A DNA stretch of 64,000 nucleotides from Antedon mediterranea (Eukaryota; Echinodermata; Crinoidea; Comatulida; Antedonidae). Each line of letters starts with the position of its first letter. The first letter of the stretch is position 1. Below the pieces are notes generated by a model. The model saw only the letters and a list, made by a program, of their open reading frames with translations, had not been told where the DNA came from and did no database searches. The position numbers were made by a program, and so were the translations under genes. Shown here one piece after another: positions 1 through 64,000 of this stretch. The stretch is taken from assembly GCF_964355755.1 (NCBI RefSeq), contig NC_092674.1:12531001-12595000 (forward strand), written 5' to 3'.

Positions 1-903
1 ATGATTATTTATTATGCTTAATTCTGGAATAGGTATGCACAATGTAAAACGCATAGCACCAACTCCTTGTCGGTTCTTACCCCAGCTGTTCCATTCGTCT
101 AATATCTTAGAAAAGATAGTATTAGTGTTTTTAATGTCTTATGTCATCGGTAGACTTTTAACAGTCAGCGGTAAAGTTACTTCCGAGTTCGTCATCACTT
201 TACGATTTCCAACTTCGCTGTATAGTCCCAATAAAACCTCTGTACAAAACGCTTGCAGCTGTCCCACATGTGAACGTGGCATGTACATTTGATATACATT
301 TGAGTCCAGATAGTTCATGTTTCTCTCTTTAAACGTCAAAATGTACTAATTTGTATTAATTATATTGTAGAATACTAAAGTTTGGCTATTTAATATTATT
401 GTGACTCAGACTGTTTAAAACTTAATGAAGAAATAGCTCATAATGTTTAATATGTTATAAATTCTGTATACACTACGATAGGACGTGACGTTATTATTAT
501 ATTACAGTTGTAGACTATGTATAAATTTTATAATGTACCGCGATGGTAAGATTCGCATAGAAATTAATAATATTACAAGTAATACATATTAATTTATAAA
601 GATTAAACAAGTTATTAAAAAGTTTGACATCATTTGTGACAAAACCTTGGTTAATCTGACTTTCCAATGTCAAGATTAACCATGACGAGGCAGTGGTGTT
701 CCGAACCATGTGAGGGATACAACCGTGCAGTTCTCGACAATTTAGTCATCCTCGCCACAAAAATGGTCTGTAATATGACCCACGATGTGCTTGCTTCATC
801 TAGGTATGTTATTATTGGCACGCCCTTTATATTGTAAAATTAAACACTTTTTTAAATCACATTGAATTATATATCACATATTATTTATGTGTGTAACACT
901 TAC

Positions 904-1002
904 TTTGGTCTGAAGATCCAATTGAGCACCTTCCTTGAGCAAAATGGAGCAAACATCTGTGTGGCCGTTTTTTGCAGCCACATATAAAGGTGACGCTCCA
1001 AT
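904..1002 (-). CDS. ankyrin repeat exon G (single repeat, internal exon)
   Basis: Internal exon encoding one complete 33-residue ankyrin repeat. On the minus strand it is preceded by an acceptor ending TTTCAG and followed by GTAAGTGT. The exon is phase 0 at both ends and starts at the first residue of the canonical repeat (I-G-A-S-P-L-Y-V-A-A), followed by helix 2 (ILLKEGA). Ankyrin repeats stack into a protein-binding solenoid, so the product is probably a binding or scaffold protein; its other domains are not visible. Codon 1 is Ile where Asp is usual. Its DNA sequence is identical to exons E and F, showing very recent duplication or gene conversion. No stop or frameshift. It is the most 3' ankyrin exon of the gene in this window. 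Confidence 0.85.
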
Positions 1003-2071
1003 CTGAAATATTACAAACATTATGTTATAGTATTTTCTCTCTCTAAACTAAGTATTATAATATTGTCCTGGAATCAATACGATGTGATCATTTAAAAATG
1101 ACGTTATAGATTTAAATTATGCTACATAGTTAAATTAAATAAAGAGTATTAACCCTTTTCTTTAAGATAATGTATTGTATACATATACATTTTTTGTCTT
1201 TCTTGTAGGCCTATAACATTTTTTTTACATTTTTTTATAAATTTATAAAACAAATAAGTGTTTTTTTCTTTTTTTGGCCTGAAAAGTAAACACTTCATCC
1301 GATAGTGCTAACTAGTCTGAATGTAAACTGGCAGTTACAGCTAAAAATATATCTAGGCTCCAAATTCTGTTCAGGTAACACACTTTTACTGCAAAATTCT
1401 TACAATGATTACGGAATCTATTACGAGAGGTGATGGAATTTTTCTTTGAACGTCAAAATAGAGCATTGGATAGGTTGGGTCTTGCAAAATTTAATGTGTT
1501 TCCTCAATAAAGTCTCTTATAAAAGTGAATCAAATTGAGATTTACTTAATTATAACTACTGTAAGTGAAGCATAACTAAAAATACGTTCCAGCTAATTCT
1601 TACATAGTGAATAATGATAATATTTTTAATGACAGATTTATAAAAAAAATAATTAGGCCTATGGGAGGTTTAACTACAAAAGATTTAAGTCTACGCAAAA
1701 GTAAAGTCTATTTGATACTCTCATTAATGAGGTCGTGCCATTTAGGATCACTACGGTAGTGATTTATTTGCAATCTCAACTTCAGATTGGGTACCGTACC
1801 GTATTTCATGATTTAGGTGATTTTCCTATTTTTGTTTGTTACTTTGGGTGGAATATACTGTATGGTACTGCAAATAAGTCAATCTATAATAATAACCCAC
1901 TACTCTAATATTAACCCATGGGGGTTACTCTTCAAGTCACAAAAACTTATGATACAGCTGTATTTTGAAAATAAGGAGATAATGCAGGTTGATCTTGGGA
2001 GTGGGGTAGGATTGAGTGTTTTTGAGTTCAAACAAATTTGTTTATTCGTACTGTTTTATTATTTTGCTATG

Positions 2072-2150
2072 AGTTGCGTCACTTTACTGATATTGTTTTT
2101 CTTTGTAAGATTTTCAATTCTAATATAATTAATACTGACAATTTTTTTAA
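2072..2150 (+). mobile_element. CR1/L2-like LINE remnant, left part
   Basis: Matches the head of the CR1/L2-like fragment that is continuous at 18790-18864 and 29766-29840. Here it is separated from its continuation at 3586 by Helitron 1, which inserted between the A and T that are adjacent in the uninterrupted copies. Confidence 0.6.
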
Positions 2151-3585
2151 CTAGATGGTACGCTCGCTTCGCTCGCGTACCATCTAGGTCGTGCCCACAG
2201 ATGGTTCTCGAATACATAATAATTTCAGCGTTAAAAAACTGGCGATTTCAAATGTACGTACCGCAGGACAAATACATGTCGTTTACAGGAACGAATAAAT
2301 AGACAATGTGATTTATGTACTCAACTAAAAATAGCACCCTGGGAATTACTTCCGAAAGAGAAACTTGTCACAAAATGAGACCAATTGTTTAAGTCAAATT
2401 TAAACAAACTTAATTTGTGTTTTGTATGTAACATTAGGGTTGAGGGATGGGGAAGAGGATGGGTGGAAAGAAGAACAATTTTTAAATATATTCTTTATCT
2501 ATTTAGTAAAGAAATATTAATTGTTTTCATGTTTTACAAATAATATACCACTAAACACAGAGTAAAACATTGCGATGTAATACTTTGTTGAAGCTATAAC
2601 CGTCCAAGTCGATTGAAATAGTACAGTACATGTAACGATGTAACATCACTACGACAACGTGTATATGTTTATATAATGTAAAACAATTTGTGAAAACCAC
2701 CTCTATTTGGGGCAAATCATAAATTCGATTTAATCATCAATATATATTAAATTATCTAACTCAACTTAATTAGTAGGCCTAATGGTTTTCAATTGTTTCT
2801 TAGAGCCAATTCTTACTTAAGTTGGTTCCTACCCTACCCACCAAAGTTGTTCTGCGTTTAGGGCATGTGATGCACTGTAGGCCTATCCTCTACTGGATTG
2901 ACAACGCTACTCATGCCAGTGAGGGAAGGGTGATGATGTGGGTGGTTTAACTGCAATAATAAATATTTGTACATAAATATACGGCGACTGAAAACGCTAG
3001 CTCATTATCTGTTTAAAAAAAATGTATATCCAACCTCTGCAGCACAGATTGAAATAAAAATGGATCGAATTTCTGTTATGAGTATACAGTACTTGCCTTT
3101 ACGACGCCTGAAGGAATAGACGCTTGTGGAACAGAGATTGGAATGTTCCATTCATCGCAAATCAATACATTGGTAAAAACGTATATTAAATCTATCAAAA
3201 TAGCATTTTTAAATCGGCCTGTCTTCAACATTATGATGCTGTACTCGAACTGTTCAACCGGTTTTCAGCTATTAAAAACAATTATCGTAGGAGGTGATAG
3301 GAAAATGCGAAGTGTCCTCGTATTATTGTGTGCGGGTATTTTTCAAATTGGACATCCATTAGACAGTGTATACCACGATCGGAAAACACCCCTATTTGGG
3401 GCAAATCGTTGAACCTAAATTCGTCAATAACTAATTATCGAATTCAATTTAATTAGTAAACAGGGTTATATCAGGTGGTTAAAATCAGTACCGAAAGTAC
3501 GAACCAACTTTACATACCATCGAGTAAACATTCTAGAAATAACGCGCGATTTACCGAATTTTGCCCTTACGTAAATTTATATAGA
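2151..3585 (-). mobile_element. Helitron 1, non-autonomous, minus orientation
   Basis: Rolling-circle-type element. Read on the minus strand it starts TCTATATAAATTTACG and ends in a perfect hairpin with stem CTAGATGGTACGC / GCGTACCATCTAG, the last four bases being CTAG. The paralogous sites at 18864/18865 and 29840/29841 are empty and show insertion exactly between A and T with no target duplication, the Helitron hallmark. No Rep/helicase frame is visible, so it is non-autonomous. The interior shares long homology with Helitron 2. The 89-codon ORF at 3143-3412 lies in this shared interior and matches nothing I recognise. Confidence 0.82.
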
Positions 3586-4020
3586 TATTCGTAATCCAAA
3601 ACGTATTACTCGTAGCTCTTCTTCTGTTGGTACTCTTTTTGATATTCGTCGCTGCAGAACTGAATCTTTTTTTCAATCATATATCCCACGTGTTACCAGA
3701 ATTTGGAATAACTTACCCAGTGAAATCCGCAACTTAAATATTTCTGTTAGTTATTTTAATAAGCCAAATTACTTAATTATCTCAATATTTATTCTTTAAA
3801 AAATGTTGATATTGAAAAAGTGTGTAGTTGGTCGCTTTCTTGTAGATGCTTTAATTGTAGAACGTAAATTACTTATTTTTCTTATATGTTTCTGTTCTGG
3901 TTTGACCAACTAGCATAGGTGTTTAGCACCTGTTTGGTCTTTCCGTGCCTCCTTTTATAATTGTTTTGTCTTCTTTTTTATGTATATGGCAGAAATTGAA
4001 TAAATAAATAAATAAACACG
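3586..4020 (+). mobile_element. CR1/L2-like LINE 3' end (remnant)
   Basis: Continuation of the LINE fragment after Helitron 1. The frame shows the reverse-transcriptase tail typical of CR1/L2/Jockey LINEs (R-V-T-R-I-W-N-N-L-P-S-E-I-R-N), then a 3' untranslated stretch and a short AAATA-type tail near 3998-4016. Frameshifted and incomplete. Homologous to 11740-12042, 18865-19293 and 29841-30269. Confidence 0.65.
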
Positions 4021-4889
4021 GTATGTATTCAATTATCTCAACACAAATACCAATTGAAATACAATGGTTTCTGTGATTAGTTCTTTAGTTCTTTTAAATA
4101 TGGCTACTATAATCTTTCCATCTCTTCTGAAACCTGTTTTCAATACAATCAATTGCCTGTTGTAGATACAAACAAGGAAAACGCTTATTCATCATTACTA
4201 ACAAGTAAGTTATCAATGATAGTTATTTCTTCAGGTTGATGTACTTACATTTCCATCACATAACCCTTACTTTCTATCACGTAAAGTATTAAGAGTACAC
4301 GCCTGTTCATGTGCGCCATATTATTGCTCATATATTCTTTACTAAAATAATTTTGCAAGCACGTTAATGTATTGATTCAACATTACTTTGTTTATCAATA
4401 TTGGGGTTGTATATTCATATGAAGTAATACTATTAACAAGGTCAACACTCGGGAAACCAAATTTTCTGGAAAAAAGCAATGGATTTGATACTGCATTACA
4501 TTTTTTTTCTGTTATTAACCATAATAGGAAGTAAAAATAAAATGTCAACTATTGCTATATTTGGGGTTAAAGGTCACCAAATTCATGGTTTCTCACAGTT
4601 TCCATGGTTACAAGACACTATTAACATTTACCAAACATAACATTATTAGTGGATTTATATTTAATATGTCTTCTTCCTAAACAATATTAAAAAGTTTGGA
4701 TTGCCAAATTTACCATTTTTGAACTTTTGGCACACTTTGAATTGATTCTGTCCCACTTTGTCATGGGCCAAGAGCTATTCCTTTATTATTCTTTTTTTTT
4801 TTTTTAAAATCGGTAATCGTGACCCTTTATAACTTGTTGCATATGATGTGCCAGTGTGCTACGTTCTAGACATTGGAATAGTAAACAAC
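4021..4889. repeat. unit interior between the two LINE remnants
   Basis: Repeated at 12043-13039, 19294-24005 (less the LTR element) and 30270-31228. It contains a minus-strand ORF of 68 codons (4342-4548) that recurs in all copies, but it has no recognisable domain and changes at many residues. The stretch 4877-4889 is the left target duplication of the following LINE. I see no gene here. Confidence 0.6.
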
Positions 4890-5068
4890 TAATATTAAAA
4901 AGAACTTGAAACGAATTGTAAACGTCGGTCCAGCATTAGATATAATCTTAAAATTCTCTTCTGGAAAGAGGTAATAGATGTATGGAGTAATTTTATTTCT
5001 ATTCATTATCCAAAGTATGTTGACGAGCTATTACGAATGCAAGTTTGGAATAATGAAGTAATAAGAAT

Positions 5069-5405
5069 AATATACGGCCATACTGCGTTGAAACACCGGT
5101 TCTCGTCAGATCACCGAAGTTAAGCAACGTTGGGCCCGGTTGCGTTCTGGATGGGAGACCGTCTTTGTGGCGGGTGCTGTATATACTGGAGAGTGATGGT
5201 GTAATGGTAATATCTGACTAGCATGTAATAGGCATGGGTTCGAGGTTATCTGTACCATACTAATTGCATCCTTAGGCAAGATGCTTTACTCTCATTGCCT
5301 AATCTTGTAGGCGCTGCACTGCTGGCTGCCGTGGGTCCGTGGAGGGCCTAATCCTAATTTCCTCACTGAGGACAAATATTAATACAAAATACAAAAAAAA
5401 AAATA
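5069..5405 (+). mobile_element. 5S rRNA/tRNA chimeric SINE
   Basis: Short interspersed element inside the LINE. The head (5072-5184) is a recognisable 5S rRNA sequence. A tRNA-like part follows at about 5187-5250, with an A-box-like GGTGTAATGGTAATATC and a B box GGTTCGAGG. Next comes a conserved-looking tail (about 5260-5375) and an A-rich end of AATAC-type repeats. Copies b-d of the LINE are empty at this point (for example 13207-13213), which defines the boundaries. No clear target duplication is left and two G residues of the empty site are missing. The 5S-plus-tRNA arrangement resembles SINE3/DeuSINE-type elements such as AmnSINE1; the exact family is not established. Confidence 0.82.
5072..5184 (+). 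pseudogene. 5S rRNA-derived head of the SINE
   Basis: The sequence follows eukaryotic 5S rRNA in order: ACGGCCATAC near the start, GGTTCTCGTC.GATCACCGAAG, AGTTAAGCAACGTTGGGC (box A region), CTGGATGGGAGACC (box C region) and GGGTGCTGT at the end. Several positions differ and the stretch around 5158-5170 is altered. It is fused to the SINE body and lacks a clean end, so it is a SINE promoter rather than a working 5S gene. Confidence 0.85.
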
Positions 5406-5709
5406 CAACGAATGTATAAGATATGGAAATTGGGAAAAAGCAGGTATTCTGTTTGTTAATGATTTGTTTAAAAGCAATGGGCAATTTATGAATAAAAAAG
5501 AAGTCGAAGATACCTATGGAATTAAGATAAACTATATAAAATCAATAGGATTAAGAAGGCTTCTGATGGAAATAAATAACAATTTTAATGATATCTGAAA
5601 TAAAAAAAAACCAGTTTTGCCGGATATTCCATTTCATATAACAAGTACTCTTTCAACAAAGAAAGGGATGTCGTATTTGTTATGATGTTTTAAATAACTC
5701 AATGTTTAA

Positions 5710-7091
5710 AGTGGAGCTCCACCCAGAAAATTACTATTTTTCATACATTTCAACTATTATTTAAAAATATCATCCCTTATACTTCATATTTTTTTGAAAT
5801 TTTTTTCAATGAGTACGATTTTCTTGAAAATCACGCCTTTTTGCGTTTTGGGGGGATACCTTGTAATTTCCTATTCGTTTACATGCAAAAGGGGGGTATA
5901 TTTGAATAATCCTAAAAAATTCATTTCTTCACCAAAAAAAAAATGTAAAATGTATATTTATGTAATTTTTCCAGATCTTTCTATTTCTGGTATTTTTATC
6001 AGGTATACATTGCGCAATTTTGCGTAAATAGACACTTTCCCCCGTTCGGGTCCAATTGGGTTTTTTATTTTGCTAGGGAGTACGATCACGTGACATTTTT
6101 CACAATCACACTACTGCAGCTGGCGATCTGTTATTTTGTCGCGATGTTATTTTTGACGGGCGAAAAGTATATTAAAACATTCTGAATGTGACCCTATTAT
6201 GTTTCACAGTGTAATAATGTGATTATGAGACTATTACTAAAATGTCAAATTTAACGAGATTTGAGAAAGACGTGGCTATATATTCAATAAAGCTAGGCCT
6301 AGGCCTACTAGAAAGTGTAGGTATGTACCGATGCTGCGTGGCCTCTAGCTAGGCGGCTAGGCTGACAGCAGTGAAGTTTGTTTTGCTGGCACCCGACCTT
6401 GGCCTACCCATGGGCCATGATAGGGTGCCTGAATAGTTGCTTTTCAGTCAGGTCTAAGCTTGCACATCGCTTTACTACTCTTGTTCTGTATACTATAGGA
6501 TTTTGTGTTTCACAATTCTTAATGTGCGAGAAAACCCAGGAACGATAAATGGGGCGAAACGACCATGCCTATGAATACTTAGGCCTCTAGACAAAAATTC
6601 AAGGCTAGCTAGGCTGAGCACACGGCTGAGCTAGGCCTAGCCCTAGCTTAAAGTTAAAAGCAATCTGATAAGATTATTATGCTGTTGTTGTACAGTGAAA
6701 ATCACGAGGTTTACATGTAAATTATACTGACATTCTTATCGGAAATATTACTTAGGCCTAAACAAATCGTATTAATTGTGTGTATAAAATTTATTCCCCA
6801 TTTTTCGACACATAATTTACCCAAGGGGAGACATTTCATCAATGCGTTGAACGGCGACTAAAACGCGTCAGTCGCTAAGTGTAACGCGTTTTGCGACGTA
6901 TTGTAAACTAATAACCCATTAGTTACTGAAAAACTGTAATGTGTTAAAAAACACTATTTTCTGACCGATTTTTTAGAAATGAGTTTTTGGAAAATATTTC
7001 CGTATTTTTCCTGGTTTTTTTTATGTAATCACTTTCAATTAAACATACTTAAACATAATATAAGCTGAGAAAGTCTGAGTGTAGCTCCACT
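5710..7091. mobile_element. non-autonomous DNA transposon with TTAA target duplication
   Basis: A 1382-bp insertion in the LINE flanked by TTAA (5706-5709 and 7092-7095). Its ends are inverted: it starts AGTGGAGCTCCACCCAG and ends with the inverse of AGTGGAGCTACACTCAG. The site is empty in copies b-d (for example 13517-13524). TTAA duplications are typical of piggyBac and Kolobok superfamilies; I cannot decide between them. No transposase frame is visible (longest ORF 77 codons at 5794-6027, hydrophobic, unrecognised). The interior has several AGGCCTAG stretches. Confidence 0.72.
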
Positions 7092-7759
7092 TTAAATCAT
7101 GAACAGGACAAAAGAAATGGGCAGAGAATAAATTTGTATTTAATAACGAACAATTGAAAGCTATCTACCTAGCTCCATATACGTGTACAATGAATATTGT
7201 TTTAATATATTTACAATATAAAATTGTAAACAGAATAATTGCAACAAATGAACAATTATTTAAAATGAATATAAAAGAAACTTCAATGTGCTCATTTAGA
7301 GATGGTAAAATCGAAACCAATTAGCATTTGTTCTGTAATTGTGCAATAGTAAAAAGGATATGGAACCTTCTCCAGGAAAAAATTTCAGAAAAAACTGGAG
7401 TGCAATTTATTTTTAGTAAATAGAGCATAATTTTTGGATACCTTGATGCGCATCAGTTTTTTATTCTAATTGTAAAATCATTTATTTATAAATGTAAACT
7501 AGTTAAATGCCAAATATCAAAATGGTAATGAACGAGTTAAAAAGGTTTTATGAAACGGAAAAATGTATTTATCATCACAATTTCCAGGACAGTATTTTAA
7601 ATAGAAAATGGATAAAATTAGAAGCATTTATAAATCAGATGGATATCTTTGTTGTTTTTGTTTGCTTTTATATTTTTTATTTGATTATTTTTTTCCTTTG
7701 TAATGTATTATATGATGAAAAAAATAAATAAATAAAAAAATAAAAAAATAGTAAACAAC

Positions 7760-8217
7760 CAAATAAAAGTGACATTGGGCAGACTTGTAAATGGTAGTTG
7801 CGAATGAATTGCCGTTTCTTACAAAGGGAGCATACCGCCTCTCGAAACTACGTATTTTGGTACCTGTATGTGTATAGCATGGCCCCCGGTTGTCGACGCG
7901 TGAGCTGGACCAACTTCTAAATATATTTACTCTATAAATATTTCTTACAGAGGGACACCGCCAGATTAAGTGCGTCCTATCACTAGTAAGTAACTTGATT
8001 CAGATTTCTAACTACAGGACAGATATTGACGCGTAAACCACAATGAAAATTAGTTAGTCGATTAGTTGACGTTTTACTGTAATATTAAATATATTTGTTA
8101 CTAGAAATTAGTTTGATAAAATATATTCTACAAATTAGTAGGCATAATCGTTTTCCCCTAATAAATTAAGGGGGTGGGGGGTGGGGGACACGTGTTTGTT
8201 TATGAGTGAGAATCAAT
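7760..8217. repeat. unit segment after LINE copy a
   Basis: Homologous to 14238-14695, 25214-25671 and the start of 32414-32670. It contains a short plus-strand interval (about 7950-7986) framed by TTCTTACAG and GTAAGTAAC that looks like a 35-bp exon but has no open context. No gene supported. Confidence 0.55.
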
Positions 8218-8424
8218 AAGGCATTTAATTAAAATGCAGACCATCTTAAATTACATTGACATGTTCCGATAAATATATTCTCATCATCAGAACTGTAATC
8301 AAAGCCTAGAGTACTTGTATACGTACAAAGTTGCGTTTAAATGAGTCAATAATTAGCATGAGAATAGATTTATCGAAACATGTCACGTAATTTTAAGACG
8401 GTCCACATTTTCATTAAATGCCTT
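8218..8424. repeat. foldback element, about 207 bp
   Basis: Imperfect inverted repeat with arms of about 67 bp that begin AAGGCATTTA and end TAAATGCCTT, with a spacer of about 70 bp. The same structure is present at 14696-14901 and 25672-25877, and is deleted in the partial copy near 32670. Probably a small MITE or foldback element; no coding capacity. Confidence 0.6.
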
Positions 8425-8691
8425 ATGATATTATTGATTATCAATCGTAATTTGGTGGTATTATAAATGATGTGCCTGTTTATGTACAGTGAAAGAGCTT
8501 ATTTTAGTATCCTATAGTAATATATTTTCTATATAAGAGAATATTTTGTTTTTCTCTTTTGTTGCGCAAACACCACTTTTATTCACATTCATATTATCTC
8601 ATATTACATAAAATCGTATTATTTAACTTGTAAATGTCGTTACAGTTCATAAGTAACATTTTTACATATATGAATTCTGTATTACTCCTTT
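8425..8691. other. non-coding stretch before Helitron 2
   Basis: Up to about 8540 this matches 14902-15018. Beyond that the match stops and the sequence is unrelated to the other units. No gene, RNA or repeat boundary is recognisable. Confidence 0.4.
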
Positions 8692-11235
8692 TCTATATAT
8701 AAATTTACGTAAGGGCAAAATTCGGTAAATCGCGCCTTACTTCTAGAATTTTCACTCGATGGTATGTAAAGTTGGTTCGTACTTTCGGTACTGATTTTAA
8801 CCGCCTGATGTAACCCTGTTTACTAATTAAATTGAGTTAGATAATTAGTTATTGACGATTAAAACGAATTTAGGTTCAAAGATTTGCCCCAAATAGGGGT
8901 GTTTTCCGATCGTGGTATACACTGTCTAATGGATGTCCATCTTGAAAAATACCCGCCAAAAAAATGCGAGGAGGCTTCGCATTTTTCTATCTCCTCCTAC
9001 GATAATTGTTTTTAATAGCTGAAAACCGGTTGAACAGCTAGAGTACACCATCATAATGTTGAAGACAGGCCGATTTTCTTTAAAAAATACTATTTTGATA
9101 GATTTAATATACGATTATACAAATGTATTGATTTACGATGAATGGAACATCCCAATCTCTCAGTCTGCCAGAGTTTTAACACAAGTACTGTAGGTAAATT
9201 TATGAGCCCTTGGTTTAACACATACGGTAGGTAAATATATGGGCCCTTTGAGAATAAACTTGCAATACTTTGACAATACTGTAAATACCTATTAACTATT
9301 TTTCATTTGAATCGAACATTTCTTACTGTGAATGTTCGTACTGTTAGATGTAATATAAAAATATATACAAATAAACTTTATTACTGAGACTGTGGATAGG
9401 CTCTACTGTTAGATATACAAATAAACTTTATACTGACAGTTCCTTCTCAACGTTTGTATTAATTAATAATTACCAAAAATATAAACGTCGTAGTGGTGTA
9501 TCATGACATGTACTTTAATATTTCAATCGATTATGACAGTGACAGTTTTAACAAAGTATTAAATCGCAAATGTTTTAGGCCTACTGTATTTAGAGGTATA
9601 TTATTTATAGGCCTATAAAACATGAACAAAATATTTCGTTACTCAGTGGATAAAGAATATATTTAAAAATTGTTCCTCTTTGTACCTATCCGCTTTCCCA
9701 TCCCTCAACCCTAATGTTACATAGCGAGGAGGCTTCGCATTTTCCTATCTCCTCCTACGATAATTGTTTTTAATAGCTGAAAACCGGTTGAACAGCTAGA
9801 GTACACCATCATAATGTTGAAGACAGGCCGATTTTCTTTTAAAAATACTATTTTGATAGATTGCTAGAGTACACCATCATAATGTTGAAGACAGGCCGAT
9901 TTTCTTTAAAAAATACTATTTTGATAGATTTAATATACGATTATACAAATGTATTGATTTGCGATGAATGGAACATCCAGTTTGGTTTAACACAAGTACT
10001 GTAGGTAAATTTATGAGCCCTTGGTTTAACACATACGGTAGGTAAATATATGGGCCCTTTGAGAATAAACTTGCAATAGGTTCGGAAAATGTTAAAAAAC
10101 CAATTTCTATTATTTTAATCGGTAAACAGTTTCCATTTATTATACATTGATAATGAAACATGAAATATTCCTTTTTATGTCCCTCGAGGTTCATTACAAT
10201 TTATATTTAGTAGTCCCACGGACTTCATCTTAGCCACTCCCCCGAGTGCTAAGGCCAAATTTATGATACCCTACTTTCTATGTAAGTTTAGTTACAGTTA
10301 GTTCTTGACGATAATACAACGAATTTAGGTTACACCCTTCGGCCGCGAAAACGTTTCTGTACAAATATGATACCGATTGGCTTTATTTCATTCAACAGCG
10401 ACCATAATCTCGCCAATTACAGGATAGATAAACTATTTTATTATTGATGTGCTTATAAATTAAGACTCATGTAAACAGCTTGATTACATCATTTTACAGA
10501 CAAACGAAACTTTTTTAAACCTACTGTTTCAATAACTGAGTATAATACTGTATACGTTTTCATAAGTAAGTGCATATACATTTTCGTGTTTTCATTGACG
10601 AGATTGTAATAGTAACTTCAGTAACTATTACAGTACTTATTTATTATACGACACAAGACAATTGTATCTGACAGGTACGTACATTATTCTAAAAAATAAG
10701 TCTAGATAGATCCCTTAGGCGTCATAAATCACAGGCCAACAAATCAGTACTCATGACAGAAATTCGACCCAGTTTGGTTCACACAAATGTTTACAGGAAG
10801 TTCAACACCACAACCGATGATTTGCCCTAAATATTTAGGTAGACTACAGTTTAATTTTTCACTGAATAGGAGCTTGAATTTCCGATTTCCATTTCGCAGA
10901 ATGTCTAGATCTATTTATTTAGTTTGGTTCTTATAATATATAAATACAATCAACTTTATTACTGCGGTTCCATCACCACAACCACGTGCCGCCGCCCAAT
11001 TCCCGTACATACATTTCCATTTCTCCCTAATTTCTTTAATCCACATAAATTAATTGTCCTTTATGGAATCCAGTATTGGTTTTGTTGTCTCTATTTCTGA
11101 ATACCCCAATTAGGGGGACACTTCCGTTTTTGTTTAGTGTCCCAAAAAAGTCCCCGTCCGTGGATTCTACTGTATTCGAGAACCATCTGTGAGCACCCCT
11201 AGATGGTACGCGAGCGAAGCGAGCGTGCCATCTAG
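8692..11235 (+). mobile_element. Helitron 2, non-autonomous, plus orientation
   Basis: Begins TCTATATATAAATTTACG, like Helitron 1, and ends with the same terminal hairpin: stem CTAGATGGTACGC / GCGTGCCATCTAG around GAGCGAAGCGA, last bases CTAG, followed by T at 11236. The base before the 5' TC is T rather than the expected A. The interior is homologous to Helitron 1 but longer, with internal duplications (8965-9240 reappears at 9723-10070; a segment beginning GCTAGAGTACACCATC occurs three times). No Rep/helicase coding is visible. Confidence 0.72.
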
Positions 11236-11739
11236 TTTCATTAATTTTCTTATTTTTTGTTATACACTTGACAGGATCATCATTATCATCTATCCCGTTT
11301 TAAAATAGTTCACACATTTTCATTTGTTTGTTTTCATTTTACAACCCGGATTATACAATATATTTATATACATGATAAAAAAACAATAATAGCTCAGTAC
11401 CACCAGTAACCCGTATCACTGTAATTCTTTTTCGGTTAATCGTATCAAATTAGAAATTATATTATCATAATCTTATTTCTTAAAGCTACCCATTTTTCTA
11501 TACTTGTTTCTTTATTGTTATATGTTTCACATTCAATGTTATATAACATATTGCTTTTAAATGAATTCCATAAAGATTTACCCACTGGCTTATTTAGTGC
11601 AGATAACATTTTTATTCTATAAATAGTAAATGCTGCAAAAGTGTAAAAATAATCTATTAGCTTATCTCTCGTTCCTAGTATTAATTGTTTAAATGATATA
11701 TTATTTTGATTTAAACTTACAAAGATACTAAGCATTTTC
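11236..11739 (-). mobile_element. LINE 3' fragment on the minus strand
   Basis: The minus-strand frame at 11457-11735 (about 90 codons) looks like the C-terminal tail that follows the zinc-binding region of L1/Tx1-type LINEs: a block rich in aromatic and basic residues (LIDYFYTFAAFTIYRIKML), then EKWVALRNK. It is cut on both sides; at about 11740 it joins the CR1/L2-like tail abruptly. Assignment is by pattern only. Confidence 0.45.
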
Positions 11740-12042
11740 CCAGTGAAATCCGCAACTTAAATATTTCTGTTAGTTCTTTTAATAAGCCAAATTACTTAAT
11801 TATCTCAATATTTATTCTTTAAATAATGTTGATATTGAAAAAGTGTCTAGTTGGTCGCTTTCTTGTAGATGCTTTAATTGTAGAACGTAAATTATTAATT
11901 TTTCTTATATGTTTCTGTTCTGGTTTGACAAACTAGCAAAGGTGTTTAGCACCTGTTTGGTCTTTCCGTGCCTCCTTTTATAATTGTTTTGTCTTCTTTT
12001 TTATGTATATGGCAGAAATTGAATAAATAAATAAATAAACAC
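11740..12042 (+). mobile_element. CR1/L2-like LINE 3' end (partial)
   Basis: Starts inside the coding tail (P-S-E-I-R-N-L) and continues through the 3' untranslated part to the AAATA tail near 12025-12040. Homologous to 3717-4017 and 18990-19293. The left edge is a rearrangement junction. Confidence 0.6.
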
Positions 12043-13039
12043 GGTATGTATTCAATTATCTCAACACAAATACCAATTTAAATGCAATGGTTTCTGTGAT
12101 TAGTTCTTTAGTTCTTTTAAATATGTCTACTATAATCTTTCCATCTCTTCTGAAAACTGTTTTCAATACAATCAATTGCCTGTTGTAGATACAAACAAGG
12201 AAAACGCTTATTCATCATTACTAACAAGTAAGTTATCAATGCTAGTTATTTCTTCAGGTTGATGTACTTACATTTCCATCACATAACCCTTACTTTCTAT
12301 CACGTAAAGTATTAAGAGTACACGCCGGTTCATGTGCGCCATATTATTGCTCATATAATCTTTACTAAAATAATTTTGCAAGCACGTTAATGTATTGATT
12401 CAACATTACTTTGTTTATCAATATTAGGGTTGTATATTCATATGAAGTAATAATATTAACAAGGTCAACACTCGGGAAACCACATTTTCTGGAAAAAATC
12501 AATGGATTTGATACTGCATGACATTTTTTTTCTGTTATTAACCATAATAGGAAGTAAAAATAAAATGTCAACTATTGCTATATGTTGGGGTTAAAGGTCA
12601 CCAAATACAGGTCAAAAATACAAAAAAAATCATATTTTTAAAATAAAACCATTATAATAGTTTAGATTCACGGTGATTCTAGAAACAGCAGCGAATTTAT
12701 CAAAACTGTTGTTTTTGCTCTTTTAAATTGAAATTGCATGGTTTCTCCCAGTTTCCATTGTTAACAAGACACTATTAAAATTTACCAAACATAACATTAT
12801 TAGTGGATTTATATTTAATATGTCTTCTTCCTAAACAATATTAAAAATTTTGGATTGCCAAATTTACCATTTTTGAACTTTTGGCACACTTTGAATTGAT
12901 TCTGTCCCACTGTGCCATGGGCCAGGAGCTATTCCTTTATTATTCTATTTTTTTTTAAATCGGTAATCGTGATCCTTTATAACTTGTTGCATATAATGTG
13001 CCAGCGTGCTACGTTCTAGACATTGGAATAGTAAACAAC
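12043..13039. repeat. unit interior, copy 1
   Basis: Non-coding interior homologous to 4021-4889 and to 30414-31228. It contains the recurring unrecognised 68-codon minus-strand ORF (12365-12571). 13031-13039 is the GTAAACAAC target duplication of the next LINE. I see no gene in it. Confidence 0.5.
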
Positions 13040-14228
13040 TAATAGTAAAAATAACTTGAAACGAATTGTAAACGTCTGTCCAGCATTAGAGATAATCTTA
13101 AAATTCTCTTCTGGAAAGAGGTAATAGATGTATGGAGTAATTTTATTTCTCTTCATTATCCAAAGTCTGTTGACGATCTATTACGAATGCAAATTTGGAA
13201 TAATGAAGTAATAAGAATAGGCAACGAATGTATAAGATATGGACATTGGGAAAAAGCAGGTATTCTGTTTGTTAATGATTTGTTTAACAGCAATGGGCAA
13301 TTTATGAACAAAAAAGAAGTCGAAGATACATATGGAATTAAGATAAATTATATAAAATTAATAGGATTAAGGAGGCTTCTTATGGAAAAATTTAACAATT
13401 TAATGATATGGGAAATAAAAAAAACTGTTTTGCCATATATTCCATTTCATATAAAAAGTACTCTTTCAACAAAGAAAGGGATGTCGTATTTTTTATGATG
13501 TTTTAAATAACTCAATGTTTAAATCATGGAAAGCACAAAAGAAATGGGCAGAGAATAAATTTGTATTCAATAACGAACAATTGAAAACAATCTACCTAGA
13601 TCCACATACGTGTATAATGCATATTGTTTTAATATATTTTCAATATAAAATTGTAAACAGAATAATTGCAACAAATGAACAATTATTTAAAATTAATATA
13701 AAAGAAACTTCAATGTGCTCATTTAGAGATGGTAAAATTGAAACCATTTTGCATTTGTTCTGTAATTGTCGAATAGTAAAAAGGATATGGAACCTCCTCC
13801 AGGAAAAAAATATCAGAAAAAACTTGAGCGCATTTATTTTTAGTAAAGAGAGCTATATTTTCGGATACCAAGATGCGCATCAGTTTTATAATTTAAAAGT
13901 CATTAATGCAATTATTCTAATTGTAAAATCATTTATTTATAGTTAAATGTAAGCCAACTATCAAAATGGTTATGAACGAGTTAAAAAGGTTTTATGAAAC
14001 GGAAAAATGTATTTATCATCAGAATTTCCAGGACAGTATTTTAAATAGAAAATGGATAAAATTAGAAGCAGTTATAAATCAAATATGAAATTGTTAGAGA
14101 TTAGAATAATTTTTATGAACCTTTATTTAATTTGTGAGATGGATATCTTTGTTGTTTTTTGTTTAATTTTTATTTTTTATTTGATTATGTTTTTCCTTTG
14201 TAATGTATTATAAGATGGAAAAAAAAAA
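13040..14228 (+). mobile_element. Tx1/L1-like LINE, 5'-truncated copy b
   Basis: Target duplication GTAAACAAC at 13031-13039 and 14229-14237, with an A-tract at the 3' end. It carries the same coding remnant as copies c and d without the nested insertions of copy a, so it serves as their empty-site control. A very recent tandem duplication starts inside it at about 13500: downstream of that point it matches copy c nearly perfectly, upstream less well. Confidence 0.75.
13187..14088 (+). pseudogene. Tx1/L1-like LINE ORF2 C-terminal remnant, copy b
   Basis: Two open segments, 13187-13498 and 13515-13946, are joined by a frameshift (one extra T near 13489-13492); a third follows after another frameshift and stops at 14086-14088. 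The first has the IWNNEVIRIGNECIRYG-type block found after the reverse transcriptase in L1/Tx1 LINEs. The second has the zinc-binding RT-associated region: N-E-Q-L-F near the start, a Cys (SMCSF), E-T-I-L-H-L-F and C-N-C-R-I-V-K-R-I-W. The catalytic reverse transcriptase and endonuclease are absent by 5' truncation. Confidence 0.7.
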
Positions 14229-14237
14229 GTAAACAAC

Positions 14238-16559
14238 CAAATAAAAGTGAAATTGGGTAGACTTGTAAATGGTAGTTGCGAATTAATTGCCATTTCTTAC
14301 AAAGGGAGCATACCGCCTCTCGAAACTACGTATTTTGGTACCTGGATGTGTATAGCATGGCCTCCGGATGTCTACGCATGAGCTGGACCAACTTCTAAAT
14401 ATATTTACTCTATAAATATTTCTTACAGAGGGACACCGCCAGATTAAGTGCGTCCTATCACTAGTAAGTAACTTGATTCTGATTTCTAACTACAGGACAG
14501 ATATTGACGCGTAAACCACAAAGAAAATGAGTTTGTGAATTAGTAGACGTTTTACTGTAATATTAAATATATTTGTTACTAAAAATTAGTTTGATAAAAT
14601 ATATTCTACAAAATTAGTAGGCCTAATCGTTTTCCCCTAATAAATTAAGGGGATGGGGGGTGGGGGCACGTGTTTGTTTATGAGTGAGAATCAATAAGGC
14701 ATTTAGTTAAAATGCAGACCGTCTTAAATTACTGGACATGTTCCGATAAATATATTCTCATCATCAGAATTGTAATCAAAGCCTAGAATACTTGTATACG
14801 TACAAAGTTGCGTTTAAATGAGTCAATCATTAGCATGAGAATAGATTTATCGAAACATGTCACGTAATTTTAAGATGGTCCACATTTTCATTAAATGCCT
14901 TATGATATTATTGATTATCAATCGTAATTTGGTGGTATTATACATGATGTGCCTGTTTATATACAGTGAAAGAGCTTATTTTAGTATCCTATAGTAATAT
15001 AGTTTCTATATAAGAGAATATGTTATTTCAAATCAGGTACAAAAGCCGACGATCCAAGCGAATTACATGTTTAAAAAAAATCGGAAAACACTCATTTGTT
15101 ATTTTCAAAACACATTGAAAATCGGCGCGGTCCGATGGCATTCGTGACTGGCGGAAAAACGCAACAAAAATGAAAAACGAAAATGGCATGTTGTGTTTTC
15201 TGTAGGCCTATACAGTAATTAGTTTCTCAGATACCACCGTTTACAGTAGTATAATTGGGTGTTTATTTCAAGCTCATATCAACGGGCAAAGAAATCCTCG
15301 TTATTAAAAAAAACATATTTAAACTTATTCACTATAGTATATTTAAATTATCTACTTATTACTTTATTTATATATTGTTTTCTCTTTTTACTTGGTTAGA
15401 TAAAACAAACGGAAAACATTCTAGTTGAAATTGTTTATGTTAATTATATCCACAGATTGCACTATTTTCTTTATACTTAATTAGGTAATCTTTTCGTACT
15501 GTTGGGAATTGATAAATATTTCAGTTCAATTATTTTCCAAAATAGTGGTACACAACAATGAAAGAAAACAACATTTTTGTTACGTTCTTGTCATTAGAAA
15601 TATTCTTGCGACTGAGGTGAACTTCGAAAATGCCGGTCAGATATAAAAAAAAACAGTTACAAGGAATAAATTAGCAATTGTCACTGCATACTCATCCATC
15701 AAACTAGCCTACATCGAGAAAATATTTAATTCTATGAATCTTATGATGGTTAGTTTTATAGGAACAATAGTACTATTTTTATTTGTTTTGGCAATTAATG
15801 CAATTAAAGCGTAATTAATTCGTCATATTCCATTTGGAATACTACGTCCTGTAAAATGACTATAGAATGTTCTGATTTGTTAATTTTTAAATTATATTAT
15901 AATATACAGAATTATATATTATTTAAAATGTTCGGGTAGCTTCCATGCATGCGGCTTTTGGCCTTAATGGAAGTCCTTTTGTATATTTTTTCTTTTTTTA
16001 CAGTATAATTTAATTTTGTTTAAACTACAGGCGTGGCCCGTGAAAAAAAAAATCAAAGTATATGTATCGCCGTCAACGGCAAATATTGGAGCAGATCAAA
16101 AACTACATCAACCGGGAAATCACGAAATCAATTTTATACCGCGGACGATTGAAAATCTGCCGATGAAATCAGAAAGGTTGTTTTAACACCTTTTATAATA
16201 TCTGCCTAAGAGAGAAATATTATTAAATCTACGTTTCGCGTATCTGAGATAGATAATGTAGGTATGCAAGGCGGAAATCTTTTTCCATTGTGCTCAAAAG
16301 TAACCATAATTTAAGTATAGATACACTAACATCGTGGAGCACATTTAGCTCGTAGTATCATGTACGTGCACATAGCATCGCATTGGTAAGTCACAAACAT
16401 ATTAGTGAAATGCACAACACTGCAGTAATATTTATTAAAACATAAAGGTTATGAAATAATCAAATTAAACAAATGTCTATCCTTACACGTACGAAAAAAA
16501 CACCAACAGTTATCTAACAACACGAATTCCTTACCTTCGCGCAAACACTGAAAGAACGA
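14238..16559. repeat. unit segment between LINE copy b and cassette F
   Basis: Contains the foldback element 14696-14901, a GC-richer patch near 15115-15180 (CGGCGCGGTCCGATGGC), AT-rich sequence, and a 51-codon plus-strand ORF at 16031-16183 preceded by a possible splice acceptor CTACAG. That frame stays open at 27007-27159 and near 33616-33770, but I recognise no domain. The whole stretch matches 25214-27535. Confidence 0.55.
14696..14901. repeat. foldback element, copy in unit 1
   Basis: Same imperfect inverted repeat as 8218-8424: arms start AAGGCATTTAGTTAAAATG and end with the near-inverse. Paired positions have drifted independently in some places, so it looks like a decaying transposon rather than a conserved RNA. 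Confidence 0.6.
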
Positions 16560-17462
16560 ATGATTATTTATTATGCTTAATTCTGGAATAGGTATGCACA
16601 ATGTAAAACGCATAGCACCAACTCCTTGTCGGTTCTTACCCCAGCTGTTCCATTCATCTAATATCTTAGAAAAGATAGTATTAGTGTTTTTAATGTCTTA
16701 TGTCATCGGTAGACTTTTAACAGTCATCGGTAAAGTTACTTCCGAGTTCGTCATCACTTTACGATTTCCAACTTCGCTGTATAGTCCCAATAAAACCTCT
16801 GTACAAAACGCTTGCAGCTGTCCCACATATGAACGTGGCATGTACATTTGATATACATTTGAGTCCAGATAGTTCATGTTTCTCTCTTTAAACGTCAAAA
16901 TGTACTAATTTGTATTAATTATATTGTAGAATACTATGGTTTGGCTATTTAATATTATTGTAACTCAGACTGTTTAAAACTTAATGAAGAAATAGCTCAT
17001 AATGTGTAATATGTTATAAATTCTGTATACACTACGATAGGACGTGACGTTATTATTATATTACAGTTGTAGACTATGTATAAATTTTATAATGTACCGC
17101 GATGGTAAGATTCGCATAGAAATTAATAATATTACAAGTAATAAATATTAATTTATAAAGATTAAACAAGTTATTACAAAGTTTGACATCAATTGTGACA
17201 AAACCTTGGTTAATCTGACTTTCCAATGTCAAGATTAACCATGACGAGGCAGTGGTGTTCCGAACCATGTGAGGGATACAACCGTGCAGTTCTCGACAAT
17301 TTAGTCATCCTCGCCACAAAAATGGTCTGTAATATGACCCACGATGTGCTTGCTTCATTTAGGTATGTTATTATTGGCACGCCCTTTATATTGTAAAATT
17401 AAACACTTTTTTAAATCACATTGAATTATATAGCACATATTATTTATGTGTGTAACACTTAC

Positions 17463-17561
17463 TTTGGTCTGAAGATCCAATTGAGCACCTTCCTTGAGCA
17501 AAATGGAGCAAACATCTGTGTGGCCGTTTTTTGCAGCCACATATAAAGGTGACGCTCCAAT
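17463..17561 (-). CDS. ankyrin repeat exon F (single repeat, internal exon)
   Basis: 99-bp phase 0 exon encoding one full ankyrin repeat (I-G-A-S-P-L-Y-V-A-A, then N-G-H-T-D-V-C, then I-L-L-K-E-G-A). Minus strand; acceptor TTTCAG, donor GTAAGTGT. The DNA is identical to exons E and G. Located about 11 kb upstream, in gene sense, of exon G's neighbour block and 11 kb downstream of E. No disabling change. Adding or skipping it would keep the reading frame because length and phase are symmetric. Confidence 0.85.
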
Positions 17562-18121
17562 CTGAAATATTACAAACATTATGTTATAGTATTTTCTCTC
17601 TCTAAACTAAGTATTATAATATTGTCCTGGAATCAATACGATGTGATCATTTAAAAATGACGTTATAGATTTAAATTATGCTACATAGTTAAATTAAATA
17701 AAGAGTATTAACCCTTTTCTTTAAGATAATGTATGTATACATATACATTTTTTGTCTTTCTTGTAGGCCTATAACATTTTTTTTACATTTTTTTATAAAT
17801 TTATAAAACAAGTAAGTGTTTTTTTCTTTTTTAGCCTGAAAAGTAAACAGTTCATCCGATCCGATAGTGCTAACTAGTCTGAATGTAAACTGGCAGTTAC
17901 AGCTAAAAATATATCTAGGCTCCAAATTCTGTTCAGGTAACACACTTTGACTGCAAAATTCTTACAATGATTACGGAATCTATTACGAGAGGTGATGGAC
18001 TTTTTCTTTGAACGTCAAAATAGAGCATTGGATAGGTTGGGTCTTGCAAAATTTAATGTGTTTCCTCAATAAAGTCTCTTATAAAAGTGAATCAAATTGA
18101 GATTTACTTAATTATAACTAC

Positions 18122-18158
18122 GCTTCACTTAGTAGTAGTAACTACTACTAAGTGAAGC
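18122..18158. repeat. perfect palindrome, 18-bp arms
   Basis: Arms GCTTCACTTAGTAGTAGT and its exact inverse are separated by one A. Cassettes G and A carry only the right arm region (GTAAGTGAAGC), so the left arm seems to have been copied from the right arm, as in template-switch replication. Also present at 29098-29134. Confidence 0.8.
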
Positions 18159-18789
18159 ATAACTAAAAATACGTTCCAGCTAATTCTTACATAGCGAGTA
18201 ATGATAATATTTTTAATGATAGATTTATAAAAAATTACTTAGGCCTATGGGAGGTTTAACTACAAAAGATTTAAGTCTACGCAAAAGTAAAGTCTATTTG
18301 ATACTCTCATTAATGAGGTCGTGCCATTTAGGATCACTACGGTAGTGATTTATTTGCAGTCTCAACTTCAGATTGGGTACCGTACCGTATTTCATGATTT
18401 AGGTGATTTTCCTATTTTTGTTTGTTACTTTAGGTGGAATATACTGTATGGTACTGCAAATAAGTCAATATATAATAATAACCCACTACTCTAATATTAA
18501 CCCATGGGGGTTACTCTTAAAGTGACAAAAACTTATGATACAGCTGTATTTTGAAAATAAGTAGATAATGCAGGTTGATCTTGGGAGTAGGGGAGGATTG
18601 AGTGTTTTTGAGTTCAAACAAATTTGTTTATTCGTACTGTTTTATTATTTTGCTATAAGTTGCTGACCAAAAAAGTTGGGGTGGGTTACTATTTTCAGGT
18701 GCTTAATTTAAGATTAGTAATAGTAACCCATTACTCTAATTGTAACCCCCCTTCCAATATATATAATCTATATAATCATTATTGTATTG

Positions 18790-19293
18790 GCGTCACTTTA
18801 CTGATCTCGTTTTTCTTTGTAAGATTTTCAATTCTAATATAATTAATACTGACAATTTATTTAATATTCGTAATCCAAAACGAGTTACTCGTAGCTCATC
18901 TTCTGTTGGTACTCTTTTTGATATTCGTCGCTGCAGAACTGAATCTTCTTTTCAATCATATCCCACGTGTTACCAGAATTTGGAATAACTTACCCAGTGA
19001 AATCCGCAACTTAAATATTTCTGTTAGTTCTTTTAAAGCCAAATTACTTAATTATCTCAATATTTATTCTTTAAATAATTTTGATATTGAAAAAGTGTGT
19101 AGTTGGTCGCTTTCTTGTAGATGCTTTAATTGTAGAACGTAATTTATTTATTTTTCTTATATGTTTCTTCTGGTTTGACAAACTAGCATAGGTGTTTAAC
19201 ACCTGTTTGGTCTTTCCGTGCCTCCTTTTATAATTATTTTGTCTTCTTTTTCATGTATATGGCAGAAATTGAATACATAAATAAATAAACACG
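18790..19293 (+). mobile_element. CR1/L2-like LINE 3' end, continuous copy
   Basis: Uninterrupted version of the fragment split at 2150/3586. Coding remnant in two frames: 18782-18988 covers a stretch of the F-D-I-R-R-C-R-T-E-S-S-F type, then 18906-19142 covers R-V-T-R-I-W-N-N-L-P-S-E-I-R-N and S-F-K-A-K-L-L-N-Y-L. This order is typical of the very C-terminus of CR1/L2/Jockey reverse-transcriptase proteins. The 3' end is an AAATA-like tail. Truncated and frameshifted. Confidence 0.7.
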
Positions 19294-19436
19294 GTATGTA
19301 TTCAATTATCTCAACACAAATACCAATTGAAATGCAATGGTTTCTGTGATTAGTTCTTTAGTTCTTTTAAATATGTCTACTATAATCTTTCCATCTCTTC
19401 TGAAACCTGTTTTCAATACAATCAATTGCCTGTTGT

Positions 19437-19441
19437 AGATA
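19437..19441. repeat. 5-bp target duplication AGATA, left copy
   Basis: AGATA directly precedes the 5' LTR and recurs at 23190-23194 after the 3' LTR. The unoccupied paralogous site near 30409-30418 has it once. Confidence 0.9.
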
Positions 19442-19797
19442 TGTAACATGGTGGGACCAAACCCTATTAGTCACACAGGCTATTCACCCCTTACTCTCCC
19501 CGATGCCTACTTAACTTGGAACACTACATTCCTGAGGTGGGTCTTCCAAGGAAAGTCAATCAGGATGTGGTACCATTTAATTAGTCATCCTTCCTGTCCC
19601 CTTAATATAAATATATGTTTTGTAGTTAAGTTAGTTAGTTCGGGTATTGATTCTTGAGACTATAACATCAGTCAGAATCACTACGTTTCACATTGTTTTA
19701 TAATATTACTTTTTGATTGAATAAATATTATATTTTGTACATTGAATAATTGTGTGCCATCGTTATTGTCTTGGCCCTCGACACGACTACCGTTACA
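19442..19797 (+). repeat. 5' long terminal repeat
   Basis: Starts TGTAACATGG, ends CCGTTACA, 356 bp. It contains a TATA-like AATATAAATATATG at about 19602 and an AATAAA-type signal at about 19721. No difference from the 3' LTR was seen. Confidence 0.92.
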
Positions 19798-19815
19798 TGG
19801 TGGCAGTGGTTTTTA
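19798..19815 (+). promoter_or_regulatory. candidate primer-binding site
   Basis: TGGTGGCAGTGG follows the LTR immediately. TGG at this place is expected for pairing with the CCA end of a tRNA. I could not assign the tRNA. Confidence 0.55.
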
Positions 19816-19913
19816 CGAACTCACAAAGAAAAAGTAAATTTATACAGTCGACCAAAAGCTGTAGAATTTGAAAAGAAGCTGATTTTTATTTCCGAAACGG
19901 ATTTTGTTTTCAA

Positions 19914-20114
19914 CACAAGTATAGAGTGAGTAGTAACCAATCTACACTCTTGGACACAACAACAAGTAACACAAAGGAACACAGAGAGCAACACAAGTAA
20001 AGAGTGAGTAGTAACCATTCTACACTCTTGGAAACAACAAACACAAGAAACACAAAGGAACAGAGACGTACAAAGAGCAACACAAGTAAAGGATGAGTAA
20101 CCAATCTACACTCT
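19914..20114 (+). repeat. tandem repeats in the LTR element leader
   Basis: Two full units of about 80-88 bp and one partial unit, each beginning ACACAAGTA and containing AGTAACCAATCTACACTCT or a close variant. They lie between the primer site and gag, where packaging signals usually sit. Confidence 0.75.
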
Positions 20115-20275
20115 AATTAGCATATACTTTCATACTGACAGTGGCATTTATTTTATACTTTAATAATTCTGGTTGATAATTGTATTATAATTCTCAATAT
20201 TACTTATATTGTAGTTAAGGTACATTCTGTTATTAGCCTAATTGATTCCAAACTTATCGTACATTCTCACTTAAA

Positions 20276-22066
20276 ATGGCAACTCCGCGACTTACTCGGT
20301 CCCAAACCCGTACAACCCTTATTAGTACCCCTGGGTTGGCTCCTAACTTTGAGAGTCCACCTAGCCCTCCCCCACCATCTCAATCCGAAACAGCTCTGCA
20401 AATGCGCATGCTTGAGTTAGAACTTGAACTCCAACGTCTTCGAATGCGTCAACAACCGCCCCAGGATACTCATAGCCCCATTAATAAGATCCCTAAAATC
20501 ACAGATAAGGATGACATTGACATCTACTTGTCATGCTTTGAGCGTATTGCAGCACAGTGCCAAATTCCCCCTGAAAATTGGACCCTACACCTTCTCCCAA
20601 AATTAACTGGTAAAGCCAGGGAGGCCTACAACGATATGCCTTTACAGAATTTCGTATATAACGACCTTAAAGATGCTATCCTCTTGAAGTACCACCTCAC
20701 AGCCGAAACATATCGGAAACAATTTAGACAAACCCCCAAACCCCTTTCAATGTCCACTAGAGAGTGGGTTGGAAAACTTGATCGAGACATGACGAGGTGG
20801 CTCCGAAGTGCAAAAGTTAACCTACAAGACCCCAAAGAAATTCTTGACTTTTTTGTTTTAGATCAGGCAATCCAAAAACTCCCCTTCCCACTTGCTTCCC
20901 TAATCAAAGAAAGAGAGCCCAAAACGTCCAATGAATTTTCTCGAATTGCCGATACCTTGATTGAAATTAAAGGTAAACCCTGGATGGAATCTATCTCTAA
21001 GCCCAACACCAGACCTTCCACGAGAATATCCGCCCCTCCATCAATAGCCCCGCCGTCTCCTAGTTACAGTCCCGCATCCCAAGGCCCTCCCCAACCTACA
21101 TCGAGTTATTCCCCAAAACCCTTGCTCTCGATCCCTTTTGATAATTATTCAGCCCCTGCCAGTACCTACACAAATCGTCAATACACCACACAAAACATTA
21201 CATGCTACAAATGTAATAAACCAGGCCACATTAGTCGACAATGTCCCCTTAACAACAACCCTGCAAAAGATCAATTACTAGGCCTGTATGTTAAACGCAA
21301 TTATGGGACAAACCCATGGTTACTGTCTGGTACAATTAACAACAGACATGCCGAAATACTTAGAGACACTGGGTGCTCCCAAAGCATTGTAAAAAGTACT
21401 TTTGTTAAACCCAAGGATTATACCAGTGAAACTGTTACCATACAAGGCTTTACTGGTCAATACGTAACCCTCCCAGTTGTACACGTACATATTGATTGTA
21501 AGGCTTATAAAGGAAAATTAAAGGCAGCCGTGAGTAATGACACTCCTAAAGACTTATTACTTGGCAACGAAGTTATGACCGGTAACCCCAACGACGTCAC
21601 TTGGCCCCCTTCTATATTAGCTATTACCAGAAAAGAAGCCCATAACCAAGAAAGACAAGAGGCTATTAATTTAGCTGCTGCTCTTAATGTTAAAACGTCC
21701 CCAATCACTGATTGTCCCCCAAGATTGTACCACATTGTCAAGAAAAATGACATTGCTAGGACCAGCGTTAAACAAGCCCAAGCGAAACAGAAACATTATT
21801 ATGATAAGAAAACATTGCCTCGAAAATTTAAGGTTGGTCAGAAAGTATTAATTCTCCTCCCAGATGACACATCGAAAGTTAAATCTAAATGGCAAGGTCC
21901 CTATCCTATCTCTAAAGTTTTCAGTGATGTTAATTATGAAATACTAGTTGGTAACAAACACAAAACATACCACATTAATTTACTACGGTTATATAATGAA
22001 CGTCCACAGAAACAAAACAATGATTATATGTACAGTACAGTAGTTAAGAGTGCCTTTTTTCAGTAA
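20276..22066 (+). CDS. gag-protease fused in frame to integrase GPY/F end
   Basis: 596 codons. Residues about 1-75 are Pro/Ser-rich with a Leu/Arg-rich helical segment. About 75-245 is a retrotransposon gag (SCAN-like) domain with the Y-x-x-L-K-D-A-I-L-L-K-Y-H-L-T and F-R-Q-T pattern. A Pro/Ser linker precedes one zinc knuckle (C310-x2-C-x4-H-x4-C323). An aspartic protease follows, with D364-T-G and a later L-L-L-G. From about residue 480 the sequence becomes the integrase C-terminus, with Y-Y-D-K-K, F-K-V-G-Q-K-V and W539-Q-G-P-Y ending in H-I-N-L-L-R-L-Y. No reverse transcriptase or DDE core exists between. The frame is fully open. Codon use and GC content are clearly higher than in the surrounding introns. 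The start is the first ATG after the leader. Confidence 0.9.
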   Translation: MATPRLTRSQTRTTLISTPGLAPNFESPPSPPPPSQSETALQMRMLELELELQRLRMRQQPPQDTHSPINKIPKITDKDDIDIYLSCFERIAAQCQIPPENWTLHLLPKLTGKAREAYNDMPLQNFVYNDLKDAILLKYHLTAETYRKQFRQTPKPLSMSTREWVGKLDRDMTRWLRSAKVNLQDPKEILDFFVLDQAIQKLPFPLASLIKEREPKTSNEFSRIADTLIEIKGKPWMESISKPNTRPSTRISAPPSIAPPSPSYSPASQGPPQPTSSYSPKPLLSIPFDNYSAPASTYTNRQYTTQNITCYKCNKPGHISRQCPLNNNPAKDQLLGLYVKRNYGTNPWLLSGTINNRHAEILRDTGCSQSIVKSTFVKPKDYTSETVTIQGFTGQYVTLPVVHVHIDCKAYKGKLKAAVSNDTPKDLLLGNEVMTGNPNDVTWPPSILAITRKEAHNQERQEAINLAAALNVKTSPITDCPPRLYHIVKKNDIARTSVKQAQAKQKHYYDKKTLPRKFKVGQKVLILLPDDTSKVKSKWQGPYPISKVFSDVNYEILVGNKHKTYHINLLRLYNERPQKQNNDYMYSTVVKSAFFQ

Positions 22067-22833
22067 TTTTGTAAAATCAATTTCATCTTGTATGTATAAT
22101 CTTAAATATAATACGCTTATTTACTTATCAGATTGGATTTAGTTAAATGTAGTATTAAGTTTACTGCCACTGTCATGATGATGTGTATGTTGAATTGTGT
22201 TTTATTGGTTCTCCCCTCCTGCCCACTGGGTACAAGAAGCTTTTCACAACTATGTTCTCTGAATGAAGTTAATTATAATGGATCACAAGAAACTTTTAAC
22301 ACTTACATGAGAATTACTTATTGATAAACTATTTCACTTTATTTGACTCGGATTGATGAGAAACTTGAATCCAGAAATGTACATTTTTTGAAGATTTTCT
22401 TCAAGATATAGTGGACAGTCAACTGCAGTTATGTCGTTCTCAGATTTTTTTGTTATGAACTGAATTTTGGGAAGCAGGTCAACTTGTTTCTAGGCAACAG
22501 CTGATTGATGGATCTATCAGGAGTAAATACAGGAGTTCCTACATTTATGTCCCGCTGACTTTCATTTTCAACTGAACATGTTTGCTGAGCTATATATTAT
22601 TATGAACGCTTTATATTGTTATTATGACTTTTAATTTGAGAACTTTTACCAATTTTACTTTTACTTTTGTATGTTTTGCCACGTTTGCCGATTTATTGAT
22701 TTGTGACGATTTGCGTTACTTTTTCTTTTGTTTAGATTTAAGATGTTCGTAGTTAAGTTTGTTTCTCAATACATTTTTGGCTCAGTGACTCGTTGGTTTC
22801 GAAGACACGGCTTCGAATTGACGAGCGGGGGAA
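22067..22833 (+). other. LTR element 3' untranslated region with polypurine tract
   Basis: 767 bp between the stop codon and the 3' LTR with no conserved frame (a 63-codon ORF at 22133-22324 is unrecognised). It ends with GAGCGGGGGAA at 22823-22833, a suitable polypurine tract directly before the LTR. Confidence 0.7.
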
Positions 22834-23189
22834 TGTAACATGGTGGGACCAAACCCTATTAGTCACACAGGCTATTCACCCCTTACTCTCCCCGATGCCT
22901 ACTTAACTTGGAACACTACATTCCTGAGGTGGGTCTTCCAAGGAAAGTCAATCAGGATGTGGTACCATTTAATTAGTCATCCTTCCTGTCCCCTTAATAT
23001 AAATATATGTTTTGTAGTTAAGTTAGTTAGTTCGGGTATTGATTCTTGAGACTATAACATCAGTCAGAATCACTACGTTTCACATTGTTTTATAATATTA
23101 CTTTTTGATTGAATAAATATTATATTTTGTACATTGAATAATTGTGTGCCATCGTTATTGTCTTGGCCCTCGACACGACTACCGTTACA
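22834..23189 (+). repeat. 3' long terminal repeat
   Basis: 356 bp, same as 19442-19797 base for base as far as I can read. Followed by the AGATA duplication at 23190-23194. Confidence 0.92.
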
Positions 23190-24005
23190 AGATACAAACA
23201 AGGAAAACGCTTATTCATCATTACTAACAAGTAAGTTATCAATGATAGTTATTTCTTCAGGTTGGTGTACTTACATTTCCATCACATAACCCTTACATTC
23301 TATCACGTAAAGTATTAAGAGTACACGCCTGTTCATGTGCGCCATATTATTGCTCATATATTCTTTACTAAAATAATTTTGCAAGCACGTTAATGTATTG
23401 ATTCAACATTACTTTGTTTATCAATATTGGGGTTGTATATTCATATGAAGTAATAATATTAACAAGGTCATCACTCGGGAAACCAAATTTTTGGGAAAAA
23501 AGCAATGGATTTGATACTGCATGACATTTTTTTTCTGTTATTAACCATAATAGAAAGTAAAAATAAAATGTCAACTATTGCTATATTTTGGGGTTAAAGG
23601 TCACCAAATACAGGTCAAAATACCAAAAATTATATTTTTAAAATAAAACCATTATAATGGTTTAGATTCACGGTGATTCTAGAAACAGCAGCGAATTTAT
23701 CAAAACTGTTGTTTTTGCTCTTTTAAATTGAAATTTCATGGTTTCTCCCAGTTTCCATGGTTACAAGACACTATTACAATTTACCAAACATACCATTATT
23801 AGTGGATTTATATTTAAGATGTCTTCTTCCTAAACAATATTAAAAAGTTTGGCACACTTTGAATTGATTTTGTCCCACTGTGCCATGGGCCAAGAGCTAT
23901 TCCTTTATTATTCTATTTTTTTTAATCGGTAATCGTGACCCTTTATAAGTTGTTGTATATGATGTGCCAGCGTGCTACGTTCTAGACATTGGAATAGTAA
24001 ACAAC
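23190..24005. repeat. unit interior, copy A, after the LTR element
   Basis: Continuation of the interrupted unit. Matches 30413-31228 almost exactly. Contains the recurring unrecognised 68-codon ORF (23368-23574). No gene seen. Confidence 0.5.
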
Positions 24006-25204
24006 TTAACTAATAGTAAAAAGAACTTGAAACGAATTTTAAACGTCTGTCCAGCATTAGAGATAATCTTAAAAAATTCTCTTCTGGAAAGAGGTAATAG
24101 ATGCATGGAGTAATTTTATTTCTATTCATTATCCAAAGTCTGTTGACGAGCTATTAAGAATGCAAATTTGGAATAATGAAGTAATAAGAATAGGCAACGA
24201 ATGTATAAGATATGGAAATTGGGAAAAAGCAGGTATTCTGTTTGTTAATGATTTGTTTAACAGCAATGGGCAATTTATGAACAAAAAAGAAGTCGAAGAT
24301 ACCTATGGAATTAAGATAAATTATATAAAATTAATAGGATTAAGAAGGCTTCTTATGGAAAAATTTAACAATTTAATGATATGGGAAATTAAAAAAAAAA
24401 CTGTTTTGCCAGATATTCCATTTCATATAAAAAGTACTCTTTCAACAAAGAAAGGGATGTCGTATTTTGTATGATGTTTTAAATAACTCAATGTTTAAAT
24501 CATGGAAAGCACAAAAGAAATGGGCAGAGAATAAATTTGTATTCAATAACGAACAATTGAAAACAATCTACCTAGATCCACATACGTGTATAATGCATAT
24601 TGTTTTAATATATTTTCAATATAAAATTGTAAACAGAATAATTGCAACAAATGAACAATTATTTAAAATTAATATAAAAGAAACTTCAATGTGCTCATTT
24701 AGAGATGGTAAAATTGAAACCATTTTGCATTTGTTCTGTAATTGTCGAATAGTAAAAAGGATATGGAACCTCCTCCAGGAAAAAAATATCAGAAAAAACT
24801 TGAGCGCATTTATTTTTAGTAAAGAGAGCTTTATTTTCGGATACCAAGATGCGCATCAGTTTTATAATTTAAAAGTCATTAATGCAATTATTCTAATTGT
24901 AAAATCATTTATTTATAGTTAAATGTAAGCCAACTATCAAAATGGTTATGAACGAGTTAAAAAGGTTTTATGAAACGGAAAAATGTATTTATCATCAGAA
25001 TTTCCAGGACAGTATTTTAAATAGAAAATGGATAAAATTAGAAGCAGTTATAAATCAAATATGAAATTGTTAGAGATTAGAATAATTTTTATGAACCTTT
25101 ATTTAATTTGTGAGATGGATATCTTTGTTGTTTTTTGTTTAATTTTTATTTTTTATTTGATTATGTTTTTCCTTTGTAATGTATTATAAGATGGAAAAAA
25201 AAAA
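24006..25204 (+). mobile_element. Tx1/L1-like LINE, 5'-truncated copy c
   Basis: Target duplication GTAAACAAC at 23997-24005 and 25205-25213, with a 3' A-tract. It holds the junction of the recent tandem duplication near 24476. No nested SINE or TTAA element. Confidence 0.75.
24160..25066 (+). pseudogene. Tx1/L1-like LINE ORF2 C-terminal remnant, copy c
   Basis: Open segments 24160-24474 and 24467-24922 overlap by a frameshift near 24463-24470. Same layout as copy b: the I-W-N-N-E-V-I-R-I-G block, then the zinc-binding region with H-L-F-C-N-C-R-I-V-K-R-I-W. The second segment differs from copy b by one residue (Phe for Tyr in the S-x-I-F-G-Y motif), the first by several. Confidence 0.7.
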
Positions 25205-25213
25205 GTAAACAAC

Positions 25214-27535
25214 CAAATAAAAGTGAAATTGGGTAGACTTGTAAATGGTAGTTGCGAATTAATTGCCATTTCTTACAAAGGGAGCATACCGCCTCTCGAA
25301 ACTACGTATTTTGGTACCTGGATGTGTATAGCATGGCCTCCGGATGTCTACGCATGAGCTGGACCAACTTCTAAATATATTTACTCTATAAATATTTCTT
25401 ACAGAGGGACACCGCCAGATTAAGTGCGTCCTATCACTAGTAAGTAACTTGATTCTGATTTCTAACTACAGGACAGATATTGACGCGTAAACCACAAAGA
25501 AAATGAGTTTGTGAATTAGTAGACGTTTTACTGTAATATTAAATATATTTGTTACTAAAAATTAGTTTGATAAAATATATTCTACAAAATTAGTAGGCCT
25601 AATCGTTTTCCCCTAATAAATTAAGGGGATGGGGGGTGGGGGCACGTGTTTGTTTATGAGTGAGAATCAATAAGGCATTTAGTTAAAATGCAGACCGTCT
25701 TAAATTACTGGACATGTTCCGATAAATATATTCTCATCATCAGAATTGTAATCAAAGCCTAGAATACTTGTATACGTACAAAGTTGCGTTTAAATGAGTC
25801 AATCATTAGCATGAGAATAGATTTATCGAAACATGTCACGTAATTTTAAGATGGTCCACATTTTCATTAAATGCCTTATGATATTATTGATTATCAATCG
25901 TAATTTGGTGGTATTATACATGATGTGCCTGTTTATATACAGTGAAAGAGCTTATTTTAGTATCCTATAGTAATATAGTTTCTATATAAGAGAATATGTT
26001 ATTTCAAATCAGGTACAAAAGCCGACGATCCAAGCGAATTACATGTTTAAAAAAAATCGGAAAACACTCATTTGTTATTTTCAAAACACATTGAAAATCG
26101 GCGCGGTCCGATGGCATTCGTGACTGGCGGAAAAACGCAACAAAAATGAAAAACGAAAATGGCATGTTGTGTTTTCTGTAGGCCTATACAGTAATTAGTT
26201 TCTCAGATACCACCGTTTACAGTAGTATAATTGGGTGTTTATTTCAAGCTCATATCAACGGGCAAAGAAATCCTCGTTATTAAAAAAAACATATTTAAAC
26301 TTATTCACTATAGTATATTTAAATTATCTACTTATTACTTTATTTATATATTGTTTTCTCTTTTTACTTGGTTAGATAAAACAAACGGAAAACATTCTAG
26401 TTGAAATTGTTTATGTTAATTATATCCACAGATTGCACTATTTTCTTTATACTTAATTAGGTAATCTTTTCGTACTGTTGGGAATTGATAAATATTTCAG
26501 TTCAATTATTTTCCAAAATAGTGGTACACAACAATGAAAGAAAACAACATTTTTGTTACGTTCTTGTCATTAGAAATATTCTTGCGACTGAGGTGAACTT
26601 CGAAAATGCCGGTCAGATATAAAAAAAAACAGTTACAAGGAATAAATTAGCAATTGTCACTGCATACTCATCCATCAAACTAGCCTACATCGAGAAAATA
26701 TTTAATTCTATGAATCTTATGATGGTTAGTTTTATAGGAACAATAGTACTATTTTTATTTGTTTTGGCAATTAATGCAATTAAAGCGTAATTAATTCGTC
26801 ATATTCCATTTGGAATACTACGTCCTGTAAAATGACTATAGAATGTTCTGATTTGTTAATTTTTAAATTATATTATAATATACAGAATTATATATTATTT
26901 AAAATGTTCGGGTAGCTTCCATGCATGCGGCTTTTGGCCTTAATGGAAGTCCTTTTGTATATTTTTTCTTTTTTTACAGTATAATTTAATTTTGTTTAAA
27001 CTACAGGCGTGGCCCGTGAAAAAAAAAATCAAAGTATATGTATCGCCGTCAACGGCAAATATTGGAGCAGATCAAAAACTACATCAACCGGGAAATCACG
27101 AAATCAATTTTATACCGCGGACGATTGAAAATCTGCCGATGAAATCAGAAAGGTTGTTTTAACACCTTTTATAATATCTGCCTAAGAGAGAAATATTATT
27201 AAATCTACGTTTCGCGTATCTGAGATAGATAATGTAGGTATGCAAGGCGGAAATCTTTTTCCATTGTGCTCAAAAGTAACCATAATTTAAGTATAGATAC
27301 ACTAACATCGTGGAGCACATTTAGCTCGTAGTATCAGGTACGTGCACATAACATCGCATTGGTAAGTCACAAACATATTAGTAAAATGCACAACACTGCA
27401 GTAATAGTTATTAAAACATAAAGGTTATGAAATAATCAAATTAAACAAATGTCTATCCTTACACGTACGAAAAAAACACCAACAGTTATCTAACAACACG
27501 AATTCCTTACCTTCGCGCAAACACTGAAAGAACGA
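25214..27535. repeat. unit segment between LINE copy c and cassette E
   Basis: Copy of 14238-16559 with very few changes. Includes the foldback element 25672-25877 and the 51-codon plus-strand ORF at 27007-27159. No supported gene. Confidence 0.55.
25672..25877. repeat. foldback element, copy in duplication B
   Basis: Identical in layout to 14696-14901, carried along by the tandem duplication. Confidence 0.6.
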
Positions 27536-29840
27536 ATGATTATTTATTATGCTTAATTCTGGAATAGGTATGCACAATGTAAAACGCATAGCACCAACTC
27601 CTTGTCGGTTCTTACCCCAGCTGTTCCATTCATCTAATATCTTAGAAAAGATAGTATTAGTGTTTTTAATGTCTTATGTCATCGGTAGACTTTTAACAGT
27701 CATCGGTAAAGTTACTTCCGAGTTCGTCATCACTTTACGATTTCCAACTTCGCTGTATAGTCCCAATAAAACCTCTGTACAAAACGCTTGCAGCTGTCCC
27801 ACATATGAACGTGGCATGTACATTTGATATACATTTGAGTCCAGATAGTTCATGTTTCTCTCTTTAAACGTCAAAATGTACTAATTTGTATTAATTATAT
27901 TGTAGAATACTATGGTTTGGCTATTTAATATTATTGTAACTCAGACTGTTTAAAACTTAATGAAGAAATAGCTCATAATGTGTAATATGTTATAAATTCT
28001 GTATACACTACGATAGGACGTGACGTTATTATTATATTACAGTTGTAGACTATGTATAAATTTTATAATGTACCGCGATGGTAAGATTCGCATAGAAATT
28101 AATAATATTACAAGTAATAAATATTAATTTATAAAGATTAAACAAGTTATTACAAAGTTTGACATCAATTGTGACAAAACCTTGGTTAATCTGACTTTCC
28201 AATGTCAAGATTAACCATGACGAGGCAGTGGTGTTCCGAACCATGTGAGGGATACAACCGTGCAGTTCTCGACAATTTAGTCATCCTCGCCACAAAAATG
28301 GTCTGTAATATGACCCACGATGTGCTTGCTTCATTTAGGTATGTTATTATTGGCACGCCCTTTATATTGTAAAATTAAACACTTTTTTAAATCACATTGA
28401 ATTATATAGCACATATTATTTATGTGTGTAACACTTACTTTGGTCTGAAGATCCAATTGAGCACCTTCCTTGAGCAAAATGGAGCAAACATCTGTGTGGC
28501 CGTTTTTTGCAGCCACATATAAAGGTGACGCTCCAATCTGAAATATTACAAACATTATGTTATAGTATTTTCTCTCTCTAAACTAAGTATTATAATATTG
28601 TCCTGGAATCAATACGATGTGATCATTTAAAAATGACGTTATAGATTTAAATTATGCTACATAGTTAAATTAAATAAAGAGTATTAACCCTTTTCTTTAA
28701 GATAATGTATGTATACATATACATTTTTTGTCTTTCTTGTAGGCCTATAACATTTTTTTTACATTTTTTTATAAATTTATAAAACAAGTAAGTGTTTTTT
28801 TCTTTTTTAGCCTGAAAAGTAAACAGTTCATCCGATCCGATAGTGCTAACTAGTCTGAATGTAAACTGGCAGTTACAGCTAAAAATATATCTAGGCTCCA
28901 AATTCTGTTCAGGTAACACACTTTGACTGCAAAATTCTTACAATGATTACGGAATCTATTACGAGAGGTGATGGACTTTTTCTTTGAACGTCAAAATAGA
29001 GCATTGGATAGGTTGGGTCTTGCAAAATTTAATGTGTTTCCTCAATAAAGTCTCTTATAAAAGTGAATCAAATTGAGATTTACTTAATTATAACTACGCT
29101 TCACTTAGTAGTAGTAACTACTACTAAGTGAAGCATAACTAAAAATACGTTCCAGCTAATTCTTACATAGCGAGTAATGATAATATTTTTAATGATAGAT
29201 TTATAAAAAATTACTTAGGCCTATGGGAGGTTTAACTACAAAAGATTTAAGTCTACGCAAAAGTAAAGTCTATTTGATACTCTCATTAATGAGGTCGTGC
29301 CATTTAGGATCACTACGGTAGTGATTTATTTGCAGTCTCAACTTCAGATTGGGTACCGTACCGTATTTCATGATTTAGGTGATTTTCCTATTTTTGTTTG
29401 TTACTTTAGGTGGAATATACTGTATGGTACTGCAAATAAGTCAATATATAATAATAACCCACTACTCTAATATTAACCCATGGGGGTTACTCTTAAAGTG
29501 ACAAAAACTTATGATACAGCTGTATTTTGAAAATAAGTAGATAATGCAGGTTGATCTTGGGAGTAGGGGAGGATTGAGTGTTTTTGAGTTCAAACAAATT
29601 TGTTTATTCGTACTGTTTTATTATTTTGCTATAAGTTGCTGACCAAAAAAGTTGGGGTGGGTTACTATTTTCAGGTGCTTAATTTAAGATTAGTAATAGT
29701 AACCCATTACTCTAATTGTAACCCCCCTTCCAATATATATAATCTATATAATCATTATTGTATTGGCGTCACTTTACTGATCTCGTTTTTCTTTGTAAGA
29801 TTTTCAATTCTAATATAATTAATACTGACAATTTATTTAA
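27536..29840 (-). repeat. ankyrin exon cassette E
   Basis: Nearly identical copy of cassette F (16560-18864), including the palindrome at 29098-29134. Confidence 0.75.
28439..28537 (-). CDS. ankyrin repeat exon E (single repeat, internal exon)
   Basis: 99-bp phase 0 exon on the minus strand encoding one ankyrin repeat, identical in DNA to exons F and G. Acceptor TTTCAG, donor GTAAGTGT. Duplicated with F by the 7.2-kb tandem event. If all seven exons are spliced in order the protein gains at least seven stacked repeats, the last three of them identical. Confidence 0.85.
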
Positions 29841-30269
29841 TATTCGTAATCCAAAACGAGTTACTCGTAGCTCATCTTCTGTTGGTACTCTTTTTGATAT
29901 TCGTCGCTGCAGAACTGAATCTTCTTTTCAATCATATCCCACGTGTTACCAGAATTTGGAATAACTTACCCAGTGAAATCCGCAACTTAAATATTTCTGT
30001 TAGTTCTTTTAAAGCCAAATTACTTAATTATCTCAATATTTATTCTTTAAATAATTTTGATATTGAAAAAGTGTGTAGTTGGTCGCTTTCTTGTAGATGC
30101 TTTAATTGTAGAACGTAATTTATTTATTTTTCTTATATGTTTCTTCTGGTTTGACAAACTAGCATAGGTGTTTAACACCTGTTTGGTCTTTCCGTGCCTC
30201 CTTTTATAATTATTTTGTCTTCTTTTTCATGTATATGGCAGAAATTGAATACATAAATAAATAAACACG
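29766..30269 (+). mobile_element. CR1/L2-like LINE 3' end, duplicate copy
   Basis: Copy of 18790-19293 from the recent duplication, with the same frames (29758-29964, 29882-30118) and the same frameshift. Confidence 0.65.
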
Positions 30270-31228
30270 GTATGTATTCAATTATCTCAACACAAATACC
30301 AATTGAAATGCAATGGTTTCTGTGATTAGTTCTTTAGTTCTTTTAAATATGTCTACTATAATCTTTCCATCTCTTCTGAAACCTGTTTTCAATACAATCA
30401 ATTGCCTGTTGTAGATACAAACAAGGAAAACGCTTATTCATCATTACTAACAAGTAAGTTATCAATGATAGTTATTTCTTCAGGTTGGTGTACTTACATT
30501 TCCATCACATAACCCTTACATTCTATCACGTAAAGTATTAAGAGTACACGCCTGTTCATGTGCGCCATATTATTGCTCATATATTCTTTACTAAAATAAT
30601 TTTGCAAGCACGTTAATGTATTGATTCAACATTACTTTGTTTATCAATATTGGGGTTGTATATTCATATGAAGTAATAATATTAACAAGGTCATCACTCG
30701 GGAAACCAAATTTTTGGGAAAAAAGCAATGGATTTGATACTGCATGACATTTTTTTTCTGTTATTAACCATAATAGAAAGTAAAAATAAAATGTCAACTA
30801 TTGCTATATTTTGGGGTTAAAGGTCACCAAATACAGGTCAAAATACCAAAAATTATATTTTTTAAATAAAACCATTATAATGGTTTAGATTCACGGTGAT
30901 TCTAGAAACAGCAGCGAATTTATCAAAACTGTTGTTTTTGCTCTTTTAAATTGAAATTTCATGGTTTCTCCCAGTTTCCATGGTTACAAGACACTATTAC
31001 AATTTACCAAACATACCATTATTAGTGGATTTATATTTAAGATGTCTTCTTCCTAAACAATATTAAAAAGTTTGGCACACTTTGAATTGATTTTGTCCCA
31101 CTGTGCCATGGGCCAAGAGCTATTCCTTTATTATTCTATTTTTTTTAATCGGTAATCGTGACCCTTTATAAGTTGTTGTATATGATGTGCCAGCGTGCTA
31201 CGTTCTAGACATTGGAATAGTAAACAAC
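30270..31228. repeat. unit interior, copy B, with the empty LTR site
   Basis: TGTTGTAGATACAAACAAGG near 30409 is the unoccupied site of the LTR element, with a single AGATA. The rest equals 23190-24005, apart from rare differences such as an A/T change near 30861. No gene. Confidence 0.7.
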
Positions 31229-32404
31229 TTAACTAATAGTAAAAAGAACTTGAAACGAATTTTAAACGTCTGTCCAGCATTAGAGATAATCTTAAAAAAT
31301 TCTCTTCTGGAAAGAGGTAATAGATGCATGGAGTAATTTTATTTCTATTCATTATCCAAAGTCTGTTGACGAGCTATTAAGAATGCAAATTTGGAATAAT
31401 GAAGTAATAAGAATAGGCAACGAATGTATAAGATATGGAAATTGGGAAAAAGCAGGTATTCTGTTTGTTAATGATTTGTTTAACAGCAATGGGCAATTTA
31501 TGAACAAAAAAGAAGTCGAAGATACCTATGGAATTAAGATAAATTATATAAAATTAATAGGATTAAGAAGGCTTCTTATGGAAAAATTTAACAATTTAAT
31601 GATATGGGAAATTAAAAAAAAAACTGTTTTGCCAGATATTCCATTTCATATAAAAAGTACTCTTTCAACAAAGAAAGGGATGTCGTATTTTGTATGATGT
31701 TTTAAATAACTCAATGTTTAAATCATGGAAAGCACAAAAGAAATGGGCAGAGAATAAATTTGTATTCAATAACGAACAATTGAAAACAATCTAGCTCCAC
31801 ATACCTGTACAATGAATATTGTTTTAATATATTTTCAATATAAAATTGTAAACAGAATAATTGCAACAAATGAACAATTATTTAAAATGAATATAAAATA
31901 AACTTCAATGTGCTCATTTAGAGATGGTAAAATCGAAACCATTTAGCATTTGTTCTGTAATTGTCCAATAGTAAAAAGGATATGGAACCAGCTCCTCCAG
32001 GTAAAAATTTAGAAAAAACTTGAGTGCAATTTATTTTTAGTAAAGAGAGCATTATTTTCGGATACCAAGATGCGCATCAGTTTTTTAATTTAAAAGCCAT
32101 TAATGCAATTATTCTAATTGTAAAATCATTTATTTATAAATGTAAACTAGTTAAATGTAAGCCAACTATCAAAATGGTTATGAACTAGTTAAAAAGGCTT
32201 TATGAAACAGTATTTTAAATAGAAAATGGATAAAATTAGAAGCAGTTATGAATCAAATATGAAATTGTTAGAGATTAGAATAATTTTTATGAACCTTTAT
32301 TTAATTTGTGAGATGGATATCTTTGTTGTTTTTTGTTTAATATTTATTTTTTATTTGATTATGTTTTTCCTTTGTAATGTATTATATGATGAAAACAAAA
32401 AATA
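31229..32404 (+). mobile_element. Tx1/L1-like LINE, 5'-truncated copy d
   Basis: Target duplication GTAAACAAC at 31220-31228 and 32405-32413. The first half (ORF 31383-31697) equals copy c; after 31785 it changes to a diverged version with stops, so this LINE spans the far breakpoint of the tandem duplication. Confidence 0.7.
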
Positions 32405-32413
32405 GTAAACAAC

Positions 32414-33890
32414 CAAATAAAAGTGACATTGGGTAGACTTGTAAATGGTAGTTGCGAATGAATTGCCATTTCTTACAAAGGGAGCATACCGCTTCTCGAA
32501 ACTACGTATTTTGGTACCTGGATGTGTATAGCATGGCCTCCGGATGTCTACGCGTGAATGGGCCAACTTCTAAATATATTTACTCTATAAATATTTCTTA
32601 CAGAGGGACACCGCCAGATTAAGTGCGTCCTATCACTAGTAAGTAACTTGATTCAGATTTCTAACTACAGGATAGATATTTGTTAATTTCAAAACATATT
32701 GCAAATCGACGCGGACCGATGGCATTCGTGACTGGCGGAACAACGCAACAAAAATGAAAAACGAAAATGGCATGTTGTGTTTTCTGTAGGCCTATACAGT
32801 AATTAGTTTCTCAGATACCACCGTTTACAGTAGTAGAATTGGGTGTTTATTTCAAGCTCACATAAACGGGCAAAGAAATCCTGGTTATTAAAACAAAACA
32901 TATTTAAACTTATTCACTATAGTATATTTAAATTATCTACTTATTAATTTATTTATATAATGTTTTCTCTTTTTACTTGGTTAGATAAAACAAACGGAAA
33001 ACATTCTAGTTGTTTATGTTAATTATACCCACAGATTGCACTATTTTCTTTATACTTAATTAGGTAATCTTTTTGTACTGTTGTGAATTGATAAATATTT
33101 CAGTTCAATTATTTCCCAAAATAGTGGTACACAACAATGAAAGAAAATGTGAAAACGACATTTTTGTTACGATCTTGTCATTAGAAATATTCTTGCGACT
33201 GAGGTGAATTTCGAAAATGCGGGTCAGATAAAAAAAAAACAGTTACAAGCAATAAATTAGCAATTGTCACTGCATACTTATCCATCAAACTAGCCTCCAT
33301 CAAGAAAATATTCAATTCCATGAATCTTATGAGGGTTAGTTTTATAGGAACAATAGTACTATTTTTATTTGTTTTGGCAATTAATGCAATTAAAGCGTAA
33401 TTAATTCGTCATATTCCATTTGGAATACTACGTCCTGTAAAATGACTAGAATGTTCTGATTTGTTAATTTTTAAATTATATTAGGCCTATATACAGAATT
33501 ATATATTATTTAAAATGTTCGGGTAGCTTCCATGCATGCGGCTTTTGGCCTTAATGGAAGTCCTTTTGTATATTTTTTCTTTTTTTACAGTATAATTTAA
33601 TTTTGTTTAAACTACAGGCGTGGCCCGTGAAAAAAAAAATCAAAGTATATGTGTCACCATCAACGGCAAATATTGGAGCAGAGCAAAAACTATATCAACC
33701 GGGAAATCACGAAATCAATTTTATACCGTGGACGATTGAAAATCTGCCGATGAAATCAGAAAGGTTGTTTTAACACCTTTTATAATATCTGCCTAAGAGA
33801 GAAATATTATTAAATCTACGTTTCGCGTATCTGAGATAGATAATGTAGGTATGCAAGGTGGAAATCTTTTTCCATTGTACTAAAAATTAA
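32414..33890. repeat. diverged partial unit copy
   Basis: Similar to 14238-16320 with several percent divergence. The foldback element and its surroundings are deleted near 32670. The plus-strand ORF related to 16031-16183 is still open at about 33616-33770. No gene supported. Confidence 0.55.
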
Positions 33891-35084
33891 CCATACATAT
33901 TATTTTGTTTTATTTATTGTAATGCGCCGTGTTCTTTATATCTTTGATTGTATATTGTTTTTCAATAATAATAAGGTAATTTCTCTTAGTATTAAAGCGT
34001 AACACCGCGGCTTTAAAATGTATATTGCTTATTATAAAATATAAACCTTTTAATCAACATTGGTAATAACCGTGCCTAATTTTAGACAGCACTCAGGAAA
34101 AGTAAAGTAGCTTCTTTAAAAAAAGTTGTTCTATAAGACAATACTACAGTCTGTACGCGTGTGAAGTGGAACTAATTCGCCTTAAAATACTAGTTTTAAA
34201 ATATCATAGTTAATTAACCTTTTAAATAGCTGATAATCAAAGATGTGCGCGCGTGCAAATTAACAATAGAAATTAATATTTATTTACAGAAGCTAACATT
34301 ATGTTTTCTATTCGAAAAACGTTCTTGTTATGGAACACAGTAAGTGATTGGTGTAACTTCACACTAACGATATATTGAAACATTATATTAATTAGTCTCC
34401 TTTACATAGACCTTGGTCATATGCGATTATTTGAAATTCAGATAAGTTTAGTATTGATATTATGTTACTGAGGTGTAGTAGTCTGCTACATGCAATGTGG
34501 ATTGTTAAACATTTTAATTTATTGATGATACAAAGTACATTATTATTGTAATCGAATTAGTCATGATATACGATGAATTTAAATCAGTGTTTGCATAATG
34601 TTATGAGGTATAGTGGTATTATATTATTATTGTAACCGAATTAACATTTTAATGTTTTATAGAATACAAATACTGGTACGTAATGTCCGACACTCCACAC
34701 TAAACATGGCCATGCATTTAATACTAAACATTGTATTACATTACATGTCAGAATGTTATGACTTACTTTGTATCGAAACTATACTGACCTAAGGAATACA
34801 TAGACTTTTGTCAAATCATATCCTTTTTTGTATCGTTGGATAGTTTAGACCCAACCCTAAGTAATATGAAAGCAATATTTAGAAAATAAATATTATATCT
34901 ATAATCCGAATGTGGATATTGGTATAATATGAATAATTAAACGACTTTCTCTCTGGGCTTCCGAATTAAGTGAAGTAGACATTATTTTATTATGACGTAC
35001 ATTAGTAACGTTTTACCGCTACTTTTAATGAAGATAATCATGTAGGCCTAACTACTAATCACCAGATGTAAACAACAAACGCAG
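33891..35084. repeat. AT-rich repeated intron segment
   Basis: 33910-34745 is homologous in the same orientation to about 59750-60585, with scattered substitutions and small indels, so it belongs to the duplicated region. 34745-35084 has no counterpart in the window. No gene. Confidence 0.5.
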
Positions 35085-35225
35085 CGCATCAGAGGCCGTT
35101 TGGATCCGACGAAGAGGAACCCAACCCATCAACAGAGACGAAGGCGCCCATCAGACACGTGGATGAACCTGTCATTTCTTCTGGTGAAGGATCTGTCCGA
35201 GCAGGACAGCGAAATTCCCAAGCAG
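35085..35225 (+). other. exon-like GC-richer island (possible exon)
   Basis: A 141-bp stretch framed by CGCAG and GTTAGT on the plus strand, clearly richer in GC than its surroundings. One frame is open throughout (two leading bases, then H-Q-R-P-F-G-S-D-E-E-E-P-N-P), phase 1 at both ends, and encodes an acidic, Ser/Pro-rich segment. Another plus frame and one minus frame are also largely open, the pyrimidine tract is weak, and I recognise no domain. It may be an exon of another gene or part of a repeat. Confidence 0.28.
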
Positions 35226-35809
35226 GTTAGTTTCACTAATTGTTTTTTTTTTCGAAAATAATTAATACATTTCACATGCCGTATCGTTACATAAAATGCA
35301 GAGTGTACATAATCTCCGCGAAGCCATATTAGTTATGTCATTAACATGCATACTAGTCTAGGACAAATATCTGAAAAGAGGCCTAGAAATCAAGATAATA
35401 ATAATAATATTAATAAGATAGGGGAAGTGGAATGCTACAGGCAGCCAACATAGCCAAATATTCTATTTAATCTCTTCTGATCACTCTAAGCTTTGTTGAC
35501 ACAATGTTTTGCCTAGACTATAGTCGTCTTATACTAATACCGGTACGTGTAATTTCCACATGATATCACGCTTTTCCGCTAGACAACATCGACCAAAAAT
35601 CTCATCCCCTCCCCTTAAAACTCATGTCTACTATTCTGTTATACCATGATACCATGATACATTTCAACAAACATTCTTGTTTTGAAGATGTCGATATCTT
35701 GTCACCTCTGCTTATCATTACTGTCTCAAAATAATCCACGTCAACATTGGCAAATGGTGGGGTACCGCATGTTTTGACTTATTTTTCTCTTTTCCTTTAT
35801 ATTTAACTA
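35226..35809. other. non-coding intergenic or intronic stretch
   Basis: Begins with a T-rich run after the possible donor site. No ORF, repeat copy or RNA gene was recognised. Confidence 0.4.
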
Positions 35810-37900
35810 GCAATTATACCCGCCCCAAGCCGGGTTTCAAAATTAGTTTAAAGCCTTCTCTGTACATAACACCCGACGCCAGTATCTCCGTATACGCACC
35901 AACCTCCACCCCTTAATAACACCCCACACTCTTTCCAGTGAAGGACAAATTCAATTAAACTTTAGCTTCAAATTGAGAGGGCATACATAATAGATATGAT
36001 AGGCATATGGCTTAAGTACGTTGTAAACTATGTAAATGAGTAGGTGTTATATTGGCTGATAATTAAAATATATAATGTTGATACTGCGGTCCCCCGGTCT
36101 TCTTTCTCCTCTCACCATCGCAGCCGCAATTAACAAACCTTACCTCCTCCCCTGGACAGTTCAAATAGGCCTAGTAAGTTTTCGTAGTACAATTCAATCA
36201 TATAGGCCTAGGCTACTTCATTACGCCAGTATTTTCTCTCCTCTTCCCAACCCACCCCATAAACCGGGTAATGTTTTTAAGACGGTTCCAGTACAAATTA
36301 TTTTAGCCATCACTCCCAACCCATAATCCCTCAGTGGCAGTTTTCAAATGTAGTTTAAAACATTCCCAGTTTCGGTCATGGTGATAGGCCAACATCCTCA
36401 CCCAAAAATCCCAGCCGTTTCCCAGGAATAATTAAATACTGTAACATTTTCCCTCCACAATTCTGGTCAATTTGATAGCCTACTATTCTTAGCCTAAGCA
36501 AAATCCCCACTATCCCCAACGCGATTTATTTTTCGTACATAAGTTGGGGACCCCCTCATGAAACGTCACAAAATAAACATGAATAATTCATCAGTTAAAT
36601 TTTCTTGCTCTGTGTGCACCCAAGCGTATAAAAGAATAGCGGCGTTTTGTGTGGAATTTTGAAATAATCTGTCATTAGTTTTTGGGTTTTTTTTTAATAG
36701 AATTTATTACTAAAGAATTACGTGTTAAAATTATAGTTTCTATTAATACTATTAGGCCTAATTATTAGTCTCTAAAGCTTGTATCTATTCTAGTAGTCTG
36801 TGTGGGTGTGTGTGTTACTGTTAGGTACTCCGAGTAATAAGTACACACAATGTATTCTCGTGTTCATATACGCGCATTTTTAAAGTTCCTTTGAGTACAT
36901 GCATATTGTTTGATAATAAAATAACAGAATTAAAAAATTACAGTACACAAAATTATACACATTCTTTATTCTCGTGTCTAAACTTTCTTTGGGCTATGAC
37001 CAATACTACTTAGTTGCATGTGTCTTGCCTAGCTGTCGATTAGTCTCGACACATTTTGCATAGTGGTAGTGTGTGTGTGAAGACTCCTCAAGAGTGCGCC
37101 AAGGCAATCACGTGAATCCTAGGCCTAGGAAGAATCGTATCGCAGTTGTAATAATTGCTATACGCTTGGGTGCACACGGAACAACAAATCATGAGGGGTC
37201 CCCAACTCATGTACGAAAAAAAAATCGCATCCCTAACAGCCTATCTCCACTACTCCTAGCCTAAGCAAAATCACCACTATCCCCTGAACCCCAACCGTAT
37301 CCCCCAACGCCCCTCTACCACAATGGGCGTTTTTTCCTTGGAGGCATGGTGATGTAGTTGAACACAGTAACAGTAAAGAACGTGTATATGTTCACACAGG
37401 AATGGATGTATTCAAATACTGTAAAACTGTTGTAGTATAATTTTACAATTCGATAGCCTACAACCACGAGCCCTAGCAAAAATGACATCACAAACCACCA
37501 GACCCACCCCCTCCCACAAAAACCCCAGGAGTCGGGGGAATAAATGTAGTTTAAAACCTTCCGGGTACAATTGCCATCATTTTGATATCCCATATGTATG
37601 GTTACATGCAGAAACAGAAATTTGTATAACGAACAATCATCGAAAGTGGGGGTTTTGACCACATTTTGGTCCCTAACTTGGATCCTAGGTGGTGGATGAT
37701 GTTCAAATATAGCTTAGAACATTCCCGGTTCAATTGCGGTCATTTTGATACCCCATATGTAAGATTACGTGCAGTAAAAACAATTTGTATAATGAACAAA
37801 CAAACAAACAGACAAACAAACAGTCTCTCTCTCCGTTTATCCAGTAGGATTCACTCAGCTGTGTTGGCATGATACTTCTATCACTGTGACCATACTTGAA
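35810..37900. repeat. unclassified interspersed repeat cluster
   Basis: Starts at ACTAGCAATTATACCCGC and continues with C-rich, relatively GC-rich sequence. A motif with GTAGTTTAAAAC followed by a TTTTGATA/CCCATATGTA segment occurs at least at 37548-37600 and 37700-37765, with weaker related starts near 35850 and 36345. It ends near a CAAACAAACAGACAAAC tract (37800-37822) followed by TCTCTCTC. ORFs such as 37315-37662 show no domain. Probably a non-autonomous transposon with degenerate internal repeats; class unknown. Confidence 0.45.
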
Positions 37901-39283
37901 ATGAGTATCTTGAATAACGAAATCAGCAACAGTTGGTCCCATAGAAATGAAAATTGGTTGCTTTTTAGTCGGCTGGAATTATATTGCTTTTACGGCCACA
38001 AAAAGTGTCAGTACTCTGGTTTTCAGTGTGAACCACAAAAACATCTACCCTTGCGCGTGTACTTTTCGCGGAAAAATATTTGGACGTTTAGCTCAGCACA
38101 TAAATTCCTGATTAAAAGTATAAATTCGCGTTACAGTGTGCTACATCGACGGTCGAAAATAACCGTTGAACAAAAAGTCATGTAGCTAGATCATTACGTA
38201 ATCTTCAACACGCCAGTTAATTCATAGAAAGTTAGCTAACTTATTTCTCCATGATAGAACAAAAGAGTCTAACACAATTATCGGGTCCTGATGAGTTGTA
38301 GGTCTAACTTGTAAAAGAAATATAAAGTTGGTTGAGTATGTTTCAATGTTTCGGAAGCTTTACTGTACTTGTTTATCTTTAAACTGCATCATCATTTTTT
38401 TTTTCAGATTGAACTTAACTGATTTTAAATCAATTGGAGCTCATCAGTTATATACATTATAATGATTTCAGATTTGACAAAATAATTAAAACTGATTACA
38501 TTAAATGTTTTAATATTTACATAAACAATGGTACGAAGACGTAAACTTATTGTGAACTTCTGCATTTAAATTATATTATTAAGAGGTTAATTAGGCCTAT
38601 TTCAAATAACAGTTCCGAATAATTGGATGTGTTGCTTATTCTCGAAATTGTCTTTTATTTCAAACTCACATAAACGGGCACTGAAATCTCCGTTATTAAA
38701 CACATTATTTTAAGCTTATTCAGTATTATTTAATAGTATTATTCAATTATTTATATATATATATGTTGTTCCTTTTTCTTCTTCTTCTTCTTTTTACTTG
38801 ATTAGATAAAACATGTTAGTGAGAAAATGCCCATATTTTAGTTAACATTTATCATCTAATGATATTATTTTAAGTATACCCACAAATTGCACTTTTTATG
38901 TATACTTAAATAGGTTGTTATTTTCGCATATTTGTTGCTGTTAAAATAATAAATATTTCACTTAAAAAAACTTTCCAAAAACAGTGGTACACAACAACGA
39001 CGACAACAAAGATGTGAAAACAAACTCTATTTTACGTTCTTGTCACTATAAATATTTTGAACGATTGAGTTGGAAGAAAAGGTGCGTTATGTGCAAAGGT
39101 AAAATAAAAAAAAAGATATTTCAAAACCAGTGTTACACTGTAAAAATGATTTCGGAAAAGACACAAATAAAGCATTATTAATCAGCAATTAGCACTGTCT
39201 ACTCATCAACCAAACTACTGCACCAAACGCGCCGCAAAGCAAATATTCAATTCACAGTCATTCATTTTTTATTTTTTTTTAAA
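37901..39283. repeat. repeat-derived stretch before the Penelope element
   Basis: 38400-38620 is homologous, in inverted orientation, to 48550-48770. 38650-39250 resembles the unit segments at 15240-15730 and 48990-49350 (the TTTTACTTGATTAGATAAAAC region and the GTGGTACACAACAA region). A 99-codon ORF at 37886-38185 is unrecognised. No gene supported. Confidence 0.45.
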
Positions 39284-39419
39284 TAATGTATGTACTATGA
39301 AAACATTTCTTCTGGTTTCGATTCGTATAATGATATAAGTAGTTATTTGATAGTAAACCAATACAACTTACGTTGGCAAGACAGTTTCGTCTAGCTGTCA
39401 GCTTGACTTCTTCAGTTGC

Positions 39420-40020
39420 TATGATGCATGTTGTCTCCGACTGGTCTCCTTTCCAGCCACTATATGTTTTTCTTGTGTAGCCTAGGGGACCAGTCGTCGT
39501 CAGAAGCTGATCGTAAATGTGAGATAGTTGGTGCGCGCCTTCGTCTCTATTCATCTTTGTATTTTTATTTTGCTTTCTTATGCTGATGCTTTCTTTAATT
39601 TTACGTTTAAGCCAAACTTGTTCTTTGTGTAGTACCTCTATCTTATCCCTGTTAGGTATGTGGTTGTGTGTGGTCATATGGTCCGTGATTGCTGATTTAT
39701 GTAAAATGGAGAACGAAACTTTCCGTGATGCACGCGTCTGTATGTCCTGTGTATTTTCCTCAACATCTTTCTTGTGTTATTTAATTCTGGTTTTGAGTGC
39801 CCTACCCGTTTCCCCAATGTACACCATCTCATAGTTGGTGCAACCCACTTTGCAGACAACACCACAGGAATCCTCTTTGCATGCTTTATCTTTCGGTCGG
39901 ACGATTAAGTTTTTAATTTTGTTAGATGGTTTAAAGTATGTTCGTATGTTATATTTTTTTAATGTTCTCTTGATTTTCTCTGACAGGCCTTGAATATATG
40001 GGATGGATATCGACCCTCTT
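39420..40020 (-). pseudogene. Penelope linker and GIY-YIG endonuclease remnant
   Basis: Reading downstream of the thumb, one frame gives G-S-I-S-I-P-Y-I-Q-G-L-S-E-K-I, a Cys pair region (C-x4-C and C-K-V-G-C) and then the GIY-YIG core N-Y-E-M-V-Y-I-G-E-T-G-R, with R-I-K followed by a stop codon (39777-39779) where E-H is expected. The frame continues with I-T-D-H and M-N-R-D-E-G-A-H-Q-L-S-H-I-Y-D, the conserved end of Penelope proteins. Confidence 0.85.
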
Positions 40021-40061
40021 ATGTCTTCTGTTTCGGGTTGTGTGTCCGTTTTTTGTTTATC

Positions 40062-40750
40062 TTAGTTACGTTGTACCTTTCTAATCGTCCATGTAGGGTA
40101 GTTACATTGTTTAAGTGAAGTATGTATCATCTTAGTTTCGTTCTGTTTGTCTGCATTATTTGTGATTATCGTGTTACATCTGTGTAGAAGTGTGCGGATA
40201 ACGGATAACTTGTGTTGTAGAAGATGAAGAAATTTTAGTGTTGATGTTGCCTTCCCCATCAACTAAAATTAGCGTATCCAAGAATGGGATAGAGTTGTCT
40301 GTTAAGGACATTTCTTCGCAAGTGAAATTAATGTCATCATCGATTTTGTTTAAGTGTTGTAATAATGGTTGTGTCGCATCCTTGGGAATTATTGTTATAA
40401 TGCCATCTACATACCTTTTCCATATCCTCGGTTTTATGTCGGTGTGAGCTGTAGTTATTGCCTCATTTTCCAGCCATTCCATAAATAAATTCGCAACAAT
40501 CGGAGAACATGGACTACCCATGGCCATACCTGAATTTTGCTGGTAGATATCCCCTCTGAAGCTGAAATATGTGGTGGTGAGTACCAATTGAAGCAATTCC
40601 ATAATGTCGTTGATATGTAACCACGTTCTCTCTGATAGTTGTTTATCACAGTGTAAGCGTTCTTCAATTATTTTGAGAGACTTGTTGACTGGTGTTTTGG
40701 TAAATAATGACACTACATCATAAGAGACCAATGTTTCATTTGGCTGTAAC
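40062..40750 (-). pseudogene. Penelope reverse transcriptase remnant
   Basis: The long frame 40174-40731 holds S-Y-D-V-V-S-L-F-T (motif A), G-M-A-M-G-S-P-C-S-P-I-V-A-N-L (motif B) and W-K-R-Y-V-D-G (motif C, normally Y-V-D-D, so the second catalytic Asp is lost), then I-P-F-L-D-T-L. After a frameshift, 40062-40262 continues with L-Q-H-K-L-S-V-I-R-T-L-L-H-R and Y-P-T-W, the thumb part. About 15 residues seem deleted at the join. Upstream of residue 1 there is an in-frame stop and the 5' part of the gene is missing. Confidence 0.88.
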
Positions 40751-40784
40751 TATCAAAGAACTACTTATATCATTAATGTATGTA

Positions 40785-42119
40785 TTGTTTTATATTATTG
40801 TAATATTCGATGTTTTTTTTACTATTATAATGCCAATTATTATCCTATTGGAAATAAGGATTTAGTCGAAACCAGCCTAGTAATTTGAATTTGTACGCCT
40901 GGTATCATTCTCAGACCCCTTCTTTTACAACCATAGGGTCTAATAAAATTTCGAAGGTACTCTGACACTAGATTATCCGAATTATGAACATTCAAATGTC
41001 ATAAATTGAATTCCATAATATAAAGGAAGCCAATGAAGTTCGAAAGGAAGAGGTCCTGCTCTAACACTTAGTAACATCTCAAATATAACCTAGCGTTTTG
41101 TAATATTTTCAGTTTTTTACCAAAGATACCAATAAACTGCGTGTTACATTAGTCCAGTCTATAAAGGAACCAGTCGCATCAGCGCACGTCGTATATTACC
41201 TTAAACAGTCCTCATTCTGCATAGACCTCTTGCTCACCCTCTAGTAAGTATGGACGATGAATTGTTTGAAAAAAACCTCGGTTACCATATAATTATTGCA
41301 GTGCTTGCTATTCGTTAAAATAAACCTAATCTGTTTGTCAATGTCTATTTTAGACTATATAAGATGAGGAAGATTTTAAGAACCATGCTTATTATTCGGG
41401 GCGGGGTGGGTATTAGGGGTTGAGGCTTTCATTCGCGGGAGACATTTTTTGGTAAAATTTCATAATAAATACATTTTGTTGTTTATGTCCTTTATTACTG
41501 AATGTTAATTTCATTGATATGTATTGCTTTTGCTATCTGAGTGTTAAGTAAATGTATTTGTATGGGGCAAACCTTTATCTAACGAAATCTTCTCCAATTT
41601 GCTTTTGCTATTGGTGAATAAAGGAAAAAAATCGTGAACACTAAACTTAAGGATATTACCACTACTACTACTCATCCTTCCTTATTTTAGCTCTCGTAAT
41701 ATAAAATCTTCTTTGACTGTACTTGAAAAAAATCCCTAAGATATGGGATATACATACCGCACATATCTACGTCAGGAAAAGACAATGTAAGTCGCTTTGT
41801 ACAAAGGTGAACCTTTTTCATGATGTAACTGCTGCTGTCAGTATGCTGTTATTTACCTACCTAATAGAGCAACACCTTCCCCGCGATTAAGTGTACATTT
41901 AATGAAGAAAGAACAATACTTAAAACTGTTACGTAAAAAAGGCGAGCGGCGTTTATTGTAAGTAATATTTTAGATGAATTAATATTATCAACATGCACAA
42001 GTACCTTAAATTGATTTCTACAATGAAAAGGATTCCAATGAAAAAAAGTGTGTCCTGCTCTAAAACATAGTTACACCTCAAATACAAGTTATTTGGTAAG
42101 ATCTTGCTTGCATTGCTTT
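40785..42119. other. AT-rich non-coding stretch
   Basis: No open frame, repeat boundary or RNA gene recognised. 40790-40860 resembles 51630-51720, the continuation of the unit interrupted by the Penelope element. Confidence 0.4.
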
Positions 42120-44290
42120 AAAAGACAACGAAGTAAACTATCTTTGATAAATGACTTCCCAAAGTCAATATTAACCTTGACAAGGCACCGGTGTTCCGAA
42201 CCATAATTATGTGAGAGTTACGACCGCCATGCAGTTATCGACAGTACAGTCATCCTCGCTACAAATTACAGTATCTATAATATGACCCGCATTGTGGTTG
42301 GTTTATTTACCTATATTATTACCGGCACGCCCATTAAATTGTAAATAATTTTTTTTTTTTAAATCACACTGAATTATATAGCACCTGTTATTAATAATAT
42401 TTGTAACACTTACATTGTTTGGAAGATCCACTTTAGCACCTGCCTTGAGCAAAATAGTGCAAACGTCTGTGTGGCCCTCTTGTGCAGCTCCATTTAAAGG
42501 TGACCATCCATCCTGAAATAATAACACACATCATGTTATAGAAGTAGTAGTATAGTCTTCTACAAAAAGCTATTTAATATTGTATTGAAATCTTTTCGAT
42601 GTGATCAAGTAAAACTAGCTTAAACACCAGGTGAGGGCAAACAAATTATATTGATCTTGCATTCCAATATCTATAGTTTCCCCTATGTTTCATAATGTTT
42701 GTGATTGTATGTGTGTTACACGAGCTTGTTGAAAATATGCACTTTATTATTAGTGGGGGATAGTTCAAATTACACAATAAAATCTCTATTCATGTGTACA
42801 CAAATGTTGTAAATAGAGAGGCAATTTAAAAAAACTAAAAATAAACAGTGTGGTAAAAAATGTTATCAGAGGACTGAATATAGATAATACTTCATAGTTT
42901 TATTTTCATGCTATAGCAAAAATTATCCACCGTTTATCAACCATCTTTTTTCATCTTCTATAGAGTCACCAGACATGTAATTACACTAGGTTCAACTACT
43001 TAACTACTGAAAAAAGTCTTACTGGTTTTTATAGCAGAATTTTACAAAATTGTGTATTTGACCATTTTAAGGGAAATCCACTTGTTTTCGTCTTGATGTC
43101 TATTACAATTATTTGATTTCTATTACAATTATTTGATTTATGTACAATTTACCAGATATTATATTTAACATTGTTGCCTGTACCTAAGCTTTAACTTAAA
43201 TAAAGATTATTAACATTTGATGTTTTCTTTAAGATAATGTATTGTATATGCATGCATTTGTTTTGCTTGTATATTATTTTGTTATATAGTACGGTACTTT
43301 TATACGTAGCATTTATATATTGCAAATTCGGTAAGAAATTGTGGTCCTTAATATGCATGAAAGATGGTACTAGTTCTGCTACCTGTTATTTTGCTACAAT
43401 TGTCAAAGAACCTATTGATACAGTGCACTGATTGCGTAGTAGAATACTGTAGTTTGATACGGTTAGTGTAATTTTGCGACGGTTGAAAACTTCAACCTTT
43501 AACATTTTTTGTTGGAGACATTGATATACGCACTGTCATATGGAACTTTTAAAGTTAAAACAGCCCCAAATCATATATTATGATAAAGTGGTGTTTGCGT
43601 TTGAACTGGCAGTTACGACTAAAATGTATCGAGGCCCCAAAATATGTTCAGATAACACATTTTGACTGCTAAATTCTTAACTATTGGTTTCATTTTGCTG
43701 TTACTGGTAGAGGATATGTTTAAACAAATTTTTTTACCAAATCAAATGAATACGTCGATTCATATCCATTTTGTGTACCATTTTAATAAAATCGTGTTGC
43801 TCTGTAGGCTACATCACAATATATACAAAAACAGAAAAATCACCATTAAAAAAATCATTCCCTAATATTTAGTACTCTAAATGGTAAAAACTATTAGGAA
43901 ATCTATGTGTATGAGTTGTGATGGACCGCTTCCTTGAACTTCAAAAATGAGATGGGTTGGGTCTTGCAAAATCAAATGTGTTTTCTTAGTAACGTGATCG
44001 CTAATCAATCAAATTGAAAATATACGTGAAGCATAATTAACAATACATTTGAGTTCCAACTTATCCTTACATGTGGTCTCGGTAAACCATGCACCAATGA
44101 TAAAAGTGAGAATACTTTCAATGACCGATTTATTAAAAAAAAACGCAGGCCTGATGGGAGGTTTAACTTCAAACTATTTAAGTCTATGCAAAAAGTAAAA
44201 ACGTTGAGCATGGGCCTTAGTAATAATACTTATTGTCGTGCCATTTAAGATCTCTAGTGATTTATTTACAATGTCAATTCTAGAGGGGGT
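42120..44290 (-). repeat. ankyrin exon cassette D
   Basis: Diverged cassette around exon D. The downstream block (42150-42310) and the upstream landmarks such as CTGGCAGTTACGACTAAAATG (43604), CTTTGAACTTC-type text replaced by CTTGAACTTCAAAAATGAG (43934) and GGGAGGTTTAACTTC (44155) follow the order seen in G, F, E and A, with large indels. ORFs 43237-43431 and 44005-44211 have no domain. Confidence 0.65.
42414..42512 (-). CDS. ankyrin repeat exon D (single repeat, internal exon)
   Basis: 99-bp phase 0 exon. Repeat begins D-G-W-S-P-L-N-G-A-A-Q-E-G-H and ends V-D-L-P-N-N. Acceptor TTTCAG, donor GTAAGTGT. Compared with exon B, nine codons differ and only one (codon 16, GAT/GAC) is silent. Asn at the usual His of the T-P-L-H motif and Gly at the next position are unusual, but the framework residues G2, P5, L6, A9, A10, G13 and the L-L-K segment are kept, so the fold should be preserved. 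Confidence 0.85.
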
Positions 44291-45169
44291 ATTTCTGTCA
44301 CAGTCAAAAGTGACGGATATGTAAAGTTAAACGCAAAGGGTAATTTGCATAGAACTAGTCAGGTGTATTACCGTATAAAAGAATTGCGGAGGAATGTAGT
44401 AATTACACCTCACATCAACCTTGTAGAGAAGGGAGGTGTCGCACCTCAGCAACAATACAGATTGACCATTGTAAGTAAGATACTCATTTATTGTAAGGCT
44501 ATATACTTATAATACTATATACTTGTAATAACGATAATGTATAGGTTACAATGTGATTCTGTGCTAACGTAGATAATTATAACAATTAAACGTTAACGTT
44601 TGTTTGTAGTGCTGCCCGTTGGGCTGAAGTTGATTTGTAGTAAATCGTAAACCAAGCCGAGTATACACATGCTTGTTTATGTATGATTGGAATGTAATTG
44701 GTAGTGAACAAGTCCACACAGAAGTGACCGGCGGAAAAAGAAATAAAGACATTCAGTTGCTAATATTATATATCTGTATACTTTTAATTGCGTTCTTCAG
44801 TGGCCATATAGTTCAATCTGGGCGTAACAATTTCATACTGTAGGTGATTTACATTTTGTGTTATAAAATGTCGAGTGTTTCACCTGCTTTGATAGAAACT
44901 ATACTGTAATGAGTTGAAAATGTAAACATATTAGTATATTAGTAAACCCATGATGTACTGCAAACCAAACTTGTGTATTTGTGCACATAATAGTAGGTGA
45001 CATTTGTATAATTGAGACCGTTTTATTTGATACGAACAAGCATGTGAACTCACAAAAAACCTACATAACCATATAATGTAGTACATTTTGAATGTTGACA
45101 TGATATGATAAACATTAAACATGTTCATTCTAACATAGATTTTTCTCAGATTACACCACTATCACGTTT
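44291..45169. repeat. AT-rich intron segment
   Basis: 44990-45130 shares sequence with 57470-57530 and 59610-59730 (the region running from AGTAGGTGACATTTG to ATAAACATTAAAC). Otherwise no feature recognised. Confidence 0.4.
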
Positions 45170-45620
45170 ATATTTTTATAATTATTAATTAATACAAACG
45201 TTGAGAAGCAACTCTCAGTAATACAGTATTTATTTGTATATTATGTGTTTATATATCCAGCAGTAGAGCCTACCCACAGTCACAGTAATACATCTTCTTT
45301 GTACATGTGTTTATATATCTAACAGTAACCACATTCACAGTAAAAAATCGATTCTAATGGTGACCAAAAATGGGTAATACGTATTTACAATATTTCTAAA
45401 GTATTGCAATATTATATCTCAGTTTTAAGTTTATTCTCCAAATTTACCTACAAATTGGGAGTCTGAGAGATTGGAATGTTCTATTCATCGCAAATCAATA
45501 CATTTGTATAAACGTATATTAAATCTAACAAAATAGTATTTTTTTAAAGAAAATCGGTCTGTCTTCAACATTATGAGACTGTACTCGAGCTGTTCAACCG
45601 GTTTTCAGCTATTAAAGCTC
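45170..45620 (-). mobile_element. Helitron-interior fragment, minus orientation
   Basis: 45450-45615 matches 3130-3270 of Helitron 1 and the inverse of about 9000-9170 of Helitron 2, including the GGAATGTT.CATTCATCG and ACCGGTTTTCAGCTATTAAA segments. 45180-45350 resembles the inverse of 9360-9470. Neither terminus was recognised. Confidence 0.55.
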
Positions 45621-46929
45621 AGGTACAGGCATGAATTTTAAATATAATATCTGGTTAAGTACATACATGAACTATTTGTAACAGAAATCAAGACGAAAAA
45701 ACATGAATTTCTATTAAAATGGTCGAATACAAAATATGGCAAAATTCTGCCATAAAAACCAGGAAGATTTTTTTTCAGTAGTTATGTCTTGATAGATTCG
45801 TAACGGACGCATATTCAAATGAACCAAATTTACTAGAATTTAGTAATGAAGCAAGTTTTAGATTCGTCTTAAAAATATATCATCGCATCCCATCCTATTA
45901 CTATTGAAACCGAATTGAAACATTTTAACAAGCTTTTTATGATGGTCACACACATCGTCAGATATATGTATAGTAATGAGAAATATACAAACAATGATGT
46001 TGTTGTGATGTGTGGGTGTTTTTGGGGAAGGAATTTGTTGGTAACATTAATTTCATAATAAAATAAATTCCCCTAGATATGAACAAGTACAACACAGAAT
46101 ACAGAATTGTGTGTATAAATATATGTGGGTGGCGTGGCGTATATTAGAGGGTGGAGGTTGAATATACCAAAGATGTTTTATGGGGGAGAGGGCGTTCGTA
46201 TCCCGGGTCTCAACGGCGATATATGCAGATAGCGCGCAACCTGTTCAAATCTAACATCAATTCAACAACTCGGCTACCATTCGGCTATATCGAGATTTTA
46301 CCTGATTTGAAATACATCTATAATTATAGCTATAATCAGTTCTCCCGATGTAGGCATAGACCCCGTTTATGATATTTAAAATTGTATATACTGATTTTAA
46401 AATTTACCCGCAACATAATTTGATGATGTTTTAATATAATTGATTTGTTGATCGTTTTTTTGCACAAACAAAAATGTGATGTGCCCATATATGGACATGA
46501 TGATGTCATATAATTACCATATTTGGGCACACTAATTTTATAGTGTAGACAGCTTGGAATGTTACGCGTGGCCGTAAAAAAAGCTAAACTAACATTGGAG
46601 GGGAGCAAAAACTCGGCAGTCGCAAAATAGTATTAGTGAAATGCGTAATAACATTGCAGTAATATTTATTAATTCATAAAGTTTATGAAATAATCAAATA
46701 ATAATCATTTTGATTATAAAGTGCGACAGCTCGATTACTACAAGTGCGACACAGTACAAACGGGGTTTACAGATAGTAATTATATGCGATGTGTCTTTTT
46801 TTAAGACAGTACTTATCAGGAATGGACCCTATTTGTGTCCTTTCTTGCGTTTCGGGATCATTAATTTGAAAATAATATTAAGGTCTGTGGTGAGATCTTA
46901 CTTGGAGATTCAGGGCTTTAAATGACCGC
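45621..46929. repeat. repeat-derived intron stretch
   Basis: 46110-46330 is homologous to 52255-52340 plus 54470-54570, that is, to the target region of the LINE at 52340, and therefore gives its approximate empty site. No gene seen; ORFs 46151-46372 and 46336-46608 have no domain. Confidence 0.45.
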
Positions 46930-47700
46930 GACTTAAAAACTGTATTTGATTTAAGATGTCAAGATTAACATTGATGAGGCAGCGTTGTTCCGAATTACGT
47001 GAGGGGTACCGTGCAGTTCTCGACAATACATTCATCCTCACTACAAAGAGGCCTAAGTTGGTTCATTTAGGTATGTTATTACTGATACGCCCTTTAAAAA
47101 TTGTAAAATTAGCACTTTGTTTTAATCACACTGAATTATAATTATACTGTAGTACATATTATTATTAATGTTTGTAGCACTTACATTCGTCTGAAGATCC
47201 AAATTAGCACCTGCCTTGAGCAAAATAGTGCAAACATCCGTTTGGCCCTTTAGTGCAGCCACATATAAAGGTGACGCTCCATTCTGAAATATTACAAACA
47301 TTATGTTATAGTATTTTTTACTCTAAACAAAGTATTATAATATTGTCCTGCAATCAATACGATGTAATCAATTAAAAATAACGTTATAGATTTAAATAAT
47401 GCTAATAATAGAGGGCTAAAATCACGCATTATGGCTTTGCACGATATTTTTTGGCGTTCCAGATAATTGTTTTTTTATTGTTTACGTGTTTTAATATTAT
47501 TTATGATTTTCAGACATATTTTAAAAGCTTATATGCATGAAAATAGTGTAGTTTTCTCATCTTCTAAATCAAATGTCAACTGTATACGTGAAGCATAATT
47601 TTATTGGATTGTTATTGTATTGTATTATATTGTTAAAACAATACATTTCAGTTCCAACTTATCCTTACATACATAAACTTGGTTCTTAATTGATATGAAA
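46930..47700 (-). repeat. ankyrin exon cassette C
   Basis: Shorter cassette: the downstream block (46955-47075), exon C and about 120 bp of the conserved upstream intron, after which the similarity breaks off near 47400. The GTGAAGCATAA landmark at 47587 resumes it, with an inserted TTATTG-rich stretch at about 47598-47635. Confidence 0.65.
47185..47283 (-). CDS. ankyrin repeat exon C (single repeat, internal exon)
   Basis: 99-bp phase 0 exon encoding N-G-A-S-P-L-Y-V-A-A-L-K-G-Q and ending L-D-L-Q-T-N. Acceptor TTTCAG, donor GTAAGTGC. Gln replaces the His of the G-H-T-D motif. Against exon A, ten codons differ and one is silent (codon 15, ACA/ACG). No disabling change. Confidence 0.85.
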
Positions 47701-48668
47701 ATCCTTATTGCAGCTTAAAAGAAGCTATACTGGTATTGAGCGCAGTAACATCTGACAAACGGCGGGCTTTGATAACTACTGTAAAATCAACAGGGGCTAA
47801 ATTTGAACCAGAACACTGGGTTAACCCGATATTAATCACGAAGATGCCCTGGATTATTTATCATCATATTTTAAATCAGATGTAATTGGAATTCTATAAA
47901 CCTCAGCTTCATCCCTATTTCTAGATAAATGCCATTCATACTCATTGAGAGTTGGCTGGTTTATTTAGCAGAAACCAGATATCCTTTAACTTGCATCAGC
48001 TTAAACTTATTTTAGTTTGACCAAAATTATGCAAAAATCCCTCCTACTCCCCTTGGGAGTTTTCTGCCGCTAGTTAGACCCCCCTCCAAGGCAATTATTG
48101 TTATTGATTATACGTAATTAGTTAGCTTAGCAATGATCTATGCCTCAAAAGCTCGGACGAGTTAGAATTTGAGGGGAAATGTCATAGGTCAAGGTCACAA
48201 CTAACAAAAAACTATTTTACTGCCTAGAGACCACAGTTTGTATCCAATTCTCACTAAATTTAGCCACAATGATCAATGATTCATCATATAATTGTGGTTA
48301 CATTTTGAAGAATCAGGGTCAAAGATCAAGGTTCACAAAAAACAAAAAAAAACTTGAACCTGCGACCTCAACTGTGAGAGGCTGGATACATAATCATTAC
48401 ACCAAACTTTCATCCACAACTTTGCAGTGTGTAGTTAGCCTATTTACACTAATAAAAAAAAAATAAAAAATAAAAATATATATATATATTTTCCAGAGAC
48501 ATTTTATGTAGGGGAATTTTACAGTAGGCGGAGGTTTGTACTCTCAGAGTACCCTCTAGTTGGAACTGTTATTTGTAATAGTACAGGCCTAATTTAAATG
48601 CAGAAGCTCACAGTAAGTTTACGTCGTTGTACCATTGTTTCCTGTTAATTGGAATGTAATCAGTTTTT
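47701..48668. repeat. repeat mix with a tRNA-like SINE piece and a Helitron end
   Basis: On the minus strand at about 48350-48425 there is a degenerate tRNA-Glu-like sequence (GGTGTAATGATTATG as A box, CCTCTCAC around the anticodon, GCAGGTTCAAG as B box). 48519-48540 has the hairpin GTACTCTCAGAGTAC followed by CCTCTAG and T, the form of a Helitron 3' end. The start of that element was not found. No protein gene. Confidence 0.4.
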
Positions 48669-48726
48669 ATTATAGTGATTTCTGATTTGACAAATTAAAT
48701 TTGTCAAAACCAGAAATCACTATAAT
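48669..48726. repeat. inverted repeat with about 28-bp arms
   Basis: ATTATAGTGATTTCTG...TTTGACAAATT faces its near-inverse directly, with one or two mismatches. It lies in a segment whose inverted homologue at 38400-38620 has only one arm, so the second arm was added here. Confidence 0.75.
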
Positions 48727-49348
48727 GTATGACTGATGAGTTCAAGTTCAATCTGAAAACATCACTGATGACACAAATTATAGCTAAACATTAATTATTA
48801 TTGTCAACATAATCGAGTTGAAGGTATTGCTGTATATGTACGTAAATATCATAGTATAGCATACTGACAAAAAACGTTACATAAGGTAATTAGTCTATTT
48901 TCGTATACTAAGCGACTTACATTTTCTATACCTGACATAATTATTTGAATTATGTATATCCCAATATATTTGGTTGGTGTCATAATAGGCGATTTTAAAC
49001 TCTCATAAACATGCAATGAAATCCTCGTTATTGAAAAAAAAATCTATTTATTAATATTAATATAATATGTTTTCTCTTTTTACTTGGTTAGATAAAACAT
49101 GTTACCGAGAAACGGCAAACATTCTAGTTTAAATTCTTTATGTTAAGTACCCACAGATTGAACTATTTTCTGTAAGCTTAAATAGGTTTTCTTTTCGTTC
49201 ATGTGTTGGGAATAGAAAATATTTCTCTTCAAACAGTTTCCAAAATATTGGTACACAACAATGAAAAAAAAAATGTGTGTTAAGTTCTCGGTTACGGTCA
49301 ATAGAACCATTCTTGCGACAGAGTTGAACTTCGAAAATACCGGTCAGA
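48727..49348. repeat. unit-derived segment before the TIR element
   Basis: 48990-49348 resembles 15240-15635 and 38640-39000 (including GTTAGATAAAACA and GGTACACAACAATG landmarks). Non-coding. Confidence 0.45.
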
Positions 49349-49352
49349 TGTA

Positions 49353-51487
49353 CAGTGGGGGAAAGGCACTTCGCGTTTTGACCGTTAAATCGTGTAAAAT
49401 CGACTTACTTCCGCATTGACGATTTTGAAGCGCCACCTATCGTTGAAAACTGAAACCACGATTTTTCGTCGCCTAGCAAATAAGTGCTGTTTTATTTTAA
49501 GCTCTCATGAATATTTATGAACCGCCCAACATTACCTATTATGGTAAAAGCATTTCCTAATAAGTATAATTGGATAACCAATCGGTTTCCTTCAAAGAAA
49601 CCAAAGCTAATACAATACATTCGGCGACTGAAGTCGGGACTCGTGAAATTTATAAATGTGGTACGATTTGACTACTGTTTTGTTGTCCATTTTCTGTCCA
49701 TAGTCGGAGGTGCATCCCAACAAATTACAAAAATTATAATCAATTGTTTTATCAAGAATAATATTAGTTTAATCGTTTAATCGAGTATGATATATTTCTA
49801 TCCTGTTAAAAATTTGTTGGTGTATTCTCAGGCCTCGAAAGGTAGGTACATTTTGTAGCTGTGAGCGTGGTTTCGGCAACGCGAGACACGTGTATCAGTA
49901 TAGGCGATAGCGAGACGTGTGTTGTACTGTGTTGATGCTGATCCGATAATCGTTAAGTTGTACTGATTACGAGTATCATTGGTCCTGGCCGGCCTAGCCT
50001 GGTCATCTGATCCTCCCAAAAAATACTTTTTTCAATCAGTATTAATATTATTATTTTTTTTTTCATTTATTATTTGATTTATTAGGCTCAATAGATGCCT
50101 AGCTAGGCTACTACTAGTTGGCCTAGATTATATAAATAATAATAGTAAATACTGTAATTTAAATAATAAAATACAGCCCCCCCGTTTTACTTCTTAGGAC
50201 ATCATATAATATTATAATTATATATACAGCCAGACATTAACATTTTTTTTAAATAATATTTATTATTTTTTCTGACACTTTCAGGAATCGTTGATGATGC
50301 AGAGTTCTTCGTCATTGTGACTTCAAATTGAGAGTGAAGTGGATAAAAAGATGACACCGGTACCTACCGACATTGTCATACCCAAACTATAATTTAATAA
50401 TTTAAAACAAAATGTTGAATTGCAAATAATATATGTATGTTGCAGAGGATTTAGATGAATTACAATACAAATGTTTTATGTTGAATGCGAGTTATACTCT
50501 GTAAATTATGTTATTGTCATGTGGTAGACCTTAAAAATTGAATATTTATTGTATGCTAGGCCTATATTATATTTTATTAATACTATTACTGTATTACTAT
50601 TATTTATATTAACAGTACTACTATAGTTGAATAAATAATTTGTTATTCAATCTAATTGCTTATTTGTTCATCGATAACAAAACAATTGTAAGCAAGTATA
50701 TAACAGTTCTTGTTAGCCGCTTATTTCAGGTCATATTATTAATATTAGCTAGGCCCGATCACAACGTCACTAAGTGACTTTCCGCCCCTGGAACAATCGT
50801 TCGCTAAATAGGGCTAGGCCTCGGACTCGTATAAAAGCTATTATAATAGTTATGATAAATATTCCTCAACTAAAATGTATATTGTGATAAATAAACAAGT
50901 AATAATATACGTTGTATTGGAATGTATTTATTTATATGAATTCTTATACGCGGACAATTATAAACATCGCGTATATCGTTCGCTATAAATAAATTCATAA
51001 ACACGATGACGACGTGTTTACAAAATGGCGGTTTCGCTAGTTTTCGATGGAACAAATAGAGATACCTTTAGTTTGAATAGTCGGAGCTGCATCCCAACAA
51101 CCGAATTTTGTATCTTAATATCGTATTCTGTGGATTATTAATTTTTCTAACAGGGATTTTAAATTCAGGACTGTTCAATTTTTCTAAATATTTTATTTTA
51201 ACGATTTTCTAGAGTAGGCTACAATTTCGGAAAAAAGACATTGGTTTATTTTGCCGTTAAATTATAGATTATCGTTTTGTTCAAATACATTTAATTTTAC
51301 ATGACAATATATCACAACCATTTATGAATTTATTTCACTAACAATATTTTTCCGATAATCAGCTAAATTTACAAATATTGTGTTTTTCAAACACCCTAAA
51401 ATTTAGCAATTTTGAACTAAATTAGAAAAGTAGGGCGCCCTCTCCGAGTCGAAATTTGACACGATTTGTCGACTGGCTCTCCCACTG
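49353..51487. mobile_element. non-autonomous TIR DNA transposon with TGTA duplication
   Basis: A 2135-bp insertion starting CAGTGGGGGAAAG and ending CTCTCCCACTG, flanked by TGTA (49349-49352 and 51488-51491). Homologous units without it (for example 15630-15645) show the target uninterrupted. No transposase was recognised; the largest plus ORF, 49517-49780, is a basic 87-residue frame of unknown meaning. A segment TAGTCGGAG.TGCATCCCAA occurs twice in the same orientation (49704 and 51080), suggesting a nested or internally duplicated structure. Confidence 0.65.
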
Positions 51488-51491
51488 TGTA

Positions 51492-52339
51492 AAAACAAGT
51501 AAAACAGAATAAATTAGCAATTGTCACTGCATACTCATCCTTCAAACTAGCCGCCATCAAGCAAACACTCAATTCACACTCATTCAGATAAACAAAAAAA
51601 TGCACTTATTTTCGGATTATTTTTTTCTTACTTAATTTGTGTATTATTTTATATTAATGTACATCGTTTTTATTTAATATTATGACTCCAATTATATATT
51701 GGAAATAAGGATTTGATCGAGTCGACTTTAGATTTGCAAGTAACAGAGAAGCATTTCTCTTGTCCGTTGTCAGAAGGTTATTGAATCTTTGTTGATGATT
51801 TCTCTAATACCTATATGTAATTAACCGCTTTACGTCAATCTGTGTAGTAGGTACTAACAATAATATGTATTAGAACTCTAGTAACTGTCCTTTTCTGATA
51901 TCTATCTTCGACTCAATGTATTTCATTTCTTTCATGAATATGAACAGTTTATCTTAAATGAAAGTTGAATTGAATTTGAATTGCTTGTTTATTGTATTAA
52001 CCATTTTCTGTAATTTTAGTATTAATTTCTTTAAAATGAATCTTATGAGCGTTAGTTTTACAGCAACAATAGTACTTTATTTAACATTTTATAATAAAAA
52101 TAAATTACCTTGGATATGAATAAGTACAACACCGTGTTTGATATTATCAAGAAGTGATAACAGTAAACAATTGTATGAATATGCTTGATAAATAAATAGA
52201 CATAGCAGTCAATGAATTATTCAACAATTAGTATAATTGTGTTTGTTTTAGAATACAATATTGTGTGTATAAATGTACGTGGCGGAGCGTTTATTAGAGG
52301 GTGGAGGTTGGATATTCCAAAGATGTTTTATTGGCGAGG
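51492..52339. repeat. unit-derived segment after the TIR element
   Basis: Continues the unit at ACAGAATAAATTAGCAATTG (as at 15660) and then AT-rich sequence; 52080-52335 resembles 46060-46190. No gene. Confidence 0.45.
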
Positions 52340-54412
52340 GGCGTTTATTCAAATATTTGCGGTAGGCCTAATTGGTATAATCAATATATTATTTAGTTTA
52401 AATCAAACACCAAGTAATGACAATCATTACCCAAAAAGAAAATTAGAATATTTAATAATAATAAGCCTTGGCTCACAAAAGATGTAAGAAAGGAATTACT
52501 TAAGAAATATATTGCATCCAAAAACAAATGCAACGAGATGGAAAAGAAAAAGATTCAAAAATGTGTAAATAATAAAATCAAAGCATGTAAAAAAGAATAT
52601 GAAGAAAAAATTGAGAACAAATTCAAGTGCCGGGACACCCGTCAGGCCTGGAATGGAGTTAGGAAAATTACAGGTATGGGGAAGAAAAATAATGAAATTG
52701 AACACAGTTTTAAACCAAATGATTTTAATATTTTTTATTCTAGATTTGATGAAATAAATTTTAAATGTGAAATGACTGCATCTGCTGAAGGGTTTAAAAA
52801 TGAAATGAATGATAAAAGTGCAATAAAAATTGATGTAGATGATGTTAAGAAATATATGGAAAGGGTAAATGTTAGTAAAGCAAAGGGTCCGGACGGTGTA
52901 TCAGGGCGTTTGATTAGATCATGTGCCTCTCAGCTTTCACCAATAATAAGCCAGCTTTTCCAGTGTTCACTGAATACGGGGGTGGTACCTGATCTATGGA
53001 AGGTCTCTGAGATTATACCTGTTCCGAAAATGTGTAACCCTAAAATCATTAACGACTTCAGACCAGTGGCATTAACATCTATTCTAATGAAGATCCTTGA
53101 GAAAATTGTTAGAAGTCAACTAATGTCTGAATGTAGTGATTTTATGGAATACTAACCAATTTGCATATTAATGTAATATAGGGGTCGATGATGTAATTAT
53201 AACCTTGTTAGACCTGGTGGTTTCACGTTTAGATAAGAAGGGGACCTATGCTCGAGGGCTACTCATAGACTTTTCATCTGCATTTAATTTGATGCAGCCT
53301 CATATTTTAATGAATAAAATGTCTGAATGGAAGGTTAATACTTACCTTGCTCTATGGGTTGGTGATTTTCTTACAAATCGGCAACATTATGTTAAAGTTG
53401 GTAAATCTATCTCAGAGATTAGAAGGATCAACTCTGGTGCACCCCAGGGGTGTTGTCTGTCACCAAGTTTATTTACAATATATACTAGTGAATATCGATC
53501 TTCATGTAGCATTGTGTCATATAATCAAATACGCAGATGACATGGTACTGATTGGTCTATTGAAAAATGCTGACGATCATGTGTATAAGGCTGAATATGT
53601 TAAATTAATGTCATGGTGCAATGACAATTACCTTAAGATTAATTTTAATAAAACTAAAAAAATTATATGGGATTTTAGGAAAAAGAAAAATGAAAAGAGT
53701 TATCTGATAGTTAATGATCAGACAATTGAATGTGTTCATGAACCAAATATCTTGGTACACATATTGATGATCAACTTAGTTTTGAAAAAAATACGGCCGA
53801 GATAATTAAGAAAGGTCACCAAAGGTTATATTTCCTAAGAAAGCTAAATAAATTAATGTTAGCTGTGGTACTCTAAAATTATTCTATGAAACAGTTATTC
53901 AATCAGTACTAGTTATCTCTTTTATTGCTTGGTTCGGTAATTTAAATGAAACACACAAGAAAGGTCTCATTAGAATTACTAAGATAGCATCAAATATAAT
54001 TGGTTGTACGGTTAATGATTTAAAATATCTTTATGAAAAACAGGTCCTAAGTAAATTAAGTAAAATTTTAGAAGATAAGAAACATCCATTGCATATGATA
54101 TTTTTTAAGAACAAGTCAGACCGGTTACGGGCTCCTAGAGCTGATACGTCAAGAAACCGACTGTCTTTTGTACCAAATTCAACTCATATTTTTAACTCAA
54201 AGATTGTTAGATCATAATAGCGCACATGCAATATATATTTTAAAGTTTTACTGTTGATGGATGTTTTAATTAATGTTTTTAAATTGTAAATTTGTTCTAT
54301 GTATGATGTAATTATGAATGTTTTACCATATTTTTCTGTCGAGGAAAACAATTTTTCCATGTACAATTTAGTATATATGGAACGAATAAAGATTTGATTT
54401 GATTTGATTTGA
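52340..54412 (+). mobile_element. CR1/L2-superfamily LINE, 5'-truncated
   Basis: About 2.07 kb with the reverse-transcriptase region, a C-terminal tail, a 3' untranslated part and a TTGAT-type tandem tail (54391-54412). It sits within a copy of the 46100-46330 segment, whose two halves continue on both sides. The endonuclease part is missing. Confidence 0.75.
52430..54220 (+). pseudogene. LINE reverse transcriptase, frameshifted
   Basis: Frames in order: K-P-W-L-T-K-D-V-R-K start (about 52460), then 52538-53155 with the fingers/palm start (S-K-A-K-G-P-D-G-V-S-G, W-K-V-S-E-I-I-P-V-P-K, D-F-R-P-V-A-L-T-S). 53205-53540 has L-L-I-D-F-S-S-A-F-N and G-A-P-Q-G-C-C-L-S-P, and 53347-53805 has K-Y-A-D-D-M-V-L-I-G, so all catalytic Asp residues are visible. 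A later frame (about 53800-54220) gives the tail with Q-R-L-Y-F-L-R-K-L and F-I-A-W-F-G-N-L, then P-R-A-D-T-S-R-N-R. About 20-40 residues are lost near 53155, with three or more frameshifts. The pattern is that of Rex1/L2/CR1-type LINEs. Confidence 0.85.
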
Positions 54413-55380
54413 TCATCAGTTAATAAGAAACACGTTTTAAACGGCTTGCAACATGAACCAAAGCATCACTGGTCTCAATGACGATGCAGTACATACAGAT
54501 AGCGCGCAGTCTGTTCAAACATAACAGCAACTCAACAACTCAGCTACCAATCGGCTATATCGATTTCTGATATAATTTTATATACTGATTTTACAATTTT
54601 CCCTGCAAAATACCTCGATGATGTTTTAATATGCTGGACTTTTTTTTTGCAGTATAATTTCATTTTGTTTAAACTACAGGCGTTGCCCGTGAAAAAAAAC
54701 CCCTGCCGATGAAATTAGAAATGTTGTTTTAAAACTTTCTATAATATCTGCCTAAGAGAGAAATTTGAACAATGGAATAGAACATGAACTCAGTACTTTT
54801 GGATTTTAACCCACGAAGCCTCAACCTTTGCAATCGAACATTTTACCGGCACAAACGAAGCAAATTGAAAAAGTCAACATGTTGCTGATCTGGTAGATAC
54901 CATTGACATGTTAGCGAAACAATACGCCATGTGTCTTAGAAAAGATAGTATTAAGGTTTTTTTTATTTTCTGATGTCATCGGTAGACTTTTAACGGCGGT
55001 AAAGTTACTTCCGAGTTCGTTATCACTTTGCGATGTCCGGGTTGCAACTACAAATTCGCTGTAGTCACAATAAAACATCTGTACGAAACTCGTGCAGCTG
55101 TCCCACATGTGAACGTGACATGTACATTGATATACATTTGAGTAAAAATATTCCATATTTCTCTCTTTAAACAAACTAAAAAAAATGAACTAATTTATAT
55201 TAATTATACTGTATATGGTTTGGCTATTTAATATTATTGTAACTCAGACTGTTTAAAACTTAATGAAGAAATAGCTCATAATGTTTAATATGTTATAAAT
55301 TGTGTATACACTACGATACGACGTGACGTTATTATTACAGTAGTAGACAATGTATAAATATTATAATGTACCGATGATAA
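54413..55380 (-). repeat. start of ankyrin cassette B and repeat remnants
   Basis: 54470-54570 is the second half of the LINE target segment. 54650-54760 is a shortened version of 16000-16210. 54930-55380 matches 16660-17100, the far end of the cassette. No gene supported. Confidence 0.5.
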
Positions 55381-55949
55381 TCTATATATAAATTATGGTT
55401 AATTCTGACAAAGGCGAGCACAATGCAAACACTTCGGTACAAATCTCCGCCTTGGATACCTACCTTATCTCTCCCAGATGTACCGCGAAACGTAGATTTG
55501 ATAACATTAGTTTTCACATCGACGCTATTGTTCCATATTTCAATCTTAGGAAGATATTATAAAGGGTTTTATAAGAAATTTTCTGATTTCAATCAGTAAA
55601 TTTTAACTCTACGCGCGGTAGAAGTAATTTCCGGGTTCACGGTAAGGTGTTGGTTTCAACCAGGGAGTTGTAAAACAACTACCTGTTTCAAGTGCTTGGT
55701 GGCGATAGCCATTTTGTGTTTTTGTTTATTTTCGGACCGCGCGTGTGAAGGTATATAATATAATCATCTAATACACTTAGGTTAGTGAGTACGTTTAGTT
55801 TTACGAATATCAAAAGCATAGTAACCGACCGAAATTGTCCAGGCCAGAATGTCCTTCTAAAACTGTTTACGACAAGAGTCATTATTATTCCGAGAACCAT
55901 CGTCTACACTTCCTAGAGGGGGAGCGAGAGAAGCGAGCTCACCCTCTAG
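55381..55949 (+). mobile_element. Helitron 3, short non-autonomous, plus orientation
   Basis: 569 bp, beginning TCTATATATAAATTATGG after an A and ending in the hairpin CTAGAGGGGGAGC / GCTCACCCTCTAG around GAGAGAAGCGA, last bases CTAG, followed by T. The surrounding cassette sequence continues across it. Same end architecture as Helitrons 1 and 2 but with different stem bases. No coding capacity. Confidence 0.75.
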
Positions 55950-57220
55950 TAATTATTATTAATATTTATAAAGATTAAACAAGTTATTACCAAGTGTGAC
56001 ACCAGTTGTTACAAAACCTTGGTTAATCTGACTTTGCAATTTCAAGATTAACCTTGACGAGGCAGCGGTGTTCCGAACCATGTGAGGGGTACAACCGTGC
56101 AGTTCTCGACAATTTAGTTGCAACAAAAATGATCTGTAATATGACCCGCGATGTGGTTGCTTCATTTAGGTATGTTATTACTGACACGCCCTTTAAATTG
56201 TAAAATTAAACACTTTTTAAATCACACTTAATTATATAGTAATATTATTATTAATGTGTGTAACACTTACTTTGGCCTGAAGATCCAATTTAGCACCTTC
56301 CTTGAGCAAAATAGTGCAAACATCTGTGTGGCCGTTTTGTGCAGCCAAATGTAAAGGTGACCATCCATCCTGAAATATTACAAACTATGTTATAGTAATT
56401 TTTCTCTAAACAAAATATTATAATATTGTCCTGAAATCAATACGATGTGATCAATTAAAAATGACATTATAGATTTAGATAATGCTACATTATTAAATTA
56501 AATCAAGAGTATCAGCCCTTGATGTTTTCTTGAAGATAATGTATTGTATATGTATACATTTGTCTTTCTTGTATAACATTTATTATATAAGTGCTTTATA
56601 AATCTATAAAACAAATAAGTGGGGTTTTTTTGCCTTAAAAATAAACACTTCATCCGATAGTGCTAACTAGTCTGAGTGTAAATTATGATAAACTGGCAGT
56701 TAGCTAAAATATCCATACTTTAAATTCTGTTCAGGTAACACATTTTGACTGCTAAATTCTTATCATTCATGGTTTCATTTTACCGTTACTTGGAGGGGAT
56801 ATGTTTTTTTAAATGTTTTATAAAATCAAATAAAAATCTCGATTCATATCTATTTATTTTATCATTTTGCATAAAATACAGTGTTGCTCTACAGTACCAT
56901 CCAAAAACAGAAAACTGAAAAAAAAACACGAAATATCATTCTCTAACATTCAGTGCCCTAAAGGCATATGGTAATGATTACAGAATCTATTACGAGAGGT
57001 GATGGACCTTTTCTTTGAACGTCAAAATAGTGCATTGGATAGGTTGGGTCCTCAGTAAAGTATCTTATAAAAATGAATACTGTAGTCCTATACGTGATGC
57101 ATAACTAACAATACGTTCCAGCTAATTCCTACATGTGGTCTTGGTAAACTATAAAACAAGGAATAATGAGAATACTTTCAATGACAGATTTATAAAAAAA
57201 AGATGTACAGTATGCATAAT
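55950..57220 (-). repeat. ankyrin exon cassette B
   Basis: Contains the shared downstream block (56030-56170), exon B and about 800 bp of conserved upstream intron down to GACAGATTTATAAAAAAAAG (57182). Diverged from G/F/E by roughly a tenth of positions and several indels. Confidence 0.7.
56271..56369 (-). CDS. ankyrin repeat exon B (single repeat, internal exon)
   Basis: 99-bp phase 0 exon, the closest of the set to the ankyrin consensus: D-G-W-S-P-L-H-L-A-A-Q-N-G-H-T-D-V, then I-L-L-K-E-G-A-K-L-D. Acceptor TTTCAG, donor GTAAGTGT. Compared with exon A, eight codons differ (3, 7, 8, 11, 20, 24, 31, 32) and none is silent. Compared with E/F/G, eight differ (1, 3, 7, 8, 11, 19, 27, 32), again none silent. 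Confidence 0.87.
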
Positions 57221-57655
57221 GTGACTTGTTTTATTGTTAAATAACTATGTAACTATGCATTTTTTGATAGGGATGTAATGGGATAAAACGATCAGCATTA
57301 CATTCCCTTTCCGATGGATGGATGGTTCAGTGTGGAATGTCGGCCATTTTAAAATACAAATGGCACCTAACTCTTTTGAATTCAGCAACTCAAGAATAAC
57401 AAAGTTAGCCAATAAAATCTATTTTGGCACACATATCGAGCTGGAGCTAGTTTTCCTTACATATATGTGACTGTATTATACCGTATCATAATGTAGTATA
57501 TTTTAAATTTTGACATGACATAATAAACATTGAAAGTTCTTTCTAACCTATTTTTTCTCGGGGTACGCGCCGCCGTCTTCTTTATATCTTGACATAGATT
57601 GTATATTGTTTTCAATAAGCCGTGCGGAGGATTCAGGTAATGTCTCTTAGTATTA

Positions 57656-57694
57656 ACAGGGAAGAGTTAAATTACGTAAATTAACTCTTCCCTG
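57656..57694. mobile_element. 39-bp palindromic insertion with 6-bp duplication
   Basis: Insert starts ACAGGGAAGAGTTAA and ends TTAACTCTTCCCTG, flanked by GTATTA (57650-57655 and 57695-57700). The homologous site at about 33992-33997 has GTATTA once and no insert, which defines the boundaries. Too small to be an ordinary transposon. Confidence 0.7.
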
Positions 57695-57729
57695 GTATTA
57701 AAGGCTAACACCGCGGCTTTAAAATGTAT

Positions 57730-57865
57730 ATTATGAATATAGATTGCTGAACCACCACTCATTCGTCCAAGACGGGAATCATTTATTAAGTTGTCATTTT
57801 CAAGATCTATTATATTCGATTTATTGTCGTCAAACCATGTCTCTGACATTACAATTACTGTAAAT
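57730..57865 (-). pseudogene. LINE AP-endonuclease scrap
   Basis: The minus frame gives V-M-S-E-T-W-F-D-D-N followed by L-I-N-D-S-R, then G-G-S-A-I-Y-I-H-N. This spacing matches the S-E-T-W ... G-G-V-A-I-Y-I block of apurinic endonucleases in CR1/L2-type LINEs. Only about 45 residues remain, without the rest of the element. Confidence 0.65.
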
Positions 57866-57900
57866 GTATGACTTAATGACGTTATTATTACATAGTACAG

Positions 57901-59560
57901 TAGACTATGTATAAATATTATAATGTACCGCGATGGTAAGCCGACTCGCAATAAAATTAATAATATTACAAGTAATATTTATTATTAATTTATAACGATT
58001 AAACAAGTTATTACAAAGTGTGACATCAGAAAACCTTGATTAATCTTACTTTACAATGTCAAGATTAACCTTGACGAGGCAGCGGTGTTCCGAACCATGT
58101 AAGGGGTACAACCGTGCAGTTCTCAACAATTTAGTCATCCTCGCAACAAAAAAATGATCTGTAAAAACCCGCGATGTTGTTGCTTCATTTAGGTATGTTA
58201 TTACTGGCACGCCCTTTAAATTGTAAAATTAAACACTCTTTTAATCACACTTAATTATTTAGTAATATTATTATTAATTTTTGTAAAACTTACTTTGTCA
58301 TAAAGATCCAATTTAGCACCTGCCTTGAGCAAAACAGTGCAAACATCTGTGTGGCCGTTTTTTGCAGCCACATATAAAGGTGACGCTCCATCCTGAAATA
58401 TTACAAACATTATATTATAGTATTTTCTCTCTCTAAACAAAGTATTATAATATTGTTCTGGAATCAATACGATGTGATCATTTAAAAATGACGTTATAGA
58501 TTTAAATTATGCTACATAGTTAAATTAAATAAAGAGTATTGACCCTTTTCTTTAAGATAATGTATTGTATTGTATACATATACATTTTTTGTCTTTCTTG
58601 TAGGCCTATAACATTTTTTTACAGTGTTTTATAAATTTATAAAACAAATAAGTGTTTTTTTCTTTTTTGGCCTGAAAAGTAAACACTTCATCCGATAGTT
58701 CTAACTAGTCTGAATGTAAACTGACAGTTACAGCTAAAAATATATCTAGGCTCCAAATTCTGTTCAGGTAACATGACACTTTGACTGCAAAATTCTTACA
58801 ATGATTACGGAATCTATTACGAGAGGTGATGGACTTTTTCTTTGAACGTCAAAATAGAGCATTGGATAGGTTGGGTCTTGCAAAATTGAATGTGTTTCCT
58901 CAATAAAGTCTCTTATAAAAATGAATCAAATTGAGATTTGCTTAATTATTGTAAGTGAAGCATAACTAAAAATACGTTCCAGCTAATTCTTACATAGTGA
59001 ATAATGAGAATATTGTTAATGACAGATTTATAAAAAAAAGACTTAAGCCTATGGGAGGTTTAACTACAAAAGATTTAAGTCTACGGAAAAGTAAAGTCTA
59101 TTTGACGGTAGTGATTTATTTGCAATCTCAACTTCAGATTGGGTACTGTACCGTATTTCATGATTTAGGTGATTTTCCTATTTTTGTTTGTTACTTTGGG
59201 TGGAATATACTGTATGGTACTGCAAATAAGTCAATCTATAATAATAACCCACTACTCTAATATTAACCCATGGGGGTTACTCTTAAAGTCACAAAAACAT
59301 ATGATACAGCTGTATTTTGAAAAAAAAGGAGATAATGCAGGTTGATCTTGGGAGTGGGGAAGGATTGAGTGTTTTTGAGTTCAAACAAATTTGTTTATTC
59401 GTACTGTTTTATTATTTTGCTATGAGTTGCTGACCAGAAAAGTTTGGGTGGGTTACTATTTTCAGGTGCCTAATTTAAGATTAGTAATAGTAACCCACTA
59501 CTCTAATAGTAACCTCCTTCCAATAGTAACTCACCCTAAAAAACAATCAAAGAATAATAA
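57901..59560 (-). repeat. ankyrin exon cassette A
   Basis: Upstream (58393-59530) it is only about 2-3 percent different from cassette G by eye. Downstream (57940-58293) it is about a tenth or more different and instead looks like cassette B. The CR1/L2-like fragment that follows in the other cassettes is absent here. Confidence 0.7.
58294..58392 (-). CDS. ankyrin repeat exon A (single repeat, internal exon)
   Basis: 99-bp phase 0 exon, the first of the array in the direction of transcription. Encodes D-G-A-S-P-L-Y-V-A-A-K-N-G-H-T-D-V-C, then V-L-L-K-A-G-A-K-L-D-L-Y-D-K. Acceptor TTTCAG; donor GTAAGTTT. Compared with E/F/G seven codons differ (1, 19, 20, 24, 27, 31, 32) and none is silent; six of the seven are in the second half of the exon. 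Further upstream exons must lie beyond about 59.5 kb or outside the window. Confidence 0.85.
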
Positions 59561-60660
59561 CTGAGGGTTACAATTAGAAGATTTACGGTATATAGAGTAC
59601 TGCTAACCATAATAGTAGGTAACATTTGTTTTATTTGACACGACAAAACATGTGAACTCCCCAAAAAATTATATAATGTAGTATATTTTAAATGTTGACA
59701 TGACGTAATAAACATTGAAAGTTCTTTCTAACAGAGTTTTTATCTCGGTTACTCGGATGATGTACTTAATTTTTGTTTTATTTATATTTTTACATAAATT
59801 GTACATTGTTTTTCAATAAACAGTGCGGAGGATTCAGGTAATTTTTCTTTAAATGGTAACACCGCGGCTTTAAAATGTATATTTCTTATAACATATAAAC
59901 CCTTAAACAATATTGGTTATAACCGTTAATAATTTTAGACAGCACTCAGGCAAAAGCTAAATTGCTTCTTCAAAAAGAAGTTGTTTTATAAGACGATACC
60001 ACAGTACGGGTGTGAAGTGGAACTAATTCGCCTTAAAATACTAGTTTAAAAAATATCATAATTAATTAACCTTTTAAAAAGCTGATAATCAGAGATGTGC
60101 GCGCGTGCAATTTAACTATCTCAATGAATATTTATTTACTAAAGCTAAAATTATGTTTTCTATTAGAGAAACTTTGTTGTTATGGGAACATACTAAGTGG
60201 TTGGTGTAACTTCACACTAACGATATATTTAAACATTACATTAATTAGTCTCCTTTACATAGACCTTTGTCATAGGCGATGATTTGAAATTCAGATAGTT
60301 TTAGTATTGATATTATGTTACGGAGGTGTAGTAGTATGCTACATGCAATGTGGATTGTTGAACATTTTAATTTATTGATGATAAAAGTATATTATTATTG
60401 TAACCGAATTTGTCATGATTTACGATGAATTTAAATCAGTTTTTGCATCATGTTATAAGGTATAGTAGTATTATATTATTATTGTAACTGCATTGTTAAA
60501 GTTTTATAGAATACTGGTAAAATACTGGTAAGTAATGTCCCACACTCCACAACTAAATATGGCCATGCATTTAATACTGAACATTGGATAGATTTAAACT
60601 ATATGAAACTATTTTAACAATAATATTGTTTGTACATTATACGTATGATGTAGTGATTCT
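59561..60660. repeat. AT-rich segment before the terminal LTR element
   Basis: 59750-60585 matches 33910-34745. From about 60590 the match ends, so the boundary of newer sequence lies between there and the LTR start. ORFs here are short and unrecognised. Confidence 0.5.
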
Positions 60661-60711
60661 TTGTATGTCACTGAAATTAATGGTAAATGTACAATTTGTA
60701 AAGTGTCCCAT

Positions 60712-62100
60712 TGTCACAAGTGATTTAATTTTTGTTCCATTGTACCGTATGAGGGGGTCATTCATGCGTAGCGGCCTCTTATTGGATGATGGGTTGGTAT
60801 ATAAAGTGTGTGCGGGAACGGCGCGAGGTTGAAAACCAGGAGTTGGGAGTAAGCTGAGTGTTGCATTTCTTGATTGGCTGTGGCAAACTACTATTGTTGC
60901 ATTGATAAGTTGCTAAGCGGAGAAAATAAAGAAAACCACAAAGTAAGAGATATAGATATTTGATGCACACTCCAGCGATATTGTAGTCGTGTAATAAATA
61001 ACTCCTTAATTTCTAATCTGAGGTCTCTTTTTACGACTGTTAATTGAGTGGTAGGCTACATTGAAGAAAGGATTGACTAATTGAATTTATAACTAAAGGA
61101 CTCTGGCAACCAGAACACTTGTGAATACGGAATAGTAACGATATTGGAATTGAACGAGACGGAAAGGAAAAACTTACTAGGCCTACTAGTACGACACGCC
61201 ATTGAATTGGAGACATTAAAGAAAGACGTTAAAGAAAAGAAGGATGGTTACAGAAATAATGCGTGGAATGTTAAACACAACGGCTACTGGTGTGTGAAAT
61301 AGCCACCTGATTGGAACTTACATGGCATTATCAACGTGTAAATTTATTGTAATTATATATATGGAATAGATAGATGAATTATGAAATAACAAATATTATA
61401 TGTGTGGAAGAGAATAGAATAATGTACGAATTTAAGAAATAGCGTGAAACAAAGTTTTGTTATTATAAATATGGAATAGATACTGAATTATGAAATAACG
61501 AGTATTATATAATTATGTGAAAAAGAAACGAACATAAGACAAATTGATAAAATTAGTGGCTAAAATATATTAGAAGATGAATGATTTATAATCGAAGTAT
61601 ATAAGACGAGATAGAGAAAGTGTTGTATTAATTGGATCATAGAGAATGGGGATAGTATTTAAGAGGGTAATTCGAGATTTATATGATGAAATTAATTGAA
61701 TAATATTGTAAAGTGTAACGATGATGCAAGTATACGTATAGGGGAATTAGGGTAGAGTGTATTTGGAATAGAAGTAATTATTTATTTATTATTGTATTCA
61801 TTTATTTGTTTATTGTATTTAATTGGGGTTTGAGTATTAGGAAAGGGGTAAAGGCCATCTCTAGAGATAATTGAGGGAGTAAAGGGAACTTGTAAGATTT
61901 ATGTGTTTATTGTTAACGGGTATTTATTTATTAGATGTTATTGAATGGTTAAGTGTGAAACTTCATATGAATCCTCGTTTGAGCCTGAGGTATAAATGTT
62001 TAAAAGAAAAGGAAAAAAAAAAAATTAAAATAACGATAGAAGCTCTTGAAGTAATTTGTAATTGTTTTCTGTATAACTAAATTGGCAAGGTTTCGTGACA
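60712..62100 (+). repeat. 5' LTR of the terminal Ty3/Gypsy element (start uncertain)
   Basis: The right end is clear: GTGACA at 62095-62100, four bases before the primer-binding site. The start is proposed at TGTCAC (60712), inverse to the end; TGTCAC at 60666 is an alternative. Inside are a TATA box (TATATAAAG, 60798) with a GC-richer stretch after it, and an AATAAA (about 60926). A unit containing ATATGGAATAGAT and GAATTATGAAATAAC occurs twice (about 61350 and 61470). The 3' LTR is outside the window, so the length cannot be confirmed. Confidence 0.5.
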
Positions 62101-62104
62101 TTTA

Positions 62105-62122
62105 TGGGGGCTCGTCCGGGAG
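62105..62122 (+). promoter_or_regulatory. primer-binding site, proline tRNA type
   Basis: TGGGGGCTCGTCCGGGAG differs by one base from the primer site complementary to the 3' end of tRNA-Pro, as known from gammaretroviruses and some Gypsy elements. It starts reverse transcription and confirms the LTR end just upstream. Confidence 0.85.
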
Positions 62123-62216
62123 AGTGCCAATTTAAAAAAAAAATACAGAAAAAAAATAACAGCATTTTAGTGTTCTTATTACAGATATTGAAAACGATAA
62201 GGCTACAGTGTGCATC

Positions 62217-64000
62217 ATGGATCTTGAAAGACTCGTCGAGGCTGGTAAGGCGTTGGGTTATAGTGGCATGGAATTGCGAGAGTTTGTCAGTGAGAGAGAG
62301 AAAAGTGAGGAATTTGAAAAGAAAGAAAAGCAGAAAGAGGAACGAGAGGAGAGGGCTCATCAATTAGAATTGCGCAGAAATGACCAACAGATATTAGAAA
62401 TGCAGTTAATGTTAGAAAAGGTTAAATTAGAGGGAGGGGACACTCCTCGAGTTAAAACATGCGACCCAAACACCAATAAGATAAATGCTCGAACTCCCAA
62501 GTTGCCCGCTTTCAATGAAGGAAAGGATGACCTGGATTCCTATTTGAAACGATATGAAAGGTATGCAGTTAGTCAGGGATGGAGTATTGAATACTGGGCT
62601 ATAAATGTAAGTGCTTTACTAACGGGAAAATCTCTCGAAGGGTATTCTAGACTTTCCACAGAGGATGCAGATAATTACCGGACATTGAAAACAGCACTTC
62701 TGAAAAGATTTCAGTTAACGGCAGATGGGTTCCGAAATAAACTTCGATTGGCGAAACCAGAGACAGGAGAAAGTGGTCATCAGTTCGCAGCAAGGATAGG
62801 AAATTATCTTACCAGGTGGATTGAATTGGCAGAAGCAACACAATCATATGATGGACTGAAAGACCTTCTATTGAGAGAGCAGTTTACTGATGGATGTGGT
62901 CGAGAGTTAGCGTTATTTCTTCGGGAACGTCAGCCAAAAACTATCGGTGAAATGGCTGATATTGCTGAGCAGTACCTAGAAGCACGAGGAGGTATGTTCG
63001 GAAATATAATAGCAGCAAAAAGATTGCCTACCACCACTCATAGACAGGTAACCCAAGAACCGGTACCCATCATTAATAATCCCCAAGTTAGGTCAAATCC
63101 CATTACTTGTTTTCTCTGTCATCGGGTAGGACATTTAGCAAGAAATTGTCGGGCCACAACTGCTTTTAAACCAAATACCGGCCTTACATGTTATAGATGT
63201 CATGGAAAGGGTCATTTGGCAAAAAATTGTAGACAAGATGTAGATAAGTGTGCTGGATTACGTAACCCATATAATGGTCCTCCTCATGAGGAACCCAAGT
63301 CTTTAATTTTACAGCAGGAACAATCCAATGGTACAGTTAACCCTAATCCTTTCCAAACCCCGGAAAATTGTGGAGGTATGATAATTAGTTCAAACCCTCA
63401 TAAATTGAATAGGTGTTGTATGGATAACAAATCTAGTTATGTAACTTTAAAATGTGGTAATCTTCTTCCTATCATGAGTGCAGCGTGGAAGGGATCTGGT
63501 CCAGGAAGTATGCCCGTTTCTCCTGGATTGGTTGGGCAACACAAGGTAACAGTCTTACGGGATAGTGGTTGCAATGGCGTTGTCATAAAACAGTGTTATG
63601 TATCCCCAGATCAATTTACTGGTAACGTGAAAACATGTGTGTTAATTGACGGTACTGTGAGAAGGCTGCCGCTTGCTACAATACAAGTAAATACTCCTTA
63701 TTTTACAGGTATGACTCAGGCGTTATGTATGGATAATCCAATTTTTGATCTTATATTAGGGAATATAGAAGGTGTTCAGTCTCCGGATGATCCCGACAAA
63801 ACGTGGACAGGACGAAACGTCCCAGCATGTGCAGTCACTACTCGGGCACAAGCTATAACACAATCAAAACCATTTAAATCACTCAAAACTCTAGAAGCAG
63901 TCGATCAAGTCATTACCGTTGAGAATTTAAGGAACGCACAAAATACAGATGTAACACTCCGAAAAGTGAAAGAACTGGCAGAAAATGAAGGTGTTCGCGT
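62217..64000 (+). CDS. gag-protease polyprotein of a Ty3/Gypsy element, cut by the window end
   Basis: Open for 594 codons without a stop up to base 64000. Residues about 20-80 form a charged coiled coil (E-K-K-E-K-Q-K-E-E-R). About 100-265 is a SCAN-like retrotransposon gag (Y-L-K-R-Y-E-R, L-L-K-R-F-Q-L-T, F-A-A-R-I, L-R-E-Q-F). Two zinc knuckles follow (C298-x2-C-x4-H-x4-C and C325-x2-C-x4-H-x4-C). An aspartic protease has L-R-D449-S-G and L-I-L-G near 511-514. After it, T-R-A-Q and the V-T-V-E-N-L-R-N-A-Q linker lead towards reverse transcriptase beyond the window. The start is the first ATG of the open frame, about 95 bases after the primer site. The intact frame suggests a young, perhaps autonomous element. 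Confidence 0.92.
   Translation, partial: MDLERLVEAGKALGYSGMELREFVSEREKSEEFEKKEKQKEEREERAHQLELRRNDQQILEMQLMLEKVKLEGGDTPRVKTCDPNTNKINARTPKLPAFNEGKDDLDSYLKRYERYAVSQGWSIEYWAINVSALLTGKSLEGYSRLSTEDADNYRTLKTALLKRFQLTADGFRNKLRLAKPETGESGHQFAARIGNYLTRWIELAEATQSYDGLKDLLLREQFTDGCGRELALFLRERQPKTIGEMADIAEQYLEARGGMFGNIIAAKRLPTTTHRQVTQEPVPIINNPQVRSNPITCFLCHRVGHLARNCRATTAFKPNTGLTCYRCHGKGHLAKNCRQDVDKCAGLRNPYNGPPHEEPKSLILQQEQSNGTVNPNPFQTPENCGGMIISSNPHKLNRCCMDNKSSYVTLKCGNLLPIMSAAWKGSGPGSMPVSPGLVGQHKVTVLRDSGCNGVVIKQCYVSPDQFTGNVKTCVLIDGTVRRLPLATIQVNTPYFTGMTQALCMDNPIFDLILGNIEGVQSPDDPDKTWTGRNVPACAVTTRAQAITQSKPFKSLKTLEAVDQVITVENLRNAQNTDVTLRKVKELAENEGVR

Follow-up and report, generated by a model that had tools for sequence, protein, structure and literature searches.

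Dozens of near-alike exons, each encoding a single ankyrin repeat, are spread over about 2 Mb of the genome of the feather star Antedon mediterranea, and raise the question of whether selection has diversified the face with which such repeats would grip a partner. We addressed this question in a stretch of 64,000 nucleotides (the window) and in the wider array around it. We conclude, with a probability of about 0.57, that the array consists of recognition genes of the ankyrin-repeat type, clustered in tandem, or forms a single compound locus of that kind.

Single-repeat ankyrin exons in the window and the wider array

The seven ankyrin exons described in the initial annotation were all present on the minus strand of the window, each 99 bp long, bounded by tttcag and gtaagt, and in phase 0-0. 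Exon A (58294-58392) encodes one 33-residue repeat, and exons B (56271-56369), C (47185-47283) and D (42414-42512) likewise encode one ankyrin repeat each. Exons E (28439-28537), F (17463-17561) and G (904-1002) are identical in DNA sequence; the flanks of F differ from those of E by 0.1%, and those of G by 1.5%. Exons F and E lie in two segments, 12187-19441 and 23190-30417, that are 98.7% identical, and segmental duplication multiplies the exons together with their flanks. When four exons, A included, were joined, the Ank profile (PF00023) matched in 4 stretches well above its cut-off (E 1.2e-34; 116.8 bits versus 21.1).

Our recount of the five distinct exon types on the codon table agreed with the earlier tally: of the 33 codons, 16 never vary, 15 differ in amino acid and two (15 and 16) differ silently only, with 8, 7 and 8 changed codons in the pairs A/B, A/E and B/E. 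The near-absence of silent change that had been claimed is true of these five types, but is partly an effect of the small sample; among 19 distinct types from the wider array, pS was 0.132 and pN 0.152 (ratio 1.16).

Within 334 kb, the exon family comprises 27 intact members, with the 19 distinct sequences among them, and two damaged ones. Twenty-seven of the 29 are 99-bp exons with ag/gt boundaries and phase 0-0; one damaged exon has a 1-nt deletion and a changed donor, and the other has lost about 52 bp from its interior. All 40 matches scored genome-wide (of 90 candidates) lie on the minus strand of C5, between 12.48 and 14.40 Mb. Copies within an exon type have flanks that differ by 0-5.6% over up to 3 kb. 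The introns adjoining the exons of the 14-type set described below contain 26 internal gap events, 16 with a length that is not a multiple of three. Many transposon-like open frames are also found in the introns of the array.

Selection on the binding positions

In the exon's numbering, the binding positions of a DARPin-type repeat are, as we take them, 33, 1, 3, 11, 12, 24 and 31. All seven are variable in the window, as had been noted, which has a probability of 0.0015 if the 15 variable positions fell randomly among 33. The register also holds on a solved DARPin chain (6mol_A), where variation is seen at exon positions 31, 33, 1, 3, 11, 12 and 24, among others, with additional single changes at 2 and 15; the solved structure closest by E-value was Ankyrin-1.

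Intron divergence was used as the neutral yardstick, and 14 exon types formed the main test set. This set was chosen post hoc, after the alignments had been inspected, leaving out five of the 19 types, whose flanks aligned poorly (C5:12453710, 12512834, 12522411, 12446374 and 12433269); the codon models were run with our own scripts and not with codeml. Across the whole exon, the replacement rate was 0.89-1.05 of the intron rate, that is, about neutral. At the seven binding positions it was 2.48 times the intron rate (LRT 13.0), and across the combinations of two trees with two mutation models it ranged from 2.10 to 2.48 times neutral. The p values lay between 3.2e-4 and 5.7e-3 with the intron rate as reference, and between 1.5e-3 and 1.0e-2 with the silent rate. 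A site-class model scaled to silent change within the exons themselves favoured positive selection (2 delta lnL 34), with positions 1, 3, 7, 8, 11, 12, 27, 31 and 32 selected. When all 19 types were kept and the exons supplied the silent rate, the value for the binding positions was 3.37 (LRT 16.5). A point against the recognition reading is that, among 100000 random draws of seven positions from the 33, 4259 reached the rate observed.

Several other ways of reading these data were tried and set aside. Positive selection on the whole exon was rejected, since pairwise dN was larger than the distance in introns for just 44 pairs out of 171, with the ratio of 1.16 given above. Applying the intron yardstick to all 19 types was also rejected: the intron tree then has a length of 2.30, as against 0.75 neutral substitutions per site in the exon model, and by that measure even the binding positions would lie near 1. 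Multi-nucleotide mutation proved insufficient as a cause, the binding positions still giving 2.29 and 2.10 when double changes were allowed. Exon and intron trees were in conflict (AU p 0.004 and 0.012), indicating that some gene conversion is likely; because of this conflict, the analysis was rerun on the exon topology, and the result for the binding positions was retained, but was weaker.

The fast positions and the DARPin-type positions overlap in part. Five of the seven positions randomised in DARPins are among the fastest-evolving of the exon; position 33 is slow (0.5) and position 24 near neutral (1.3), though both are DARPin-type, and positions 7, 8, 27 and 32 are fast, though they lie outside the seven. 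Inner-helix positions 5-12, when pooled, gave 1.3, no different from neutral. The outer helix evolves at 0.35 of the neutral rate and many framework codons carry no replacement at all. Selection maintains the framework of the repeat, and also the length of the exon, which 27 of 29 copies keep beside introns rich in gaps. The proposal that the concave face is under diversifying selection on a fixed fold is therefore limited to the binding positions, which run at 2.1-2.5 times neutral over a constant framework. A dN/dS at or below 1 against introns, the point at which the initial annotation had expected its proposal to fail, describes the whole exon (0.89-1.05) and not the binding positions.

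An ordinary scaffold gene of the ankyrin type, whose young copies were relaxed at solvent-exposed positions and then fixed, with no recognition function, is an unlikely account of these rates, but one with arguments in its favour. The near-neutral rate of the whole exon is what it would predict, canonical ankyrins likewise pair many repeats with ZU5 (by the Pfam annotation of our search matches), and newly duplicated repeats within a protein diverge rapidly through relaxed and positive selection together, according to the available text of PMC5120217. Relaxation alone, however, cannot carry a site past the neutral rate, as is seen at the binding positions. The silent rate was 0.85 of the intron rate in the 14 types, no different from 1 (LRT 0.37), and 0.77-0.81 across the tree and mutation-model combinations, and the ratio at the binding positions is therefore no silent-site artefact in this well-aligned set.

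Stretches downstream of the array

On the 3' side of the array and on the same strand, a ZU5 match (PF00791, E 4.9e-18) is followed by UPA-like and DED-like matches. The junction between the ZU5 exon and the one after it is in phase 0 (PSDVK|KVKEDHRE), as in the annotated paralogue P0003 PSDVKKIKEDHRE. The acceptor of the ZU5 exon requires an upstream exon that ends in phase 1, whereas phase 0 is found at the end of the last, divergent ankyrin exon (C5:12423059-12423157); either a linker exon or a different acceptor is therefore missing. The match to the end of UPA (C5:12398316) has two TAG codons within it, and the DED-like frame (C5:12385980-12386510) is stop-free and matches paralogue P0008 at 67%. 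The UPA and DED matches of the paralogues fall under the Pfam cut-offs, the best for DED (PF01335) being P0008 with 26.1 bits versus 35.9, and we thus call the array stretch DED-like only. Autoproteolytic ZU5-UPA proteins of the PIDD/FIIND kind have an H/S-F-S cleavage motif where ZU5 ends. At this cleavage position, H and F are invariant in all eight aligned copies; P0003 has HFS there, and the array ZU5 has cysteine for serine (HFC). The first ZU5 of P0001, which lies outside the aligned cleavage column, lacks the H.

Could the whole region be one locus of about 2 Mb, in which seven variable units share a single constant ZU5-UPA-DED tail at the 3' end through long-range or alternative splicing? 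Each unit would open with a divergent repeat and continue with single-repeat exons that are interchangeable and whose binding positions diversify. Seven matches to the divergent upstream repeat exon lie in the array region of C5, all on the array strand, and all 40 listed variable-unit matches lie 3' of at least one such exon. Only one ZU5 and one close DED-like match, both at the 3' end, were found in this part of C5 among the matches listed, and the phase 0-0 exons would suit such splicing. Against this, the best 113 of 338 and 83 of 590 candidates were scored in these searches, so that more tails could exist, and the farthest unit lies about 2 Mb from the tail. We regard this arrangement as rather improbable.

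Repeat-based protein searches, covering lengths of about 625-1988 and 218-693 residues in a database that includes Antedon mediterranea proteins, returned generic ankyrin proteins, and neither had a crinoid name among its 120 best matches (about 7,990 candidates scored in each). A search with ZU5 did identify the organism, the genome being that of Antedon mediterranea or one nearly identical to it. An untranslated array, dead or dying, whose exon copies were spread by segmental duplication and transposons, would fit the lack of a crinoid protein among the repeat-search matches listed, the two broken copies of 29 and the transposon-like frames of the introns, but is very improbable given that length, frame and splice sites are intact in 27 of 29 beside introns with 26 gap events, and given the slow outer helix and replacement-free framework codons.

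A putative recognition locus

The best reading is a recognition cluster organised like the LRR-exon receptor genes of brown algae. Fastest change on the partner-gripping face is the pattern expected of a recognition system, and points to this as the putative function. Since every repeat is an exon of 99 bp in phase 0-0, the reading frame is preserved whenever one of them is gained, lost, skipped or shuffled. A stack of repeats would present an extended surface of the DARPin kind, its specificity set by the exons that are present or used, and array exons would be spliced onto the downstream ZU5, UPA-like and DED-like stretches, which we recognise by homology. In PIDD and NLRP1-type proteins, release of ZU5-UPA inhibition exposes a death-fold domain; ligand binding by the repeats might similarly lift such inhibition here, with signalling perhaps through the death-fold tail. 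An immune role may also be considered, the downstream matches lending it some support.

Selected concave faces in repeat domains have already been described in the LRR exons of brown algae and the repeats of fungal NLRs, as far as the available texts go, and an echinoderm version on the megabase scale, built of ankyrin exons, would extend this to an animal. We found no paper on such a crinoid array among the PMC full-text matches listed, subscription literature lying mostly outside that search. The overlap of five of seven DARPin-randomised positions with the fastest-evolving ones would provide a ready-made test, and the array would be a natural library in which to study changes of specificity in ankyrin surfaces. 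With a death-fold tail it would be a candidate sensor inside the cell, and a compound locus, if true, could yield many DARPin-like specificities from one place in the genome through splicing or individual exon content.

Comparison with known systems

Dscam and clustered protocadherin loci have their alternative exons arrayed on a single strand, ahead of the constant ones. This layout fits that of the array, which differs in repeat type. Canonical ankyrins (ANK1-3) have about 24 repeats, two ZU5 domains, a UPA and a death domain. They share with the array the pairing of many repeats with ZU5; unlike them, the array is young and expanding, with one ZU5 match found (among the matches listed) and a DED-like match after it. 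In PIDD, NLRP1 and CARD8, a ZU5-UPA unit adjoins a death-fold domain (PMC3210808, available text), and these proteins resemble the array tail in this and in the HF at the cleavage position; they differ in that the cleavage serine is a cysteine in the array ZU5, where the putative sensor is the ankyrin repeats.

Fungal NLRs have highly alike ankyrin or TPR repeats that change in copy number, with positive selection mapping to concave inner helices and beta-hairpin loops (PMC4986451, in the text available). Near-alike repeats, copy-number change and concave-side selection are thus common to both; the fungal repeats sit in NACHT/NB-ARC NLRs, and a megabase spread with one exon per repeat is not mentioned in that portion of the paper.

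The closest parallel is offered by the ROCO genes of brown algae, in which 72-bp phase-2 exons of one LRR each precede a ROC-COR GTPase, with alternative splicing reported and an immune role proposed but unproven; NB-TPR genes are cited alongside them (PMC11378527, available sections, citing Zambounis et al. 2012). As described there, these ROCO genes share with the array one repeat per exon, uniform length and phase, multiplication within a gene, and positive selection at a few concave-face positions. The array has one repeat per exon at constant length and phase in 27 of 29 copies, and concave-face selection at the seven binding positions, but not across the whole exon or at positions 5-12 pooled. 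It differs in its host, an echinoderm, and in its units, which are ankyrin exons of 99 bp and phase 0 with ZU5, UPA-like and DED-like stretches on their 3' side; the duplication seen in it is of blocks. Neither a ROC-COR GTPase nor an NB-ARC core was noticed among the open reading frames listed. We therefore consider that the array works like the single-repeat-exon recognition genes of the brown-algal ROCO and NB-TPR kind, and do not class it as a member of either group.

Anatomy and extent of the ankyrin exon array

The seven single-repeat ankyrin exons of the window (A to G) were confirmed where the initial annotation had placed them when the exon coordinates were re-read, and a recount on the aligned exon codons reproduced its tallies of invariant, replaced and silent codons. 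Each exon is 99 bp long and lies on the minus strand, with tttcag immediately 5' and gtaagt immediately 3'. The reading phase is 0 at both ends, and the frame is therefore unchanged if any ankyrin exon is gained, lost or skipped. Exons E, F and G are identical, and the segmental copies that carry them show 0.1-1.5% difference in flanking sequence.

We read 334 kb of contig C5 (C5:12411001-12745000), which includes the window at C5:12531001-12595000, and examined the two strands for exons of 99 bp that are open, have ag/gt borders and fit an ankyrin pattern. All 29 exons found were on the minus strand, 27 belonging to the young family (A-G and their close copies) and two being divergent repeats, at C5:12423157 on the 3' side of the array and at C5:12727010 on the 5' side. 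A weaker ankyrin match at C5:12733748 (E 0.11) was left out of the exon count. The 27 intact young-family exons have a median spacing of 9.3 kb and fall into 19 different sequences at the DNA level and 18 at the protein level. The exon order D', A, B, C is present twice, as expected under duplication of multi-exon blocks. Outside the window, two young-family exons are damaged, by a one-base deletion and an altered donor at C5:12495171 and by the loss of about 52 bp at C5:12682929; since the exons are phase 0-0, skipping of these broken copies could leave the frame unharmed.

The genome (354 Mb in 18 contigs) was searched with exon A and its flanks, and all 40 matches scored, from 90 candidates, lay on the minus strand of C5 between 12.48 and 14.40 Mb. 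Of the 27 intact exons inside the 334 kb, this search picked up only 17, together with one of the damaged pair, so that the 22 matches outside probably undercount the family. The divergent 5' exon with its flanks gave seven matches from seven candidates, all on C5 and on the same (minus) strand as the array, at 12.727, 12.921, 13.191, 13.361, 13.649, 14.048 and 14.410 Mb. Downstream of each, before the next, lay 18, 3, 3, 1, 6, 4 and 5 of the 40 exon A matches, in that order. We read this as seven tandem array units, units 2-7 being known as match coordinates alone. Ankyrin repeats are also plentiful on many contigs: from 828 candidates, at least 150 Ank_2 matches were scored, a good number of them within short open frames.

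Transposon-like sequences in the window

A young LTR element at window 19441-23189 carries 357-bp direct repeats (19441-19797 and 22833-23189) that are 100% identical. A 5-bp overlap with an uninterrupted copy at window 3574-4585 suggests a target duplication. The ORF between the repeats, at 20276-22063 (+), has SCAN-type, zinc-knuckle and integrase-tail (below cut-off) matches, and a Pfam scan of that ORF gave no match to reverse transcriptase. A 1521-codon stop-free frame (C5:12593160-12597722, +) begins at window 62160 and runs past the window end at 64000, with a SCAN match just under cut-off in its first 613 codons. Two transposon-like ORFs lie in long introns: 40177-40731 (-), with RVT_1 just under cut-off, and 52538-53805 (+), which reads like a LINE reverse transcriptase and of which the part 52538-53152 gave no match in a Pfam scan.

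Selection on the exons

The seven binding positions, those randomised in designed ankyrin repeat proteins (DARPins; exon positions 33, 1, 3, 11, 12, 24 and 31), had been fixed by the initial annotation before the tests, and their register was checked against a solved DARPin. Pairwise values across the 19 types (distinct exon sequences) were 0.132 for pS, 0.152 for pN and 0.237 for intron p-distance, with pN 0.336 at the binding positions and 0.098 at the others. dN exceeded dS in 107 of 171 pairs and intron distance in 44. Using our own codon-model script on the 19 types with the exons' silent rate, whole-exon omega was 1.47, with lnL only 1.0 above omega 1; omega was 3.37 at the binding positions (LRT 16.5 against 1) and 1.02 elsewhere. 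A positively selected class was preferred (2 delta lnL 34.0), with omega 5.4 for 30% of codons, and codons 1, 3, 7, 8, 11, 12, 27, 31 and 32 having posteriors of at least 0.95.

The intron yardstick, called for in the initial annotation, was applied to 14 types with alignable flanks (274 columns), a set picked after the alignments were inspected, and gave rates relative to intron of 0.85 for silent change, 0.73 for replacement elsewhere, 2.48 for the binding positions (LRT 13.0) and 1.05 for the exon as a whole. In reruns with the exon or combined topology, with or without double-nucleotide changes, the binding positions ran at 2.10-2.48 (p 3.2e-4 to 5.7e-3) and the whole exon at 0.89-1.02. 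Replacement above the neutral rate thus holds at the binding positions (2.10-2.48), whereas the exon as a whole evolves about neutrally (0.89-1.05). An alternative, a burst of repeat divergence after duplication of the kind set out by Persi et al. (PMC5120217), would involve relaxed and positive selection together; relaxation alone would explain elevated rates, not above-neutral ones.

By structural class, loop/turn positions 31-33 and 1-3 had a rate of 3.0 (2 delta lnL 18.6), the outer helix 0.35 (7.6) and positions 25-30 a rate of 0.5 (2.1). Inner-helix positions 5-12, a mix of fixed and fast codons, were not different from neutral when pooled (1.3; 2 delta lnL 0.7). Five of the seven named binding positions are fast; of the other two, position 24 evolves at close to the neutral rate and position 33 slowly. 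Random seven-position sets reach the observed rate in 4.3% of draws because other exposed positions (7, 8, 27 and 32) are also fast.

The exons are short and linked by duplication. Exon and intron data each reject the other's best topology and both accept the combined one; gene conversion is therefore likely and the p-values are approximate. With all 19 types the intron tree was three times the exon's neutral length, an excess which we attribute to misaligned flanks.

ZU5, UPA-like and DED-like sequences 3' of the array

A ZU5 exon (L028; PF00791, E 4.9e-18) lies 3' of the array at C5:12419244-12419786 (-). Eight protein matches to it, their lengths limited by the query, were reported among 5.8 billion proteins, all eight from Antedon mediterranea; the paralogues P0003 and P0008 map to contig C4 at 96-100% identity over the matched parts. 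A search that scored the best 113 of its 338 candidates reported no further ZU5 match on C5. The exon that follows, at C5:12418656-12418793 (-), is bordered by consensus acceptor and donor sites and carries the ZU5 frame onward into a UPA-like stretch, an arrangement also seen in P0003. A match to the UPA end (C5:12398316-12398540; 50% identity), 21 kb downstream, contains two TAG codons, and a DED-like match (C5:12385980-12386510, -; 67% identity), 33 kb downstream, is without a stop and was seen as an open frame. We use "-like" because the paralogues' own UPA and DED matches fall under Pfam cut-offs. The ZU5 acceptor as drawn requires an upstream exon ending in phase 1. Since phase 0 is where the last ankyrin exon ends, the gene model lacks a linker exon.

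The ZU5 exon has HF-C where the autocleavage motif has HF-S. Seven aligned paralogues show HFS (3), HFC (3) and HFT (1), variation which could reflect a family split into cleaving and non-cleaving members. There are at least 114 exon-level matches to P0003 and at least 86 to P0008. Many of them lie on C9 or on C4, where 16.0-19.7 Mb and 30.7-33.2 Mb are examples, and this large ZU5 and DED-like expansion is itself a candidate family for innate signalling.

Comparison with known systems

We consider it somewhat better than even (roughly 0.57) that the locus is a recognition cluster whose output probably runs through the ZU5, UPA-like and DED-like exons, in view of the following parallels. Brown-algal ROCO LRR exons hold one repeat each, have one length and one phase, multiply within the locus and are under selection at a few concave-face positions (PMC11378527), all traits common to the crinoid array; ankyrin repeats of fungal NLRs show selection on the same surface as the crinoid exons (PMC4986451); and, in proteins of metazoan apoptosis and immunity, death-fold or TRADD-N domains accompany both ankyrin repeats and the ZU5-UPA module (PMC8195603).
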